DNA from: Rudanella paleaurantiibacter
GTDB lineage: Bacteria; Bacteroidota; Bacteroidia; Cytophagales; Spirosomataceae
DNA length: 42,338 nt
Assembly: GCF_009184635.1 (NCBI RefSeq)
Contig: NZ_WELI01000020.1
Span: 1 to 42,338, forward strand
Direction of reading: 5' to 3'
Shown: positions 1 through 42,338 of the stretch, one piece after another
How the letters are laid out: every line of letters starts with the position of its first letter
How positions within the stretch are numbered: position 1 is the stretch's first letter
The notes under the pieces: generated by a model
Databases searched by the model: none
The model's input: only the letters and a program-made list of their open reading frames with translations
Told to the model about the DNA's origin: nothing
Translations under genes and position numbers: made by a program

Positions 1-126
1 TTTTAACCGCTTGAAACAGTATCGCCGGGTAGCAACTCGCTACGAAAAAACAGCCAGCAGCTTCTTGGCGATGGTTCATCTGGCTTCAAGTATGATTTTG
101 TTGCTCTGATTGTCCACACACTCTAG
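1..126 (+). mobile_element. 3' end of an IS (IS5-like DDE transposase), left border
   Basis: Bases 2-109 encode the last 35 residues of a transposase read into the window (contains RRVATRYEKTASSFLAMVHL, stop TGA at 107-109). The sequence resembles the C-terminus of IS5-family DDE transposases. The IS end follows the stop, and CTAG at 123-126 fits the YTAR-type target duplication of that family. Bases 1-126 are the exact reverse complement of 42212-42337 at the other border. Only the 3' end is present. The family call rests on the C-terminal motif alone. Confidence 0.8.
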
Positions 127-172
127 TACAAAAGGAAACGTTGCCCCGGCGTTATCCAAGAAGAGAAGAATC

Positions 173-970
173 ATGAATGTATTGGAAATTGCCGGGCTCT
201 CGGCTTCGATTTGTGTGGGCATTTCGCTCGGTCTGATTGGCGGAGGGGGCAGCATTCTGACCTTGCCTATTCTGGTGTACCTGTTGCACATAAACCCGGT
301 CACCTCATCGGCTTACTCGCTCTTTGTGGTCGGAACCACCTCTCTCGTGGGCGCTATCACGTATATGCGGCAACGACAGGTTGACTATCGGGTAGCACTG
401 GTTTTTTCGGTGCCTTCGTTTGTCGCTGTGTACGTCTCGCGCCATTTTCTGCTCCCGGCCATTCCCGAAACACTCGGTGCCGTGGGGCCGCTTGTGCTCA
501 CCCGTAATGGACTAATCATGGTCCTGTTTAGCCTGCTCATGCTGGGGGCTTCCCTGTCGATGATTCGCGACGGGGGCCATACGGGTAGGGTGGGCCGGAC
601 CAAAGGTCTAAAACTACCCTTGATTGGAGCCGAGGGTGCTCTTGTTGGGCTGCTGACCGGACTGGTTGGGGCAGGAGGGGGCTTTCTGATTATTCCGGTG
701 CTCGTGCTATTGGCGCGGTTGCCCATGAAAATGGCCGTTGGGACATCGCTGCTCATCATCGCCGTGAAATCACTGCTTGGCTTCACCGGCGACCTACGTC
801 ATGTTGCTATCGACTGGCCCTTTTTGCTCTGTTTCACGCTGCTATCTGTCACAGGGATTTTTATTGGCACGTACTTGTCGCGGTACGTGTCGGGGTCTCG
901 GCTCAAAAAATCGTTTGGTTACTTTGTGATGCTGCTGGGTGTTTACATCCTCCTGCGCGAGGTTTCGTAG
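173..970 (+). CDS. TauE/SafE family membrane permease
   Basis: A 265-residue polytopic membrane protein of the TauE/SafE (former DUF81) family, whose members export sulfite, sulfoacetate or other organosulfur anions across the inner membrane. The two family half-repeats are visible: GLIGGGGSILTLPILVYLL near residue 20 and GLVGAGGGFLIIPVLVLLA near residue 165, each a Gly-rich turn leading into a helix. ATG 173 is chosen because it follows a purine-rich stretch (aagaagagaagaa). The longer frame back to TTG 110 begins inside the IS, so those residues are not native. The IS end lies about 47 bp upstream and has probably replaced the native promoter region. The family is clear; the substrate cannot be told. 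Confidence 0.88.
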   Translation: MNVLEIAGLSASICVGISLGLIGGGGSILTLPILVYLLHINPVTSSAYSLFVVGTTSLVGAITYMRQRQVDYRVALVFSVPSFVAVYVSRHFLLPAIPETLGAVGPLVLTRNGLIMVLFSLLMLGASLSMIRDGGHTGRVGRTKGLKLPLIGAEGALVGLLTGLVGAGGGFLIIPVLVLLARLPMKMAVGTSLLIIAVKSLLGFTGDLRHVAIDWPFLLCFTLLSVTGIFIGTYLSRYVSGSRLKKSFGYFVMLLGVYILLREVS

Positions 971-1171
971 CGGTGAAATGGAGTGGGTGGTGAGCTTACA
1001 ACCGCCAGTCGCAAGGCATTGCCGACCCAAAATAGTTGGTTTGTGTCGGTCAGATCGATGATAACGAGCAGGGTTGTTATCTGGATACCCTTCAGTACGC
1101 CATCAGCGAAGGTGAGGGAATGCCTTTCATCGGCCGAAAGTGCTTACTATGATGTATTTTCGAGGATAGAC

Positions 1172-1582
1172 TTACTTTGTTTGGGATGCCCCCGCTATGG
1201 CTTCCCCGATGCGCACATTTCGGACAATCTCGTCACAATTGGCGCACGCAGTTGCGCCCTGCTGATGGAACCATCGGCAACGTTCGCGGATGGCGCAAGC
1301 CACCAGTGTGGCTTCGGCCTTGCGGTTCATGCCATCGACAATCCTGACCACCAGCCCGCAGCCCGTGCCTTCCCCGGTCCAGTGGCCGCAGCCGGTTTTG
1401 ATGCAGTTGCTGGCGAATCGAAACCGCTCTTCAGGTACACGTCCCTGCCGTGCGGTTTCTACAAACGTTTTATCAACAATAATTGGCTCGTCAAGATATT
1501 CAATATGGCCCGATGCGTTCTGAACACCGAAGAGTTTAGCACCGGGCTTAGCGATTGAACTGGGGCAGAGGAGGGTAGCCAT
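1172..1582 (-). CDS. Cys-rich small protein, last gene of the export cluster
   Basis: A 136-residue soluble protein with eight cysteines (6, 60, 65, 75, 96, 102, 113, 116). The C-terminal group has the pattern C-x5-C-x10-C-x2-C (CAIRERCRW, then ACANC), which suggests a metal or iron-sulfur site; this is inference. I do not recognise a named family. It starts 71 bp after the stop of the GG-leader peptide gene and is separated from it by a strong hairpin. A plus-strand frame of similar length overlaps it (983-1558), but the regular cysteine spacing and the shared orientation with the cluster favour this strand. A partner or immunity protein is possible but unsupported. Confidence 0.6.
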   Translation of the reverse strand: MATLLCPSSIAKPGAKLFGVQNASGHIEYLDEPIIVDKTFVETARQGRVPEERFRFASNCIKTGCGHWTGEGTGCGLVVRIVDGMNRKAEATLVACAIRERCRWFHQQGATACANCDEIVRNVRIGEAIAGASQTK

Positions 1583-1601
1583 AATCTGTGTGAGGGTCGA
1601 G

Positions 1602-1646
1602 CGAATCAGGCACCAGCGAAGTCTGTTTCGTTTGGTGCCTGATTCG
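1602..1646 (-). terminator. 14-bp perfect hairpin after the GG-leader peptide gene
   Basis: Arms CGAATCAGGCACCA (1602-1615) and TGGTGCCTGATTCG (1633-1646) are exact complements around a 17-base loop. The hairpin begins 8 bp after the stop of the 84-aa peptide gene. There is no T-run after it on the minus strand, so it may stabilise the peptide mRNA or attenuate the Cys-rich gene rather than act as a classical terminator. Confidence 0.55.
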
Positions 1647-1653
1647 GCGTTAG

Positions 1654-1908
1654 TTATAGTGTGATCGTACCCGGAAGCGGCATAACATCGGGCTCAGGCA
1701 TCATACCGATGGGCATAATGCCGATGGGCTCAATGCCGATGATTGTTTTCAGATCGCCTTTGCTCAGCGTTCCTCCGCTGACGGCGTCCAGGACGTCGTC
1801 GGTCAATTGACCTTCTTCGTCAATTTTGGCCAGCGATTTCATCAGTTCTTCCTGGTTTTCGGCTTCGTTACGCAGGGCGTCAACTTTGTTGTTAATTGGC
1901 TTATCCAT
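1654..1908 (-). CDS. GG-leader peptide precursor, Met/Pro-repeat core
   Basis: An 84-residue peptide with an acidic helical leader ending in LTDDVLDAVSGG (Gly-Gly at 45-46), the usual cut site of C39 peptidase ABC transporters. The predicted 38-residue core has no Cys and few Ser/Thr but carries a repeat-like run IGIEPIGIMPIGMMPEP, giving a hydrophobic Met/Pro-rich product. The leader lacks the long NHLP domain of the 19.7-21.8 kb peptides, so it is a separate precursor type. It is transcribed from its own promoter (1948-2013) behind the HECTH protein and the export genes. Cleavage by the nearby C39 transporter is a reasonable inference; whether the core is modified is unknown. Confidence 0.78.
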   Translation of the reverse strand: MDKPINNKVDALRNEAENQEELMKSLAKIDEEGQLTDDVLDAVSGGTLSKGDLKTIIGIEPIGIMPIGMMPEPDVMPLPGTITL

Positions 1909-1947
1909 GATTACTATTAGTTATTTGGTATATGTTTAATTACAGTT

Positions 1948-2013
1948 CAAAGGTCGGGTGGTGAATTCCCGGAAGCTATAACACGAGGTTGTACTTTAGT
2001 CCATCTGGTTATA
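1948..2013 (-). promoter_or_regulatory. Regulon promoter A (direct repeats + -33/-7)
   Basis: In minus-strand sense: TATAACC (2007-2013), TACAACC (1987-1993; 20-bp period), 8 bp, TAG (1976-1978, at the -33 position), 20 bp, GACCTTTG (1948-1955, -7 box nAnnTTTG). A start near 1941 would leave about 33 nt before ATG 1908. The repeats overlap the last codons of the HECTH gene. The layout is identical to promoters B, C and D. Confidence 0.72.
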
Positions 2014-3144
2014 AGACACTGCCATTATCCGGTCGGTGTAGGTTTGGCGAAGCTGCTCGGTTCCGTTCGCCGACGCCAAAACGGCCAGATCCGTCAAACA
2101 CAACGCATCCATTCGGCAGGCCCCGTCCTGGTCAGAACGCATTTCGCCCGCATGGGTATCGAAGTGATCAATCGTATCGATGGCTCGTTTGATGAGGCCC
2201 GTGAGCTGCCCGAAGCTCTCTGTCGAGAGTTGAGCGTTGCCTACATAGTTTTCTAACCGCGCTCCTTTCCGGTAAACCGGGTAATTTTCGAGTCCCATAA
2301 ACGCCAGCATCCACTCCTTTCGGAAATGGCCTGCCGCTTTGCAGATGCCCATGTAGTCGGCCACAAGCTCATCGTGCAGATTGTTGGATGCCGAGCCAAA
2401 TCGGTTGAGTGTGTAGAGGTGCGTGCATTCGTGCTCGAGCCGTATTGCCAGCGAATACGATGCCCACTGGTCGGGGTCTACGCCCACCTGTTCGGCCGAC
2501 ACGTTGCTGTAGGGTTTGGTGCTCAGAATAATCAACTTGTCCTTGTACAAGCTGCGATCCGGCAGCACATGGCGCGTAAACTGTTCATTCCAGCTGCCCA
2601 CCTGTTCGGTCGACTCCCACTCGGTTTTCAATCCGCGAATCCGTTCCCAATTGTTGACACCGTTGACCAACAGCGCACCCATCGACGAGGGAACCGTCAC
2701 CGGGTTGTTTTTGTGGAGAAGACACTGCACGAGCCTGACAAAATCGGCATCATCGGGCACAGTCAGAACCGGAACCGGACCGGCAAGGCTTTCGTGGAGC
2801 GTCAGTCGCAGGGCTTCGAGCTGTTTCAAGGCCGGCGAACGTTCAGCGTACTCACCCAACGGCTTGCCTTTCAGTACGGTATCTATGTAAGCCTGTGTTT
2901 TGTTGATGCCCTCTGCAACAGGAAAGTTTAGTTGTGGATAGCACGTTTTCAGGAACGCAAACGCCCTATCCCCAGCCCAATCGGATGCGTGATTCTTCCA
3001 AAAGCGGATGGCTGGTTCGTCGTCCGAAACGACCTTTAGGCCGTTATCGGACGAACAGAACTTGTTTGCAACATAATCCCTCAGCTCATCGGGTAACTCA
3101 AGCCCGTAACCCTTCACAACTGACTCTGATGCGGTTGCTATCAT
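1996..3144 (-). CDS. Putative zinc-dependent protein with HECTH motif (resembles DUF7005)
   Basis: A 382-residue soluble protein. Residues 238-242 read HECTH inside RLEHECTHLYTLNRFGS, matching the HExxH zinc-protease motif, and DEL VADYMG follows with E259 as a candidate third ligand 17 residues after the motif. From memory this resembles the DUF7005 family found beside NHLP peptide clusters; that identification is tentative. The gene starts 3 bp after the second ABC transporter, so it is co-transcribed with the export genes. A role in leader trimming or peptide degradation is inference. The rest of the protein has no recognised domain and no signal peptide or membrane segment. Confidence 0.75.
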   Translation of the reverse strand: MIATASESVVKGYGLELPDELRDYVANKFCSSDNGLKVVSDDEPAIRFWKNHASDWAGDRAFAFLKTCYPQLNFPVAEGINKTQAYIDTVLKGKPLGEYAERSPALKQLEALRLTLHESLAGPVPVLTVPDDADFVRLVQCLLHKNNPVTVPSSMGALLVNGVNNWERIRGLKTEWESTEQVGSWNEQFTRHVLPDRSLYKDKLIILSTKPYSNVSAEQVGVDPDQWASYSLAIRLEHECTHLYTLNRFGSASNNLHDELVADYMGICKAAGHFRKEWMLAFMGLENYPVYRKGARLENYVGNAQLSTESFGQLTGLIKRAIDTIDHFDTHAGEMRSDQDGACRMDALCLTDLAVLASANGTEQLRQTYTDRIMAVSYNQMD

Positions 3145-3147
3145 GGC

Positions 3148-6063
3148 TTAGGCGATTTGACGTTTGGCCAATTGTGCAAACAGGCTATCTTTTTCCATGA
3201 GCTCGTCGTAGGTTCCTGACTCGACAATGGTCCCCTTGTCGAGTACGTAAATACGGTCGGCATTCTTGATCGTACTAAGCCGGTGGGCAATGATAATCCG
3301 GGTTGCCTGGAGCTTATCTAAGCTCTGCGTCACGGTATTTTGTGTCCGGTTGTCGAGGGCGCTCGTGGCTTCGTCCATAAAAAGCAGTCGTGGCTTGTGG
3401 GCAATGGCCCGCGCAATCATGAGCCGTTGCCGCTGCCCTCCCGAAAATGTTCCGGCCCCCTCGCTCACCACCGTGTGCATCTCCATCGGCATGTGCTTGA
3501 TGTCTTCTTCCATGCCGGCCATACGCGCAGCCTCCCAGGCATCGTCTAAGGTCAGCTCCGAGTTGCCGATGATGTTCTGAAAAATACTGCCCGACATCAG
3601 GGCCCCGTTCTGCAACACAACGCCAATCTGCCGACGCACCAGTTCTCGGTTCATCAAATCAAACGAGTTGCCATCGTAATAAATGGACCCGGCTTCGGCC
3701 TGTTCAAAGCCCAGCAGTAATCGCATGATGGTTGATTTGCCCGAGCCCGAAGCCCCCACAAAGGCAACCATTTCGCCCGGCTTAATCTTAAACGTGACGT
3801 TGTTTAGCACGAGGGGCTGATCTTCCTTGTAGCGGAACGACACGGAATTCATTTCGATTTCCCCGGCCAGTTCGCCCGGATCGACGCTCTGATCGGCCGA
3901 TTCGGTTTCCTCTTCCAGGATCGGCTTCACCCGTTCGTAGAGGGTAATCACATTCAGCGACGTAATCAGGGCCATGCTCAACCGCAAACTGTCGTTCAGA
4001 AACTGATTGAAGGAGGTGATGAACGCCATAAACACCCCGACGGATAGCACCCCGGCTGTCGCATTGGCTGTAGATACGGTGTAGTACAGGAACGCGAAAA
4101 AGAAGATGTTTGTGAGTAGGGGGTAGGACGCGTTGAAAGCCTCCACAAAGTTCTGGTACGTGCCCGAATTGAAGCCCAGCTTTTTTAAGGTCGAAAACTT
4201 ATCGGCCCACAGGGCAAATACCCGCCGTTCGCCACCTGTGATGCGTATCTTGGTAATACCCGACAAAAACTCAAACAAAAACCCCTGAATCTGCCCCTGA
4301 TAGGTAGATACCTCCCGGTCGTACTTGAGCTTTAACCAGCCGATAGTGGTCATAAACAGGGCGGCAAGGAGGCCCAGCCCCACACCCACCCAGGCTAATT
4401 TACTGTCGTAATAAAAGAGAAGAAACAGGTTTACCGACGAAAACGCCCCACTCAACACGGCGGTCATCAGGGTGCTGGAGATAATCTGCCGGATGGAGTT
4501 GATACTCAGCACCCGGTTGGTAAGGTCGCCAGCGGAGTATTTTTTGTAGAATGTGACCGGCAGGCGCAGCATATGGTCCATCATACCGGCTTGCAAATTG
4601 ACGCTCGATTTTGACTCGAGCCGCAGCCGCAGGGCACCCTCCACCAATTGAATGCCCGCTTTGACCAAGGCAATCATAATCAGGATCGCGAATACCTCCA
4701 GATGCAGCGACCGGTCGGCCGTAGGCACCACGTCGTCGTACATAATACCCGACAGGATGGGCACCAGCAGGCCAATCAAACTACCCGCCAAAGCCGCCGT
4801 CATAAGCCATTTGGCGTCTTTTTCGACTCCGCTGATGGCAAACCGGAGCACCTTTTTTACGGAGGTCATCTTGCGGTCGAAGCCCGAAAAAAACATGTAG
4901 CCAATCGGCTCCAGCTTTGCCGCCACCTCATGGTTTACAACCGTTTCGATTCCGGCCGACAAATCCTTCATGACATAGCTGCTCGACGTTTTCTGGAGGA
5001 GCGCGACGGGCGTTTTACCGTCTTTGGTGAAGGCCAGCAGCGGGCCGTTTTCCGATTTCCACCAGGTATCGCGCAGAATAATTTTGCGGATGCGCAGCTT
5101 CGAGCTCTTGGCAATGAGGTGCAGTTGATTGGTGACGTTGTTCTGGTGCGACTCAACGTATTTGGGCTCCTCGAGCGTAAAACCAATCTGATCGCCGATC
5201 GCCTGACACGTCCGAAACAAGAGATTTTTTCCCTTTTCGGTGAGGTTTGTGGCCCCTTCAGCATTGACCGAGTTCCCCGCCACTACTGATCTGATTTTGC
5301 CGAGGGTGTTCTCCAGGGCCGCCTGATCGTTGGCCTGTTTGATAGATAGGTGATTGCTCTCTTCAGCCTGCTGCGTGGCAATTGTCTGGTTGATCTGACT
5401 ATAGAAATAGCTCTCTAACTTGCTCAGAGCCAATAGAAAGTAAATTTCATCCTGCAACAGGATTTCCCGTGTACTCAACACGCGCACAACGGTATCCTTC
5501 GTTCTGGCTCTCAGCCACAGCTTATTCGACACAGGGGCCAGGAAGTCCTGGTACTGTTCGTGGCTCACCTCTGTACTTTCGGCATACAGGCCCACGGTTC
5601 CTTTCTGCAAATGAATCCAGTGGATACCTGATGACGGGAACGCCACCGTATTTGCGTCCAGGGCAATATCCCCAAACTGGTCGAGCGGTTTGTAAACGCG
5701 GGGTGCCTGCGCCGTGTTAAGGGCGGCTGAGGTTTTGGTAATCCACTTGTTAATCATATTCTTCAAGAAGAAATGATCAACGTCGAGCAGATTATTCTTA
5801 TCAATGGCCAACAGGGTAGCCTCGCTGGAAAAGGCCAGAAGCCGGGTATTTTCGGTATTATCCTGGGGTAATAAGCTAAATAGTACTTCGCCTTTTTGTG
5901 CGGTGTATAGGTATTTGAGCCGGTGCTGATAATTACCGGCCTCATCAATTTTTGTATAGAATAAATTGACCTCGCCCGAAAGCACCATCCAGAATGTGTC
6001 CGGGCGATGGAGTACATACGGGCTTTCGGCGCAAACGTATATCTTTTGATTGATAGCTGACAT
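3148..6063 (-). CDS. NHLM-type ABC transporter, permease/ATPase (second transporter)
   Basis: A 971-residue ABC exporter resembling NHLM_micro_ABC2 (TIGR03797 type). Residues 1-400 form a long cytoplasmic region; its first 90 residues look like a cyclic-nucleotide/cupin beta roll (FWMVLSGEVNLF) but lack the phosphate-binding cassette. The membrane domain spans about 405-710. The ATPase has Walker A GASGSGKST (770-778), signature FSGGQ (873-877) and Walker B LLFMDE (893-898). There is no C39 peptidase domain. Spacing is 11 bp from the C39 transporter upstream and 3 bp to the HECTH gene downstream, so one transcript is likely. In NHLM loci this protein pairs with the C39 transporter and an HlyD protein to export leader-cleaved peptides. 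Confidence 0.92.
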   Translation of the reverse strand: MSAINQKIYVCAESPYVLHRPDTFWMVLSGEVNLFYTKIDEAGNYQHRLKYLYTAQKGEVLFSLLPQDNTENTRLLAFSSEATLLAIDKNNLLDVDHFFLKNMINKWITKTSAALNTAQAPRVYKPLDQFGDIALDANTVAFPSSGIHWIHLQKGTVGLYAESTEVSHEQYQDFLAPVSNKLWLRARTKDTVVRVLSTREILLQDEIYFLLALSKLESYFYSQINQTIATQQAEESNHLSIKQANDQAALENTLGKIRSVVAGNSVNAEGATNLTEKGKNLLFRTCQAIGDQIGFTLEEPKYVESHQNNVTNQLHLIAKSSKLRIRKIILRDTWWKSENGPLLAFTKDGKTPVALLQKTSSSYVMKDLSAGIETVVNHEVAAKLEPIGYMFFSGFDRKMTSVKKVLRFAISGVEKDAKWLMTAALAGSLIGLLVPILSGIMYDDVVPTADRSLHLEVFAILIMIALVKAGIQLVEGALRLRLESKSSVNLQAGMMDHMLRLPVTFYKKYSAGDLTNRVLSINSIRQIISSTLMTAVLSGAFSSVNLFLLFYYDSKLAWVGVGLGLLAALFMTTIGWLKLKYDREVSTYQGQIQGFLFEFLSGITKIRITGGERRVFALWADKFSTLKKLGFNSGTYQNFVEAFNASYPLLTNIFFFAFLYYTVSTANATAGVLSVGVFMAFITSFNQFLNDSLRLSMALITSLNVITLYERVKPILEEETESADQSVDPGELAGEIEMNSVSFRYKEDQPLVLNNVTFKIKPGEMVAFVGASGSGKSTIMRLLLGFEQAEAGSIYYDGNSFDLMNRELVRRQIGVVLQNGALMSGSIFQNIIGNSELTLDDAWEAARMAGMEEDIKHMPMEMHTVVSEGAGTFSGGQRQRLMIARAIAHKPRLLFMDEATSALDNRTQNTVTQSLDKLQATRIIIAHRLSTIKNADRIYVLDKGTIVESGTYDELMEKDSLFAQLAKRQIA

Positions 6064-6074
6064 AGGAATAGCGT

Positions 6075-8267
6075 TTATTTCGTCTCGATCAAATGGGCAT
6101 AGACGCCGTTTTTCTTCATCAATTCCCCATGCGTACCCCGCTCTACTACCTTACCGTATTCCATGACGATGATCTCATCACAATCGATGATCGTACTGAG
6201 CCGGTGCGCCACAATCAGACACGTACATCCCCGCTTTTTGATGTTGTCCATCACAATCTTCTCGGCAGTAGGGTCCAGGGCACTCGTGGCTTCGTCCATG
6301 ATCAGAATCGACGGATTGGTTGCCAGCGCCCGCGCGATTTCCAGGCGTTGCCGCTGACCACCGCTGAAATTCGATCCACCTTCCATCACTGAGCTATCGT
6401 ACCCGTCTTTCCGCACCGACACAATGTCGTGAATAGCCGCATCGCGGGCCGACTGAATGATGTGTTTATCAGGAATAGTTGCGTCCCAGAAACTGATGTT
6501 CTCTTTGATGGTTCCGTTGAAAATCAGTACCTCCTGATCAATCACGGCTACCGAGTTCGTGATGACATGCCGGGGGAATTCACTCTTGGGCTTCCCGTCG
6601 AACAAGACCTCACCACTCCAAAGCGGGTACAAGCCGGAAGCAATCTTGGCCACCGTCGATTTGCCACTACCCGAGCCGCCAACCAGCGCTACCCGGCTTC
6701 CGGGCTTCACTTTCAGATTGAAATTCTCGATCAGCGGGGCTATCGTTGTGTTGTATCCGAAGGTGACGTTTCGCATCTCGAAGTAGCCGACCAATTTGTT
6801 CTGGGCAGCCTCCGCCTGATGGGTTGCAATGACAGCGCTGCCTTTAAATTGTTCGTCGGTCTCATAGTTCATCACGTCATCGATGCGACCCATATCACTT
6901 TCGGTTTCGTGCAGCATGGTGCCTACGGCAATCAGCTGGTTTACCGGCCCAATAAAGTTGCCCATCAGGAAGGTGAAGGATACTAGAGAGCCGAGAGTCA
7001 TTTCGCCATCCATAATCCGCAACGCTCCCAGCCCCAAAATCAGGGTGGTCGTCAGGGATGTGATGAGTGGGGGCAGTACGTTCAGCCGGATCGTGAGCCA
7101 GCCCAGTTCCTGCTGAGCGTTCGTAACTTTGGCCATGTAGCCGATCCAGTTGGTGAAGAAGTCGTTTTCGCGGCCCGATGCTTTCAGTGTCTCGATCATA
7201 CTGATGCCCGACGTGGTGGTGCCCAGTAGTTTTCCTGTTTCGTTACTGAGCATCCGGCTCCCGTCTTTCCGTGCCCGCGACACAAACTTCAGGGCAATCA
7301 CGTTTAATAGCGCCATACCAATGCCAATCAGCGTCAGGGGCACATCGTAGGAGAACATCAGCACGGCATAAAACACGACGATGATGACGTTCAGGGCTGC
7401 GTTGGCCAGATCGCCACTCAACAGCCGGGCTACTTTGTCGTTGAGCGACACCCGGTTGCCAATTTCCCCGCTGTATCGCTGGGTAAAAAACGAAATGGGC
7501 AGGTGAAAAACGTGCCAGAGAAACTTACTGGAGGTGGCTAAAGCAAGCTTCGTTTCGAGCTTGAGCAGGTAATACTGCTGAATATAGACCAACACGGCGT
7601 TGATTGCCAGCACGGAGGCCATAATCAGCAGTAGGGGCATGACGAAATCGGCGTGCCCATTAACTAAGTACTTGTCAATGAAGATTTTGATGAACGAGGG
7701 GATCACCAAACCCGGAACAACCAGAAAAAGACTGGCCAGGAGAATGTAAACAATACTCAGCTTGGAATTGGTAATCCGCGACGCCAGCGACGAGGCCAAC
7801 CCCCGCTTTTCGTTACCCTTTTCAAACTGCTCGGTTGGTTTAAACGTGAGCACTACGCCGGTATAAGCCTCGTCGAATTCGTCGTACGTCACACTGTAGC
7901 GCCCCTGGGCCGGATCGCTCAGAAACACCTTTTTCTTGGTAAAGCCCTCCAGCACCAGAAAGTGGTTGAAGTTCCAGAAGATAATGGCCGGAGTCTCGAT
8001 CTGCATCAGCTTCTCCACCGACTTGGCGTATCCTTTCGATTCTAACCCAAACTGTTTGGCGGCTTTGATAATGTTGGTTGCCTTGAGGCCATCGCGCGAA
8101 ACACCACAGGCAATCCGCAGTTTCTCCAGCGGAACAAATTTGCCAAAGTGCCCCAGAATGATGCTGAGTGCGGCTGCGCCACATTCGACGCTCTCCATCT
8201 GTAAAACCGTCGGGACCTTGACCGGGCCGGCCTGTTTCCCAATGGGAAATGTTGTTGTGGTTGCCAT
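6075..8267 (-). CDS. NHLM-type ABC transporter with C39 leader peptidase
   Basis: A 730-residue peptidase/permease/ATPase resembling NHLM_micro_ABC1 (TIGR03796 type). The N-terminal C39 domain has an intact triad: C29 in ESVECGAAAL, H102 in FNHFLVLEG and D118 in SDPAQG. Membrane helices span about 165-450. Walker A GGSGSGKST is at 530-538, FSGGQ at 634-638 and Walker B ILIMDE at 654-659. It should cut leaders after Gly-Gly on the cytoplasmic side and export the core. ATG 8267 is chosen because the frame extending to 8414 overlaps the HlyD gene and adds 49 residues with no family similarity; the real start lies 14 bp after the HlyD stop. It is the likely processing enzyme for all GG-type precursors here. 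Confidence 0.94.
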   Translation of the reverse strand: MATTTTFPIGKQAGPVKVPTVLQMESVECGAAALSIILGHFGKFVPLEKLRIACGVSRDGLKATNIIKAAKQFGLESKGYAKSVEKLMQIETPAIIFWNFNHFLVLEGFTKKKVFLSDPAQGRYSVTYDEFDEAYTGVVLTFKPTEQFEKGNEKRGLASSLASRITNSKLSIVYILLASLFLVVPGLVIPSFIKIFIDKYLVNGHADFVMPLLLIMASVLAINAVLVYIQQYYLLKLETKLALATSSKFLWHVFHLPISFFTQRYSGEIGNRVSLNDKVARLLSGDLANAALNVIIVVFYAVLMFSYDVPLTLIGIGMALLNVIALKFVSRARKDGSRMLSNETGKLLGTTTSGISMIETLKASGRENDFFTNWIGYMAKVTNAQQELGWLTIRLNVLPPLITSLTTTLILGLGALRIMDGEMTLGSLVSFTFLMGNFIGPVNQLIAVGTMLHETESDMGRIDDVMNYETDEQFKGSAVIATHQAEAAQNKLVGYFEMRNVTFGYNTTIAPLIENFNLKVKPGSRVALVGGSGSGKSTVAKIASGLYPLWSGEVLFDGKPKSEFPRHVITNSVAVIDQEVLIFNGTIKENISFWDATIPDKHIIQSARDAAIHDIVSVRKDGYDSSVMEGGSNFSGGQRQRLEIARALATNPSILIMDEATSALDPTAEKIVMDNIKKRGCTCLIVAHRLSTIIDCDEIIVMEYGKVVERGTHGELMKKNGVYAHLIETK

Positions 8268-8281
8268 CTCGAAAAGTCGGA

Positions 8282-9544
8282 TCAGTACAGGTTGAAGAAT
8301 TTCTTGAACGCGGGAACGACAATCGAGATGGGGTTCTCCTGCTTGACGGTGATTTGGCCCATGCACGATGTGCCCTCTTTGATGGCAATATCTGGTCCCT
8401 TCGCCGACGTCCACCGGAAGCCGCTGTGCGATTCGGTGTCCTTTTCAAACTCGACATGCACTTCGAAAAGAGGCCCCAGGGCAAGCAGCCCCTTTGCCAA
8501 CTGATCGTTTTTTACGGAGGTCATCATGCCCTGCTGCGTAATCGGAAAGTCAGAAACGTAGGTAACCTTGCCTTTGATAAAGCCGTATTCCTGGGGCTGA
8601 ACCGTGGAAGGCACCACGAAGGCTTCCATGTTTCGCTTGATCTTCTTGCCATCGTGCGACGGAATATACAGCACCCCCTTCAGGCTAACTAATTGCCCCT
8701 CCTGCCCGTTTTTGAGCTTGAACAGGGGCGTGCCCGGCCCAACCACAACCCCGGCGTCGGTGAGTACCTCCACGACTTCGCCACTGTACGAACTGACAAT
8801 GTTCGACTGAGTGTCGTAGCGTTCGGTCAGGAACTGTAAGCTACGCTCGGCTTCGGCAATCTGCTGCTGCTGGTAGGTGACTTTCTGTTGCATCCCATAG
8901 CCCACATCGTGCTGCCGGCTCGACATCTCGGCCAATTGCCCTTTCAGCCGCTCAATAGTATTTTGGGAAGCGTCGATCTGTTGCTTCGTGTTGGCTACCT
9001 GCGCCTTCACGATCAGCCCTTTTTCGAGCAAATTCACCTCCGATTCCAACTGATTCGACAGGAACGAAAGCTTCTTTTTCTCGGCCTCGATCTCGCCCTG
9101 AATACTGACCCGATTTTGAACAATGAGTTCGCCCTCGAGCGCGGTTCCTTTGCTGCCGTACGAAATGACTTTGTTCAGTTCGTTCTTCTTTTCGGCCACA
9201 ACCGCCCGGGCGTTTTCAATCTGTTGCTGGAGTTCGGGTTGCTGAATCGTAGCAATGACGTCTCCTTTGGCGACCTTATCGCCAATTCGTACGTTCAGTT
9301 TCATCAGTTGCCCCTGAGCGGTAGCCACTACTTCGTGGACTTCGCCCCCCAGTACGACGCCCGTCACATTTAGTTTGGTACTTACTCGTCCAAAGACAGA
9401 CCACGTGATACCCGTGGCCAGGGCAACGAAAACGACCGAGAGTGTAATCCAGGCTTTGGGGCCGGTCACCTTAATTAATTGATCTAATTTTTCGGGTGTT
9501 GACAGCTTCTCTAAGGCTGACTTTCTAAAAAAACCTGCTGACAT
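8282..9544 (-). CDS. HlyD-type periplasmic adaptor (NHLM secretion protein)
   Basis: A 420-residue membrane fusion protein resembling NHLM_micro_HlyD (TIGR03794 type). It has one membrane helix (about residues 31-52), a barrel-sandwich/lipoyl segment (GGEVHEVVATAQGQLMKLNV followed by GDKVAKGDVI), a long coiled coil (about 110-240) and the returning lipoyl half (YSGEVVEVLTDAGVVVGPGT). It should bridge the inner-membrane ABC transporters and TolC. It sits 11 bp downstream of the tolC-like gene and 14 bp upstream of the C39 transporter gene, forming a complete type I peptide secretion operon. Confidence 0.92.
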   Translation of the reverse strand: MSAGFFRKSALEKLSTPEKLDQLIKVTGPKAWITLSVVFVALATGITWSVFGRVSTKLNVTGVVLGGEVHEVVATAQGQLMKLNVRIGDKVAKGDVIATIQQPELQQQIENARAVVAEKKNELNKVISYGSKGTALEGELIVQNRVSIQGEIEAEKKKLSFLSNQLESEVNLLEKGLIVKAQVANTKQQIDASQNTIERLKGQLAEMSSRQHDVGYGMQQKVTYQQQQIAEAERSLQFLTERYDTQSNIVSSYSGEVVEVLTDAGVVVGPGTPLFKLKNGQEGQLVSLKGVLYIPSHDGKKIKRNMEAFVVPSTVQPQEYGFIKGKVTYVSDFPITQQGMMTSVKNDQLAKGLLALGPLFEVHVEFEKDTESHSGFRWTSAKGPDIAIKEGTSCMGQITVKQENPISIVVPAFKKFFNLY

Positions 9545-9555
9545 GGCTGTTTCGG

Positions 9556-11133
9556 TTAATTGTTAGTTGGGTCAGGAATCGTGTAGAATACGTTCTGATC
9601 AATGGTAAATCCTTTCGCGTCGGATCGAATCAACGTTCCGGTATCGTGCCGGAGGTTAATAATCGCATTGGCAAATTGCCGGTAGGCCTGCAGATACTTC
9701 AGTTGCGCCGATGTCAGGCGGTCCTGAAACAGAATGAGGTTCAACATAGTCGTCAGGCCCGACTGAAACTTGATCCGCTCGTTGTTGTATACATCCTGGT
9801 TGTAGTTCAGTACCTCCTCGGCTTTCTGCAGGCCCGCAACGCTATTGTTCAGGTAGTTAAGATCATTGCTGATGTCCAGCTCAAGGGTGCGCAGCAGATT
9901 GTTCACCACCACGTTCTGATCATTCATCGCCACATAACTCTTCACCAGATTACCCTTTGCCAGGTTGTTGTTTACTGGAAACGTGAAGGTCAGTTTGGCC
10001 CCCGTTCCAACGGTTCGCCCCTGGTAGTTTGAGAATGACGAGAGTGCGTCGGTCATGCCGTTGCCGGTGCTTACGCCCCCGTATGAGATAAAGCCGGTCA
10101 AGTCTAACTGCGGCTTCACATTGTTCTGTGCGAACTGGTATTGCCGCTCCAGGGCTTCGTTTCCCTGTTTGGCTGCCCGCAAATCAGCTCGTCGCTCCTT
10201 CGCTACGCGAACAAAATCGGCCTTCTCCAGGTCGGGCCTGTATGCCGACCCCGCTATGCTCGGAAAATCGTTCTGGGGGATGTCCAGCAGCTGACTTTCT
10301 TCCGGGCTAAAGCCAACCACTTTGCCCAGGAAGATTTTAGCCGCATACAGCTCCTGCTCGGCCATCAGCGTGAGCCGCTCCTGACTGGCTAAGTCGGCGC
10401 GAATCTGCACCAGATCACCCGCGGGCTTTTTGTCGCCCTTAATCAGCTCCTCGGTAACGGACAGCACGTTGCGGAGCCGGTTCTCACTTTGTTTGTAAAT
10501 ATCCAGGTTCTTGTACGCTGCCGTGTAGCCCCAATAGGCCGTTGCGATCTGCCACAGCTCGTAGGAGTTGGCGAACTCATTGTTGCTTTTGGCATTATCG
10601 ACGTACAACGTGTAAGACTGTTCGAGCGCAGTGGTAATTCTACGTCCCCGACCCCGCAGCAGGGGCTGAGTCAGAGACAGGTTGAGGGTACCCGCGTTGT
10701 TACCCAGGAAGGTGCTAATCGGCTGATTATAGGTATTCAACGGGTAATTGTTGTTGGAGAACCGATAGTTCATGCTTACCTCCGTCAACTGTCCCGTTCG
10801 GAGTCGTTGGCGAACCCCCGCAGACATGTTCAGCGTGTTCGACTTCAGGAGGCTGTTTTCAACCAGTGCTGTTCGGGGGTCTGCGCCGGGTAGCACATAC
10901 TGATTGGTCTGCAGCAACAACTCAGAGAACGAATTGAGATCGAAGGCGCTCCGCTGAATCTGTAAATTCGACTCCGCACTCCGCACGGCGTATTCACTGC
11001 GAACAATGGTTGGGTTCTTAGCCAGCGCACTGGATGCAATGTCGAGAAGGTTTGTCTTGATCGTTGCTTGCCCGTTCGCGTAGTGGTCTAACCCTAACCA
11101 GAGCAGCCATACTACGAGTATAAAATTTCTCAT
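9556..11133 (-). CDS. TolC-family outer membrane channel
   Basis: A 525-residue outer-membrane efflux protein. A signal peptide (MRNFILVVWLLWLGLDHYANG, cut near 21) is followed by two long helical repeats typical of TolC (for example LDIASSALAKNPTIVRSEYA and RADLRAAKQGNEALERQYQF), with beta segments in between. It would complete the export channel with HlyD and the two ABC proteins. It is the first of the four tightly spaced export genes; a 101-bp gap separates it from the cyclic-nucleotide-binding-like gene upstream. Confidence 0.92.
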   Translation of the reverse strand: MRNFILVVWLLWLGLDHYANGQATIKTNLLDIASSALAKNPTIVRSEYAVRSAESNLQIQRSAFDLNSFSELLLQTNQYVLPGADPRTALVENSLLKSNTLNMSAGVRQRLRTGQLTEVSMNYRFSNNNYPLNTYNQPISTFLGNNAGTLNLSLTQPLLRGRGRRITTALEQSYTLYVDNAKSNNEFANSYELWQIATAYWGYTAAYKNLDIYKQSENRLRNVLSVTEELIKGDKKPAGDLVQIRADLASQERLTLMAEQELYAAKIFLGKVVGFSPEESQLLDIPQNDFPSIAGSAYRPDLEKADFVRVAKERRADLRAAKQGNEALERQYQFAQNNVKPQLDLTGFISYGGVSTGNGMTDALSSFSNYQGRTVGTGAKLTFTFPVNNNLAKGNLVKSYVAMNDQNVVVNNLLRTLELDISNDLNYLNNSVAGLQKAEEVLNYNQDVYNNERIKFQSGLTTMLNLILFQDRLTSAQLKYLQAYRQFANAIINLRHDTGTLIRSDAKGFTIDQNVFYTIPDPTNN

Positions 11134-11234
11134 TTTCTACCAATTGATCTAATAACGTATACCTATATACGATAGCTTGATGTACTCCATATTCACCCTC
11201 CACTGGTTCGCAAAACCGGACTGGGTGCGCCCGT

Positions 11235-11756
11235 TTACACCTCGGAAAACCGGTGTAAGATTTTAGTAAATCGCGATCCAGCCTGAGCTACGCCATCGAG
11301 CACGCCCATTTCCACCATGTCTTCTTCTTCGGGGTTGCCAAAGCCAAGCTGATCGGTGGTTTTCCGCAGACGGTTGGAGAGAAACAGGGCCAAGGCATAG
11401 TAGAAGTTGGCCTTGAAATCGGCGTTTGTCAGCATGCGGGCGCTGATCTTGTCGCGGGAGATCTGGAAAATATCGGATGGCTTGGTTACGATCACCGACA
11501 CCGACGGTGGCCGCGACTCCAGAAATGACATTTCGCCGACCACCTCACCCGCTCCCAGGGTGGCAATGCACTCGTCGGAATTGGTGGTGGCACACACCGC
11601 CAACTGGCCCGATAGTACAATGTACAGGCTATCAATAGCTTCTCCTTTGTTGATTAGCCGATCGCCGGTTTCTAACGATAGTTTACTGCCATTCTGAAGC
11701 ATCCATTCTACGTCTCTGTCGTTCAATTGGCCCAGGAAAAAAAGTGCTCGTTTCAT
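11235..11756 (-). CDS. Cyclic-nucleotide-binding-like protein (no DNA-binding domain)
   Basis: A 173-residue protein with a CRP-type beta roll (residues about 10-125: GDRLINKGEAIDSLYIVLSG, then GEVVGEMSFLESRPPSVSV) and a helical tail, but no helix-turn-helix. In canonical domains the cassette reads GE-x-x-x-(6)-R-[SA]-A and the Arg holds the cyclic phosphate. Here the aligned position is Pro, with an Arg two residues earlier, so true cAMP binding is uncertain. Such proteins accompany NHLM export genes. It lies directly before the tolC-like gene on the same strand. A post-translational switch for export, linked to the adenylate cyclase at 22.3 kb, is a hypothesis. Confidence 0.85.
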   Translation of the reverse strand: MKRALFFLGQLNDRDVEWMLQNGSKLSLETGDRLINKGEAIDSLYIVLSGQLAVCATTNSDECIATLGAGEVVGEMSFLESRPPSVSVIVTKPSDIFQISRDKISARMLTNADFKANFYYALALFLSNRLRKTTDQLGFGNPEEEDMVEMGVLDGVAQAGSRFTKILHRFSEV

Positions 11757-11785
11757 GATTAGCTTAGTTAATAATATACGTATTT

Positions 11786-11886
11786 AGACAGAATTAAATG
11801 TATAATGAAGAGGGTAAAGTGCACAATGAAATGTCTGATTATCAGTAGCTAAACCAACTGTCTATTATGCATTGCACATTCGCTTA
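11786..11886. repeat. ~100-bp imperfect palindromic repeat, copy 1
   Basis: Begins agacagaattaaatgta and ends gcacattcgctta. It shares its whole length, at roughly 75-80% by eye, with 19517-19624 in the same orientation, including the central segment ctgattatcag. The two halves are imperfect inverted repeats rich in AATG/CATT, as in REP or MITE elements. It lies between the AraC gene and the cyclic-nucleotide-binding-like gene. Confidence 0.7.
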
Positions 11887-11955
11887 GTATGAGCAAATGT
11901 ATCGATGCCCTCACCGACGAACCTGACAAAATCACTGTCAAATCAGACAGGCTTG

Positions 11956-12609
11956 TTACCGCAATGAATGCAGCAACTCTTTCGGCGCTACGTTATATTG
12001 GCCTGCAAACAACTTCGAGAAGTAATGCACGTCGCTATACCCAACGGCATAGGCGATCTGTGAAACGGACTGCTGCACGTAATTGTCGATCAGCTGCTTA
12101 GCCCGATGTAAACGCAGTATTCGGATATACTTGTTGGGAGTCAGAAACACCAGGTTAAATATTTTCCGGTGCAATTGCCGCTCACTAACCGCCATCTTGT
12201 ACGAGAGTTCGCCAAGGTCAAGAAAGTCCTGACTGATATTGCCGTACACCTCTTTCTCAAGTCCTACCAGCCATTCCTGATCCACCTTCGCCACCTTTTG
12301 CGGGTTAACCTCCCCAGCGCACATGCCCCGCACGTTTTCGTTCGACTCGTAAATACCAAAAAACTCCGGTTGATGGTGGTACGTGACGCTCAGAGACTTG
12401 GCTTTGGCTTTGTTTAGTATATCCTCAATAATTACGCTGATCTCTATACTGCTCGAAAACAAGATCTCTTCTAACTTCTCTTTATCATACTCCCCGCTAT
12501 TTTTCCCCACTGAAATGATAGTCTCCAATGGCCCCTTAATGGTCTGGGCAAGCTGTTCTAAAATATCGGGGGAGTTCCAGTTGATGGTTATATTCTTTAC
12601 AGTATACAT
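11956..12609 (-). CDS. AraC-family transcriptional regulator
   Basis: A 217-residue protein. The C-terminal 95 residues form an AraC/XylS double helix-turn-helix: MAVSERQLHRKIF (first HTH), PNKYIRILRLHRAKQLI and the hallmark VSQIAYAVGYSDVHYFSKLF. Residues 15-70 (LAQTIKGPLETI and onward) look like the dimerisation helices of a histidine kinase without its His, so the protein may derive from the end of a hybrid two-component system. No sensor or receiver domain is present. It sits between the export operon and the AT-rich modification genes. AraC proteins often bind direct repeats about 21 bp apart next to the -35, so it is one candidate for promoters A-D. Confidence 0.88.
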   Translation of the reverse strand: MYTVKNITINWNSPDILEQLAQTIKGPLETIISVGKNSGEYDKEKLEEILFSSSIEISVIIEDILNKAKAKSLSVTYHHQPEFFGIYESNENVRGMCAGEVNPQKVAKVDQEWLVGLEKEVYGNISQDFLDLGELSYKMAVSERQLHRKIFNLVFLTPNKYIRILRLHRAKQLIDNYVQQSVSQIAYAVGYSDVHYFSKLFAGQYNVAPKELLHSLR

Positions 12610-12706
12610 TGGTAGAAAGTTTGATTTTTAGGAGATTAGCGTTCAGCAGCGAAGATTACAGATACCGGATTTATCTATTAATTCAACTATAAGAATAGAA
12701 GCTATT

Positions 12707-14317
12707 TCACTCAACTATGAACCTTCGGAGATAAAAAAGCTTGGGAATTTCTTTTATTGCATAGATAGCAGGTAGTAAAGTATCCTCTAAAAAAATGCTT
12801 GGAGTAGTAAACGGTATCCTTGCCAAATTTGCCCAATCTATATGCTCTTCGACAACGTCAGTCAATACATCATTCTCCTCTACCTGAACAGAGAAGCCGC
12901 ATTTATTAAAGTCAGTCCACTCAAACCAAGCAGTAAGAGCCGCTAGTCGTTGGTTGGTAGGGTAGCCCAAAATGTTCTTAATAATGTTTATGCCAATAAA
13001 ATCATTGGGTGAATCAGGAACGAGTATTATTTTACTACTAATCTGTTGGGTCGATGCAGATAAAGAAATTAGTTCTTTGAACCTGATAGCACCTAGAGCT
13101 GAGCTTGGATTTAGAACTACCAGTAGAGTATTTGCTGCATCGGGGTTTCCAACTTCTACAAACTGCATCTTATCAAAAATAGGCGGAGTAGTCGAGCTTT
13201 TGCTGAAAATAGTCTGCACGTAATCAATACTAAATTTCAATTTTTGTAATGCATAGTATGTACTTTCATTGCTCATTGAGTTGAACAGATACTTCCTTAT
13301 GAAAACCCACAAGGTCAGTATCAATAGAAAATTAGTTAGCAAATGATTGTAGGGGAAATGGTTATTTTTCTCGATGAGCAAAGGAGCAGCAAACAAAAGA
13401 TAAAACTCTCCCAACAACAATACTACTGATGCTATACATAGCAAACACGGCTTCCGAATTACAAATCTCTGGTAGTATATGGCCCACAGTACGTAGAGTA
13501 CTGTTGTAAAATTAAGCCATTTTAAAAAAGCATATATATTACTGTGGTTTTCAGTATCTAACAACAATAAAGTTGAAAGTCCGAAAACGAAATAGATTAA
13601 GCCAATTTCTGACCAATTAAGAAAACCTAAGATCTTGCGAGTGCTTAAATTAAGGCTATTTTGCAACTTACTTTTAACGTCAGTTATCTTACTATTTCCA
13701 TCCAAAGCATTAATACTGAGTCTAGTTAAAATAGCGCATAGAATAACACCAATGATTTTAATCGACAAAATGCTCCGAAAAAGCTCACTTTGAATACTTA
13801 AAACATTAGTAGAAATATAGACAACAAAATATCCAATCAAAAACGCTAAAGACGCGTAGATGAAAGGCAATCTGAGTTTATTACTTTTTTCGGTAATACG
13901 ACTAGTTTCATAATAGTCTTCTCCTGCTTTTTCGTCTGGTTTCACAACCATAATAGCACCTTGCCATTTCTGACAGAATTCTGAAATAGTTTCTCTACAA
14001 GCTCCCGCTTGCTCATGATGCCACTCAATGAGGTTATTTTCTACATCTACTTTATTAATAACAACGTATCCCATGCCGTTTTCAAGATGAGCAACGGCAG
14101 GAATGGGGATCTTACCCAACTGCTTAGGATTGATGATTAACGGAGCATTGAAGATAGTAAAGTCCGTAAGTACATTGCTCAATGATAACAAACTCGGAAA
14201 TGTAGGTTCCTGAAGGAGTTTGTTTTTCAAATGTAAGCCCGTTATCCTCACATTTTTTAAATCAAGAAGGCGATTGACTGCCCCCAAAGCGCTGATTTCG
14301 TACTTGGAAAGTATCAT
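12707..14317 (-). CDS. C39-like / vitamin K epoxide reductase / thioredoxin-like fusion
   Basis: A 536-residue membrane protein. Residues 15-125 resemble a C39 peptidase fold without catalytic Cys (QEPTFPSLLSLSNVLTDF, then VAHLENGMGYVVI). Residues 150-345 are a multi-helix VKOR domain with the active pair C291-LL-C294 (RKPCLLCIAS), but the loop Cys pair expected around 200-215 is absent. Residues 385-535 are thioredoxin-like with a TTP cis-Pro loop, yet the CxxC site is replaced (NPSSALGAIRF, 403-413). Such fusions are common in Bacteroidota RiPP clusters, where they are thought to make or shuffle disulfides. The loss of most thiols suggests a changed or damaged role. Its ATG overlaps the stop of the upstream glycosyltransferase (ATGA), so the two are coupled. 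Confidence 0.85.
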   Translation of the reverse strand: MILSKYEISALGAVNRLLDLKNVRITGLHLKNKLLQEPTFPSLLSLSNVLTDFTIFNAPLIINPKQLGKIPIPAVAHLENGMGYVVINKVDVENNLIEWHHEQAGACRETISEFCQKWQGAIMVVKPDEKAGEDYYETSRITEKSNKLRLPFIYASLAFLIGYFVVYISTNVLSIQSELFRSILSIKIIGVILCAILTRLSINALDGNSKITDVKSKLQNSLNLSTRKILGFLNWSEIGLIYFVFGLSTLLLLDTENHSNIYAFLKWLNFTTVLYVLWAIYYQRFVIRKPCLLCIASVVLLLGEFYLLFAAPLLIEKNNHFPYNHLLTNFLLILTLWVFIRKYLFNSMSNESTYYALQKLKFSIDYVQTIFSKSSTTPPIFDKMQFVEVGNPDAANTLLVVLNPSSALGAIRFKELISLSASTQQISSKIILVPDSPNDFIGINIIKNILGYPTNQRLAALTAWFEWTDFNKCGFSVQVEENDVLTDVVEEHIDWANLARIPFTTPSIFLEDTLLPAIYAIKEIPKLFYLRRFIVE

Positions 14318-15660
14318 GTTAAGAGCCGATCTAATAATTCTTTGTGGTAGCTTGGCGTGTATGTATTATTTACTTTCGCATTAAACTCTATGATATTCTT
14401 CTTATACATTCTATCACTCAGTAACTTCTTAATTTTGGCTTGCATGTACTTAGTCTGCTCGTAGATAAAATTGCCCCTTAGTCCAATGCCATGATGTTCT
14501 ACTTTCAGTGAATTTCCATTTTGGTCATAATGCGGGTCAAGGGGATAAACCAGCATTGGTACTTTGTGAAAAATGCTTTCCTTCATTCCTCCCAAACCTC
14601 CATGTGTAATAAAGATATCAGCTATTTCTAATACTTTTAATTGTGGTACTCTAGAAAAGAACAAAGCGTTATCAATATTTTTTCTCTTCGTCAGCAGTGT
14701 TCGACTTACATATTTGTTAACCGAACAAACCAAAAAAGTATTTGGGATTGTAGCGATCGCGTCTAATACTTTATTGATAAAATCTAACATTCGAGGATCA
14801 GCAGCCTTGAAAAACGTCCCGAAACTGCAATAAATAATTCGCTGCCCCTCCTGCTTTTTCTCTAAGATAATTTTCCATTTGTCATCGAACGTATTATCCA
14901 ATTCCGTGTCGATTCGGCCTACACGTTGGCATAGTCCTAAGTAATGCTGATAATCTTTTTTTACAATAGGAGAAAACTCAAACTCAAGGGGTAATAATAA
15001 TAACTCAGGAACATTTCTAAACGTCTTTACAAACTTGTTTTTTACAAATTCAAACTCGACTGGCACTTTGCTTGATTTTATAAGTTCGCGCAGTTGCCTT
15101 TGTGATAACCAGTCAAGAAGTGGTTCTTGAGGTGCTTTAATAAAATCAGATAACTTTGTTCTCTTATTAGTGACGATGCTGAAATTGTCTCTTAACCAGA
15201 CATTCTCAGAAACAATAGGAAACCCATCCACCTTGTACGTGGAAGGCATCGGATTGAAAAATAATACGTTGATCTTCTTATAATACGAATGAAAAAAAAT
15301 AAAATCAGTACTGTTGTAAATATCAATGACAACAACAACAGGCTTTATGCACTCCACTAACCTATCAATCTCTCTTTTACGGTGCCAATATAAAGCGTTA
15401 GTAAAATAGCACTGAACTAATTGTAAAAATGATCCCTTCTTCCCCTGTGCTTCAATAAATGTTCTCTCAAGATTAGCTCCTACTTTATATTTCGAAATTT
15501 GTTGAGCTTTGAATCCATTCTTAATAACAGACTCTTCCAAAATTTTATTCGTTACAGCATATGTCACATCGTAATCCTTTGAAAAAAGATCAGCTAAGAA
15601 GAAGGAAGGCAGCACATGGCTTCTGATTGAAGCAGGTATAAATAAAGCTTTCTTTTTCAT
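14314..15660 (-). CDS. GT1-like glycosyltransferase (UGT/MGT type)
   Basis: A 448-residue glycosyltransferase of the GT-B fold. The N-terminus KALFIPASIRSHVLPSFFLA is the acceptor-domain Rossmann start. The C-terminal donor site reads FITHGGLGGMKESIFHKVP, then MLVYPLDPHYDQNGN, the UGT signature with the final Asp/Gln. ATG 15660 is preferred because the family begins at MKKKALFIP; the frame extending to 15705 adds 15 unsupported residues. It lies 69 bp after the LanM-half gene and overlaps the VKOR fusion by 4 bp. A natural inference is glycosylation of the exported peptides, but lipid or small-molecule acceptors cannot be excluded. Its base composition is AT-rich, unlike the export genes. Confidence 0.87.
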   Translation of the reverse strand: MKKKALFIPASIRSHVLPSFFLADLFSKDYDVTYAVTNKILEESVIKNGFKAQQISKYKVGANLERTFIEAQGKKGSFLQLVQCYFTNALYWHRKREIDRLVECIKPVVVVIDIYNSTDFIFFHSYYKKINVLFFNPMPSTYKVDGFPIVSENVWLRDNFSIVTNKRTKLSDFIKAPQEPLLDWLSQRQLRELIKSSKVPVEFEFVKNKFVKTFRNVPELLLLPLEFEFSPIVKKDYQHYLGLCQRVGRIDTELDNTFDDKWKIILEKKQEGQRIIYCSFGTFFKAADPRMLDFINKVLDAIATIPNTFLVCSVNKYVSRTLLTKRKNIDNALFFSRVPQLKVLEIADIFITHGGLGGMKESIFHKVPMLVYPLDPHYDQNGNSLKVEHHGIGLRGNFIYEQTKYMQAKIKKLLSDRMYKKNIIEFNAKVNNTYTPSYHKELLDRLLT

Positions 15661-15729
15661 TAGTAATACGTTCGTTCTATCACATAGCATCACATGTGAA
15701 TGCACTCAAGTTCCTAGGGAACTTTATGC

Positions 15730-17274
15730 TCACATGATTTCTACACTTAACCATTTTGAGATATAGTCCAATTGCTCTTTTTTGTGATTTTCTGAAAGAA
15801 GATTTATCCTGTAACTTATATTTTCAAGGCAACTGTACTCAAAGAGCTTTGTTTCTCCACTACCTGATAAGAAGGCATCTTGACTGCCCAGGTTAAAGAT
15901 CGGTATATCTCCATTAAGCATTTGGCTTGTTTCAAAATTTAGGATGTACCCGAAATTATATCTATTTTCTCCTTTGAAAGCCTTTGATAATAAATCGTAT
16001 AACTTAGAATTATATGTTTCATAACTTGACATAAAAGATGCTGCTCTCATATATTTTAAAATTCTGAAATATACGAAAGTGGGTCTCCACACATAGCGCA
16101 CTTCGTTATTTTTGAATAGTTCAAGAGGAGAACTTGCAGATCTCAATTCATTCTTTGAATGTAAAAACATATCATAAGCCGAAGTAAAACCCTTAATGAA
16201 ATGTTCTTTATAGTCATTTGCAAAAATGTATTCTCCGCTGTATTCAGGTATATTTTTATTTACTATTCTTCTTGTAGCGAAGCGAGTTGTTCTTTTGGAG
16301 TTTAGGGTATTTGGATTGATAATTTTTTTCTCTAACTCAGTTACTTCAATATTCCCTTTCACTCCATATCCTACAATATCCAATGGTGCCCCTGTATCCT
16401 GGTTCACAATTAAAACACTTTCTAAAACTGAAAAAGGCGGTATTTTGAATTGATCATCCCATGAACGAAAAGATTTATCATTAAAATATGGCTGAATAAT
16501 CGTTTCATGGTCTATCAAGACAGGATTCCTACCTGAGGCAATTATGTTTTCGTGGTGGCAGTCTTTGCTTCCCAAAAGTAAAGTAACAGCTAATAGTATT
16601 CCTGCTTTATGGTAATATTCTCGTAATTCTTTTTCTGAACTGACTTCTTCATAATTGACAAATTCTATCCAGCCATAATTTTTACAATCCAACACTTTAA
16701 ATGTTCTTAAATCTGCTTTTAGCTTCAAATTAACCCAGTCAACAAAAGAATTATATGACGTAGTTATGCCAATGTTTCTGGGTTTATATATCAACTTTGT
16801 TCCATCTGATAAAAATACTAAGGAAGTACCTTCGCCATTGTGCCCATCACCAAGGCTAACATCAATATCTACAATCTTGATGTTACTTAAATTAAATACT
16901 GACTCTATATTTTTAGCATCCTTGATAAAACGGATAAAAATATTACGAATGTGATTTAAGAAATTATTGGCCTTTACCTTTAATATCCTATCTAAAACTG
17001 GATAATCAATTGGTAATGACACAATCATTTTTTCAATAAATTCATCAAAATCGATATTACCGTTTGCGGTAAAATTATCTAATTCCGATTGTAGAGTAAC
17101 CTCTGCTACGAAACTCAACTCTTCTAATAATTTCTGCTCTAATTTGTTATTTAGAAGAGTTTCTAATCCTAAATCGGAAATAGTACTACCATTCTTAGAG
17201 TATGATAAAAGAATTTCAACAAACGGAATCGTATTGAAGCTTTCTTTAACCAAATATGGAGCTTGAACTGTCAT
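15730..17274 (-). CDS. Stand-alone LanM-type dehydratase (DUF4135), no cyclase
   Basis: A 514-residue protein that matches only the N-terminal dehydratase half of class II lanthipeptide synthetases. The kinase-like motifs are intact: GDGH (142-145), YKPR (163-166), YGWIEFV (200-206), DCHHEN (238-243) and DHE (255-257). The elimination-site motif RYVWRPT (393-399) and the later GDIPIF (455-460) are also present. It should phosphorylate Ser/Thr of a leader-bound core and eliminate phosphate to give Dha/Dhb. LanM proteins are about 900-1100 residues; this one ends where the LanC-like cyclase would begin, and no LanC is seen in the window. Products may therefore be dehydrated but not enzymatically cyclised. 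The NHLP precursors upstream are the likely substrates. Confidence 0.9.
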   Translation of the reverse strand: MTVQAPYLVKESFNTIPFVEILLSYSKNGSTISDLGLETLLNNKLEQKLLEELSFVAEVTLQSELDNFTANGNIDFDEFIEKMIVSLPIDYPVLDRILKVKANNFLNHIRNIFIRFIKDAKNIESVFNLSNIKIVDIDVSLGDGHNGEGTSLVFLSDGTKLIYKPRNIGITTSYNSFVDWVNLKLKADLRTFKVLDCKNYGWIEFVNYEEVSSEKELREYYHKAGILLAVTLLLGSKDCHHENIIASGRNPVLIDHETIIQPYFNDKSFRSWDDQFKIPPFSVLESVLIVNQDTGAPLDIVGYGVKGNIEVTELEKKIINPNTLNSKRTTRFATRRIVNKNIPEYSGEYIFANDYKEHFIKGFTSAYDMFLHSKNELRSASSPLELFKNNEVRYVWRPTFVYFRILKYMRAASFMSSYETYNSKLYDLLSKAFKGENRYNFGYILNFETSQMLNGDIPIFNLGSQDAFLSGSGETKLFEYSCLENISYRINLLSENHKKEQLDYISKWLSVEIM

Positions 17275-17668
17275 TTTTCAGAGTTAGAAGAATAAGTTTA
17301 ACAAACAATTTTTTTGATACAGTATATTTAGATTAATTTAATAAACTTATTTTTTCATATTTAGGTAGACTTTTTTAAGGCAAAAAAAAATATTCATTTA
17401 AAAACATATAACAATTCCATTCAAAAATTTTACACCTATAACCCTATTAAATTGATTTGATAAAACTTTTTTTGAACAGCAAAATTCGACGCTAAATTCA
17501 ACACAAGAATTTGTATCTGAATATCTGCCGAATTAGTCACAATATCCATTATTAATTAAGTCTTTTCACACAGAAAGTTTATAAGCCATTTTAACTAAAA
17601 TGTACATTTAAATCAGTGCCTCACTATCTATAAGTTGTACATTTATAGAAGTTTTGAATCTAGATACT
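17275..17668. other. AT-rich intergenic gap before the LanM-half gene
   Basis: Very AT-rich, with long A and T runs and no gene that I can support. The longest minus-strand frame with an ATG is about 37 codons (17436-17549) and looks like chance. It separates the LanM-half operon from the glycosyltransferase gene upstream, so it probably holds a promoter or terminator, but no clear TTG/TAnnTTTG pair was found. Confidence 0.5.
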
Positions 17669-18856
17669 TTATTGCAACGCATACTGTAAAACTTGGTCTA
17701 TTTTAAAGTTTGATGACGTTTCAGTTATTTCAAGACGTAACCTATTTATTTCATTAAAATCTACTAATGTATTTTCTTCAAATCTCTTAACCAATTTAAG
17801 GAAAATATCCCAATAGTTTAGGTTGTCCTCTGGATGTGGAATATGGCCAGAAACACCAAGTTGTTGTAGTCTTTGAGCTATATCTTCTCTATCGTAACAC
17901 AGTGTACCGATTGTTAGAGAAGGAACACTATTCATTATTGGATAATGATACATTCCTGAGCCACATTGATGAATTACAAGCTTAGAAATTCCACATATAT
18001 AATTTAGTGGCAGTAGCTTCTTATAGAAAACCGATTGCTTGTGGGGTTCCCTTATATCACAATTACAGGTGGTTATAACAGCATAGCCACGCTCTACAAA
18101 ATACTCGATAAACTTTTCTATGGGTGTTTTATCTATTGTGCCAGTAGTGATAAAAACTATTGGTTTCTGTTTATTTCTATTTAAGAAATCTTCTAATCTG
18201 ATAGATAATTCCTTTGAAGGTTTATCCATTACAAGAAGGGGTCCAGAATAAAAGTACGATTCTCTATTTTCTATGTTATCAGGTAAGCACTCAATTGTTG
18301 GTATCCCAGGAATAATCTTTGCTTTAGGTTTTACGTATTGTTGCAGAAAAAGGGTTTCAGAATGATTAAATATTTTTGTCTTTAAACTGATAGTATCTGA
18401 AACAAACAATGATCTTTCTGTGTGCTCACCTTTTTGCAGTGAATGTACATGATTCTTGTTTCTAAAATAATTATCAATGGATCTAAAAATGCCCGTTCTC
18501 TGAATTGAAATCCTAGGAATATTGTTTTTTTCCGCTATCAACGGAGTTGTTAAAGAAGTGTCCTCAATAATCAGAACAGGCCTTACTCTCTCACATGCCT
18601 CTCTCTCTTTTTCCGTCACATACTTTATCGTCTTTACACTGTCTTGCAACATCAATATTGATTCATTTACATCCTCAAAATAATCTAATGGTACACAACT
18701 AATACCCTGTGCTCTAAGAAAATTTTGTGTGTGCTTACTGACAAAAAAATGATTTTTAATTTCAGTATCTTTTTTTAAATGTTTGATGTGTAAAGCATAT
18801 AGTGGGATTAGATGTGATAGTCCACCAGCAAAATATGGTATGTTTAAAATATTCAT
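17669..18856 (-). CDS. Second GT-B glycosyltransferase-like protein
   Basis: A 395-residue protein of GT1-like organisation. It opens with MNILNIPYFAGGLSHLIPLY, and its C-terminal half has IVFITTGTIDKTP followed by LVIHQCGSGMYHYPIMNSVP, equivalent to the donor-binding HGG region of UGTs but with HQCGSG in its place. ATG 18856 is chosen because the additional residues up to 18898 do not fit a glycosyltransferase start. It is AT-rich like the LanM-half and the other glycosyltransferase, and lies between them and the precursor genes. A role in peptide glycosylation is inferred from position. Sugar donor and acceptor are unknown. Confidence 0.75.
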   Translation of the reverse strand: MNILNIPYFAGGLSHLIPLYALHIKHLKKDTEIKNHFFVSKHTQNFLRAQGISCVPLDYFEDVNESILMLQDSVKTIKYVTEKEREACERVRPVLIIEDTSLTTPLIAEKNNIPRISIQRTGIFRSIDNYFRNKNHVHSLQKGEHTERSLFVSDTISLKTKIFNHSETLFLQQYVKPKAKIIPGIPTIECLPDNIENRESYFYSGPLLVMDKPSKELSIRLEDFLNRNKQKPIVFITTGTIDKTPIEKFIEYFVERGYAVITTCNCDIREPHKQSVFYKKLLPLNYICGISKLVIHQCGSGMYHYPIMNSVPSLTIGTLCYDREDIAQRLQQLGVSGHIPHPEDNLNYWDIFLKLVKRFEENTLVDFNEINRLRLEITETSSNFKIDQVLQYALQ

Positions 18857-19250
18857 AAGGTATCTATAGTTTTTCTTGCCTTTGTTGCATGGTTTCAAAA
18901 AGCCTGGCTTTGAGACCTACTAATCATGAAAATATACCGGCTTGACTGCTACGAATTGTAAATGAATCAATTACAATTACCTAAAGGGGGGCAGAAAATA
19001 CATTTAGAGTAGTTTTGCTGAACATGGAAGAGTCATTCAACAGAGCCTTTTTTCTTCATACTAATTTTAAAACTTAATAAGTATAAAAGATCTGTAAATC
19101 TTTAAAAAGTTGTTGAAACAAATTCAGATTGATAATGTGATGTAAAAGATTAACATACATGATAAATTTAGCATTAAAACATACAATGGGACTCTATTAT
19201 CAATGACTGTTTACTTAAATGAAACAAATGAGCTATTTAGCACACCCCAT
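18857..19250. other. Intergenic gap with a small inverted repeat
   Basis: No gene is supported here. An 8-bp perfect inverted repeat, AATTGTAA (18954-18961) and TTACAATT (18971-18978), lies about 100 bp before the glycosyltransferase start and could be an operator or weak hairpin. The rest is AT-rich and featureless. Confidence 0.4.
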
Positions 19251-19403
19251 TTAACCTTTGTTATATACGTGTTTACCAAATAATAATAATAGAATAACAC
19301 CCAACAAAGCCAAGCTAATTTTTACAAATGGATTGTCGTCAAACATTTGAGCTAGAGAAATTGATGCGAAGCCACCAAATAGATATAAACTTTTCTTATC
19401 CAT
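19251..19403 (-). CDS. 50-aa single-helix peptide
   Basis: A short frame starting MDKKSLYLFGGF with one hydrophobic helix in its C-terminal half (ISLALLGVILLLLFG) and a basic end (KHVYNKG). It has no GG leader and no cysteine. It sits between the precursor genes and the glycosyltransferase on the same strand. It could be a small immunity or membrane-partner protein, or an unprocessed product. The frame is short, so chance coding is possible. Confidence 0.5.
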   Translation of the reverse strand: MDKKSLYLFGGFASISLAQMFDDNPFVKISLALLGVILLLLFGKHVYNKG

Positions 19404-19423
19404 GATTGTAAAATTTAAAATAA

Positions 19424-19492
19424 ATATAAAACAGATTCGAAATGTACTATATTCTCAATGGAATCTTAATGTTTTTCGAATCCGTTTTATAT
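19424..19492 (-). terminator. AT-rich hairpin between the precursor genes and the 50-aa gene
   Basis: Arms at 19424-19442 and 19474-19492 pair over about 18 bp with one mismatch (core GATTCGAAA / TTTCGAATC). On the minus strand the right-to-left stem is followed by a T-rich stretch (ttatttt), as in an intrinsic terminator. It also lies within the 5' leader of the 50-aa frame. Confidence 0.45.
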
Positions 19493-19516
19493 CTAAATGA
19501 TTAGTATTAAGTAGTC

Positions 19517-19624
19517 AGACAGAATTAAATGTAAAATGAATAGTGCAAAATGGACAATGAGATGACTGATTATCAGCAGGTAATACAATTGTTCATTATA
19601 CATTATACATAGTTCATTCACTTA
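19517..19624. repeat. ~100-bp imperfect palindromic repeat, copy 2
   Basis: Direct-orientation copy of 11786-11886. It shares agacagaattaaatgta at the start, ctgattatcag in the centre and ttc..cactta at the end. The right half carries the tandem motif cattatacattataca. The two copies bracket the AraC, VKOR, LanM-half and glycosyltransferase genes. The 330-bp gap 19404-19733 otherwise holds only the hairpin at 19424-19492. Confidence 0.7.
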
Positions 19625-19733
19625 AAAATAATTTATTTGATAACCAGACGACGTCAGAACGTTGGCTTATAGCATACGCCTTAACGATTTGATAACGTCT
19701 ACATTGACAAATTAATTATATATCAATATGTTA

Positions 19734-20135
19734 TTATTTGTTAATAATAACAGTAGTGTTATTATTAATAGTAGTGTTTCCACCACTATCACCACTACCA
19801 CTAGCCCCACAATATCCAATAACAACTCCTACCAGAAAAACCCCCCCAACTACACAAAGTGGAGTACTACCTCCAGCAACCATCTCTAACTGTTCATCAG
19901 TTAGTTCTAGTTCAATAAAATCCGGTTTCTCAGGGATATTGAGGTAAACAGTACTACTATTACTTTGATCCTCAACAACAATTCTCTGTTTTCCACTTTC
20001 AAGACTAATGGATCTTCCAATAAAGCTTTCTATTGTCGGAATAGGGCTACTTAGAAGACTTTTTTTAAATGATTCATCCTTCCAAGATTGTGAAATTAAT
20101 TTGTAATAAAGATCTTGATTCTCTGCAACGTTCAT
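19734..20135 (-). CDS. NHLP-leader precursor peptide 1 (STPLCV core)
   Basis: 133 residues. Residues 1-89 are a nitrile-hydratase-like leader (NHLP): a helix with QSWKDESFKKSLLSSP, a beta part VVEDQSNSSTVYLNIPEKP and the end LTDEQLEMVAGG (Gly-Gly 88-89). The 44-residue core starts STPLCV, has a hydrophobic Gly/Val stretch with a second Cys, and ends in a Ser/Thr/Asn-rich tail (GGNTTINNNTTVIINK). It has many possible dehydration sites and two Cys that could form a disulfide or lanthionine. The first six core residues are the same as in precursor 2, which suggests duplication and a shared processing rule. It is the last gene of the precursor array. Confidence 0.87.
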   Translation of the reverse strand: MNVAENQDLYYKLISQSWKDESFKKSLLSSPIPTIESFIGRSISLESGKQRIVVEDQSNSSTVYLNIPEKPDFIELELTDEQLEMVAGGSTPLCVVGGVFLVGVVIGYCGASGSGDSGGNTTINNNTTVIINK

Positions 20136-20141
20136 GATTTT

Positions 20142-20282
20142 TCAAATTTTTGATCGTTTAACTACTTCCCCTATTTTTCTACCAACTATAACACCTGCTG
20201 CAAGCAAAGCAATACAAGCTGCCACATACCCAGCATACAGATACCAAGGAGCAGATTTTAGACCATCCAGTAACAATATCAT
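20142..20282 (-). CDS. Leaderless core-like small membrane peptide
   Basis: A 46-residue frame starting 8 bp after the stop of precursor 2. Its middle (YAGYVAACIALLAAGVIVG, then RKIGEVVKRS) resembles the core of precursor 2 (YAAYAVILIGVLAAGVTVGE), but it has no NHLP leader and carries a basic C-terminus instead of a free tail. It could be an immunity peptide mimicking the product, a membrane anchor, or a duplicated core that lost its leader. It was identified by reading the sequence; coding is supported by the similarity and the tight spacing. Confidence 0.6.
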   Translation of the reverse strand: MILLLDGLKSAPWYLYAGYVAACIALLAAGVIVGRKIGEVVKRSKI

Positions 20283-20290
20283 AGATATTA

Positions 20291-20665
20291 TTACTTAACA
20301 GCATTCCCTAATGATTCACCAACTGTGACACCTGCTGCTAATACACCAATCAAGATTACAGCATACGCAGCATATCCAACACACAAGGGAGTAGAACCAC
20401 CCGAAACTGTTTCTAACTGTTCATCTGTTAGTTCTAACTCATCAAATTCAACTTTTCTTGGAATATTTAGATAGATAACAGAATTATCTGTTTGATCCTC
20501 TACTACAATTTTTGTGTTTGGTGTTATAGCTTGCCCCGTAACCGATTCAATTGTAGAAACTGGATTTCTAATCAATTGCTCTTTGAAAGTTGAACTCTCC
20601 CAAGCCTTTTGCGCTAAAGTTCTTACTAACGTTTCCGCTTGTTTTTGCTGTTCTTGCGTCATCAT
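20291..20665 (-). CDS. NHLP-leader precursor peptide 2 (STPLCV core)
   Basis: 124 residues. The NHLP leader (1-90) includes LAQKAWESSTFKEQLIRNPV and VVEDQTDNSVIYLNIPRK and ends LTDEQLETVSGG. The 34-residue core begins STPLCVGYAAYAV and continues as a hydrophobic helix-like Gly/Ala/Val stretch (ILIGVLAAGVTVGE), ending SLGNAVK. Its single Cys and composition recall hydrophobic pore-forming bacteriocins. The leader is close to those of the neighbours while the core differs strongly from peptides 3-5. Two ATGs are adjacent; the first is used here. Confidence 0.88.
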   Translation of the reverse strand: MMTQEQQKQAETLVRTLAQKAWESSTFKEQLIRNPVSTIESVTGQAITPNTKIVVEDQTDNSVIYLNIPRKVEFDELELTDEQLETVSGGSTPLCVGYAAYAVILIGVLAAGVTVGESLGNAVK

Positions 20666-20707
20666 AATTGTTATGTTTTATGTGTTTTTAAATTAGAAAC
20701 AATACCA

Positions 20708-21058
20708 TTAGTCGTTTGCTGGTGGTAGACTTGTAGTTGGTGATGTTGGGGGAATATGGAAAGGTAAACTTACAATAATGGCTGTTGTAAGAGTACCACC
20801 TGCAACAGCTTCTAGTTGTTCTTCATTAAGCTCCAAATCCTCCGTATTAGGCTTAGCTGGAAGGTTGATGTACACCGTGCTCTGGTCTGTCTGGTCACGG
20901 ACAACCAGCGTCTTGCCTTCGGGCAGGTTAAGCTTCTGGCCCGTCAACTTTTCGATTGCAGCTACAGGGCTAGCCATTAACTCACTCATAAACTGGGCAT
21001 CTTCCCATGCTTTTTGTACGATCTCGCCGTACATTTTTTGCTCTTGTGTAAATTCCAT
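20708..21058 (-). CDS. NHLP-leader precursor peptide 3 (Thr/Ser/Pro core)
   Basis: 116 residues. Leader 1-88 (FTQEQKMYGEIVQKAWEDAQ, then VVRDQTDQSTVYINLPAKP, ending LNEEQLEAVAGG) is nearly the same as that of peptide 4. The 28-residue core (TLTTAIIVSLPF, then HIPPTSPTTSLPPAND) has no Cys and many Thr, Ser and Pro, a good target for dehydration or O-glycosylation and unable to form lanthionines by itself. This fits the presence of a dehydratase without cyclase and two glycosyltransferases in the cluster; that link is inference. Confidence 0.9.
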   Translation of the reverse strand: MEFTQEQKMYGEIVQKAWEDAQFMSELMASPVAAIEKLTGQKLNLPEGKTLVVRDQTDQSTVYINLPAKPNTEDLELNEEQLEAVAGGTLTTAIIVSLPFHIPPTSPTTSLPPAND

Positions 21059-21089
21059 TTTTTGAGATAACTGCTTAAATAAGAATAAA

Positions 21090-21446
21090 TTAATATTGAA
21101 CCGTCTTGTCAGGGACCGGGAAAGTTGGTGTTGGCTTCAAAATATCAATGATATCAAAGATTGTCCCACCTGGAAACGTAGCCCCTCCTGCTACAGTTTC
21201 GAGCTGCTCTTCATTTAACTCTACATCCTCAGTAGCGGGCTTAGCAGGAATGTTGATGTACACCGTAGACTCATCAGTCTGATCGCGTACCACAAGGGTT
21301 TTGCCCTGGGGTAGGTTGAGCTTTTGGCCGGTTAGTTTCTCAATAGCACCCACCGGATCAGCCATCAATTCACTCTTAAACTGTGTGTCCTCCCAGGCTT
21401 TCTGTACAATTTCTCCGTACAATTTTTGCTCTTGTGTAAACTCCAT
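21090..21446 (-). CDS. NHLP-leader precursor peptide 4
   Basis: 118 residues. The leader begins MEFTQEQKLYGEIVQKAWED and ends LNEEQLETVAGG (87-88), very similar to peptide 3 at both protein and DNA level, so the two arose by recent duplication. The 30-residue core (ATFPGGTIFDIIDILKPTP, then TFPVPDKTVQY) shares almost nothing with the core of peptide 3 except a Pro/Thr tendency. It has no Cys. A second Gly-Gly occurs at core positions 5-6. Spacing to peptide 3 is 31 bp. Confidence 0.9.
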   Translation of the reverse strand: MEFTQEQKLYGEIVQKAWEDTQFKSELMADPVGAIEKLTGQKLNLPQGKTLVVRDQTDESTVYINIPAKPATEDVELNEEQLETVAGGATFPGGTIFDIIDILKPTPTFPVPDKTVQY

Positions 21447-21479
21447 TGTTTTGTTTGTTTTGGTTTATTTATAGATGTA

Positions 21480-21809
21480 TTATAGGGTAATGCAATCGTT
21501 GAGGTTTGGGAACAAGTTTCGGATAAAGTCGCCCCAAATTCTTTGCCCACCGCCCGCAACCGCTTCGAGTTGCTCTTCGGTCAGTTCCATGTTTTCAATT
21601 TCGGGTTCGGCGGGAATGTTTACGTAGATCGTGGACTTGTCGGTTTGATCCAAAAACACTAAACTCTTTCCCTCGGGTAGGACCACTTTAACGCCAGTCA
21701 GTTTTTCAATTGCCTTTACTGGGTCAGCTATCAGCTCCGTTTTGAAATTCGCGTCTTCCCAGGCTTTTGAGATGACAGCCTCTATGATTTCTTGTTTTCT
21801 CTGTTCCAT
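21480..21809 (-). CDS. NHLP-leader precursor peptide 5, first of the array
   Basis: 109 residues from ATG 21809; the frame extending to 21875 adds 22 residues that do not fit the family start MEQRKQEIIEAVISKAWEDA. The leader ends LTEEQLEAVAGG (86-87). The 22-residue core is GQRIWGDFIRNLFPNLNDCITL, amphipathic with one Cys and two aromatic residues. A possible -7 box (TAGCTTTG in minus sense, 21828-21835) lies just upstream, but no TTG is correctly spaced and the A-D type repeats are absent, so the array seems to be controlled differently from promoters A-D. Confidence 0.88.
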   Translation of the reverse strand: MEQRKQEIIEAVISKAWEDANFKTELIADPVKAIEKLTGVKVVLPEGKSLVFLDQTDKSTIYVNIPAEPEIENMELTEEQLEAVAGGGQRIWGDFIRNLFPNLNDCITL

Positions 21810-22030
21810 ATCTTTATTTGTATGATACAAAGCTATCTTTATACTTTCTGACGAATTTGCCAAATTGACTGTCAAAAGTGTCTACCCATATCTTTCTAGT
21901 TATCAGGTAAATAGCGCAAGCTTTGCAGATAACAGGGTAGGTTGTAGGTAGTCGCTGTTCAGGAAACAGTCGGCAGAGGCCCGACTCAACAACTGTTTGG
22001 TATCCTGAGTCGGTTAATGCGAAACTTCTG

Positions 22031-22285
22031 TTATTGGACCGTGTTCCGTCGGCTGATTTCAGCCTGGATGTTCTTTAACCTTTTAGAATATACGTTTCCT
22101 ATCAGGATGGCAGCAATCACCAACATGTAAGTGAGGCTAGAACCGTTGTGTGTAGCCGACCAAATGGCGATACCAGTTAATACCCCTATGAATAGAGCCG
22201 TTGGCATCTTCCATGATTTCAACTTTTTCTCCGCCGACACTAACTCATCAGGCGTCATTTTTGAGTAAATTTCTTCTGTTTTCAT
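22031..22285 (-). CDS. Small two-helix membrane protein (paralogue 1)
   Basis: 84 residues. It starts MKTEEIYSKMTPDELVSAEK, has two hydrophobic helices (MPTALFIGVLTGIAIW and YMLVIAAILIGNVY) and ends KRLKNIQAEISRRNTVQ. It is paralogous to the proteins at 24711-24974 and 24987-25244, sharing the (K/R)xLxELxxxE start and the IQAEI-x-x-R end. Bacteroidota proteins of this shape are often labelled redox-active disulfide protein 2, yet no Cys is present here. It begins 28 bp after the cyclase stop, so it is probably in that operon. Confidence 0.75.
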   Translation of the reverse strand: MKTEEIYSKMTPDELVSAEKKLKSWKMPTALFIGVLTGIAIWSATHNGSSLTYMLVIAAILIGNVYSKRLKNIQAEISRRNTVQ

Positions 22286-22313
22286 AGCACGATTTGGGGA
22301 ACGTATTCACCAA

Positions 22314-24302
22314 TTAAGCGACCAACTGAGCTACAGCGCTTTTCTCAACGAAGTACATCGCTATATCGCCTTTGCCTTTTGCATTAACGCTACCTCGGTA
22401 CTCGAAGCTGAAGCACGGTTCATCCTTTATTAGTTGATACAATGTCTCACTGATATTAACCTTTCCTACCTGGCTACTACTCTCCATACGGCTGGCGGTA
22501 TTGACCGTATCGCCCCATATGTCGTACTGGAATTTCTTCACCCCGACGATCCCGGCAACAATTGGCCCCGCGTGTATGCCCAGGCGCATCTCAAAAGCCG
22601 GACGGCCCATACTTCTGTTCTCATCCGCTCGCTGCGTCATAAACGACTGCATCTCCAGGCCGGCCAACACAATGTTCTTCAGTGAATTCTCATCGGCGTG
22701 GGGGATGCCGCCGGCGGCCATGTAGGCATCGCCAATGGTTTTTATTTTTTCAATCTCATACTTCTCCGTGATCAGGTCAAAAGCCCGGAAGCAGATGTTT
22801 ATCTCTTCCACCAAACTCTGGGGGGTCATCTTCTCGGCGGTCTGTGTGAACGACTTGAAGTCCGTAAAGAGTATGGACACTAAGTTGTAATCGCGGGCAT
22901 TTACGCTGCCTTTTTCTTTCAGTTCCTCGGCTATCTCCTGGGGCAGAATATTCAGCAGCAGGGCCTCAGAGCGGTCTTTTTCAAGTTTTATTGCCGCTCT
23001 CGACTTCCTGACAAAGTTGAGTTGGCCCCACAAACCGACGGCAACCAGGACTATAAAGCACAGCGATAGAATGATTAGGTTACGCTGCTTCTCGCGTCGC
23101 TGCACCTCCTCTTTGTGCTTTAGTTGAATCGAGTGTTCTTTCTTGACATAGGCAATGCTATCGACCAACTGCTGCTTCTGAAACTCTATGCCCATCACCT
23201 TGTTTGCTGCTTCCGCTAAGTTCAGACTGTCTTCAAACGCATTAGTCTGCTCATAATAGCGAAGGGCCTGTTGCGTATTTCCGAGCGCTTTATGTGATAA
23301 ATACAGACACTCGCATCCCCGTTTTTTCATGGGTACCGAACCCACTTTTTCGGCTAATTGTAATCCGTCCTGGCATTTTTTCACTGCGTCTCTACTCTTA
23401 CCCAGCCGGTGCATAATAGTACCAATAGCCACTTGCGCTTCAGCTTGATTTTGCAAACTACCAATCTGATCTGAGTAGTTTAGGCAACGCGTGAAATAGG
23501 GTAGTGCTCGGGCATAATCTGACTGCGCATAAAATAAATCACCTAAGCTGGACAGGGCCATTACTTGTAGCTGCTTATCCTGTTTCTTGTTAGCGACTCG
23601 TAATGAGTTAGTCAAATTTTCATACGCGCTCTTGTAATTGCCTTGCTTTGCATAAATATTTCCTATCTCATTCAGTACCTGAGCTATTGCCTCCTGATCA
23701 CCTTGGACTGTATGAACAGTAAAAGCTTGGCCTAAATATTTTAGAGCATTGTTGTAATCTTTTACCTTAGAGTATACGGAGCCTATATTCTGAGTAGTCG
23801 CAGCTAAATTCTTTGTATCTCCCATTTTATCGAACAGAAGAGCAGCCTGTCGGAAATGATCCAACGCTTCCAGATAGTTTCCCTGGCTCTTATATACAGC
23901 ACCTAGATTATTTAATGTTGAAGCAACCCCTTTCTCAAACTTTATCTTTCTGAAAGCTTCTGCTCCTTTCTTAAAATTGATAGCGGCTTTTGAAAAATCG
24001 CCTAAGTAAAAATGGGTTACCGCCATTAAATTGAAGCAATCTCCCTGTTTCTTACCATCTCCAATACGCTGATACATATCCAGGCTTTTTTCAAACAGCA
24101 ACAAGGATTTGTTATAGACTTGCGTATTGTAGTAGTGCGAACCCAGTTCAAAGAGGCTATCGGCTACCTCCTTATTGCGAGTTGCTGTTACATTCACAGA
24201 AGTGGCTGTCTTCTGTTTCAAGGTGGATTGTGCATACAGTTTCGCTTCTATACAATTTGATAGAATGATTACCAACGATATGCACATCCATGACCTTGTC
24301 AT
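22314..24302 (-). CDS. TPR-containing transmembrane class III adenylate cyclase
   Basis: 662 residues: a signal/anchor segment (1-25), about seven TPRs (45-355), a coiled region, one membrane helix (409-426) and a class III cyclase domain (470-650). Metal Asp residues are D481 (FTDFKSFT) and D525 (KTIGDAY). K521 and D594 (QYDIWG) are the adenine-specifying pair, and N601 and R605 (VNTASRM) are the transition-state residues, so it should make cAMP. The TPR part would lie in the periplasm and the cyclase in the cytoplasm. Its ATG overlaps the stop of the 58-aa mini NHLP-like peptide (ATGA), which implies translational coupling. It is transcribed from promoter B. A role as peptide sensor is a hypothesis based on the coupling and the TPRs. 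Confidence 0.92.
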   Translation of the reverse strand: MTRSWMCISLVIILSNCIEAKLYAQSTLKQKTATSVNVTATRNKEVADSLFELGSHYYNTQVYNKSLLLFEKSLDMYQRIGDGKKQGDCFNLMAVTHFYLGDFSKAAINFKKGAEAFRKIKFEKGVASTLNNLGAVYKSQGNYLEALDHFRQAALLFDKMGDTKNLAATTQNIGSVYSKVKDYNNALKYLGQAFTVHTVQGDQEAIAQVLNEIGNIYAKQGNYKSAYENLTNSLRVANKKQDKQLQVMALSSLGDLFYAQSDYARALPYFTRCLNYSDQIGSLQNQAEAQVAIGTIMHRLGKSRDAVKKCQDGLQLAEKVGSVPMKKRGCECLYLSHKALGNTQQALRYYEQTNAFEDSLNLAEAANKVMGIEFQKQQLVDSIAYVKKEHSIQLKHKEEVQRREKQRNLIILSLCFIVLVAVGLWGQLNFVRKSRAAIKLEKDRSEALLLNILPQEIAEELKEKGSVNARDYNLVSILFTDFKSFTQTAEKMTPQSLVEEINICFRAFDLITEKYEIEKIKTIGDAYMAAGGIPHADENSLKNIVLAGLEMQSFMTQRADENRSMGRPAFEMRLGIHAGPIVAGIVGVKKFQYDIWGDTVNTASRMESSSQVGKVNISETLYQLIKDEPCFSFEYRGSVNAKGKGDIAMYFVEKSAVAQLVA

Positions 24303-24475
24303 CCGATAATCAATTTATTCCCATCACCACCACCTGATATAATATCTAACTGCTCTTCGTTCAGCTCCATGTCCTCCAGGTTTGGCTCGGCTGGGGGGGT
24401 ATTCGAAATGGTTGACGCGTTCGTTTGGTCAACGCTGACCGACTGCTTGTCTTTGGGGGTGTTCTGTGCATTCAT
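24299..24475 (-). CDS. Mini NHLP-like peptide coupled to the cyclase gene
   Basis: A 58-residue frame. Residues 16-49 (VDQTNASTI, then PPAEPNLEDMELNEEQLDII, then SGG) match the C-terminal part of the NHLP leaders (DQTDKSTIYVNIPAEP, ELTEEQLEAVAGG), but the N-terminal helix is missing and only nine residues follow the Gly-Gly (GDGNKLIIG). The stop codon overlaps the cyclase ATG by 4 bp. It is the first gene after promoter B. Possible roles are a secreted signal peptide of 9 residues, a decoy leader, or a degenerate precursor. Coding is supported by the leader similarity and the overlap. Confidence 0.72.
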   Translation of the reverse strand: MNAQNTPKDKQSVSVDQTNASTISNTPPAEPNLEDMELNEEQLDIISGGGDGNKLIIG

Positions 24476-24589
24476 GCTTTTGTCCGTTTATGTTGGTTTG
24501 GCACAAAGTTGTTCAGCTACTTCCTGACAGAACTGACAAAAAAACGGTCAAAACTTCCAATCGGCGAAAACCTCATTAACTCACTGTTT

Positions 24590-24655
24590 CAAAGGTAGGC
24601 TGGGTTCGTTGCGTGCTCAATAACTTCCGGTTGTAGTTTATTCCATTTGGTTATA
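24590..24655 (-). promoter_or_regulatory. Regulon promoter B
   Basis: Minus-strand order: TATAACC (24649-24655), TACAACC (24629-24635; 20-bp period), 8 bp, TTG (24618-24620), 20 bp, TACCTTTG (24590-24597). This is a perfect match to the Bacteroidota -33/-7 consensus TTG / TAnnTTTG. A start near 24583 gives a leader of about 108 nt before the mini peptide. Confidence 0.8.
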
Positions 24656-24710
24656 GGATATAACTTCGGTGGTTAATGGTGTGTACAAAACTCATTGCCG
24701 TGTAAAATGG

Positions 24711-24974
24711 CTATGCCGAACTTCTGCTGCTAATTTCCGCCTGAATGGCTTTCAGGTCATTCCCCTTTTTGTTGGCCCCGGCTGCCAGCAGTGCAATCAG
24801 AATCAACAACGCAGAATGCCGGAAGCCAATCGAATAGAACGCGAAAGCATAAATCAAAATGCCGAAAGCTATGCCAACCATAGCTGTGAGAAAAGAGGCC
24901 TGTTTCTTAATCCTGGCTTCCTCACCGGTTAACTCTTCCAGCGTGAGTCTTGAGTAGGTTGTGTTCGCGTCCAT
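24711..24974 (-). CDS. Small two-helix membrane protein (paralogue 2)
   Basis: 87 residues: start MDANTTYSRLTLEELTGEEA, hydrophobic helices LTAMVGIAFGILIYAFAF and HSALLILIALLAAGA, end NDLKAIQAEISSRSSA. The C-terminus is nearly the same as in paralogue 1. It begins 12 bp after paralogue 3, so they share the transcript from promoter C. Function is unknown; immunity or membrane adaptation to the exported peptides is possible but unproven. Confidence 0.75.
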   Translation of the reverse strand: MDANTTYSRLTLEELTGEEARIKKQASFLTAMVGIAFGILIYAFAFYSIGFRHSALLILIALLAAGANKKGNDLKAIQAEISSRSSA

Positions 24975-24986
24975 AATTTCGTGCTG

Positions 24987-25244
24987 TTAAATAACCCGAT
25001 TCCGGGTTTGCAACTCTTTTTTCACTGCTCTTATATCATTTATACAAAGAAATAAAATCGGCGACAGCGCAAATGGCATAATCATCAGGGGGAGTCCAAC
25101 CGAGGAGTTCTCCTTAATAGATAAATTGATGGCCAATATCAGTAGCGCTACAAGCATTCCAGCTAATATACCCGTTACCAGTACTGTTGTCTTTTTTCGT
25201 TTGAGTAACGCTTCGTCACTCAAGTCCTGAATTTTCTGACTCAT
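24987..25244 (-). CDS. Small two-helix membrane protein (paralogue 3)
   Basis: 85 residues: start MSQKIQDLSDEALLKRKKTT, helices VLVTGILAGMLVALLILAI and LPLMIMPFALSPILFLCI, end VKKELQTRNRVI. This is the copy closest to proteins annotated redox-active disulfide protein 2 in Bacteroidota, although it carries a single Cys. It is the first clear gene after promoter C, with a long leader of about 226 nt that contains the hairpin at 25295-25320 and a 32-codon frame ending in TAATG with this ATG. Confidence 0.75.
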   Translation of the reverse strand: MSQKIQDLSDEALLKRKKTTVLVTGILAGMLVALLILAINLSIKENSSVGLPLMIMPFALSPILFLCINDIRAVKKELQTRNRVI

Positions 25245-25343
25245 TACGCGACTGATTTATTGGTTAGACTAAGTTGCCATTTCGGGTAGAAGTTCTCCCC
25301 CGCGTATTGGCGCGGGGGAGTTTCTATACCTGCTTTTATCACC
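25244..25343 (-). CDS. Possible 32-aa leader ORF (GTG start) overlapping paralogue 3
   Basis: In minus sense a GTG at about 25341 opens a 32-codon frame (IKAGIETPPRQYAGENFYPK, then WQLSLTNKSVA) whose TAA overlaps the ATG of paralogue 3 (TAATG). An in-frame stop lies just upstream. The strong hairpin falls inside it. The overlap is suggestive of coupling or a leader peptide, but the GTG start has no evident ribosome site, so it may be chance. Confidence 0.25.
25295..25320. terminator. 10-bp GC hairpin upstream of paralogue 3
   Basis: CTCCCCCGCG (25295-25304), loop TATTGG, CGCGGGGGAG (25311-25320): a perfect 10-bp stem. On the plus strand TTTCT follows, on the minus strand no T-run follows. 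No plus-strand gene ends here. Because it lies in the long 5' leader driven by promoter C, an attenuator or mRNA-stabilising element is also possible. Confidence 0.5.
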
Positions 25344-25476
25344 TGTATGAATTACTTTGTATGATTTCCGGCGTAGCTATTGTGCTACCCAGGGCACTCT
25401 TATTAGTATGTTTACTAGTAGAACCCGTATGAATGATCTATCTATTTTGCTTACTTTTTATTTCGTTTTGCCTATA

Positions 25477-25542
25477 CAAAAGTGGGCACCAACCACGCAG
25501 CGATCAAAAACCTCAGGTTATAGTTTATTCCGTCAGGTTATA
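25477..25542 (-). promoter_or_regulatory. Regulon promoter C
   Basis: Minus-strand order: TATAACC (25536-25542), TATAACC (25516-25522; 20-bp period), 8 bp, TTG (25505-25507), 20 bp, CACTTTTG (25477-25484). It drives the two small membrane protein genes with a leader of about 226 nt. The 312-bp gap 25245-25556 contains only this promoter, the hairpin and the possible 32-aa frame. Confidence 0.75.
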
Positions 25543-25556
25543 ACGCGGCTGCGGTA

Positions 25557-25736
25557 TTAGGCGGCCTCGTCGTACTGATAAAGCGGCTCATCTGTTGGCA
25601 GCTCCATACCGTCGAATAAGTCGCCGGCCGATACCATCCAGTTGTCGTCGAACGAGCCAATTTCATCGGCCATTGAGTCCGCATCGTTATTGATCCATAC
25701 CTCAAAGGAGAACTCCGGGTTGATGTGCTTTTTCAT
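25557..25736 (-). CDS. 59-aa acidic peptide downstream of LanB
   Basis: Starts MKKHINPEFSFEVWINNDAD, continues through EIGSFDDNWMVSAGDLFDG and ends LPTDEPLYQYDEAA. It has no Cys, no Gly-Gly and no membrane segment, and is strongly acidic. It has its own promoter D, lies 157 bp after the LanB stop and shares promoter architecture with the GG-leader peptides. It could be the LanB substrate or a leader-type peptide to which residues are added, but no known leader motif is recognised, so this is inference. Confidence 0.65.
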   Translation of the reverse strand: MKKHINPEFSFEVWINNDADSMADEIGSFDDNWMVSAGDLFDGMELPTDEPLYQYDEAA

Positions 25737-25792
25737 GAGCGTATCCGTTTAGAAAGCCATTATTACGTCTTGTTTGTGCTTGTTTGTCCATT

Positions 25793-25878
25793 CAAAATTG
25801 GCCGTATTTCCCCCCGTTTTCAATAACTATTGGTTGTATTATAATCCATTTGGTCATAGTTTATTCCGCCAGGTTATA
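25793..25878 (-). promoter_or_regulatory. Regulon promoter D (three repeats)
   Basis: Minus-strand order: TATAACC (25872-25878), TATGACC (25852-25858), TACAACC (25832-25838), each 20 bp apart, then 8 bp, TTG (25821-25823), 20 bp, CAATTTTG (25793-25800). It has one more repeat than A-C. A start near 25786 gives a leader of about 50 nt before the 59-aa peptide. Confidence 0.78.
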
Positions 25879-25893
25879 ACGTATGCTCCCTCG

Positions 25894-28800
25894 TTAGGCT
25901 AACGCCTGATTGGCAGGTTGTCGGGCCTTCTGCGCATCGTAATACTTAGCCAGACAGTGATAAAGCACTAACTCATAGGCCCGTTGTTTAGCCGGGAAAA
26001 GCCGGTTCATAAGCATGTGGATCAGGCTTTGCAGAATTGGCATAAGCTGCTTTGTCCCCGGAAATGCCTGGCGGAGTTTGTTCATCAGCTCCACTGTCAG
26101 GCAATCCGGCATGGTTTGTCTCAAAACATCCTGATAAGCGGTACCAAGTGCGTAATCAATTACCGGACGGTAGTGTCTAAACTTTTCGTTCTGCTGCCGA
26201 CGCAGGTTTACGTCTCCGTTAAACTCATTGAAGAAGCCGTCTTTCATCTGGTTCATTAACTGGCTTCGTTCGGCAATAGACAATCCTACCCCTGTTAACA
26301 ACCAATTGATTTTGGCCACGGCAAAGGCGAAGCGACTGCTCTCGTCGAACACCGCTTTATGCTGGGCCAGAAATGAAAGCGTCGTCAGACTGTCGCAGTG
26401 GAAAATTAATTCACATAGTTCGATTTGCTCGTGGCCATAGCGTTCAATTTCGCGGACGTAGGTGTCCATCTGAACCCGGTGAACAACGCCCTCCTGTACA
26501 CGGTCGCGGAGGGCTTCTTCAACCTTCCGCATCACTACGTGGTGAAAATCAAGGTAAGGGTTTCCGTGAAACCGCAGTCGCAGATGGGGATCGACGTCTT
26601 TGTACCGGACAAAAAAGAACTGATTGATCACTCGGTTAGACAGCAGTTGCTCAGCAATCGGATACAGGACATTGGCCAGCAGATCGTCCGACGTTTTTTC
26701 GCCGGTATAAATTTTCAGGTATAGCCACTCGCTGCCCACCGAAAACCGACGCTGAGGCAAGGTTGTCAGACCTGGCAACAGACCGGACAATTTTGGCGCA
26801 GCCGGGTTACTGAACGGGATAACCACCTCGTTGGTAAAGGGTTGCCCACCGACTGATACAGGGCAGTTGTCGGTAGTAGCGAGGTACTCATAGATCCGAA
26901 CGCTGCTTCGCTTCTGTAATTCAGCAACTAAAAGGTTTAACGAATGCGGATTATGCAGACACACGAGTAGCTCATGGTCGTGCATACCAACCACAAACTG
27001 CTGGGGAAGCCCCTTTTCATTCAACTGGATTGCCAACTGAAACAGATTTCCCAATGGCAGATCTTTGGCCTGTAGCTGCCAGGTAGCCCGGCTCAGAATA
27101 ATATTCTTGTAACGTACTCGTGGTAGATAAGCCTGCTCAGCCAGTACGCCCCAGTTCCAGCGTATATCCAGGTAGCTATCCTGATGCTGTAAATCACACA
27201 GAAAACGGTACGTAGGTAATCCCTGATGGTAGTTATGGGCGTTGGTCAGGCGCGGTATAACCCGTTTGTTGAGCCGGCGAGAACGCAGAACCACCCGCCC
27301 CTCGCGCACCGAAATCATCAAATCATCGAGCGGAATCTGATGGTTCTGATCGACCGACGATTGCGCCAGGTAAGGAATCTCGTACTGATAAAGCGTGGGA
27401 CGGGTTAGTATATTGCCCGCTCTGTTCTCCGGAAAGTGAACAATTTCGGCAAAAATAACATCGGGATGGTGGCGCTCGGTGACTCGGACACAATGCTGCA
27501 CCGCTTCGGTTAAGGTGGCGCTGCCCTCACAAAATCGGCTCAGTAAGGTAGCGGCCGACGGCCCTTTGCAGGCTTGCATCACAAACCGGTACTCATTTCT
27601 ATCAATGGCCTCCCCTGATTTTGCCAGCCAGTTGCCAAACACATAAAAGCTTTCGGGTAAAACGGGCGTTTCTCGACGTTGTTTGGTAATTCGGTCCAGG
27701 TCTGCCGGGCTTAAGTCAACCTCGGCCATACGACTGTAGAGGCTCTCGGAGTATTTATCCAGTACAAACGATTGCCACCAGTTCCAGGCTGGGGCTTGTG
27801 CGGTACCTTCGATATTGGGTAACGACAGATCGTCGATCATGGGCGCGTAACCAACCCCTAAACCAGACTGTATACCGTAACCAATGCCGAATTCACTATC
27901 CAATGCCAGGGCCAGCGGAATTTCTTCCTCTTCGTACCGGTCGTAAAAACGGCGTTTAAAGTCGTCCATATCCGGGCAATGGTGGGGCTGATTCAGTATG
28001 GCCAACTCTTTAATCTGCTCCCGCAGATTTTCCATGGCCGACTGCCCAAGGGTTAGTACTTCTTCGTAGAACGAATCGACCTGTAGCCGGTCTGCGGGGG
28101 CATCGAGCTGTTGCGCATCCAGCCAGGAACCGATCTGGTTTCCGAGTGTAATCACATTGGGTGAGGAAGCAACCAGCTCTTTTAGTTGTATCAGCTTTTG
28201 GGTAATCAACTCGGTGTGTGGCAAAGCTACCACTCTGGTAATCAGTACATCGAGATACGAATCCCCAATGAGTAGTGGGTCAAGATTGCAGCTAAGCAGC
28301 TGTTCATCAATCAGCTGATTAACAAAGGCGTGTGCTTCGCCTGCTTCAACGTTCATTTCCACGAGGTAGCTAACCAGCTGAGGCACGGTTGCGCCCGTTC
28401 TGGCCCGCTCGAACAACCGTTTGAGAAACGGATCGCCCGTTAGTGCGGTAATGAAGTAGTTGCGGCCTTTGGTGGTTTGCTGCATCTCAACATACCGGAA
28501 ATTACCGCCAACGGCATACAGAGAATTGTTGGTGTAGAATAAGATCCCGTTGCGAATAACGGGTTGTCTGATCAGCCAGTCCCGAATGGCCATTAAACAC
28601 TCTATGTCGAGCCGAATATGCCGCCGAACCGGTTGCGGACTTTTGGATCTCAAGCGCGTATAATCCGCAGAGTCAGCCAGTGTACAGCCTGCAAAAAGGC
28701 CGTATGGCGTACACCGGGTGCTCATTCGAATGGCGTACTTATAAAGCGTTTGCTGCAATTTATGAACGTCGGAGAGTTGCTCACCCGATAGCCACCGTGT

Positions 28801-28980
28801 AAAGCGTTCGTGTAGGGAGGGGGAAGCCAGATAGATTGCTTCCTGAGCAGCGGGATCACTGTACCATTCGCGAAGGAGTTCGTCCAGGGTATGATGAAGT
28901 AGGCGGTCCTGCATCTCGTTTAGTTTGCTGATCGAGAATACGGGGCGACGCACAAAAAGAAAAGGGTAAACAGTGAACAT
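25894..28980 (-). CDS. Full-length class I lantibiotic dehydratase (LanB)
   Basis: 1028 residues. The N-terminal part (about 1-690) is the tRNA-Glu-dependent glutamylation domain: YPFLFVRRPVFS near the start and YKYAIRMSTRCTPYGLFAG near 84-102, the family hallmark. The C-terminal part (about 750-1015) is the SpaB_C/thiopeptide-type elimination domain (WLYLKIYTGEKTSDDLL, then FFFVRYKDVDPHLRLRFHG). It should glutamylate Ser/Thr and eliminate glutamate to give Dha/Dhb. No LanC cyclase or flavoprotein is found in the window, and the nearest peptide is the 59-aa acidic one. It is a second dehydratase chemistry next to the LanM-half cluster. Its GC content is like that of the export genes, not the AT-rich island. 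Confidence 0.92.
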   Translation of the reverse strand: MFTVYPFLFVRRPVFSISKLNEMQDRLLHHTLDELLREWYSDPAAQEAIYLASPSLHERFTRWLSGEQLSDVHKLQQTLYKYAIRMSTRCTPYGLFAGCTLADSADYTRLRSKSPQPVRRHIRLDIECLMAIRDWLIRQPVIRNGILFYTNNSLYAVGGNFRYVEMQQTTKGRNYFITALTGDPFLKRLFERARTGATVPQLVSYLVEMNVEAGEAHAFVNQLIDEQLLSCNLDPLLIGDSYLDVLITRVVALPHTELITQKLIQLKELVASSPNVITLGNQIGSWLDAQQLDAPADRLQVDSFYEEVLTLGQSAMENLREQIKELAILNQPHHCPDMDDFKRRFYDRYEEEEIPLALALDSEFGIGYGIQSGLGVGYAPMIDDLSLPNIEGTAQAPAWNWWQSFVLDKYSESLYSRMAEVDLSPADLDRITKQRRETPVLPESFYVFGNWLAKSGEAIDRNEYRFVMQACKGPSAATLLSRFCEGSATLTEAVQHCVRVTERHHPDVIFAEIVHFPENRAGNILTRPTLYQYEIPYLAQSSVDQNHQIPLDDLMISVREGRVVLRSRRLNKRVIPRLTNAHNYHQGLPTYRFLCDLQHQDSYLDIRWNWGVLAEQAYLPRVRYKNIILSRATWQLQAKDLPLGNLFQLAIQLNEKGLPQQFVVGMHDHELLVCLHNPHSLNLLVAELQKRSSVRIYEYLATTDNCPVSVGGQPFTNEVVIPFSNPAAPKLSGLLPGLTTLPQRRFSVGSEWLYLKIYTGEKTSDDLLANVLYPIAEQLLSNRVINQFFFVRYKDVDPHLRLRFHGNPYLDFHHVVMRKVEEALRDRVQEGVVHRVQMDTYVREIERYGHEQIELCELIFHCDSLTTLSFLAQHKAVFDESSRFAFAVAKINWLLTGVGLSIAERSQLMNQMKDGFFNEFNGDVNLRRQQNEKFRHYRPVIDYALGTAYQDVLRQTMPDCLTVELMNKLRQAFPGTKQLMPILQSLIHMLMNRLFPAKQRAYELVLYHCLAKYYDAQKARQPANQALA

Positions 28981-29113
28981 ATAGCAAAATGATAAAGAGA
29001 GGTCCCTTCAATTTTGCAAATAGGTACCAGATACCCATAGTGTTCTACTAAAAAAAGGCAAAGAATCTCATAAACGGTATAAAAACGATCTATTCGATTG
29101 AGCTACCCACTTG

Positions 29114-29479
29114 TTATTCATTCAATTGTCCGGACAGACACAACTCCAGAGCATATTGAAATTGGCTGAACGAATAGGGTTCATTTAGAAACGCCGTGGG
29201 GTGAAGCTCATAATGACTATACAGATAGAAAGGATATTGCGCTGTGAGCAACAGTTTTTCCTGCCTGCGTAATGCGTCGAGCAATGAACGTTCAATTACC
29301 CGATCAGGGGGGGGCAAACAGGCCAAGGTCAGTCCAATCTCATTGTTCTGGAGATGCTCAACGGTCTCATTTGTGAATGCACCGGCCCAGATGACATCCA
29401 GAAAGCCGGTGCGATTCACAAACTTAGTGAGCAGACATTCGCCGGCTCCGTAATGAGAAAGGATAAGACTGGGAATCAT
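29114..29479 (-). CDS. Receiver-like domain protein lacking the phospho-Asp
   Basis: 121 residues. The end LLLTAQYPFYLYSHYELHPT, then AFLNEPYSFSQFQYALELCL, aligns by eye with the second half of LytTR-type receivers (vTAYsEYAvqGyeldvlDYLlKP-fer-F-qAi). The usual FLDI-MP phosphorylation strand is TLACLPPPD, so the Asp is lost, the start lacks the acidic DDE pocket, and no DNA-binding domain follows. It may be an atypical receiver or modulator of the kinase/regulator pair next door, or a decaying copy. It lies 133 bp upstream of LanB on the same strand. Confidence 0.6.
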   Translation of the reverse strand: MIPSLILSHYGAGECLLTKFVNRTGFLDVIWAGAFTNETVEHLQNNEIGLTLACLPPPDRVIERSLLDALRRQEKLLLTAQYPFYLYSHYELHPTAFLNEPYSFSQFQYALELCLSGQLNE

Positions 29480-29757
29480 TCGATTACTGAGCAGTAATGA
29501 TCGTGATCAGGCATGAAAAGCCAGATTTTTGTTTCCCCTGAACGCTGTCCGAACTAAGGTTGTAGATGCGCTCCTTAACGAGAACAAGGCGCTGGGGCTG
29601 GAGTTGCGTTTGCATGAAGAATACAGTTTAGGTTTTTTTTGTGCGATTACTGAAACAAACGTATGGCGGTACAAAACGAGAAAAAAAGTATTTCGTCCAA
29701 TCGGTCGGCTACTCCCGGCCAATACCCAAAAAAACACGGCGAATGAATACGCCGAAT

Positions 29758-30930
29758 CTAAGCGAGTCGTAGCTGGAGGGTCACCTGGTAAGAATCAGGC
29801 TTGGCATCAACTGATAGTTCGTGCTGGTCTGGATATAAAATTTGTAGTCGCTTACGGGTATTTACCAACCCAACCCCTCCGGGTTCAATCCCGGCTTTAT
29901 TTGTTTCGGAGACTCCGAGGCTATTTTTGACAATAAACGTAAATAACCCATCCTGCATAGACGCCTGTATGTGAATAAAAGCTGCTTGCTTGCTTTTGCG
30001 GACGCCATGTTTAAAGGCATTCTCCACAAACGAAATCAACAAGAGTGGGGCGATTTGATACCCCGTCAGGTTTCCCGTTTGGTCAAATCCGATGCTTACC
30101 TGATGCCCGTGCCGAACCCGTTCCAGATCCAGGTAATTCTGAATGTAAGCCATCTCTTTTGCTAAGTCAGCCTGTCCCTGGTTCGACTCATACAAACCAT
30201 ATCGCATCAGGCTGGCGAGTTTCAACACCTGCTCGGCAGCCTGTTCATTGGTGTCCATAATGTCGACATAGACACTATTCAACGTATTGAACAAGAAGTG
30301 AGGGTTGATCTGCGATTTAAGAAAGTTGACTTCTAACTGAAGATTCTCTTGCTCAAGGGCTAATTTATCGCGCTCTAAGGCTAATTTATCGCGCTCCAGA
30401 ATAAGCTTATCATGTTCTAGTTTCGCACTTTTTCTTTGAAAGTTTAGGATATCCCTAATGGATTTAATCGATAAGAGAATTGTTGGTATAAAAAGACTTA
30501 TTGAGTAATTCCAAGCCAACAAACGTAAACTTGTAAAACCGCCAAGCCACCCACCTTCTTCTTTTAAGAAGACGTCCCAAGCACGTCTTATGTATGTCTT
30601 CTCGTTCCCTGCATATCCATCTGTAATACTCAACAAACTTTTGAAAGTAAAGTAGTTAATTAAATAAGTTACGTAATAGGCCACTACAATAGAAACGATC
30701 ACAACCGTAACTTTCTTTTTATATAAGAACCTGGGAAAGATAAAGTAGCCAAAAAAATAGAACAAAGACACATATAAGATAAGGTCTAAGCCACTAATTA
30801 TGTTTATAACCAAGTTATTATCTCTGTGAATTGTTGTAGTCATCCATCGTTCTACACCAAAGTAGAACAGTAGCCATAACCCGACATGCAATCCAACTCG
30901 TAACCACTTTTTCTTTGTTTGCTCGTCCAT
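29758..30930 (-). CDS. LytS/YehU-type sensor histidine kinase
   Basis: 390 residues: four membrane helices (about 11-27, 42-65, 73-95, 138-157), a heptad coiled coil built of repeated LxLERDK units (170-200), then the His_kinase domain with H211 in QINPHFLFNTLN and an ATPase part with SFVENAFKHG. It has no large periplasmic domain, as is typical for peptide- or membrane-sensing LytS proteins. It starts 5 bp after the stop of the LytTR regulator, so both form one operon. The DNA repeats aaggctaatttatcgcgctc encode the coiled-coil heptads. Confidence 0.93.
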   Translation of the reverse strand: MDEQTKKKWLRVGLHVGLWLLFYFGVERWMTTTIHRDNNLVINIISGLDLILYVSLFYFFGYFIFPRFLYKKKVTVVIVSIVVAYYVTYLINYFTFKSLLSITDGYAGNEKTYIRRAWDVFLKEEGGWLGGFTSLRLLAWNYSISLFIPTILLSIKSIRDILNFQRKSAKLEHDKLILERDKLALERDKLALEQENLQLEVNFLKSQINPHFLFNTLNSVYVDIMDTNEQAAEQVLKLASLMRYGLYESNQGQADLAKEMAYIQNYLDLERVRHGHQVSIGFDQTGNLTGYQIAPLLLISFVENAFKHGVRKSKQAAFIHIQASMQDGLFTFIVKNSLGVSETNKAGIEPGGVGLVNTRKRLQILYPDQHELSVDAKPDSYQVTLQLRLA

Positions 30931-30935
30931 ACTCG

Positions 30936-31748
30936 CTACCGCATCATCCGTTTCAATTTCTCCATCACTCGATCTCGATAGGTGACGCCGATTGGTACCC
31001 GCTTCCCATTCGAAGTGGTGATCAAATTCCCGTCTATTTCCTTAATGGCTCCCAACCGAATCAGGTACGAACGATTAACGCGCAGAAACTCGTCCGCAGG
31101 CAGCATCGATTCCAGTTTACCCATTGTCATGTAGGTCAAAATGGTCCGATCCCCTAAATGGATGGTAAGGTAATCGCTGTCGCTCTCCACAAATACGATG
31201 TCGGCAGGAGCTACACGGATCAGCTTTTTATCTTCTTTGACCAGAAAGAAATTGCCTTTTTGCCCGGCTGTCTCCACCGGCTCCGATTCTGCTACTGGTT
31301 TCGTGAGGGGCTCCGGGGCTGGTAAAGTGGGCAAGCTATCGGGGGGGAGCGCGGTAGCGGTGGTTATTCCCTGCCGGGCTTTGTATTTGTTGATCGCCTG
31401 CATAAACCGCTCGAAAGGGGCCGGCTTGAGCAGGTAGTCCAACACGTCGTGTTCGTAGCCCTGTACCGCATACTCCGAGTAGGCCGTCACCATAACCACG
31501 GCTGGACGCAAAAAATCGGGCCGGCTGGCGGGTAAGGCTTTCAGGAATTCGATACCCGTCATCTCAGGCATTTCGATATCCAGAAAGATCAGGTCGGGCT
31601 TGGCCTGCTCAATGGCAAACAGGGCGTCGACCGCATTATAGGTTTGCCCGACCAACTCCAGATAAGGAACGCGTTTGATATATTTCTCGAGCAGAACGTG
31701 AGCAGGGGCTTCATCGTCTACAATAAAACAACGGATAGTTTGCTGCAT
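30936..31748 (-). CDS. LytTR-family response regulator
   Basis: 270 residues. The receiver has D11-D12-E13, phospho-acceptor D57 in FLDIEMPEMTG and DYLLKP. A Pro-rich linker (about 130-165) leads to the LytTR DNA-binding domain (FVESDSDYLTIHLGDRTILT, then LRVNRSYLIRLGAIKEI). LytTR proteins bind direct repeats of about 9 bp spaced about one to two helical turns and often control bacteriocin and peptide genes. It is the partner of the kinase downstream and a candidate activator for promoters A-D. Its own upstream region carries GCCGAAATA direct repeats 21 bp apart. Confidence 0.94.
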   Translation of the reverse strand: MQQTIRCFIVDDEAPAHVLLEKYIKRVPYLELVGQTYNAVDALFAIEQAKPDLIFLDIEMPEMTGIEFLKALPASRPDFLRPAVVMVTAYSEYAVQGYEHDVLDYLLKPAPFERFMQAINKYKARQGITTATALPPDSLPTLPAPEPLTKPVAESEPVETAGQKGNFFLVKEDKKLIRVAPADIVFVESDSDYLTIHLGDRTILTYMTMGKLESMLPADEFLRVNRSYLIRLGAIKEIDGNLITTSNGKRVPIGVTYRDRVMEKLKRMMR

Positions 31749-31809
31749 AAGACAGGTTTGCCTCGAGGGTAAACGGTGAAAGCATACATCGTAAGTATAC
31801 GTGTATTTG

Positions 31810-31839
31810 CCGAAATAGACGTATGGTTCGCCGAAATAA
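31810..31839. promoter_or_regulatory. GCCGAAATA direct repeats, 21-bp period
   Basis: Two exact 9-bp repeats (31810-31818 and 31831-31839) separated by 12 bp lie between the divergent LytTR and XRE genes. This is the spacing known for LytTR sites, so autoregulation is a reasonable guess. The sequence differs from the TATAACC repeats of promoters A-D. Confidence 0.5.
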
Positions 31840-31916
31840 CTTGATCGTCTTTGTTAACGGTCTTTACTTCGATTCATCAATCAATGCGAAAGCACCCAAC
31901 TAAACACTGCACGCAC

Positions 31917-32159
31917 ATGAATCCGATTGCGCTCAAAATCCGCAAGCTTCGTGAAATCCACAACTACCCCCAGGAGTACGTTGCGTTTCAGTTAGGAGTC
32001 AGTCAGGCTGCATACAGCAAAAAGGAAACAGGTCGCACCGAACTGTCGCTAACCGTTTTGCAGCAGGTGGCTACTCTTTACGGCATCAGTCTTGTTGACC
32101 TCATTAGTCTGACGTTGCAGGATCTTATCGTTCACGCTGTGAAGCAGCAGGTTTCATAG
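31917..32159 (+). CDS. XRE-family helix-turn-helix protein
   Basis: 80 residues from ATG 31917 (MNPIALKIRKLREIHNYPQE), the family-like start; upstream in-frame codons to 31851 do not fit. One lambda-repressor-type HTH covers the body: QEYVAFQLGVSQAAYSKKET, then GRTELSLTVLQQVATLYGIS. It is divergent from the LytTR/LytS operon. Its target is unknown. A strong terminator lies about 150 bp downstream. Confidence 0.85.
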   Translation: MNPIALKIRKLREIHNYPQEYVAFQLGVSQAAYSKKETGRTELSLTVLQQVATLYGISLVDLISLTLQDLIVHAVKQQVS

Positions 32160-32310
32160 AGTGGGTTGACAATCAAGAAAAGATATGGATACATGGGTAA
32201 CCCCCAGATCATTTTATTGGCCAATAACCTGTTTTCAATATTCGGCAAATAGCTGAATCATTGCCTGACAATGACTAAGGCGTAGCAAGTCAAGTAATAT
32301 AGGCTAAGTA

Positions 32311-32374
32311 TGCCCGCCCCCCGGAGCCGCTGTGTAATCACACTTGAACGGCTCTGGGGGACGGGCATTTTGAT
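32311..32374 (+). terminator. Rho-independent terminator
   Basis: TGCCCG (32311-32316) pairs with CGGGCA (32362-32367), GAGCCG (32324-32329) with CGGCTC (32349-32354), and C-runs with G-runs between them. TTTTGATTT follows. It terminates plus-strand transcription from the XRE gene and insulates the adhesin. Confidence 0.85.
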
Positions 32375-32408
32375 TTCGTACACAGGTAGAGGTAGTCAAC
32401 GTTTTTAA

Positions 32409-32452
32409 GATCGTCGGGCTTGTTCAGGTGGTATCGAACAAGACCGACGATC
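32409..32452. repeat. 17-bp inverted repeat, long hairpin
   Basis: Arms GATCGTCGGGCTTGTTC (32409-32425) and GAACAAGACCGACGATC (32436-32452) pair with one mismatch around a 10-base loop. No T-run follows on either strand. It could be an mRNA structure, a regulator site or a remnant of a mobile element. Confidence 0.55.
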
Positions 32453-32646
32453 AGGCCATCACCCCCCTCTATTGTTCGAATACGGATTCATATACCCCTG
32501 CTCGTACTGCAACCGGGTGGGGCCTTCCCTGGCTTTAGCCAATTGTGAATTTGGCGTCTTGTTGTCCGCAGCGCAACCTTATCAGATTTTGGGGTAGAAA
32601 TACAAAAACGGGTTTTCAGGCAGCTGTGCAGACCTGTTTTCTTAAA

Positions 32647-32684
32647 AATGTAACATGGGTGTTGATCAATGTAACGTGAGTGTT
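32647..32684 (+). promoter_or_regulatory. 17-bp direct repeat upstream of the adhesin
   Basis: AATGTAACATGGGTGTT (32647-32663) and AATGTAACGTGAGTGTT (32668-32684) differ at two positions and lie 21 bp apart, about 140 bp before ATG 32825. In-phase tandem sites two helical turns apart suggest an activator operator. They differ in sequence from the A-D repeats. Confidence 0.55.
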
Positions 32685-32824
32685 AGCACTCCAATAGCTC
32701 CAGATCGTACTTGCAGGCGCAAACATACCAGCTCTAAATAGTTGCCAAACGATCACTACTACTTTTCGGCTGGGTAGTGACCGTTAGCACCTAGGCTACC
32801 TCTATTAACCCCTTTCACCTTCTC

Positions 32825-35800
32825 ATGAAACTTCGTTACTGTTTTCTGTTGAGAGCCTCCGTAGATTCGAAGTCTTCTTTTCGAGTTTCACCTTCCCAAT
32901 GGCTCGGGCGAGAGCAACGACTGCCAAGTCTGCTCACTTCTTTTCTGAAAAGACCAACGTTTCGTGCAGATCTGATAACTGATCTGCCGGGGGGCATTTT
33001 TTACAAGGTGATTTGTTGGTTGGGAGTCAACCTATTTACCCTGCTTTTTATATCGAATGCTGGATTCGCTCAGGCACCATCAATTAGCTCGTTTTTACCC
33101 ACGAGTGGGCCTATTCATTCCACGCTTACGATCAATGGAACTAATCTTAGCGGTACGACTAGCGTACGTTTTGGCGAAATTTCAGCTCCATTCACGGTAA
33201 ACTCAAATACACAGTTGACCGTGACAGTACCCCGAGTAGCTTCAACCCAGCTCATCAACGTAACAAACGCCAGTGGATACGCCTTGACGCCTTCGTCCTT
33301 CACGGTGACTCGCACCAATACTACCCTTACGTATAGCCTGGTTACCAACAACTTTGCTGGTATAGATGTTGGGACTGAAGCGGCTCCAACAGTTGTTGAT
33401 TTTGATCAGGATGGCCGTCTGGATTTGTTCGTCGGACAGGACGATGGCACCGTAAGTCGTTATGAACAGACTGCAGTTAATGGCACTGTCTTCACGAATT
33501 TGGGTAGCCTGAGCGATGGCAATGGTACTATTGACATGGGGGGGCGTGTGACGGTGAGCGTTGTCGACACAGATGGCGACGGGAAATTTAGTGTACTCCT
33601 GGGGCGTTCCGATGGGCTTGTTCATGAATACGAGCAAACGACCATAGGGTCATCACAGCTTGTTTTAGTAACAACGTCGTTTGGGGGAGTGGGAACGACC
33701 AGTTTTGCCGTGGTTGGCATGACAGACTTCAGTGGCGAGGGAAGGCTGGAGTTCCTCACGGGAAAAGGCGATGGAATTGTGGGCTATTTTAACCAAAGCG
33801 ATGTGAACAGCCCTGATTTTTTTCGTGTAAACTCAGATTACCTTACCCTAACCAGCAACACGGCTCCGTTTTGTGTTGATCTGGACGGAAATGGGCGGAT
33901 TGATGTATTGATGGGTGTAGGGGGGGGGAGAATCTATCGGTTTGAACAAAACGCAGTTAATTCAACCAGTGTCACCCAGCTTACTACTAACTTCAATAAT
34001 ATTAGCGCAGTTAGTAATGCCAAACCCTGCGTGACCGACATAGATGGGGATGGAATGCTTGATTTGCTCGTGGGCCGAGCCGACGGTACCATTGACCTCT
34101 ACGAACAGGAAACAACGAACCCGTCTCCAACCCTCGCGGGGTTTGCACCCGTAACAACCCCTGTCTGCACGGGTCAAACCACTACTTTCACTGCCACGGT
34201 GGGCAATGTCAGTCCGCCTTATGCCTTCACGCTGACCAACGGCACGGAGACCATCACCGGCACCGCCAACACGACCGCCTTCAGCCAGGCCTGGACGGCA
34301 GGGGGGAGTGGTACACAAACGTTCTCGCTTATTGTTAGCGGGAATGGTACGGCGCTCGCTACCACCACGCTGACCGTAAATGTCCCGCCCTCGGCCAACA
34401 TCTCGGCACCCGCGACAGAAATCACCTGTACGGTGCCTAACATCACCCTGACGGCTTCCGGCGGAGGTACCTACCGTTGGGATAACAACACGACCACCGC
34501 AACGCGCACAGTGAATACCGCCGGGACATACTCCGTCACCGTCACGGGTGCTAACGGGTGTACGGCCGTCGATTCACAGGTTATCACCAGTAATACCACG
34601 CCACCCATTGTCACAATTGGTTCTGCAGTATCTGTACTCAACTGTGTGACGACGGCTATCACCCTGACGGCAAACGGAGGCACCTCTTACCGCTGGGAGA
34701 ATAACACAACCGGGCAAACAAATAACGTGAATGTTGCCCGACCGCACACCGTGACCGCGACCGGAGCCAATGGCTGTACGGCCACGGCATCCAAGAGCAT
34801 TGCTAGCGATTACACGCAACCCACTCTCAGCCTGACAGCAACCAATGCCTGTGCCGGGCAAAACGTGTCGCTGCGTGCCACACCCGGTTTGGATAATTAC
34901 ATTTTCTATTTGCCTTCCGGACAAACCATTAACGCGGGCCTGACGAGTAATACAGTAATTGCCGGGTTAACGGCCAATACGTACAGCTTCTCAGTAACAG
35001 CCCGCCACCCAACAAGCTTTTGCCAGGCTACGGCTACAGCAGGGGCAACTGTTTCGCCACCGCTCACCCTGTCGCTTAGTAACAACAATACCTGCCAGGG
35101 GACCAACGTAGTTTTGCAGTCGGGTAGTGGGTTTGATAGCTACACCTTATTAACCCCCTTTTCTGGTTCGTTGAGCAGCTCAAACGGCACGTATGGCTTG
35201 AACCCGCCTATATCGGGGGTCTTCACTTACTCAGTTAGCGCAATCAATATTCAGGGTTGCCGGGCTACGGCTACAATTGTCCATACTGTTTTGCCTCTGT
35301 CGGTGGCCACACTGACAGCCTCACCCTCAACAACGATTTCCTGCACCAATCCGAGCCTGACCCTTACGGCAGCCTCAACGGCTGCGTCGCAGACCTGGAG
35401 TACTAACGCTACCTCGTCTAGTATTGTCGTTACCACGGGTGGGGTATATAGCGTTACAACCGTGAGCCCCGACGGCTGTCGGTCCGTGACAAGCATTACC
35501 ATTAGCGTGGATTTCCAAACGCCGACAGCCACACTAACGGTGTCTCCATCAAACACGATTACCTGTGCGAACCCCGTCCTGACGCTTACGGCGGGAGGCA
35601 ATGGCTCGTACGAGTTTCGAAAAAATCCGTCGAGTACTGTATTGAGCACTGGCCCTACGCTGGATGTCTCCACGGGCGGGCGATACACCGTGCTGGTGAC
35701 TGCTCCGAGCGGCTGTACTGCTTCAGCTTTCCGCGATATTTTTGTCAATACAACGCCACCATCTGTGTCGCTTGTTGCCTCCGGGCCGCTTACCTGCGCC

Positions 35801-38800
35801 CAGACCTCCATTACCCTGACTGCCACGGGCGGAAACAACTATCTATTTGAACGTAGTGGGGGAGAGGGTATCCTCAGCCAGAGCCCAACCGCCGGTACTG
35901 CACTTGTCAGTGCATCAGGCACCTACTCAGTTACCGTTACAAATGCGGCTGGCTGTACAGCTACCGGTACCATTACGGTCAATAGCAACACTGCGACTCC
36001 CGGTGCCCAAATCAATACGCCTAACGGAACCACGCTCACCTGTAGCACAACCTCACTCAATCTGGTAGCCGTTGGCGGCAATTCGTACCAGTGGGATGAT
36101 AATTCGACCATGCCCACGCGGGCCGTTTCCACACCCGGTACTTACTCAGTTCTGGTCACGGGTTCTAATGGCTGTACCGCAACCGTTAGCAGAACCGTAA
36201 CGAGTAACACGGCCGTCGTGACTGTCACTAACCCAACCACGACTACGGGCATTTTGGGATTGACATTCAGCCAAACGTTTACGGCCTCCGGTGGGCAGGG
36301 GTCATACAGCTTTAGCGTGGTTAGTGGCACCTTGCCTGCGGGGATGAATTTGTTTCCTTCAGGGGTTCTGATTGGAGACCCCGCCCAGCCCGGCAGTTTT
36401 ACGTTCATCATACGGGCTCGGGATGCCAACGGATGCTCAGGCTTTTCTCCGCTCTTTACCTTATTCGTAAGCACCACTGCCACGGTCTCAACAGCGGCTG
36501 CCGTCAACATCTCCGGCATTTCGGCCACACTCGGGGGCACCGTTTCTGCCGACGGAGGGGCGACGGTCACTGAATTCGGGATAGTGTATCTGGCCGGGGC
36601 AGGCACGCCAACCACCAGCAACACCAAAGTGATGATGGGGGCCGGCGTGGGAACGTATAGTCAGCTCGTAACCGGACTCAGCCCCGCCACCACCTACAGC
36701 CTACGCGCTTACGCCATCAACCGGGCGGGCACCAGCTACGGCAACCTCCAAACCTTCACCACCTCGTCGGCCCCTCTGGCCCCCGTCGTGCTCACACCCG
36801 CCAATGGTAGCGTAACAGGCCAGAACCGGCCTACCTACACCGGCACAGCCGCCCCGGGCGATGTGGTCACGGTACGGGTGGACAACATTATTGAAGGCCA
36901 GGTTACCGCCGATGCGAGTGGCAACTGGTCAATCACGTCCTCCTCGCCACTACCCGATGGGCCTCATTCCGTATACGCCAGCGTGTTTCGCGATGGCGTA
37001 CTGAGTGCCAATAGCAACACCAACTCGTTTACCGTCGACACCACCCCGCCACCCGCTCCGGTCGTGACCACTCCCGCCAACGGCGCTTTGCTGAGCAACA
37101 ACTCGCCCACCTACACCGGCACAGCCGAGCCTGCGAGCACCCTGACGGTGATCGTGGATGGATCAACCGTGGGCACCGCCACCGCCGATGCGAGCGGCAA
37201 CTGGAGCTTCGCCCAAAGCACCCCGCTCGCCCAGGGATCTCACACCCTTCGGGCCCGCGCGACGGATGGGGCGGGGAACACCAGTGTGGACAGCAACACC
37301 AACACGTTTACCGTCGACACCAGTGCGCCCACGGTGACCATTACCAGTTCGGCGACGGACCCCACCCCCACCGGCCCCATTCCCCTTACCTTCACCTTCT
37401 CGGAGTCGGTCACCGGGTTTGTGGTGGAGGACATCACGGTGGGCAACGGGAGTCTGAGCGGGTTTGCCGGCTCGGGGAGCACGTACACCGCCAACTTCAT
37501 CCCCGCAACTCCTGGCCTGGTGTCCGTGAGTGTGGCTGCCGGGGTCGCTCAGGATGCGGCAAGCAACCTCAACGGGGCATCCAACCGGTTCACCCTCACG
37601 TATGCGCCACTACCCACTATTGCCGGGTTGAGTGCCTCACCAACGGCCATTTGTACGGATAATCCGGTTACGTTTACCGCTACGATTGGCAACGTAACGG
37701 GCAGTTATGCCTACACCCTCACCAACGGCAGCAGCACGGGCACGGGCACCTCGTCGAACCTGTCGTTCAGCCAGGTGTGGCAAACCGCAGGCTCGGGTGT
37801 GCAGACCTTTACGCTGACGGTAGCGGGCAATGGCCGCAGTGTGGCTACCACCATGGTCACGGTGAATGCCTTGCCGGTGGCCACCCTGAGCAGCAGTGGC
37901 ACGCTGACCTGCGCCCAGACCTCGGTTGTACTGACGGCCACGGGGGGCAGCAGCTATGCCTTCAGCGGGCCGGGTGTGAGCCAGTCGGGCAGCGGGAACA
38001 CGGCCCCGGTTTCGTTGCCGGGCACCTACACCGTAGTGGTCACGAATGCGGCTGGGTGTACGGCCACGGCGACGACCACGGTCGAAAGTGCGACGAGCAC
38101 CGTGAACGCGTCGCTCGTGGCCTCGGGGACGCTTACCTGTGCTAACCCGACGGTGACGCTGACGGCCTCACCCGCCGGGGCCAGTTACACCTTCTCGGGA
38201 CCGGGCCTGAGCCAATCGGGAGCTACCAACACGGCCACCGTTTCAACGGCCGGTACGTACTCGGTCACCGTTACCGCAGCCGGAGGCTGTTCGGCGGTGG
38301 CCACCGTAACTGTGCAGGGGAACACCACCCCGCCCACAGCGAGCATCGCCCCTACTTCGGCCACACTCACCTGCACCAACCCCACTGCGACACTCACCGC
38401 AAGCGGTGGAGGCAACTACCGCTGGGAAGACGGTAGCACCAATGCTATCCGAAGCGTTAGCTCGGCCGGGACATACTCGGTGACCGTTACGGCTGCTAAC
38501 GGCTGTACGGCCACCGCGTCGGTGACGATTTCCGAAGACAAAACCCTGCCCGCGGTCAGCTTGTCGGCCTCTGGCACGGTGACCTGTGCTAACCCCACCG
38601 TCACGCTCACCGCTTCACCGGCGGGCCAAGGCACCTACCGCTTCACCGGTCCGGGCCTCAACCAGTCGGGTGCCGCTAACACGGCCACCGTCGCGGCCGG
38701 AGGAGTCTACATGGTGACCGTCACGGCCGCCAATGGCTGTACGGCTTCGGCCACCACCACCGTCGAAAGCGCCACCAATGCGGTGAACGCTTCCCTTGTG

Positions 38801-41635
38801 GCATCAGGCACCCTTACCTGTGCCAATCCGACGGTGACCCTGACGGCTTCACCCGCCGGGGCTAGTTACACCTTCTGGGGACCGGGCCTGAGCCAATCGG
38901 GAGCTACCAACACGGCTACCGTTTCAACAGCCGGTACGTATTCGGTCACCGTTACCGCAGCTGGAGGGTGTTCAGCCGTAGCCACCGTAAACGTGCAGGG
39001 CAACACCACTCCGCCCACGGCGGGCATCGCCCCCACTTCGGCCACGCTTACCTGTACTAATCCCACCGCCACGCTCACCGCGTCGGGCGGGGGTAGCTAC
39101 CGTTGGGAGGACGGCAGCACGAATGCTTTGCGCACGGTCAACTCGGCCGGGACGTATTCGGTGACGGTTACGGCCGCCAACGGCTGTACGGCCTCTGCGT
39201 CGGTGATGATTAGCGAAGACAAAACTCCGCCAACGGTTTCGCTGGCCGCATCGGGGACAGTGACCTGTGCCAACCCCACCGTCACGCTCACCGCGTCGCC
39301 AGCCGGGCAGGGCACCTACCGCTTCACCGGTCCGGGCCTCAACCAGTCGGGTACCGCTAACACGGCCACCGTCGCGGCCGGAGGGGTCTACATGGTGACT
39401 GTCACAGCCGCCAACGGCTGTACGGCTTCGGCCACCACCACGGTCGAAAGCGCCACCAATGCCGTGAATGCGTCGCTCGTGGCCTCGGGCACGCTTACCT
39501 GTGCTAACCCAACCGTGACGCTGACAGCCTCACCCGCCGGGGCTAGTTACACCTTCTGGGGACCGGGCCTGAGCCAGTCAGGGCCGGGTAACACGGCTAC
39601 CGTATCAACGGCCGGAACCTACTCCGTAGTCGTTACCGCAGCCGGAGGCTGTTCGGCCGTAGCCACCGTGACCGTACAGGCTAGTCAGGAGCTGCCCACC
39701 GTGAGCATCAGCGCCAACCCCGGCTCGGCCATCACCCAGGGACAAACCCTTACCCTCACCGCCAGCGGGGCAGCTACCTATCGCTGGAGTACCGGAGCGA
39801 CCACCCCCGCCATCAACCCGCCTACGTCGGCCACCGGATCAACCGTTTACTCCGTCACCGGAACAGGACCCAACGGCTGTTCGGCCACCGCCCAGATCAC
39901 CCTTGCCGTCTCGGCCAGTGTGACTCCGCCCCCTGTGAGTGTGTGTGGTTCACAACCCGGCACCCTCGGTGGCCCCCTGACTCTGCTCGAACCGATCTAC
40001 AACTGCGCCACCGGGCAGATTCAGTTCCGCACCAGCGGGGGCAACGGTTCGCCCATTACCTATGCAGCAATCGGCATCACTGGGCCCACCACCTCCTGCT
40101 CGGCCACGGTCGATGCGCAGGTAGCTGTGGATATCCGGGATGGCAAACCGAACGTGGAGCCCTTCACCCTGTTTGCGACTCAGGGCAATATCACCGTCAG
40201 CTTCCGCTGGGATGCGCTGGCCTTCTGTGCCGGTACGCCCCCGCCTGCTAATACACCGCCTACAGTGGCCAATGGTGTGGGGCCACAATCGGCGACGGTC
40301 GGCGTGGGCTACAGCCTCAATGTGGGTAATGTGTTTACCGACGCCCAGACACCCGCTAGTCTGATGCTGTCAGCCTCGGGCCTGCCCGCCGGGCTGAGCC
40401 TGAGTGGCAGCACCATCACGGGTACACCTTCGGTATCAGGCGTGAGCACGGTAACGCTGACGGCTACCGATGGGGGTGGGCTGAGTGCCAGCACGAGCTT
40501 TGTCATCACCGTGAGTGGAGCAGGCGGCACCACCCCACCCGTGGGCGGGCCTCTGGCCGCTACCGTGGTGAGCTACAACTGCCAGACCGGGGCCATCACC
40601 TTTGGCTTCACCGGCGGCAGCGGTTCACCCGTGGAGTACCTGGCCATCGGGATCACCGGCTGGACGACCAACCCCAATCAAGTGATTGAGGCCGGTCTGC
40701 GGGCCGACCCCAAACCCGTTACCGTGCAGATTCGCCAGAACGGCGTGGCCGGCAGGTCGTTTGTGTTCGACTTTGGTAGTTTCTGCTCGGGTAACCCCCA
40801 GCCGCCCACCAATACGGCACCCACGGTGGCCAATGGTGTAGGGCCACAATCGGCGACGGTCGGCGTGGGTTACAGCCTCAATGTGGGTAATGTGTTTACC
40901 GACGCCCAGACACCCGCTAGTCTGATGCTGTCAGCCTCGGGCCTGCCCGCCGGGCTGAGCCTGAGTGGCAGCACCATCACGGGTACACCTTCGGTATCAG
41001 GCGTGAGCACGGTAACGCTGACGGCTACCGATGGGGGTGGGCTGAGTGCCAGCACGAGCTTTGTCATCACCGTGATTGGGGCAGGCGGTACCACTCCACC
41101 TGTAGGCGGGCCGCTGGCGGCTACCGTGGTCAGTTACAACTGCCAGACCGGGGCCATCACCTTTGGCTTTACGGGGGGCAATGGGGCCGCGGTGGAGTAC
41201 TTTGCGATTGGGATAACGGGGTGGACAACGAACGTCAACGGGGTGATTGAGGCCGGTCTGCGGGCGGACCCCAAGCCGGTGACGATTCGGGTACGGCAGA
41301 ACGGCGTGGAGGGCACTCCGTTTGTGTTCGACTTCGGCCAATTCTGTAGCCGACCTGCGCGGATAGCGGCCGAGTCTGTCTCGGAGCTGGACGTGGTCGT
41401 ACTGGGCAACCCCACACCCGACAGCTGGGTAGAGGTGCTGGTGGGTAACCCCGCTGGTGAGTCGCTGCACCTGCGGGTGGTATCGGCACAGGGCCGCTTA
41501 ATGAGTAGCCAGGCTATTGCGCCCACGGGGCAAGGGGTACGGCAATGGGTGTCGCTGGGGTCGGAGGCAGGCACCTATCTGCTTCAGATTTCGACACCTA
41601 CCCGAACCAAAACGGTAAAAGTGGTACGGCAATAA
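32825..41635 (+). CDS. Giant T9SS-exported repeat protein (adhesin-like)
   Basis: 2936 residues. A 55-residue basic extension precedes a signal helix (about 59-84, cut near FAQA). Then come an IPT/TIG domain (about 86-165), four VCBS/FG-GAP-like units (DFDQDGRLDLFVG, DTDGDGKFSVLLG, DLDGNGRIDVLMG, DIDGDGMLDLLVG; about 175-430), some twenty Ig/PKD-like units of about 75 residues ending GTYSVTVT-AANGCTA, two bacterial Ig units (NNSPTYTGTAEPASTLTV type, about 1315-1500) and two putative-Ig units (GVGPQSATVGVGYSLNVGNV). The last 80 residues are a T9SS type A sorting domain (GTYLLQISTPTRTKTVKVV). It should be cell-surface-bound or secreted and act in adhesion. Internal 681-bp and 561-bp DNA repeats indicate recent expansion. 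Confidence 0.93.
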   Translation: MKLRYCFLLRASVDSKSSFRVSPSQWLGREQRLPSLLTSFLKRPTFRADLITDLPGGIFYKVICWLGVNLFTLLFISNAGFAQAPSISSFLPTSGPIHSTLTINGTNLSGTTSVRFGEISAPFTVNSNTQLTVTVPRVASTQLINVTNASGYALTPSSFTVTRTNTTLTYSLVTNNFAGIDVGTEAAPTVVDFDQDGRLDLFVGQDDGTVSRYEQTAVNGTVFTNLGSLSDGNGTIDMGGRVTVSVVDTDGDGKFSVLLGRSDGLVHEYEQTTIGSSQLVLVTTSFGGVGTTSFAVVGMTDFSGEGRLEFLTGKGDGIVGYFNQSDVNSPDFFRVNSDYLTLTSNTAPFCVDLDGNGRIDVLMGVGGGRIYRFEQNAVNSTSVTQLTTNFNNISAVSNAKPCVTDIDGDGMLDLLVGRADGTIDLYEQETTNPSPTLAGFAPVTTPVCTGQTTTFTATVGNVSPPYAFTLTNGTETITGTANTTAFSQAWTAGGSGTQTFSLIVSGNGTALATTTLTVNVPPSANISAPATEITCTVPNITLTASGGGTYRWDNNTTTATRTVNTAGTYSVTVTGANGCTAVDSQVITSNTTPPIVTIGSAVSVLNCVTTAITLTANGGTSYRWENNTTGQTNNVNVARPHTVTATGANGCTATASKSIASDYTQPTLSLTATNACAGQNVSLRATPGLDNYIFYLPSGQTINAGLTSNTVIAGLTANTYSFSVTARHPTSFCQATATAGATVSPPLTLSLSNNNTCQGTNVVLQSGSGFDSYTLLTPFSGSLSSSNGTYGLNPPISGVFTYSVSAINIQGCRATATIVHTVLPLSVATLTASPSTTISCTNPSLTLTAASTAASQTWSTNATSSSIVVTTGGVYSVTTVSPDGCRSVTSITISVDFQTPTATLTVSPSNTITCANPVLTLTAGGNGSYEFRKNPSSTVLSTGPTLDVSTGGRYTVLVTAPSGCTASAFRDIFVNTTPPSVSLVASGPLTCAQTSITLTATGGNNYLFERSGGEGILSQSPTAGTALVSASGTYSVTVTNAAGCTATGTITVNSNTATPGAQINTPNGTTLTCSTTSLNLVAVGGNSYQWDDNSTMPTRAVSTPGTYSVLVTGSNGCTATVSRTVTSNTAVVTVTNPTTTTGILGLTFSQTFTASGGQGSYSFSVVSGTLPAGMNLFPSGVLIGDPAQPGSFTFIIRARDANGCSGFSPLFTLFVSTTATVSTAAAVNISGISATLGGTVSADGGATVTEFGIVYLAGAGTPTTSNTKVMMGAGVGTYSQLVTGLSPATTYSLRAYAINRAGTSYGNLQTFTTSSAPLAPVVLTPANGSVTGQNRPTYTGTAAPGDVVTVRVDNIIEGQVTADASGNWSITSSSPLPDGPHSVYASVFRDGVLSANSNTNSFTVDTTPPPAPVVTTPANGALLSNNSPTYTGTAEPASTLTVIVDGSTVGTATADASGNWSFAQSTPLAQGSHTLRARATDGAGNTSVDSNTNTFTVDTSAPTVTITSSATDPTPTGPIPLTFTFSESVTGFVVEDITVGNGSLSGFAGSGSTYTANFIPATPGLVSVSVAAGVAQDAASNLNGASNRFTLTYAPLPTIAGLSASPTAICTDNPVTFTATIGNVTGSYAYTLTNGSSTGTGTSSNLSFSQVWQTAGSGVQTFTLTVAGNGRSVATTMVTVNALPVATLSSSGTLTCAQTSVVLTATGGSSYAFSGPGVSQSGSGNTAPVSLPGTYTVVVTNAAGCTATATTTVESATSTVNASLVASGTLTCANPTVTLTASPAGASYTFSGPGLSQSGATNTATVSTAGTYSVTVTAAGGCSAVATVTVQGNTTPPTASIAPTSATLTCTNPTATLTASGGGNYRWEDGSTNAIRSVSSAGTYSVTVTAANGCTATASVTISEDKTLPAVSLSASGTVTCANPTVTLTASPAGQGTYRFTGPGLNQSGAANTATVAAGGVYMVTVTAANGCTASATTTVESATNAVNASLVASGTLTCANPTVTLTASPAGASYTFWGPGLSQSGATNTATVSTAGTYSVTVTAAGGCSAVATVNVQGNTTPPTAGIAPTSATLTCTNPTATLTASGGGSYRWEDGSTNALRTVNSAGTYSVTVTAANGCTASASVMISEDKTPPTVSLAASGTVTCANPTVTLTASPAGQGTYRFTGPGLNQSGTANTATVAAGGVYMVTVTAANGCTASATTTVESATNAVNASLVASGTLTCANPTVTLTASPAGASYTFWGPGLSQSGPGNTATVSTAGTYSVVVTAAGGCSAVATVTVQASQELPTVSISANPGSAITQGQTLTLTASGAATYRWSTGATTPAINPPTSATGSTVYSVTGTGPNGCSATAQITLAVSASVTPPPVSVCGSQPGTLGGPLTLLEPIYNCATGQIQFRTSGGNGSPITYAAIGITGPTTSCSATVDAQVAVDIRDGKPNVEPFTLFATQGNITVSFRWDALAFCAGTPPPANTPPTVANGVGPQSATVGVGYSLNVGNVFTDAQTPASLMLSASGLPAGLSLSGSTITGTPSVSGVSTVTLTATDGGGLSASTSFVITVSGAGGTTPPVGGPLAATVVSYNCQTGAITFGFTGGSGSPVEYLAIGITGWTTNPNQVIEAGLRADPKPVTVQIRQNGVAGRSFVFDFGSFCSGNPQPPTNTAPTVANGVGPQSATVGVGYSLNVGNVFTDAQTPASLMLSASGLPAGLSLSGSTITGTPSVSGVSTVTLTATDGGGLSASTSFVITVIGAGGTTPPVGGPLAATVVSYNCQTGAITFGFTGGNGAAVEYFAIGITGWTTNVNGVIEAGLRADPKPVTIRVRQNGVEGTPFVFDFGQFCSRPARIAAESVSELDVVVLGNPTPDSWVEVLVGNPAGESLHLRVVSAQGRLMSSQAIAPTGQGVRQWVSLGSEAGTYLLQISTPTRTKTVKVVRQ
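38102..39670 (+). repeat. 681-bp (227-aa) tandem super-repeat in the adhesin
   Basis: The unit starting gtgaacgcgtcgct at 38102 recurs at 38783 and 39464, exactly 681 bp apart each time; the third is partial. Each full unit encodes three Ig-like domains beginning NASLVASGTLTCANPTVTLT. DNA similarity between units is high, with mostly silent changes. Confidence 0.9.
40252..41360 (+). repeat. 561-bp (187-aa) tandem duplication in the adhesin
   Basis: The segment containing caatggtgt-gggccacaat at 40270 recurs at 40831, 561 bp later. The first 280 bp or so are nearly identical at DNA level. Each unit encodes one putative-Ig domain and one module with SYNCQTGAITFGFTGG and FVFDFG-FC. Confidence 0.9.
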
Positions 41636-41686
41636 TTCGGTGGGGAATACAATACCCTGCGACTGAAAGCTTACCCGAAAATCGGT

Positions 41687-41750
41687 AAAGCCTGTATGGA
41701 AAGACTGGTTGTGGTATGAAACACAGCAACCGGCTATCCATGCAGGCTTT
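41687..41750 (+). terminator. Bulged hairpin after the adhesin
   Basis: AAAGCCTG (41687-41694) pairs with CAGGCTTT (41743-41750), then ATGGA with TCCAT and TGGTTG with CAACC inside. CTGGTAT follows rather than a T-run. It is a likely terminator for the adhesin mRNA. Confidence 0.55.
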
Positions 41751-41797
41751 CTGGTATAAACAAGGTCATTTCCCATATTCACCCAATCACTTTTTGA

Positions 41798-42215
41798 AGT
41801 ATCACTAAGCTGGCGCTGGCTCCGATTGTATTCGGCATTCTTTCCGGGTGCACGAAGGAGTTAGGTTTTGATCTACCCTATGATGGGGATAAACCGGTTC
41901 TGTACGGGGTATTGTCACCAGATAGCGTAGTGTCATTGCGGGTGAGCCGAATCTACCCCCAACGGGTCGTTACAACTACGGACGGTGGGTCACCAACGCC
42001 AGGGCGCAGCTGTATGAGGACGGACGATTATGCCGTCAGGTTGTCAGGTTACAGCAGGGGCTTTTTTGTGGCGGTCAATTCGTTTGGTCTTGATCGGCCG
42101 GATGAATATGGGGACGGCTGTGGGTTTCGCAGCGCAGGTCAATTGAATGAATATAATCTATCGGACGTCTGCTTTAGCGGCCAGTCAACAACTGTTCGGG
42201 TAGGGGTAGAGCTAG
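41798..42215 (+). pseudogene. DUF4249-family lipoprotein, decayed and cut by the IS
   Basis: The open frame reads KLALAPIVFGILSGC (lipobox LSGC), KELGFDLPYDGDKPVLYG, VLSPDSVVSLRVSRIYP and later GFRSAGQLNEYNLSDVCFSG, then QSTTVRVGVELE, which match the start and the late part of DUF4249 outer-membrane lipoproteins. Three defects are visible. No start codon lies in frame: a TGA at 41795-41797 precedes, and TTGAAGTATCAC at 41794 is in another frame. The family segment VTNARAQLYEDGRL is in a different frame at 41989-42030. The middle of roughly 100 residues is missing. The IS then interrupts it at CTAG 42212-42215 and supplies the stop at 42260-42262. DUF4249 proteins usually accompany SusC/TonB-type receptors. 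Confidence 0.78.
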
Positions 42216-42338
42216 AGTGTGTGGACAATCAGAGCAACAAAATCATACTTGAAGCCAGATGAACCATCGCCAAGAAGCTGCTGGCTGTTTTTTCGTAGCG
42301 AGTTGCTACCCGGCGATACTGTTTCAAGCGGTTAAAAT
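42212..42338 (-). mobile_element. 3' end of the same IS, right border, inverted
   Basis: Reverse complement of bases 1-126, with one more base at the window end. The minus strand from 42338 to the stop at 42229-42231 encodes the same transposase C-terminus. CTAG (42212-42215) is the junction with the DUF4249 remnant. Both IS copies have their transposase 3' ends facing the window interior. Confidence 0.8.

What the first reader, a model, noticed from the sequence alone, without database searches (positions are those of the whole stretch)
1948..25878. Four promoters with an invariant direct-repeat / -33 / -7 geometry: a local peptide regulon
Seen directly: at 1948-2013, 24590-24655, 25477-25542 and 25793-25878 (minus sense) a TAtAACC-like heptamer recurs with a period of exactly 20 bp, followed by exactly 8 bp, a TTG-like triplet, exactly 20 bp and nAnnTTTG. 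The middle part ggaataaac is also conserved. TTG/TAnnTTTG is the known Bacteroidota sigma-A promoter; repeats abutting the -33 are typical of activator sites. The genes driven are the Met/Pro GG peptide, the mini NHLP peptide plus cyclase, the two small membrane proteins and the 59-aa peptide. The large NHLP array does not have it. I infer one activator coordinating peptide and sensor genes.
Basis: partly seen in the sequence, partly recalled or inferred. Interest (0 to 1): 0.88.

Follow-up and report, generated by a model that had tools for sequence, protein, structure and literature searches.

The report
Shared switch for bacterial peptide genes
Four look-alike promoters in a bacterial peptide gene cluster are real and carry paired palindromic docking sites; across related genomes the sites travel with one small overlooked DNA-binding protein, which most likely switches the peptide genes on, rather than with the two regulators first suspected.

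Summary
Observation confirmed: four minus-strand sites share one 66-bp layout (three exact, one with TAG for TTG); in the 6.7-Mb genome its 4 matches all lie on this contig.

Interpretation revised. The 'direct repeats' are left halves of two tandem palindromes, roughly TATAAC-N5-GAATA and TAnAAC-N5-GTTnT, centred near -62 and -42, the second running into the -33 TTG. About 100 such sites in relatives precede peptides, exporters and lipoproteins, with near-invariant spacing.

The regulator is probably neither LytTR nor AraC but an 80-aa Cro/CI-type (XRE) protein at 31917-32159. Of 222 family genomes, 26 have the motif (at most 2 mismatches) and all 26 have XRE; of 35 with the LytTR regulator but no XRE, none has it; the AraC orthologue is in 5 of 28. 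LytTR may act one tier up: another repeat, TTGGTCGAA-N12-TTGGTCGAA, precedes 26 of 37 XRE genes.

Best model: kinase -> LytTR -> XRE -> peptide regulon. XRE as direct regulator is well supported by comparison; activation and cascade are inferred, nothing is shown at the bench. The third promoter drives a conserved, apparently non-coding RNA.

The parts
1948..2013 (-). Site 1: tandem palindromic operators plus -33 (TAG) / -7 promoter of the 84-aa GG-leader peptide; left operator overlaps the 3' end and stop codon of the DUF7005 gene
   Evidence: overlap read; orthologous sites in G001, G194, G189, G201
24590..24655 (-). Site 2: tandem operators plus promoter of the 58-aa GG peptide and the TPR-cyclase gene
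25477..25542 (-). Site 3: tandem operators plus promoter of a conserved, apparently non-coding RNA and then two small membrane-protein genes
25793..25878 (-). Site 4: three operator units at 20-bp steps plus promoter of the 59-aa peptide
   Evidence: 18 places in the motif-bearing loci have a TATAAC unit 20 bp further upstream
31917..32159 (+). 80-aa XRE (HTH_3, Cro/CI-type) protein, the proposed direct activator
   Evidence: Pfam HTH_3 E 1.9e-12; co-occurrence with the motif; AlphaFold mean pLDDT 93.6
31806..31835 (+). Diverged copy (TTTGCCGAA-N12-TTCGCCGAA) of the TTGGTCGAA-N12-TTGGTCGAA repeat, proposed LytTR box upstream of the XRE gene
   Evidence: matrix score 13.2, between the 99% (4.0) and 99.9% (14.9) points of random 300-bp segments; period 21
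30936..31748 (-). LytTR response regulator, divergent from the XRE gene
   Evidence: Pfam Response_reg and LytTR
29758..30930 (-). Sensor histidine kinase (PF06580)
1654..1908 (-). 84-aa GG-leader peptide (EELMKSLA type), target of site 1; candidate signal peptide
1172..1582 (-). 136-aa protein after the GG peptide on the same strand; resembles a 141-aa family (CPSYIAKPGA) that has its own motif promoter in other loci
   Evidence: and the site lists; resemblance by eye
25557..25736 (-). 59-aa acidic peptide (DDNWxVSAGDLF), target of site 4
25285..25476 (-). Conserved apparently non-coding RNA, target of site 3
   Evidence: 70-82% identity to G001, G194, G187, G189, G201 copies; fold z -3.9; no covariation support
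24711..25244 (-). Two small membrane-protein genes (24987-25244 and 24711-24974) behind site 3
   Evidence: ORFs; absence of the first in G001 seen
22314..24475 (-). 58-aa GG peptide (24299-24475) and TPR adenylate/guanylate cyclase (22314-24302) behind site 2
25894..28980 (-). Lantibiotic dehydratase (LanB type) in the cluster; no copy of the motif upstream

Best explanation
The four sites are promoters of one dedicated regulon. Each carries two (site 4: three) tandem imperfect palindromes, 20 bp centre to centre: about TATAAC-N5-GAATA at -62 and TAnAAC-N5-GTTnT at -42, the latter running into the -33 TTG. Dimers of the 80-aa XRE protein encoded at 31917-32159 bind them side by side, and the proximal dimer touches sigma-A/RNA polymerase and activates a promoter that is weak on its own (first T of the -7 box usually missing), much as phage lambda CI does at PRM. 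Targets are precursor or signal peptides, exporter genes, small lipoproteins and here an RNA. One tier up, the kinase/LytTR pair probably controls the XRE gene through a different repeat (TTGGTCGAA-N12-TTGGTCGAA) in the divergent intergenic region. Shown by computation: sites, geometry, symmetry, co-occurrence. Inferred: binding, activation, cascade, signal.
For: Geometry: in motif-bearing loci (810 kb) the right palindrome is followed by the -7 box at one spacing in 64 places, at +1 and +2 in one each, at none of 11 other spacings tried; 0 in 1.58 Mb of control loci; palindrome spacer 5 bp in 64 places, 2 bp in one. Symmetry: information mirrors about the dyad (1.86/1.86, 0.31/0.62, 1.65/1.80, 1.40/1.86, 1.11/1.46 bits); left site also occurs mirrored as TATTCC-N5-GTTAT. 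Regulator: motif (<=2 mismatches) in 26 of 222 family genomes, all 26 with XRE (E <= 1.2e-20, 35 of 222), Fisher 1.3e-26; with LytTR and XRE 24 of 29, LytTR only 0 of 35, XRE only 2 of 6, neither 0 of 152. Locus level: 31 of 37 XRE loci have a site within the stretch, 0 of 17 LytTR loci (>=43% identity) without XRE; sites next to XRE without LytTR in the stretch in L150, L152, L182, L185, L187. Outside the family only G290 and G485 (Hymenobacter) have XRE, and only these of 304 other-family genomes have the motif at <=1 mismatch. SQAAYSKKE of the recognition-helix region is invariant in 31 XRE proteins. Activation: fixed promoter phase; T at -12 in about 6% of sites. Cascade: TTGGTCGAA pairs peak at period 21 (121, other periods 12-46) and precede 26 of 37 XRE genes above 15 bits.
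Against: No binding, expression or start-site data. XRE and LytTR genes are usually adjacent, so distance does not separate them (30 sites nearer XRE, 40 nearer LytTR). Six of 37 XRE loci lack a site above 24 bits; L162 and L163 (G071, G094) have XRE, LytTR and LanB but no site even with a relaxed pattern. At <=3 mismatches 8 of 35 LytTR-only and 3 of 152 neither-genomes match, six of the 8 being one unrelated repeated sequence. The two palindrome arms do not covary at the variable position (Fisher p = 1.0). H. elongatus (G485) contributed a site to the matrix, so G290 alone is fully out of sample. The E cut for XRE was set after seeing the list. The LytTR-type box is weak in the window itself (13.2) and its matrix came from the same loci. 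Genomes are related, so Fisher values overstate independence.
Confidence: 0.75

Rival explanations
1. The LytTR response regulator binds the TATAACC repeats directly; XRE is only a neighbour or has other targets.
For: LytTR and kinase genes lie in the cluster; a LytTR relative (E <= 1e-60) is in 24 of 26 motif genomes; LytTR proteins are known to act from direct repeats just upstream of -35 (PMC6193735, passages).
Against: 0 of 35 family genomes with LytTR but without XRE have the motif at <=2 mismatches; 0 of 17 such loci; the published LytTR layout is 9-bp repeats with mostly 12 bp between them, which the TTGGTCGAA repeat fits and the palindromic 20-bp-period sites do not; five loci have sites with XRE and no LytTR in the stretch, though four of those genomes have LytTR elsewhere.
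Confidence: 0.12
2. XRE binds the sites as a repressor, like many small Cro/CI proteins, and the cascade relieves repression.
For: Most structural neighbours of the XRE model are repressors or mixed regulators (DdrO, P22 c2, 434 Cro, SinR, CylR2).
Against: The proximal operator keeps one phase with respect to the -7 box in 64 of 66 regex places, expected for polymerase contact; repressor sites would be free to move or cover -7 or the start; the promoters look weak.
Confidence: 0.13
3. The AraC-type or the cNMP-binding protein of the cluster is the regulator.
For: Both are encoded in the window; AraC sites can be direct repeats (recalled).
Against: Full-length AraC orthologue (E <= 1.2e-100) in 5 of 28 genomes, next best 3e-15. 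The cNMP protein matches only a cyclic-nucleotide domain in Pfam and was seen in few motif loci; it was not searched genome-wide.
Confidence: 0.03

Closest known systems
Restriction-modification controller (C) proteins and their tandem operators (C.AhdI; C.Csp231I)
   Same: Small XRE proteins acting from two tandem palindromes upstream of promoters; C.Csp231I recognises 5-bp arms with a 5-bp spacer, the layout of TAnAAC-N5-GTTnT (PMC4321490, passages); C.AhdI is among the structural neighbours of the model.
   Different: No restriction-modification genes seen here; different sequence; operator spacing 20 bp centre to centre instead of 33 in C.Csp231I; many target promoters; no copy of the motif at the XRE gene's own promoter in the window.
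Phage lambda CI at PRM (class II activation from an operator at -42; recalled)
   Same: Tandem palindromic operators, proximal one centred near -42 and meeting the -35/-33 element.
   Different: 80 aa with no separate C-terminal oligomerisation domain; operators 20 bp apart; Bacteroidota sigma-A promoter.
LytTR-controlled bacteriocin and competence circuits (ComDE, HdrRM/BrsRM)
   Same: Kinase/LytTR pair beside GG-leader peptides and a C39 exporter; a 9-12-9 repeat candidate (PMC6193735 passages).
   Different: The peptide promoters carry sites of a second, XRE-type factor; ComDE-to-ComX is the nearest two-tier parallel (recalled), with a sigma factor in place of XRE.
CylR2 (XRE regulator of the enterococcal cytolysin lanthipeptide; role recalled)
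   Same: Small XRE protein tied to a lanthipeptide locus; appears in the structure search.
   Different: A repressor, not known for paired operators abutting many promoters.

Membership tests
Bacteroidota sigma-A promoter | TAnnTTTG box at -12 to -5 with a TTG-like -33 element | tested here: inconclusive
   TTTG and A are near invariant, TTG in 89 of 104 sites, but the first T is present in only about 6%; consensus position from passages of PMC9723704
LytTR-type direct-repeat site (for the TATAACC repeats) | 9-bp direct repeats separated by 12 (11-13) bp | tested here: not met
   Period is 20 and each repeat is half of a palindrome; definition from passages of PMC6193735
LytTR-type direct-repeat site (for TTGGTCGAA-N12-TTGGTCGAA) | 9-bp direct repeats separated by 12 bp upstream of a promoter | tested here: met
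   Period 21 peak, 121 against 12-46 at other periods and 8-18 for shuffled halves; the letters differ from the published repeats; binding untested
XRE / Cro-CI HTH family | HTH_3 domain and fold | tested here: met
   PF01381 47.5 bits against cut-off 23; model pLDDT 93.6; structural neighbours of that fold, none at E <= 1e-3
Restriction-modification C protein | Gene inside a restriction-modification operon | tested here: not met
   No restriction or methylation gene among the proteins scanned in the window or annotated beside it in S. oryzicola
Class II (lambda CI-like) activator | Operator at about -42 with fixed phase to the core promoter | tested here: met
   with the -7 box placed as in PMC9723704
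Class II (lambda CI-like) activator | Contact with sigma region 4 and activation of transcription | not testable with these tools
   needs in vitro transcription and mutants
Peptide quorum-sensing system (com/agr-like) | Secreted peptide sensed by the kinase and inducing its own gene | not testable with these tools
   Only parts list and promoter links

The most novel reading that the evidence does not exclude
A two-tier peptide-signalling circuit of Bacteroidota: the linear GG-leader peptide (EELMKSLA type, no cysteine in the cores seen) is exported by the C39 transporter, sensed by the kinase, and through LytTR induces a dedicated XRE activator that in turn drives the signal peptide itself, the other peptides, exporters and a small RNA, closing a positive loop like ComDE-ComX but with an XRE activator in place of a sigma factor.
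Probability: 0.33. Interest if true: 0.82.

Novelty: new variant of a known kind. Interest (0 to 1): 0.62.

Why it matters
Regulators of lanthipeptide and other peptide clusters in Bacteroidota are hardly known. This gives a named candidate activator, its exact operator and a list of about 100 predicted target promoters in Spirosoma-, Dyadobacter- and Hymenobacter-group genomes, all directly testable. The motif also points to unannotated peptides, lipoproteins and an RNA that belong to these clusters, and XRE overexpression might wake silent clusters. If the upper tier is right, it offers a concrete peptide-signalling circuit in a phylum where such circuits are poorly documented (my own view of the field, not the result of a survey).

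Tried and rejected
LytTR and AraC as direct binders: rejected as best reading on presence/absence. Direct repeat only: replaced by tandem palindromes because information is mirrored about the dyad; covariation of the arms was tested and not found (p = 1.0). Distance of sites to XRE versus LytTR: no power, since the genes are adjacent. Site 3 as promoter of the membrane proteins alone: replaced after the alignment showed a conserved RNA first; its covariation test gave no support (one of 18 pairs with changes on both sides, covariation term +1.36) and Rfam had no match at gathering level in the window. cNMP-binding protein: not searched genome-wide. The last genome search was left unused.

Full report
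1. The observation. All four sites are present at the stated places on the minus strand. The 66-bp layout TAYDACC-N13-TAYDACC-N8-TTG-N20-NANNTTTG fits three without mismatch and the one at 2013-1948 with one (TAG for TTG); the next-best place listed in the window has five. In the whole 6.72-Mb genome the bare repeat pair has nine matches, five of them (four sites, one triple) in this window and four scattered without the central GGA-TAAA. A full-layout pattern with up to three mismatches has four matches in the genome, all on this contig of 42,338 bases, and none for the reversed control.

2. Relatives. A repeat-plus-core pattern with up to two mismatches matched 81 of 222 family genomes, many by chance, but clustered copies stood out in several. 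Stretches around these were fetched. An iterated position matrix gave 99 distinct sites above 24 bits in 62 stretches and none in the reversed sequences; a later pass over a larger pool gave 104. First genes behind the 104: 17 59-aa-type peptides, 17 other GG-motif peptides, 17 small lipoproteins, 13 HlyD-type exporter proteins, 9 EELMKSLA-type GG peptides, 5 of a 141-aa CPSYIAKPGA family, 3 of a 215-aa secreted family, 2 of an acyl-carrier-like family, 3 with no ORF within about 300 bp, and 18 others; classes by regular expression, so approximate.

3. Anatomy. The consensus is TATaaCC-N4-Ga-TAaA-TA-AAC-N5-GTTaTTGA-N20-gAccTTTG. The right half is an inverted repeat A-n-AAC-N5-GTT-n-T whose information content is mirrored about its centre, with the same variable position in each arm; the arms do not covary there (Fisher p = 1.0). 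The left half is TATAAC-N5-GAATA or, mostly before HlyD genes, the mirror form TATTCC-N5-GTTATA. Spacing was tested without fixing it: 64 places at one right-palindrome-to--7 distance, one each at +1 and +2, none at the 11 other distances, and none at any in 1.58 Mb of control loci. The stretches had been chosen with a fixed repeat period and some with the full layout, so this is not fully independent. TATAAC recurs 20 bp further upstream in 18 places. With the sigma-A box at -12 to -5 as given for Flavobacterium (PMC9723704, passages), the centres lie near -42, -62 and -82. TTG is the -33 in 89 of 104 sites, TAG in 11; the first T of the -7 box is in about 6%. Fixed phase and a weak core promoter argue for activation.

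4. Which regulator. Family-wide searches gave a LytTR relative (E <= 1e-60) in 64 of 222 genomes, an XRE relative (E <= 1.2e-20, a cut placed at a gap after seeing the list) in 35 and the motif at <=2 mismatches in 26. Cross table: both regulators 24 of 29 with motif; LytTR only 0 of 35; XRE only 2 of 6; neither 0 of 152. At <=3 mismatches: 26 of 29, 8 of 35, 3 of 6, 3 of 152; six of the eight are one recurrent, different sequence. Relatedness of the genomes makes the Fisher values (1.3e-26 for XRE, 5.8e-13 for LytTR) optimistic. Of the 79 sites at <=2 mismatches, 65 lie within 20 kb of XRE; 30 are nearer to XRE and 40 nearer to LytTR, so distance decides nothing.

5. Loci. Of 37 fetched loci with XRE (tblastn E <= 1e-20), 31 have a site above 24 bits; the six without are L159, L162, L163, L183, L184 and L186, of which L159 and L184 have the right palindrome with a promoter and L162/L163 nothing. 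Of 17 loci with LytTR (at least 43% identity) and no XRE, none has a site. L150, L152, L182, L185 and L187 have XRE and sites but no LytTR in the stretch; the genomes of L150, L152, L185 and L187 have LytTR elsewhere, that of L182 (G057) not at E <= 1e-60. Some sites lie on stretches without XRE while the genome has it elsewhere (for example L136, L138, L156, L160), so XRE would act in trans. Outside the family, 2 genomes (G290, G485, Hymenobacter group) of 390 searched have XRE at E <= 1e-17 beside 17 family members; in an overlapping set of 380, the motif at <=1 mismatch occurs outside the family only in these two, out of 304. G485 had contributed one site to the matrix. The full-length AraC orthologue is in 5 of 28 genomes, all 28 with the motif.

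6. The XRE protein. It is 80 aa, HTH_3, predicted with mean pLDDT 93.6 as six helices. Foldseek gives DdrO, ClgR, C.AhdI, P22 c2, 434 Cro, SinR, ComR and CylR2 among its neighbours, none at E <= 1e-3; by sequence one PDB entry matched at E 0.001. In 31 aligned relatives S-Q-A-A-Y-S-K-K-E around the recognition helix is invariant. More distant XRE relatives with other residues there (L188-L190) have no sites.

7. A second motif. The XRE-LytTR divergent region of relatives holds a direct repeat, ATTGGTCGAA-N-ATTGGTCGAAATA. Pairs of TTGGTCGAA-like halves peak at period 21 (121 pairs; 12-46 at the other periods; 8-18 at 21 for five shuffled halves), which is the 9-12-9 layout described for LytTR repeats (PMC6193735, passages). 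A matrix from 26 seeds scores above 15 bits within 300 bp upstream of 26 of 37 XRE genes; the best of up to 4,000 random 300-bp segments is 16.6; seeds came from the same loci. It is also upstream of LytTR in 6 of 17 LytTR-only loci (one at 16.4, below the random maximum) and before several x121-LanB operons. The window's own copy is diverged (13.2). This suggests kinase -> LytTR -> XRE -> peptides. It is weaker evidence than that for XRE and the palindromes.

8. Target of site 3. Between 25476 and about 25285 (minus) lies a sequence 70-82% identical to copies in five relatives, with stops in the frames inspected, ending in a CUCCCCCG...CGGGGGAG hairpin; folding energy is 3.9 SD below shuffles, 0 of 200 as low. 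Covariation gives no support; no Rfam match in the window. In G001 the next membrane-protein gene is missing while promoter and RNA remain. Function unknown; I take it as a small RNA or structured leader.

9. Setting. The cluster has LanB, a DUF4135 LanM-type dehydratase domain, GG/NHLP peptides, C39-ABC and NHLP exporters, cyclase, kinase and LytTR genes. In Spirosoma oryzicola the orthologous cluster is on a 98.5-kb circular plasmid.

10. Literature. Searches of the open PMC library for XRE or LytTR control of Bacteroidota lanthipeptides or peptide signalling listed no paper that, by title and abstract opening, describes this motif or circuit. An older survey noted LanB clusters in Spirosoma linguale (PMC3091789, passages). 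Subscription papers and preprints were not searchable. Lambda CI and ComDE-ComX parallels are recalled.

11. Verdict. A real, conserved promoter architecture and regulon, with the regulator reassigned to a small XRE protein. Known kind of parts in a new arrangement: new variant of a known kind.

Noticed in passing
window 25285-25476 (-): Conserved apparently non-coding RNA with a strong 3' hairpin behind the third promoter; copies in G001, G194, G187, G189, G201.
   Followed up: partly
window 1997-2013 (-): The left operator of site 1 is read as the last codons and stop of the DUF7005 gene (Y-N-Q-M-D-stop), so coding and regulatory sequence overlap; the same holds by eye in relatives.
   Followed up: partly
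L223 (NZ_CP089546.1): The orthologous cluster of Spirosoma oryzicola sits on a 98.5-kb circular plasmid; the window is itself a whole 42-kb contig and may be plasmid-borne too.
   Followed up: partly
L130, L132, L155: In G193, G199 and G206 the EELMKSLA-type GG peptide, with its own operator promoter, lies directly behind the XRE gene, next to LytTR and kinase: a com-like arrangement.
   Followed up: partly
window 25557-25736 and relatives: The 59-aa peptide family (19 sequences) is conserved to its C-terminus and lacks cysteine, unlike a typical lanthipeptide precursor; its role beside LanB is open.
   Followed up: no
G065, G070, G080, G082, G085, G098: A nearly identical sequence, TATACCTC-T-rich-ACTAAAACC...GTTTTTGATTATG, recurs in these Dyadobacter-group genomes; it matches the pattern at 3 mismatches but looks unrelated.
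   Followed up: no
G203:C1 7048013 and 7050678: Two copies of the same motif promoter plus lipoprotein gene 2.7 kb apart, a recent duplication.
   Followed up: no
L130, L132, L146, L149, L151, L153, L169, L170: Two tandem or split kinase matches next to LytTR in several loci, where the window has one kinase gene.
   Followed up: no
window 32825-41635 (+): A 2936-aa ORF, secreted and repeat-rich by eye, next to the cluster; not analysed.
   Followed up: no
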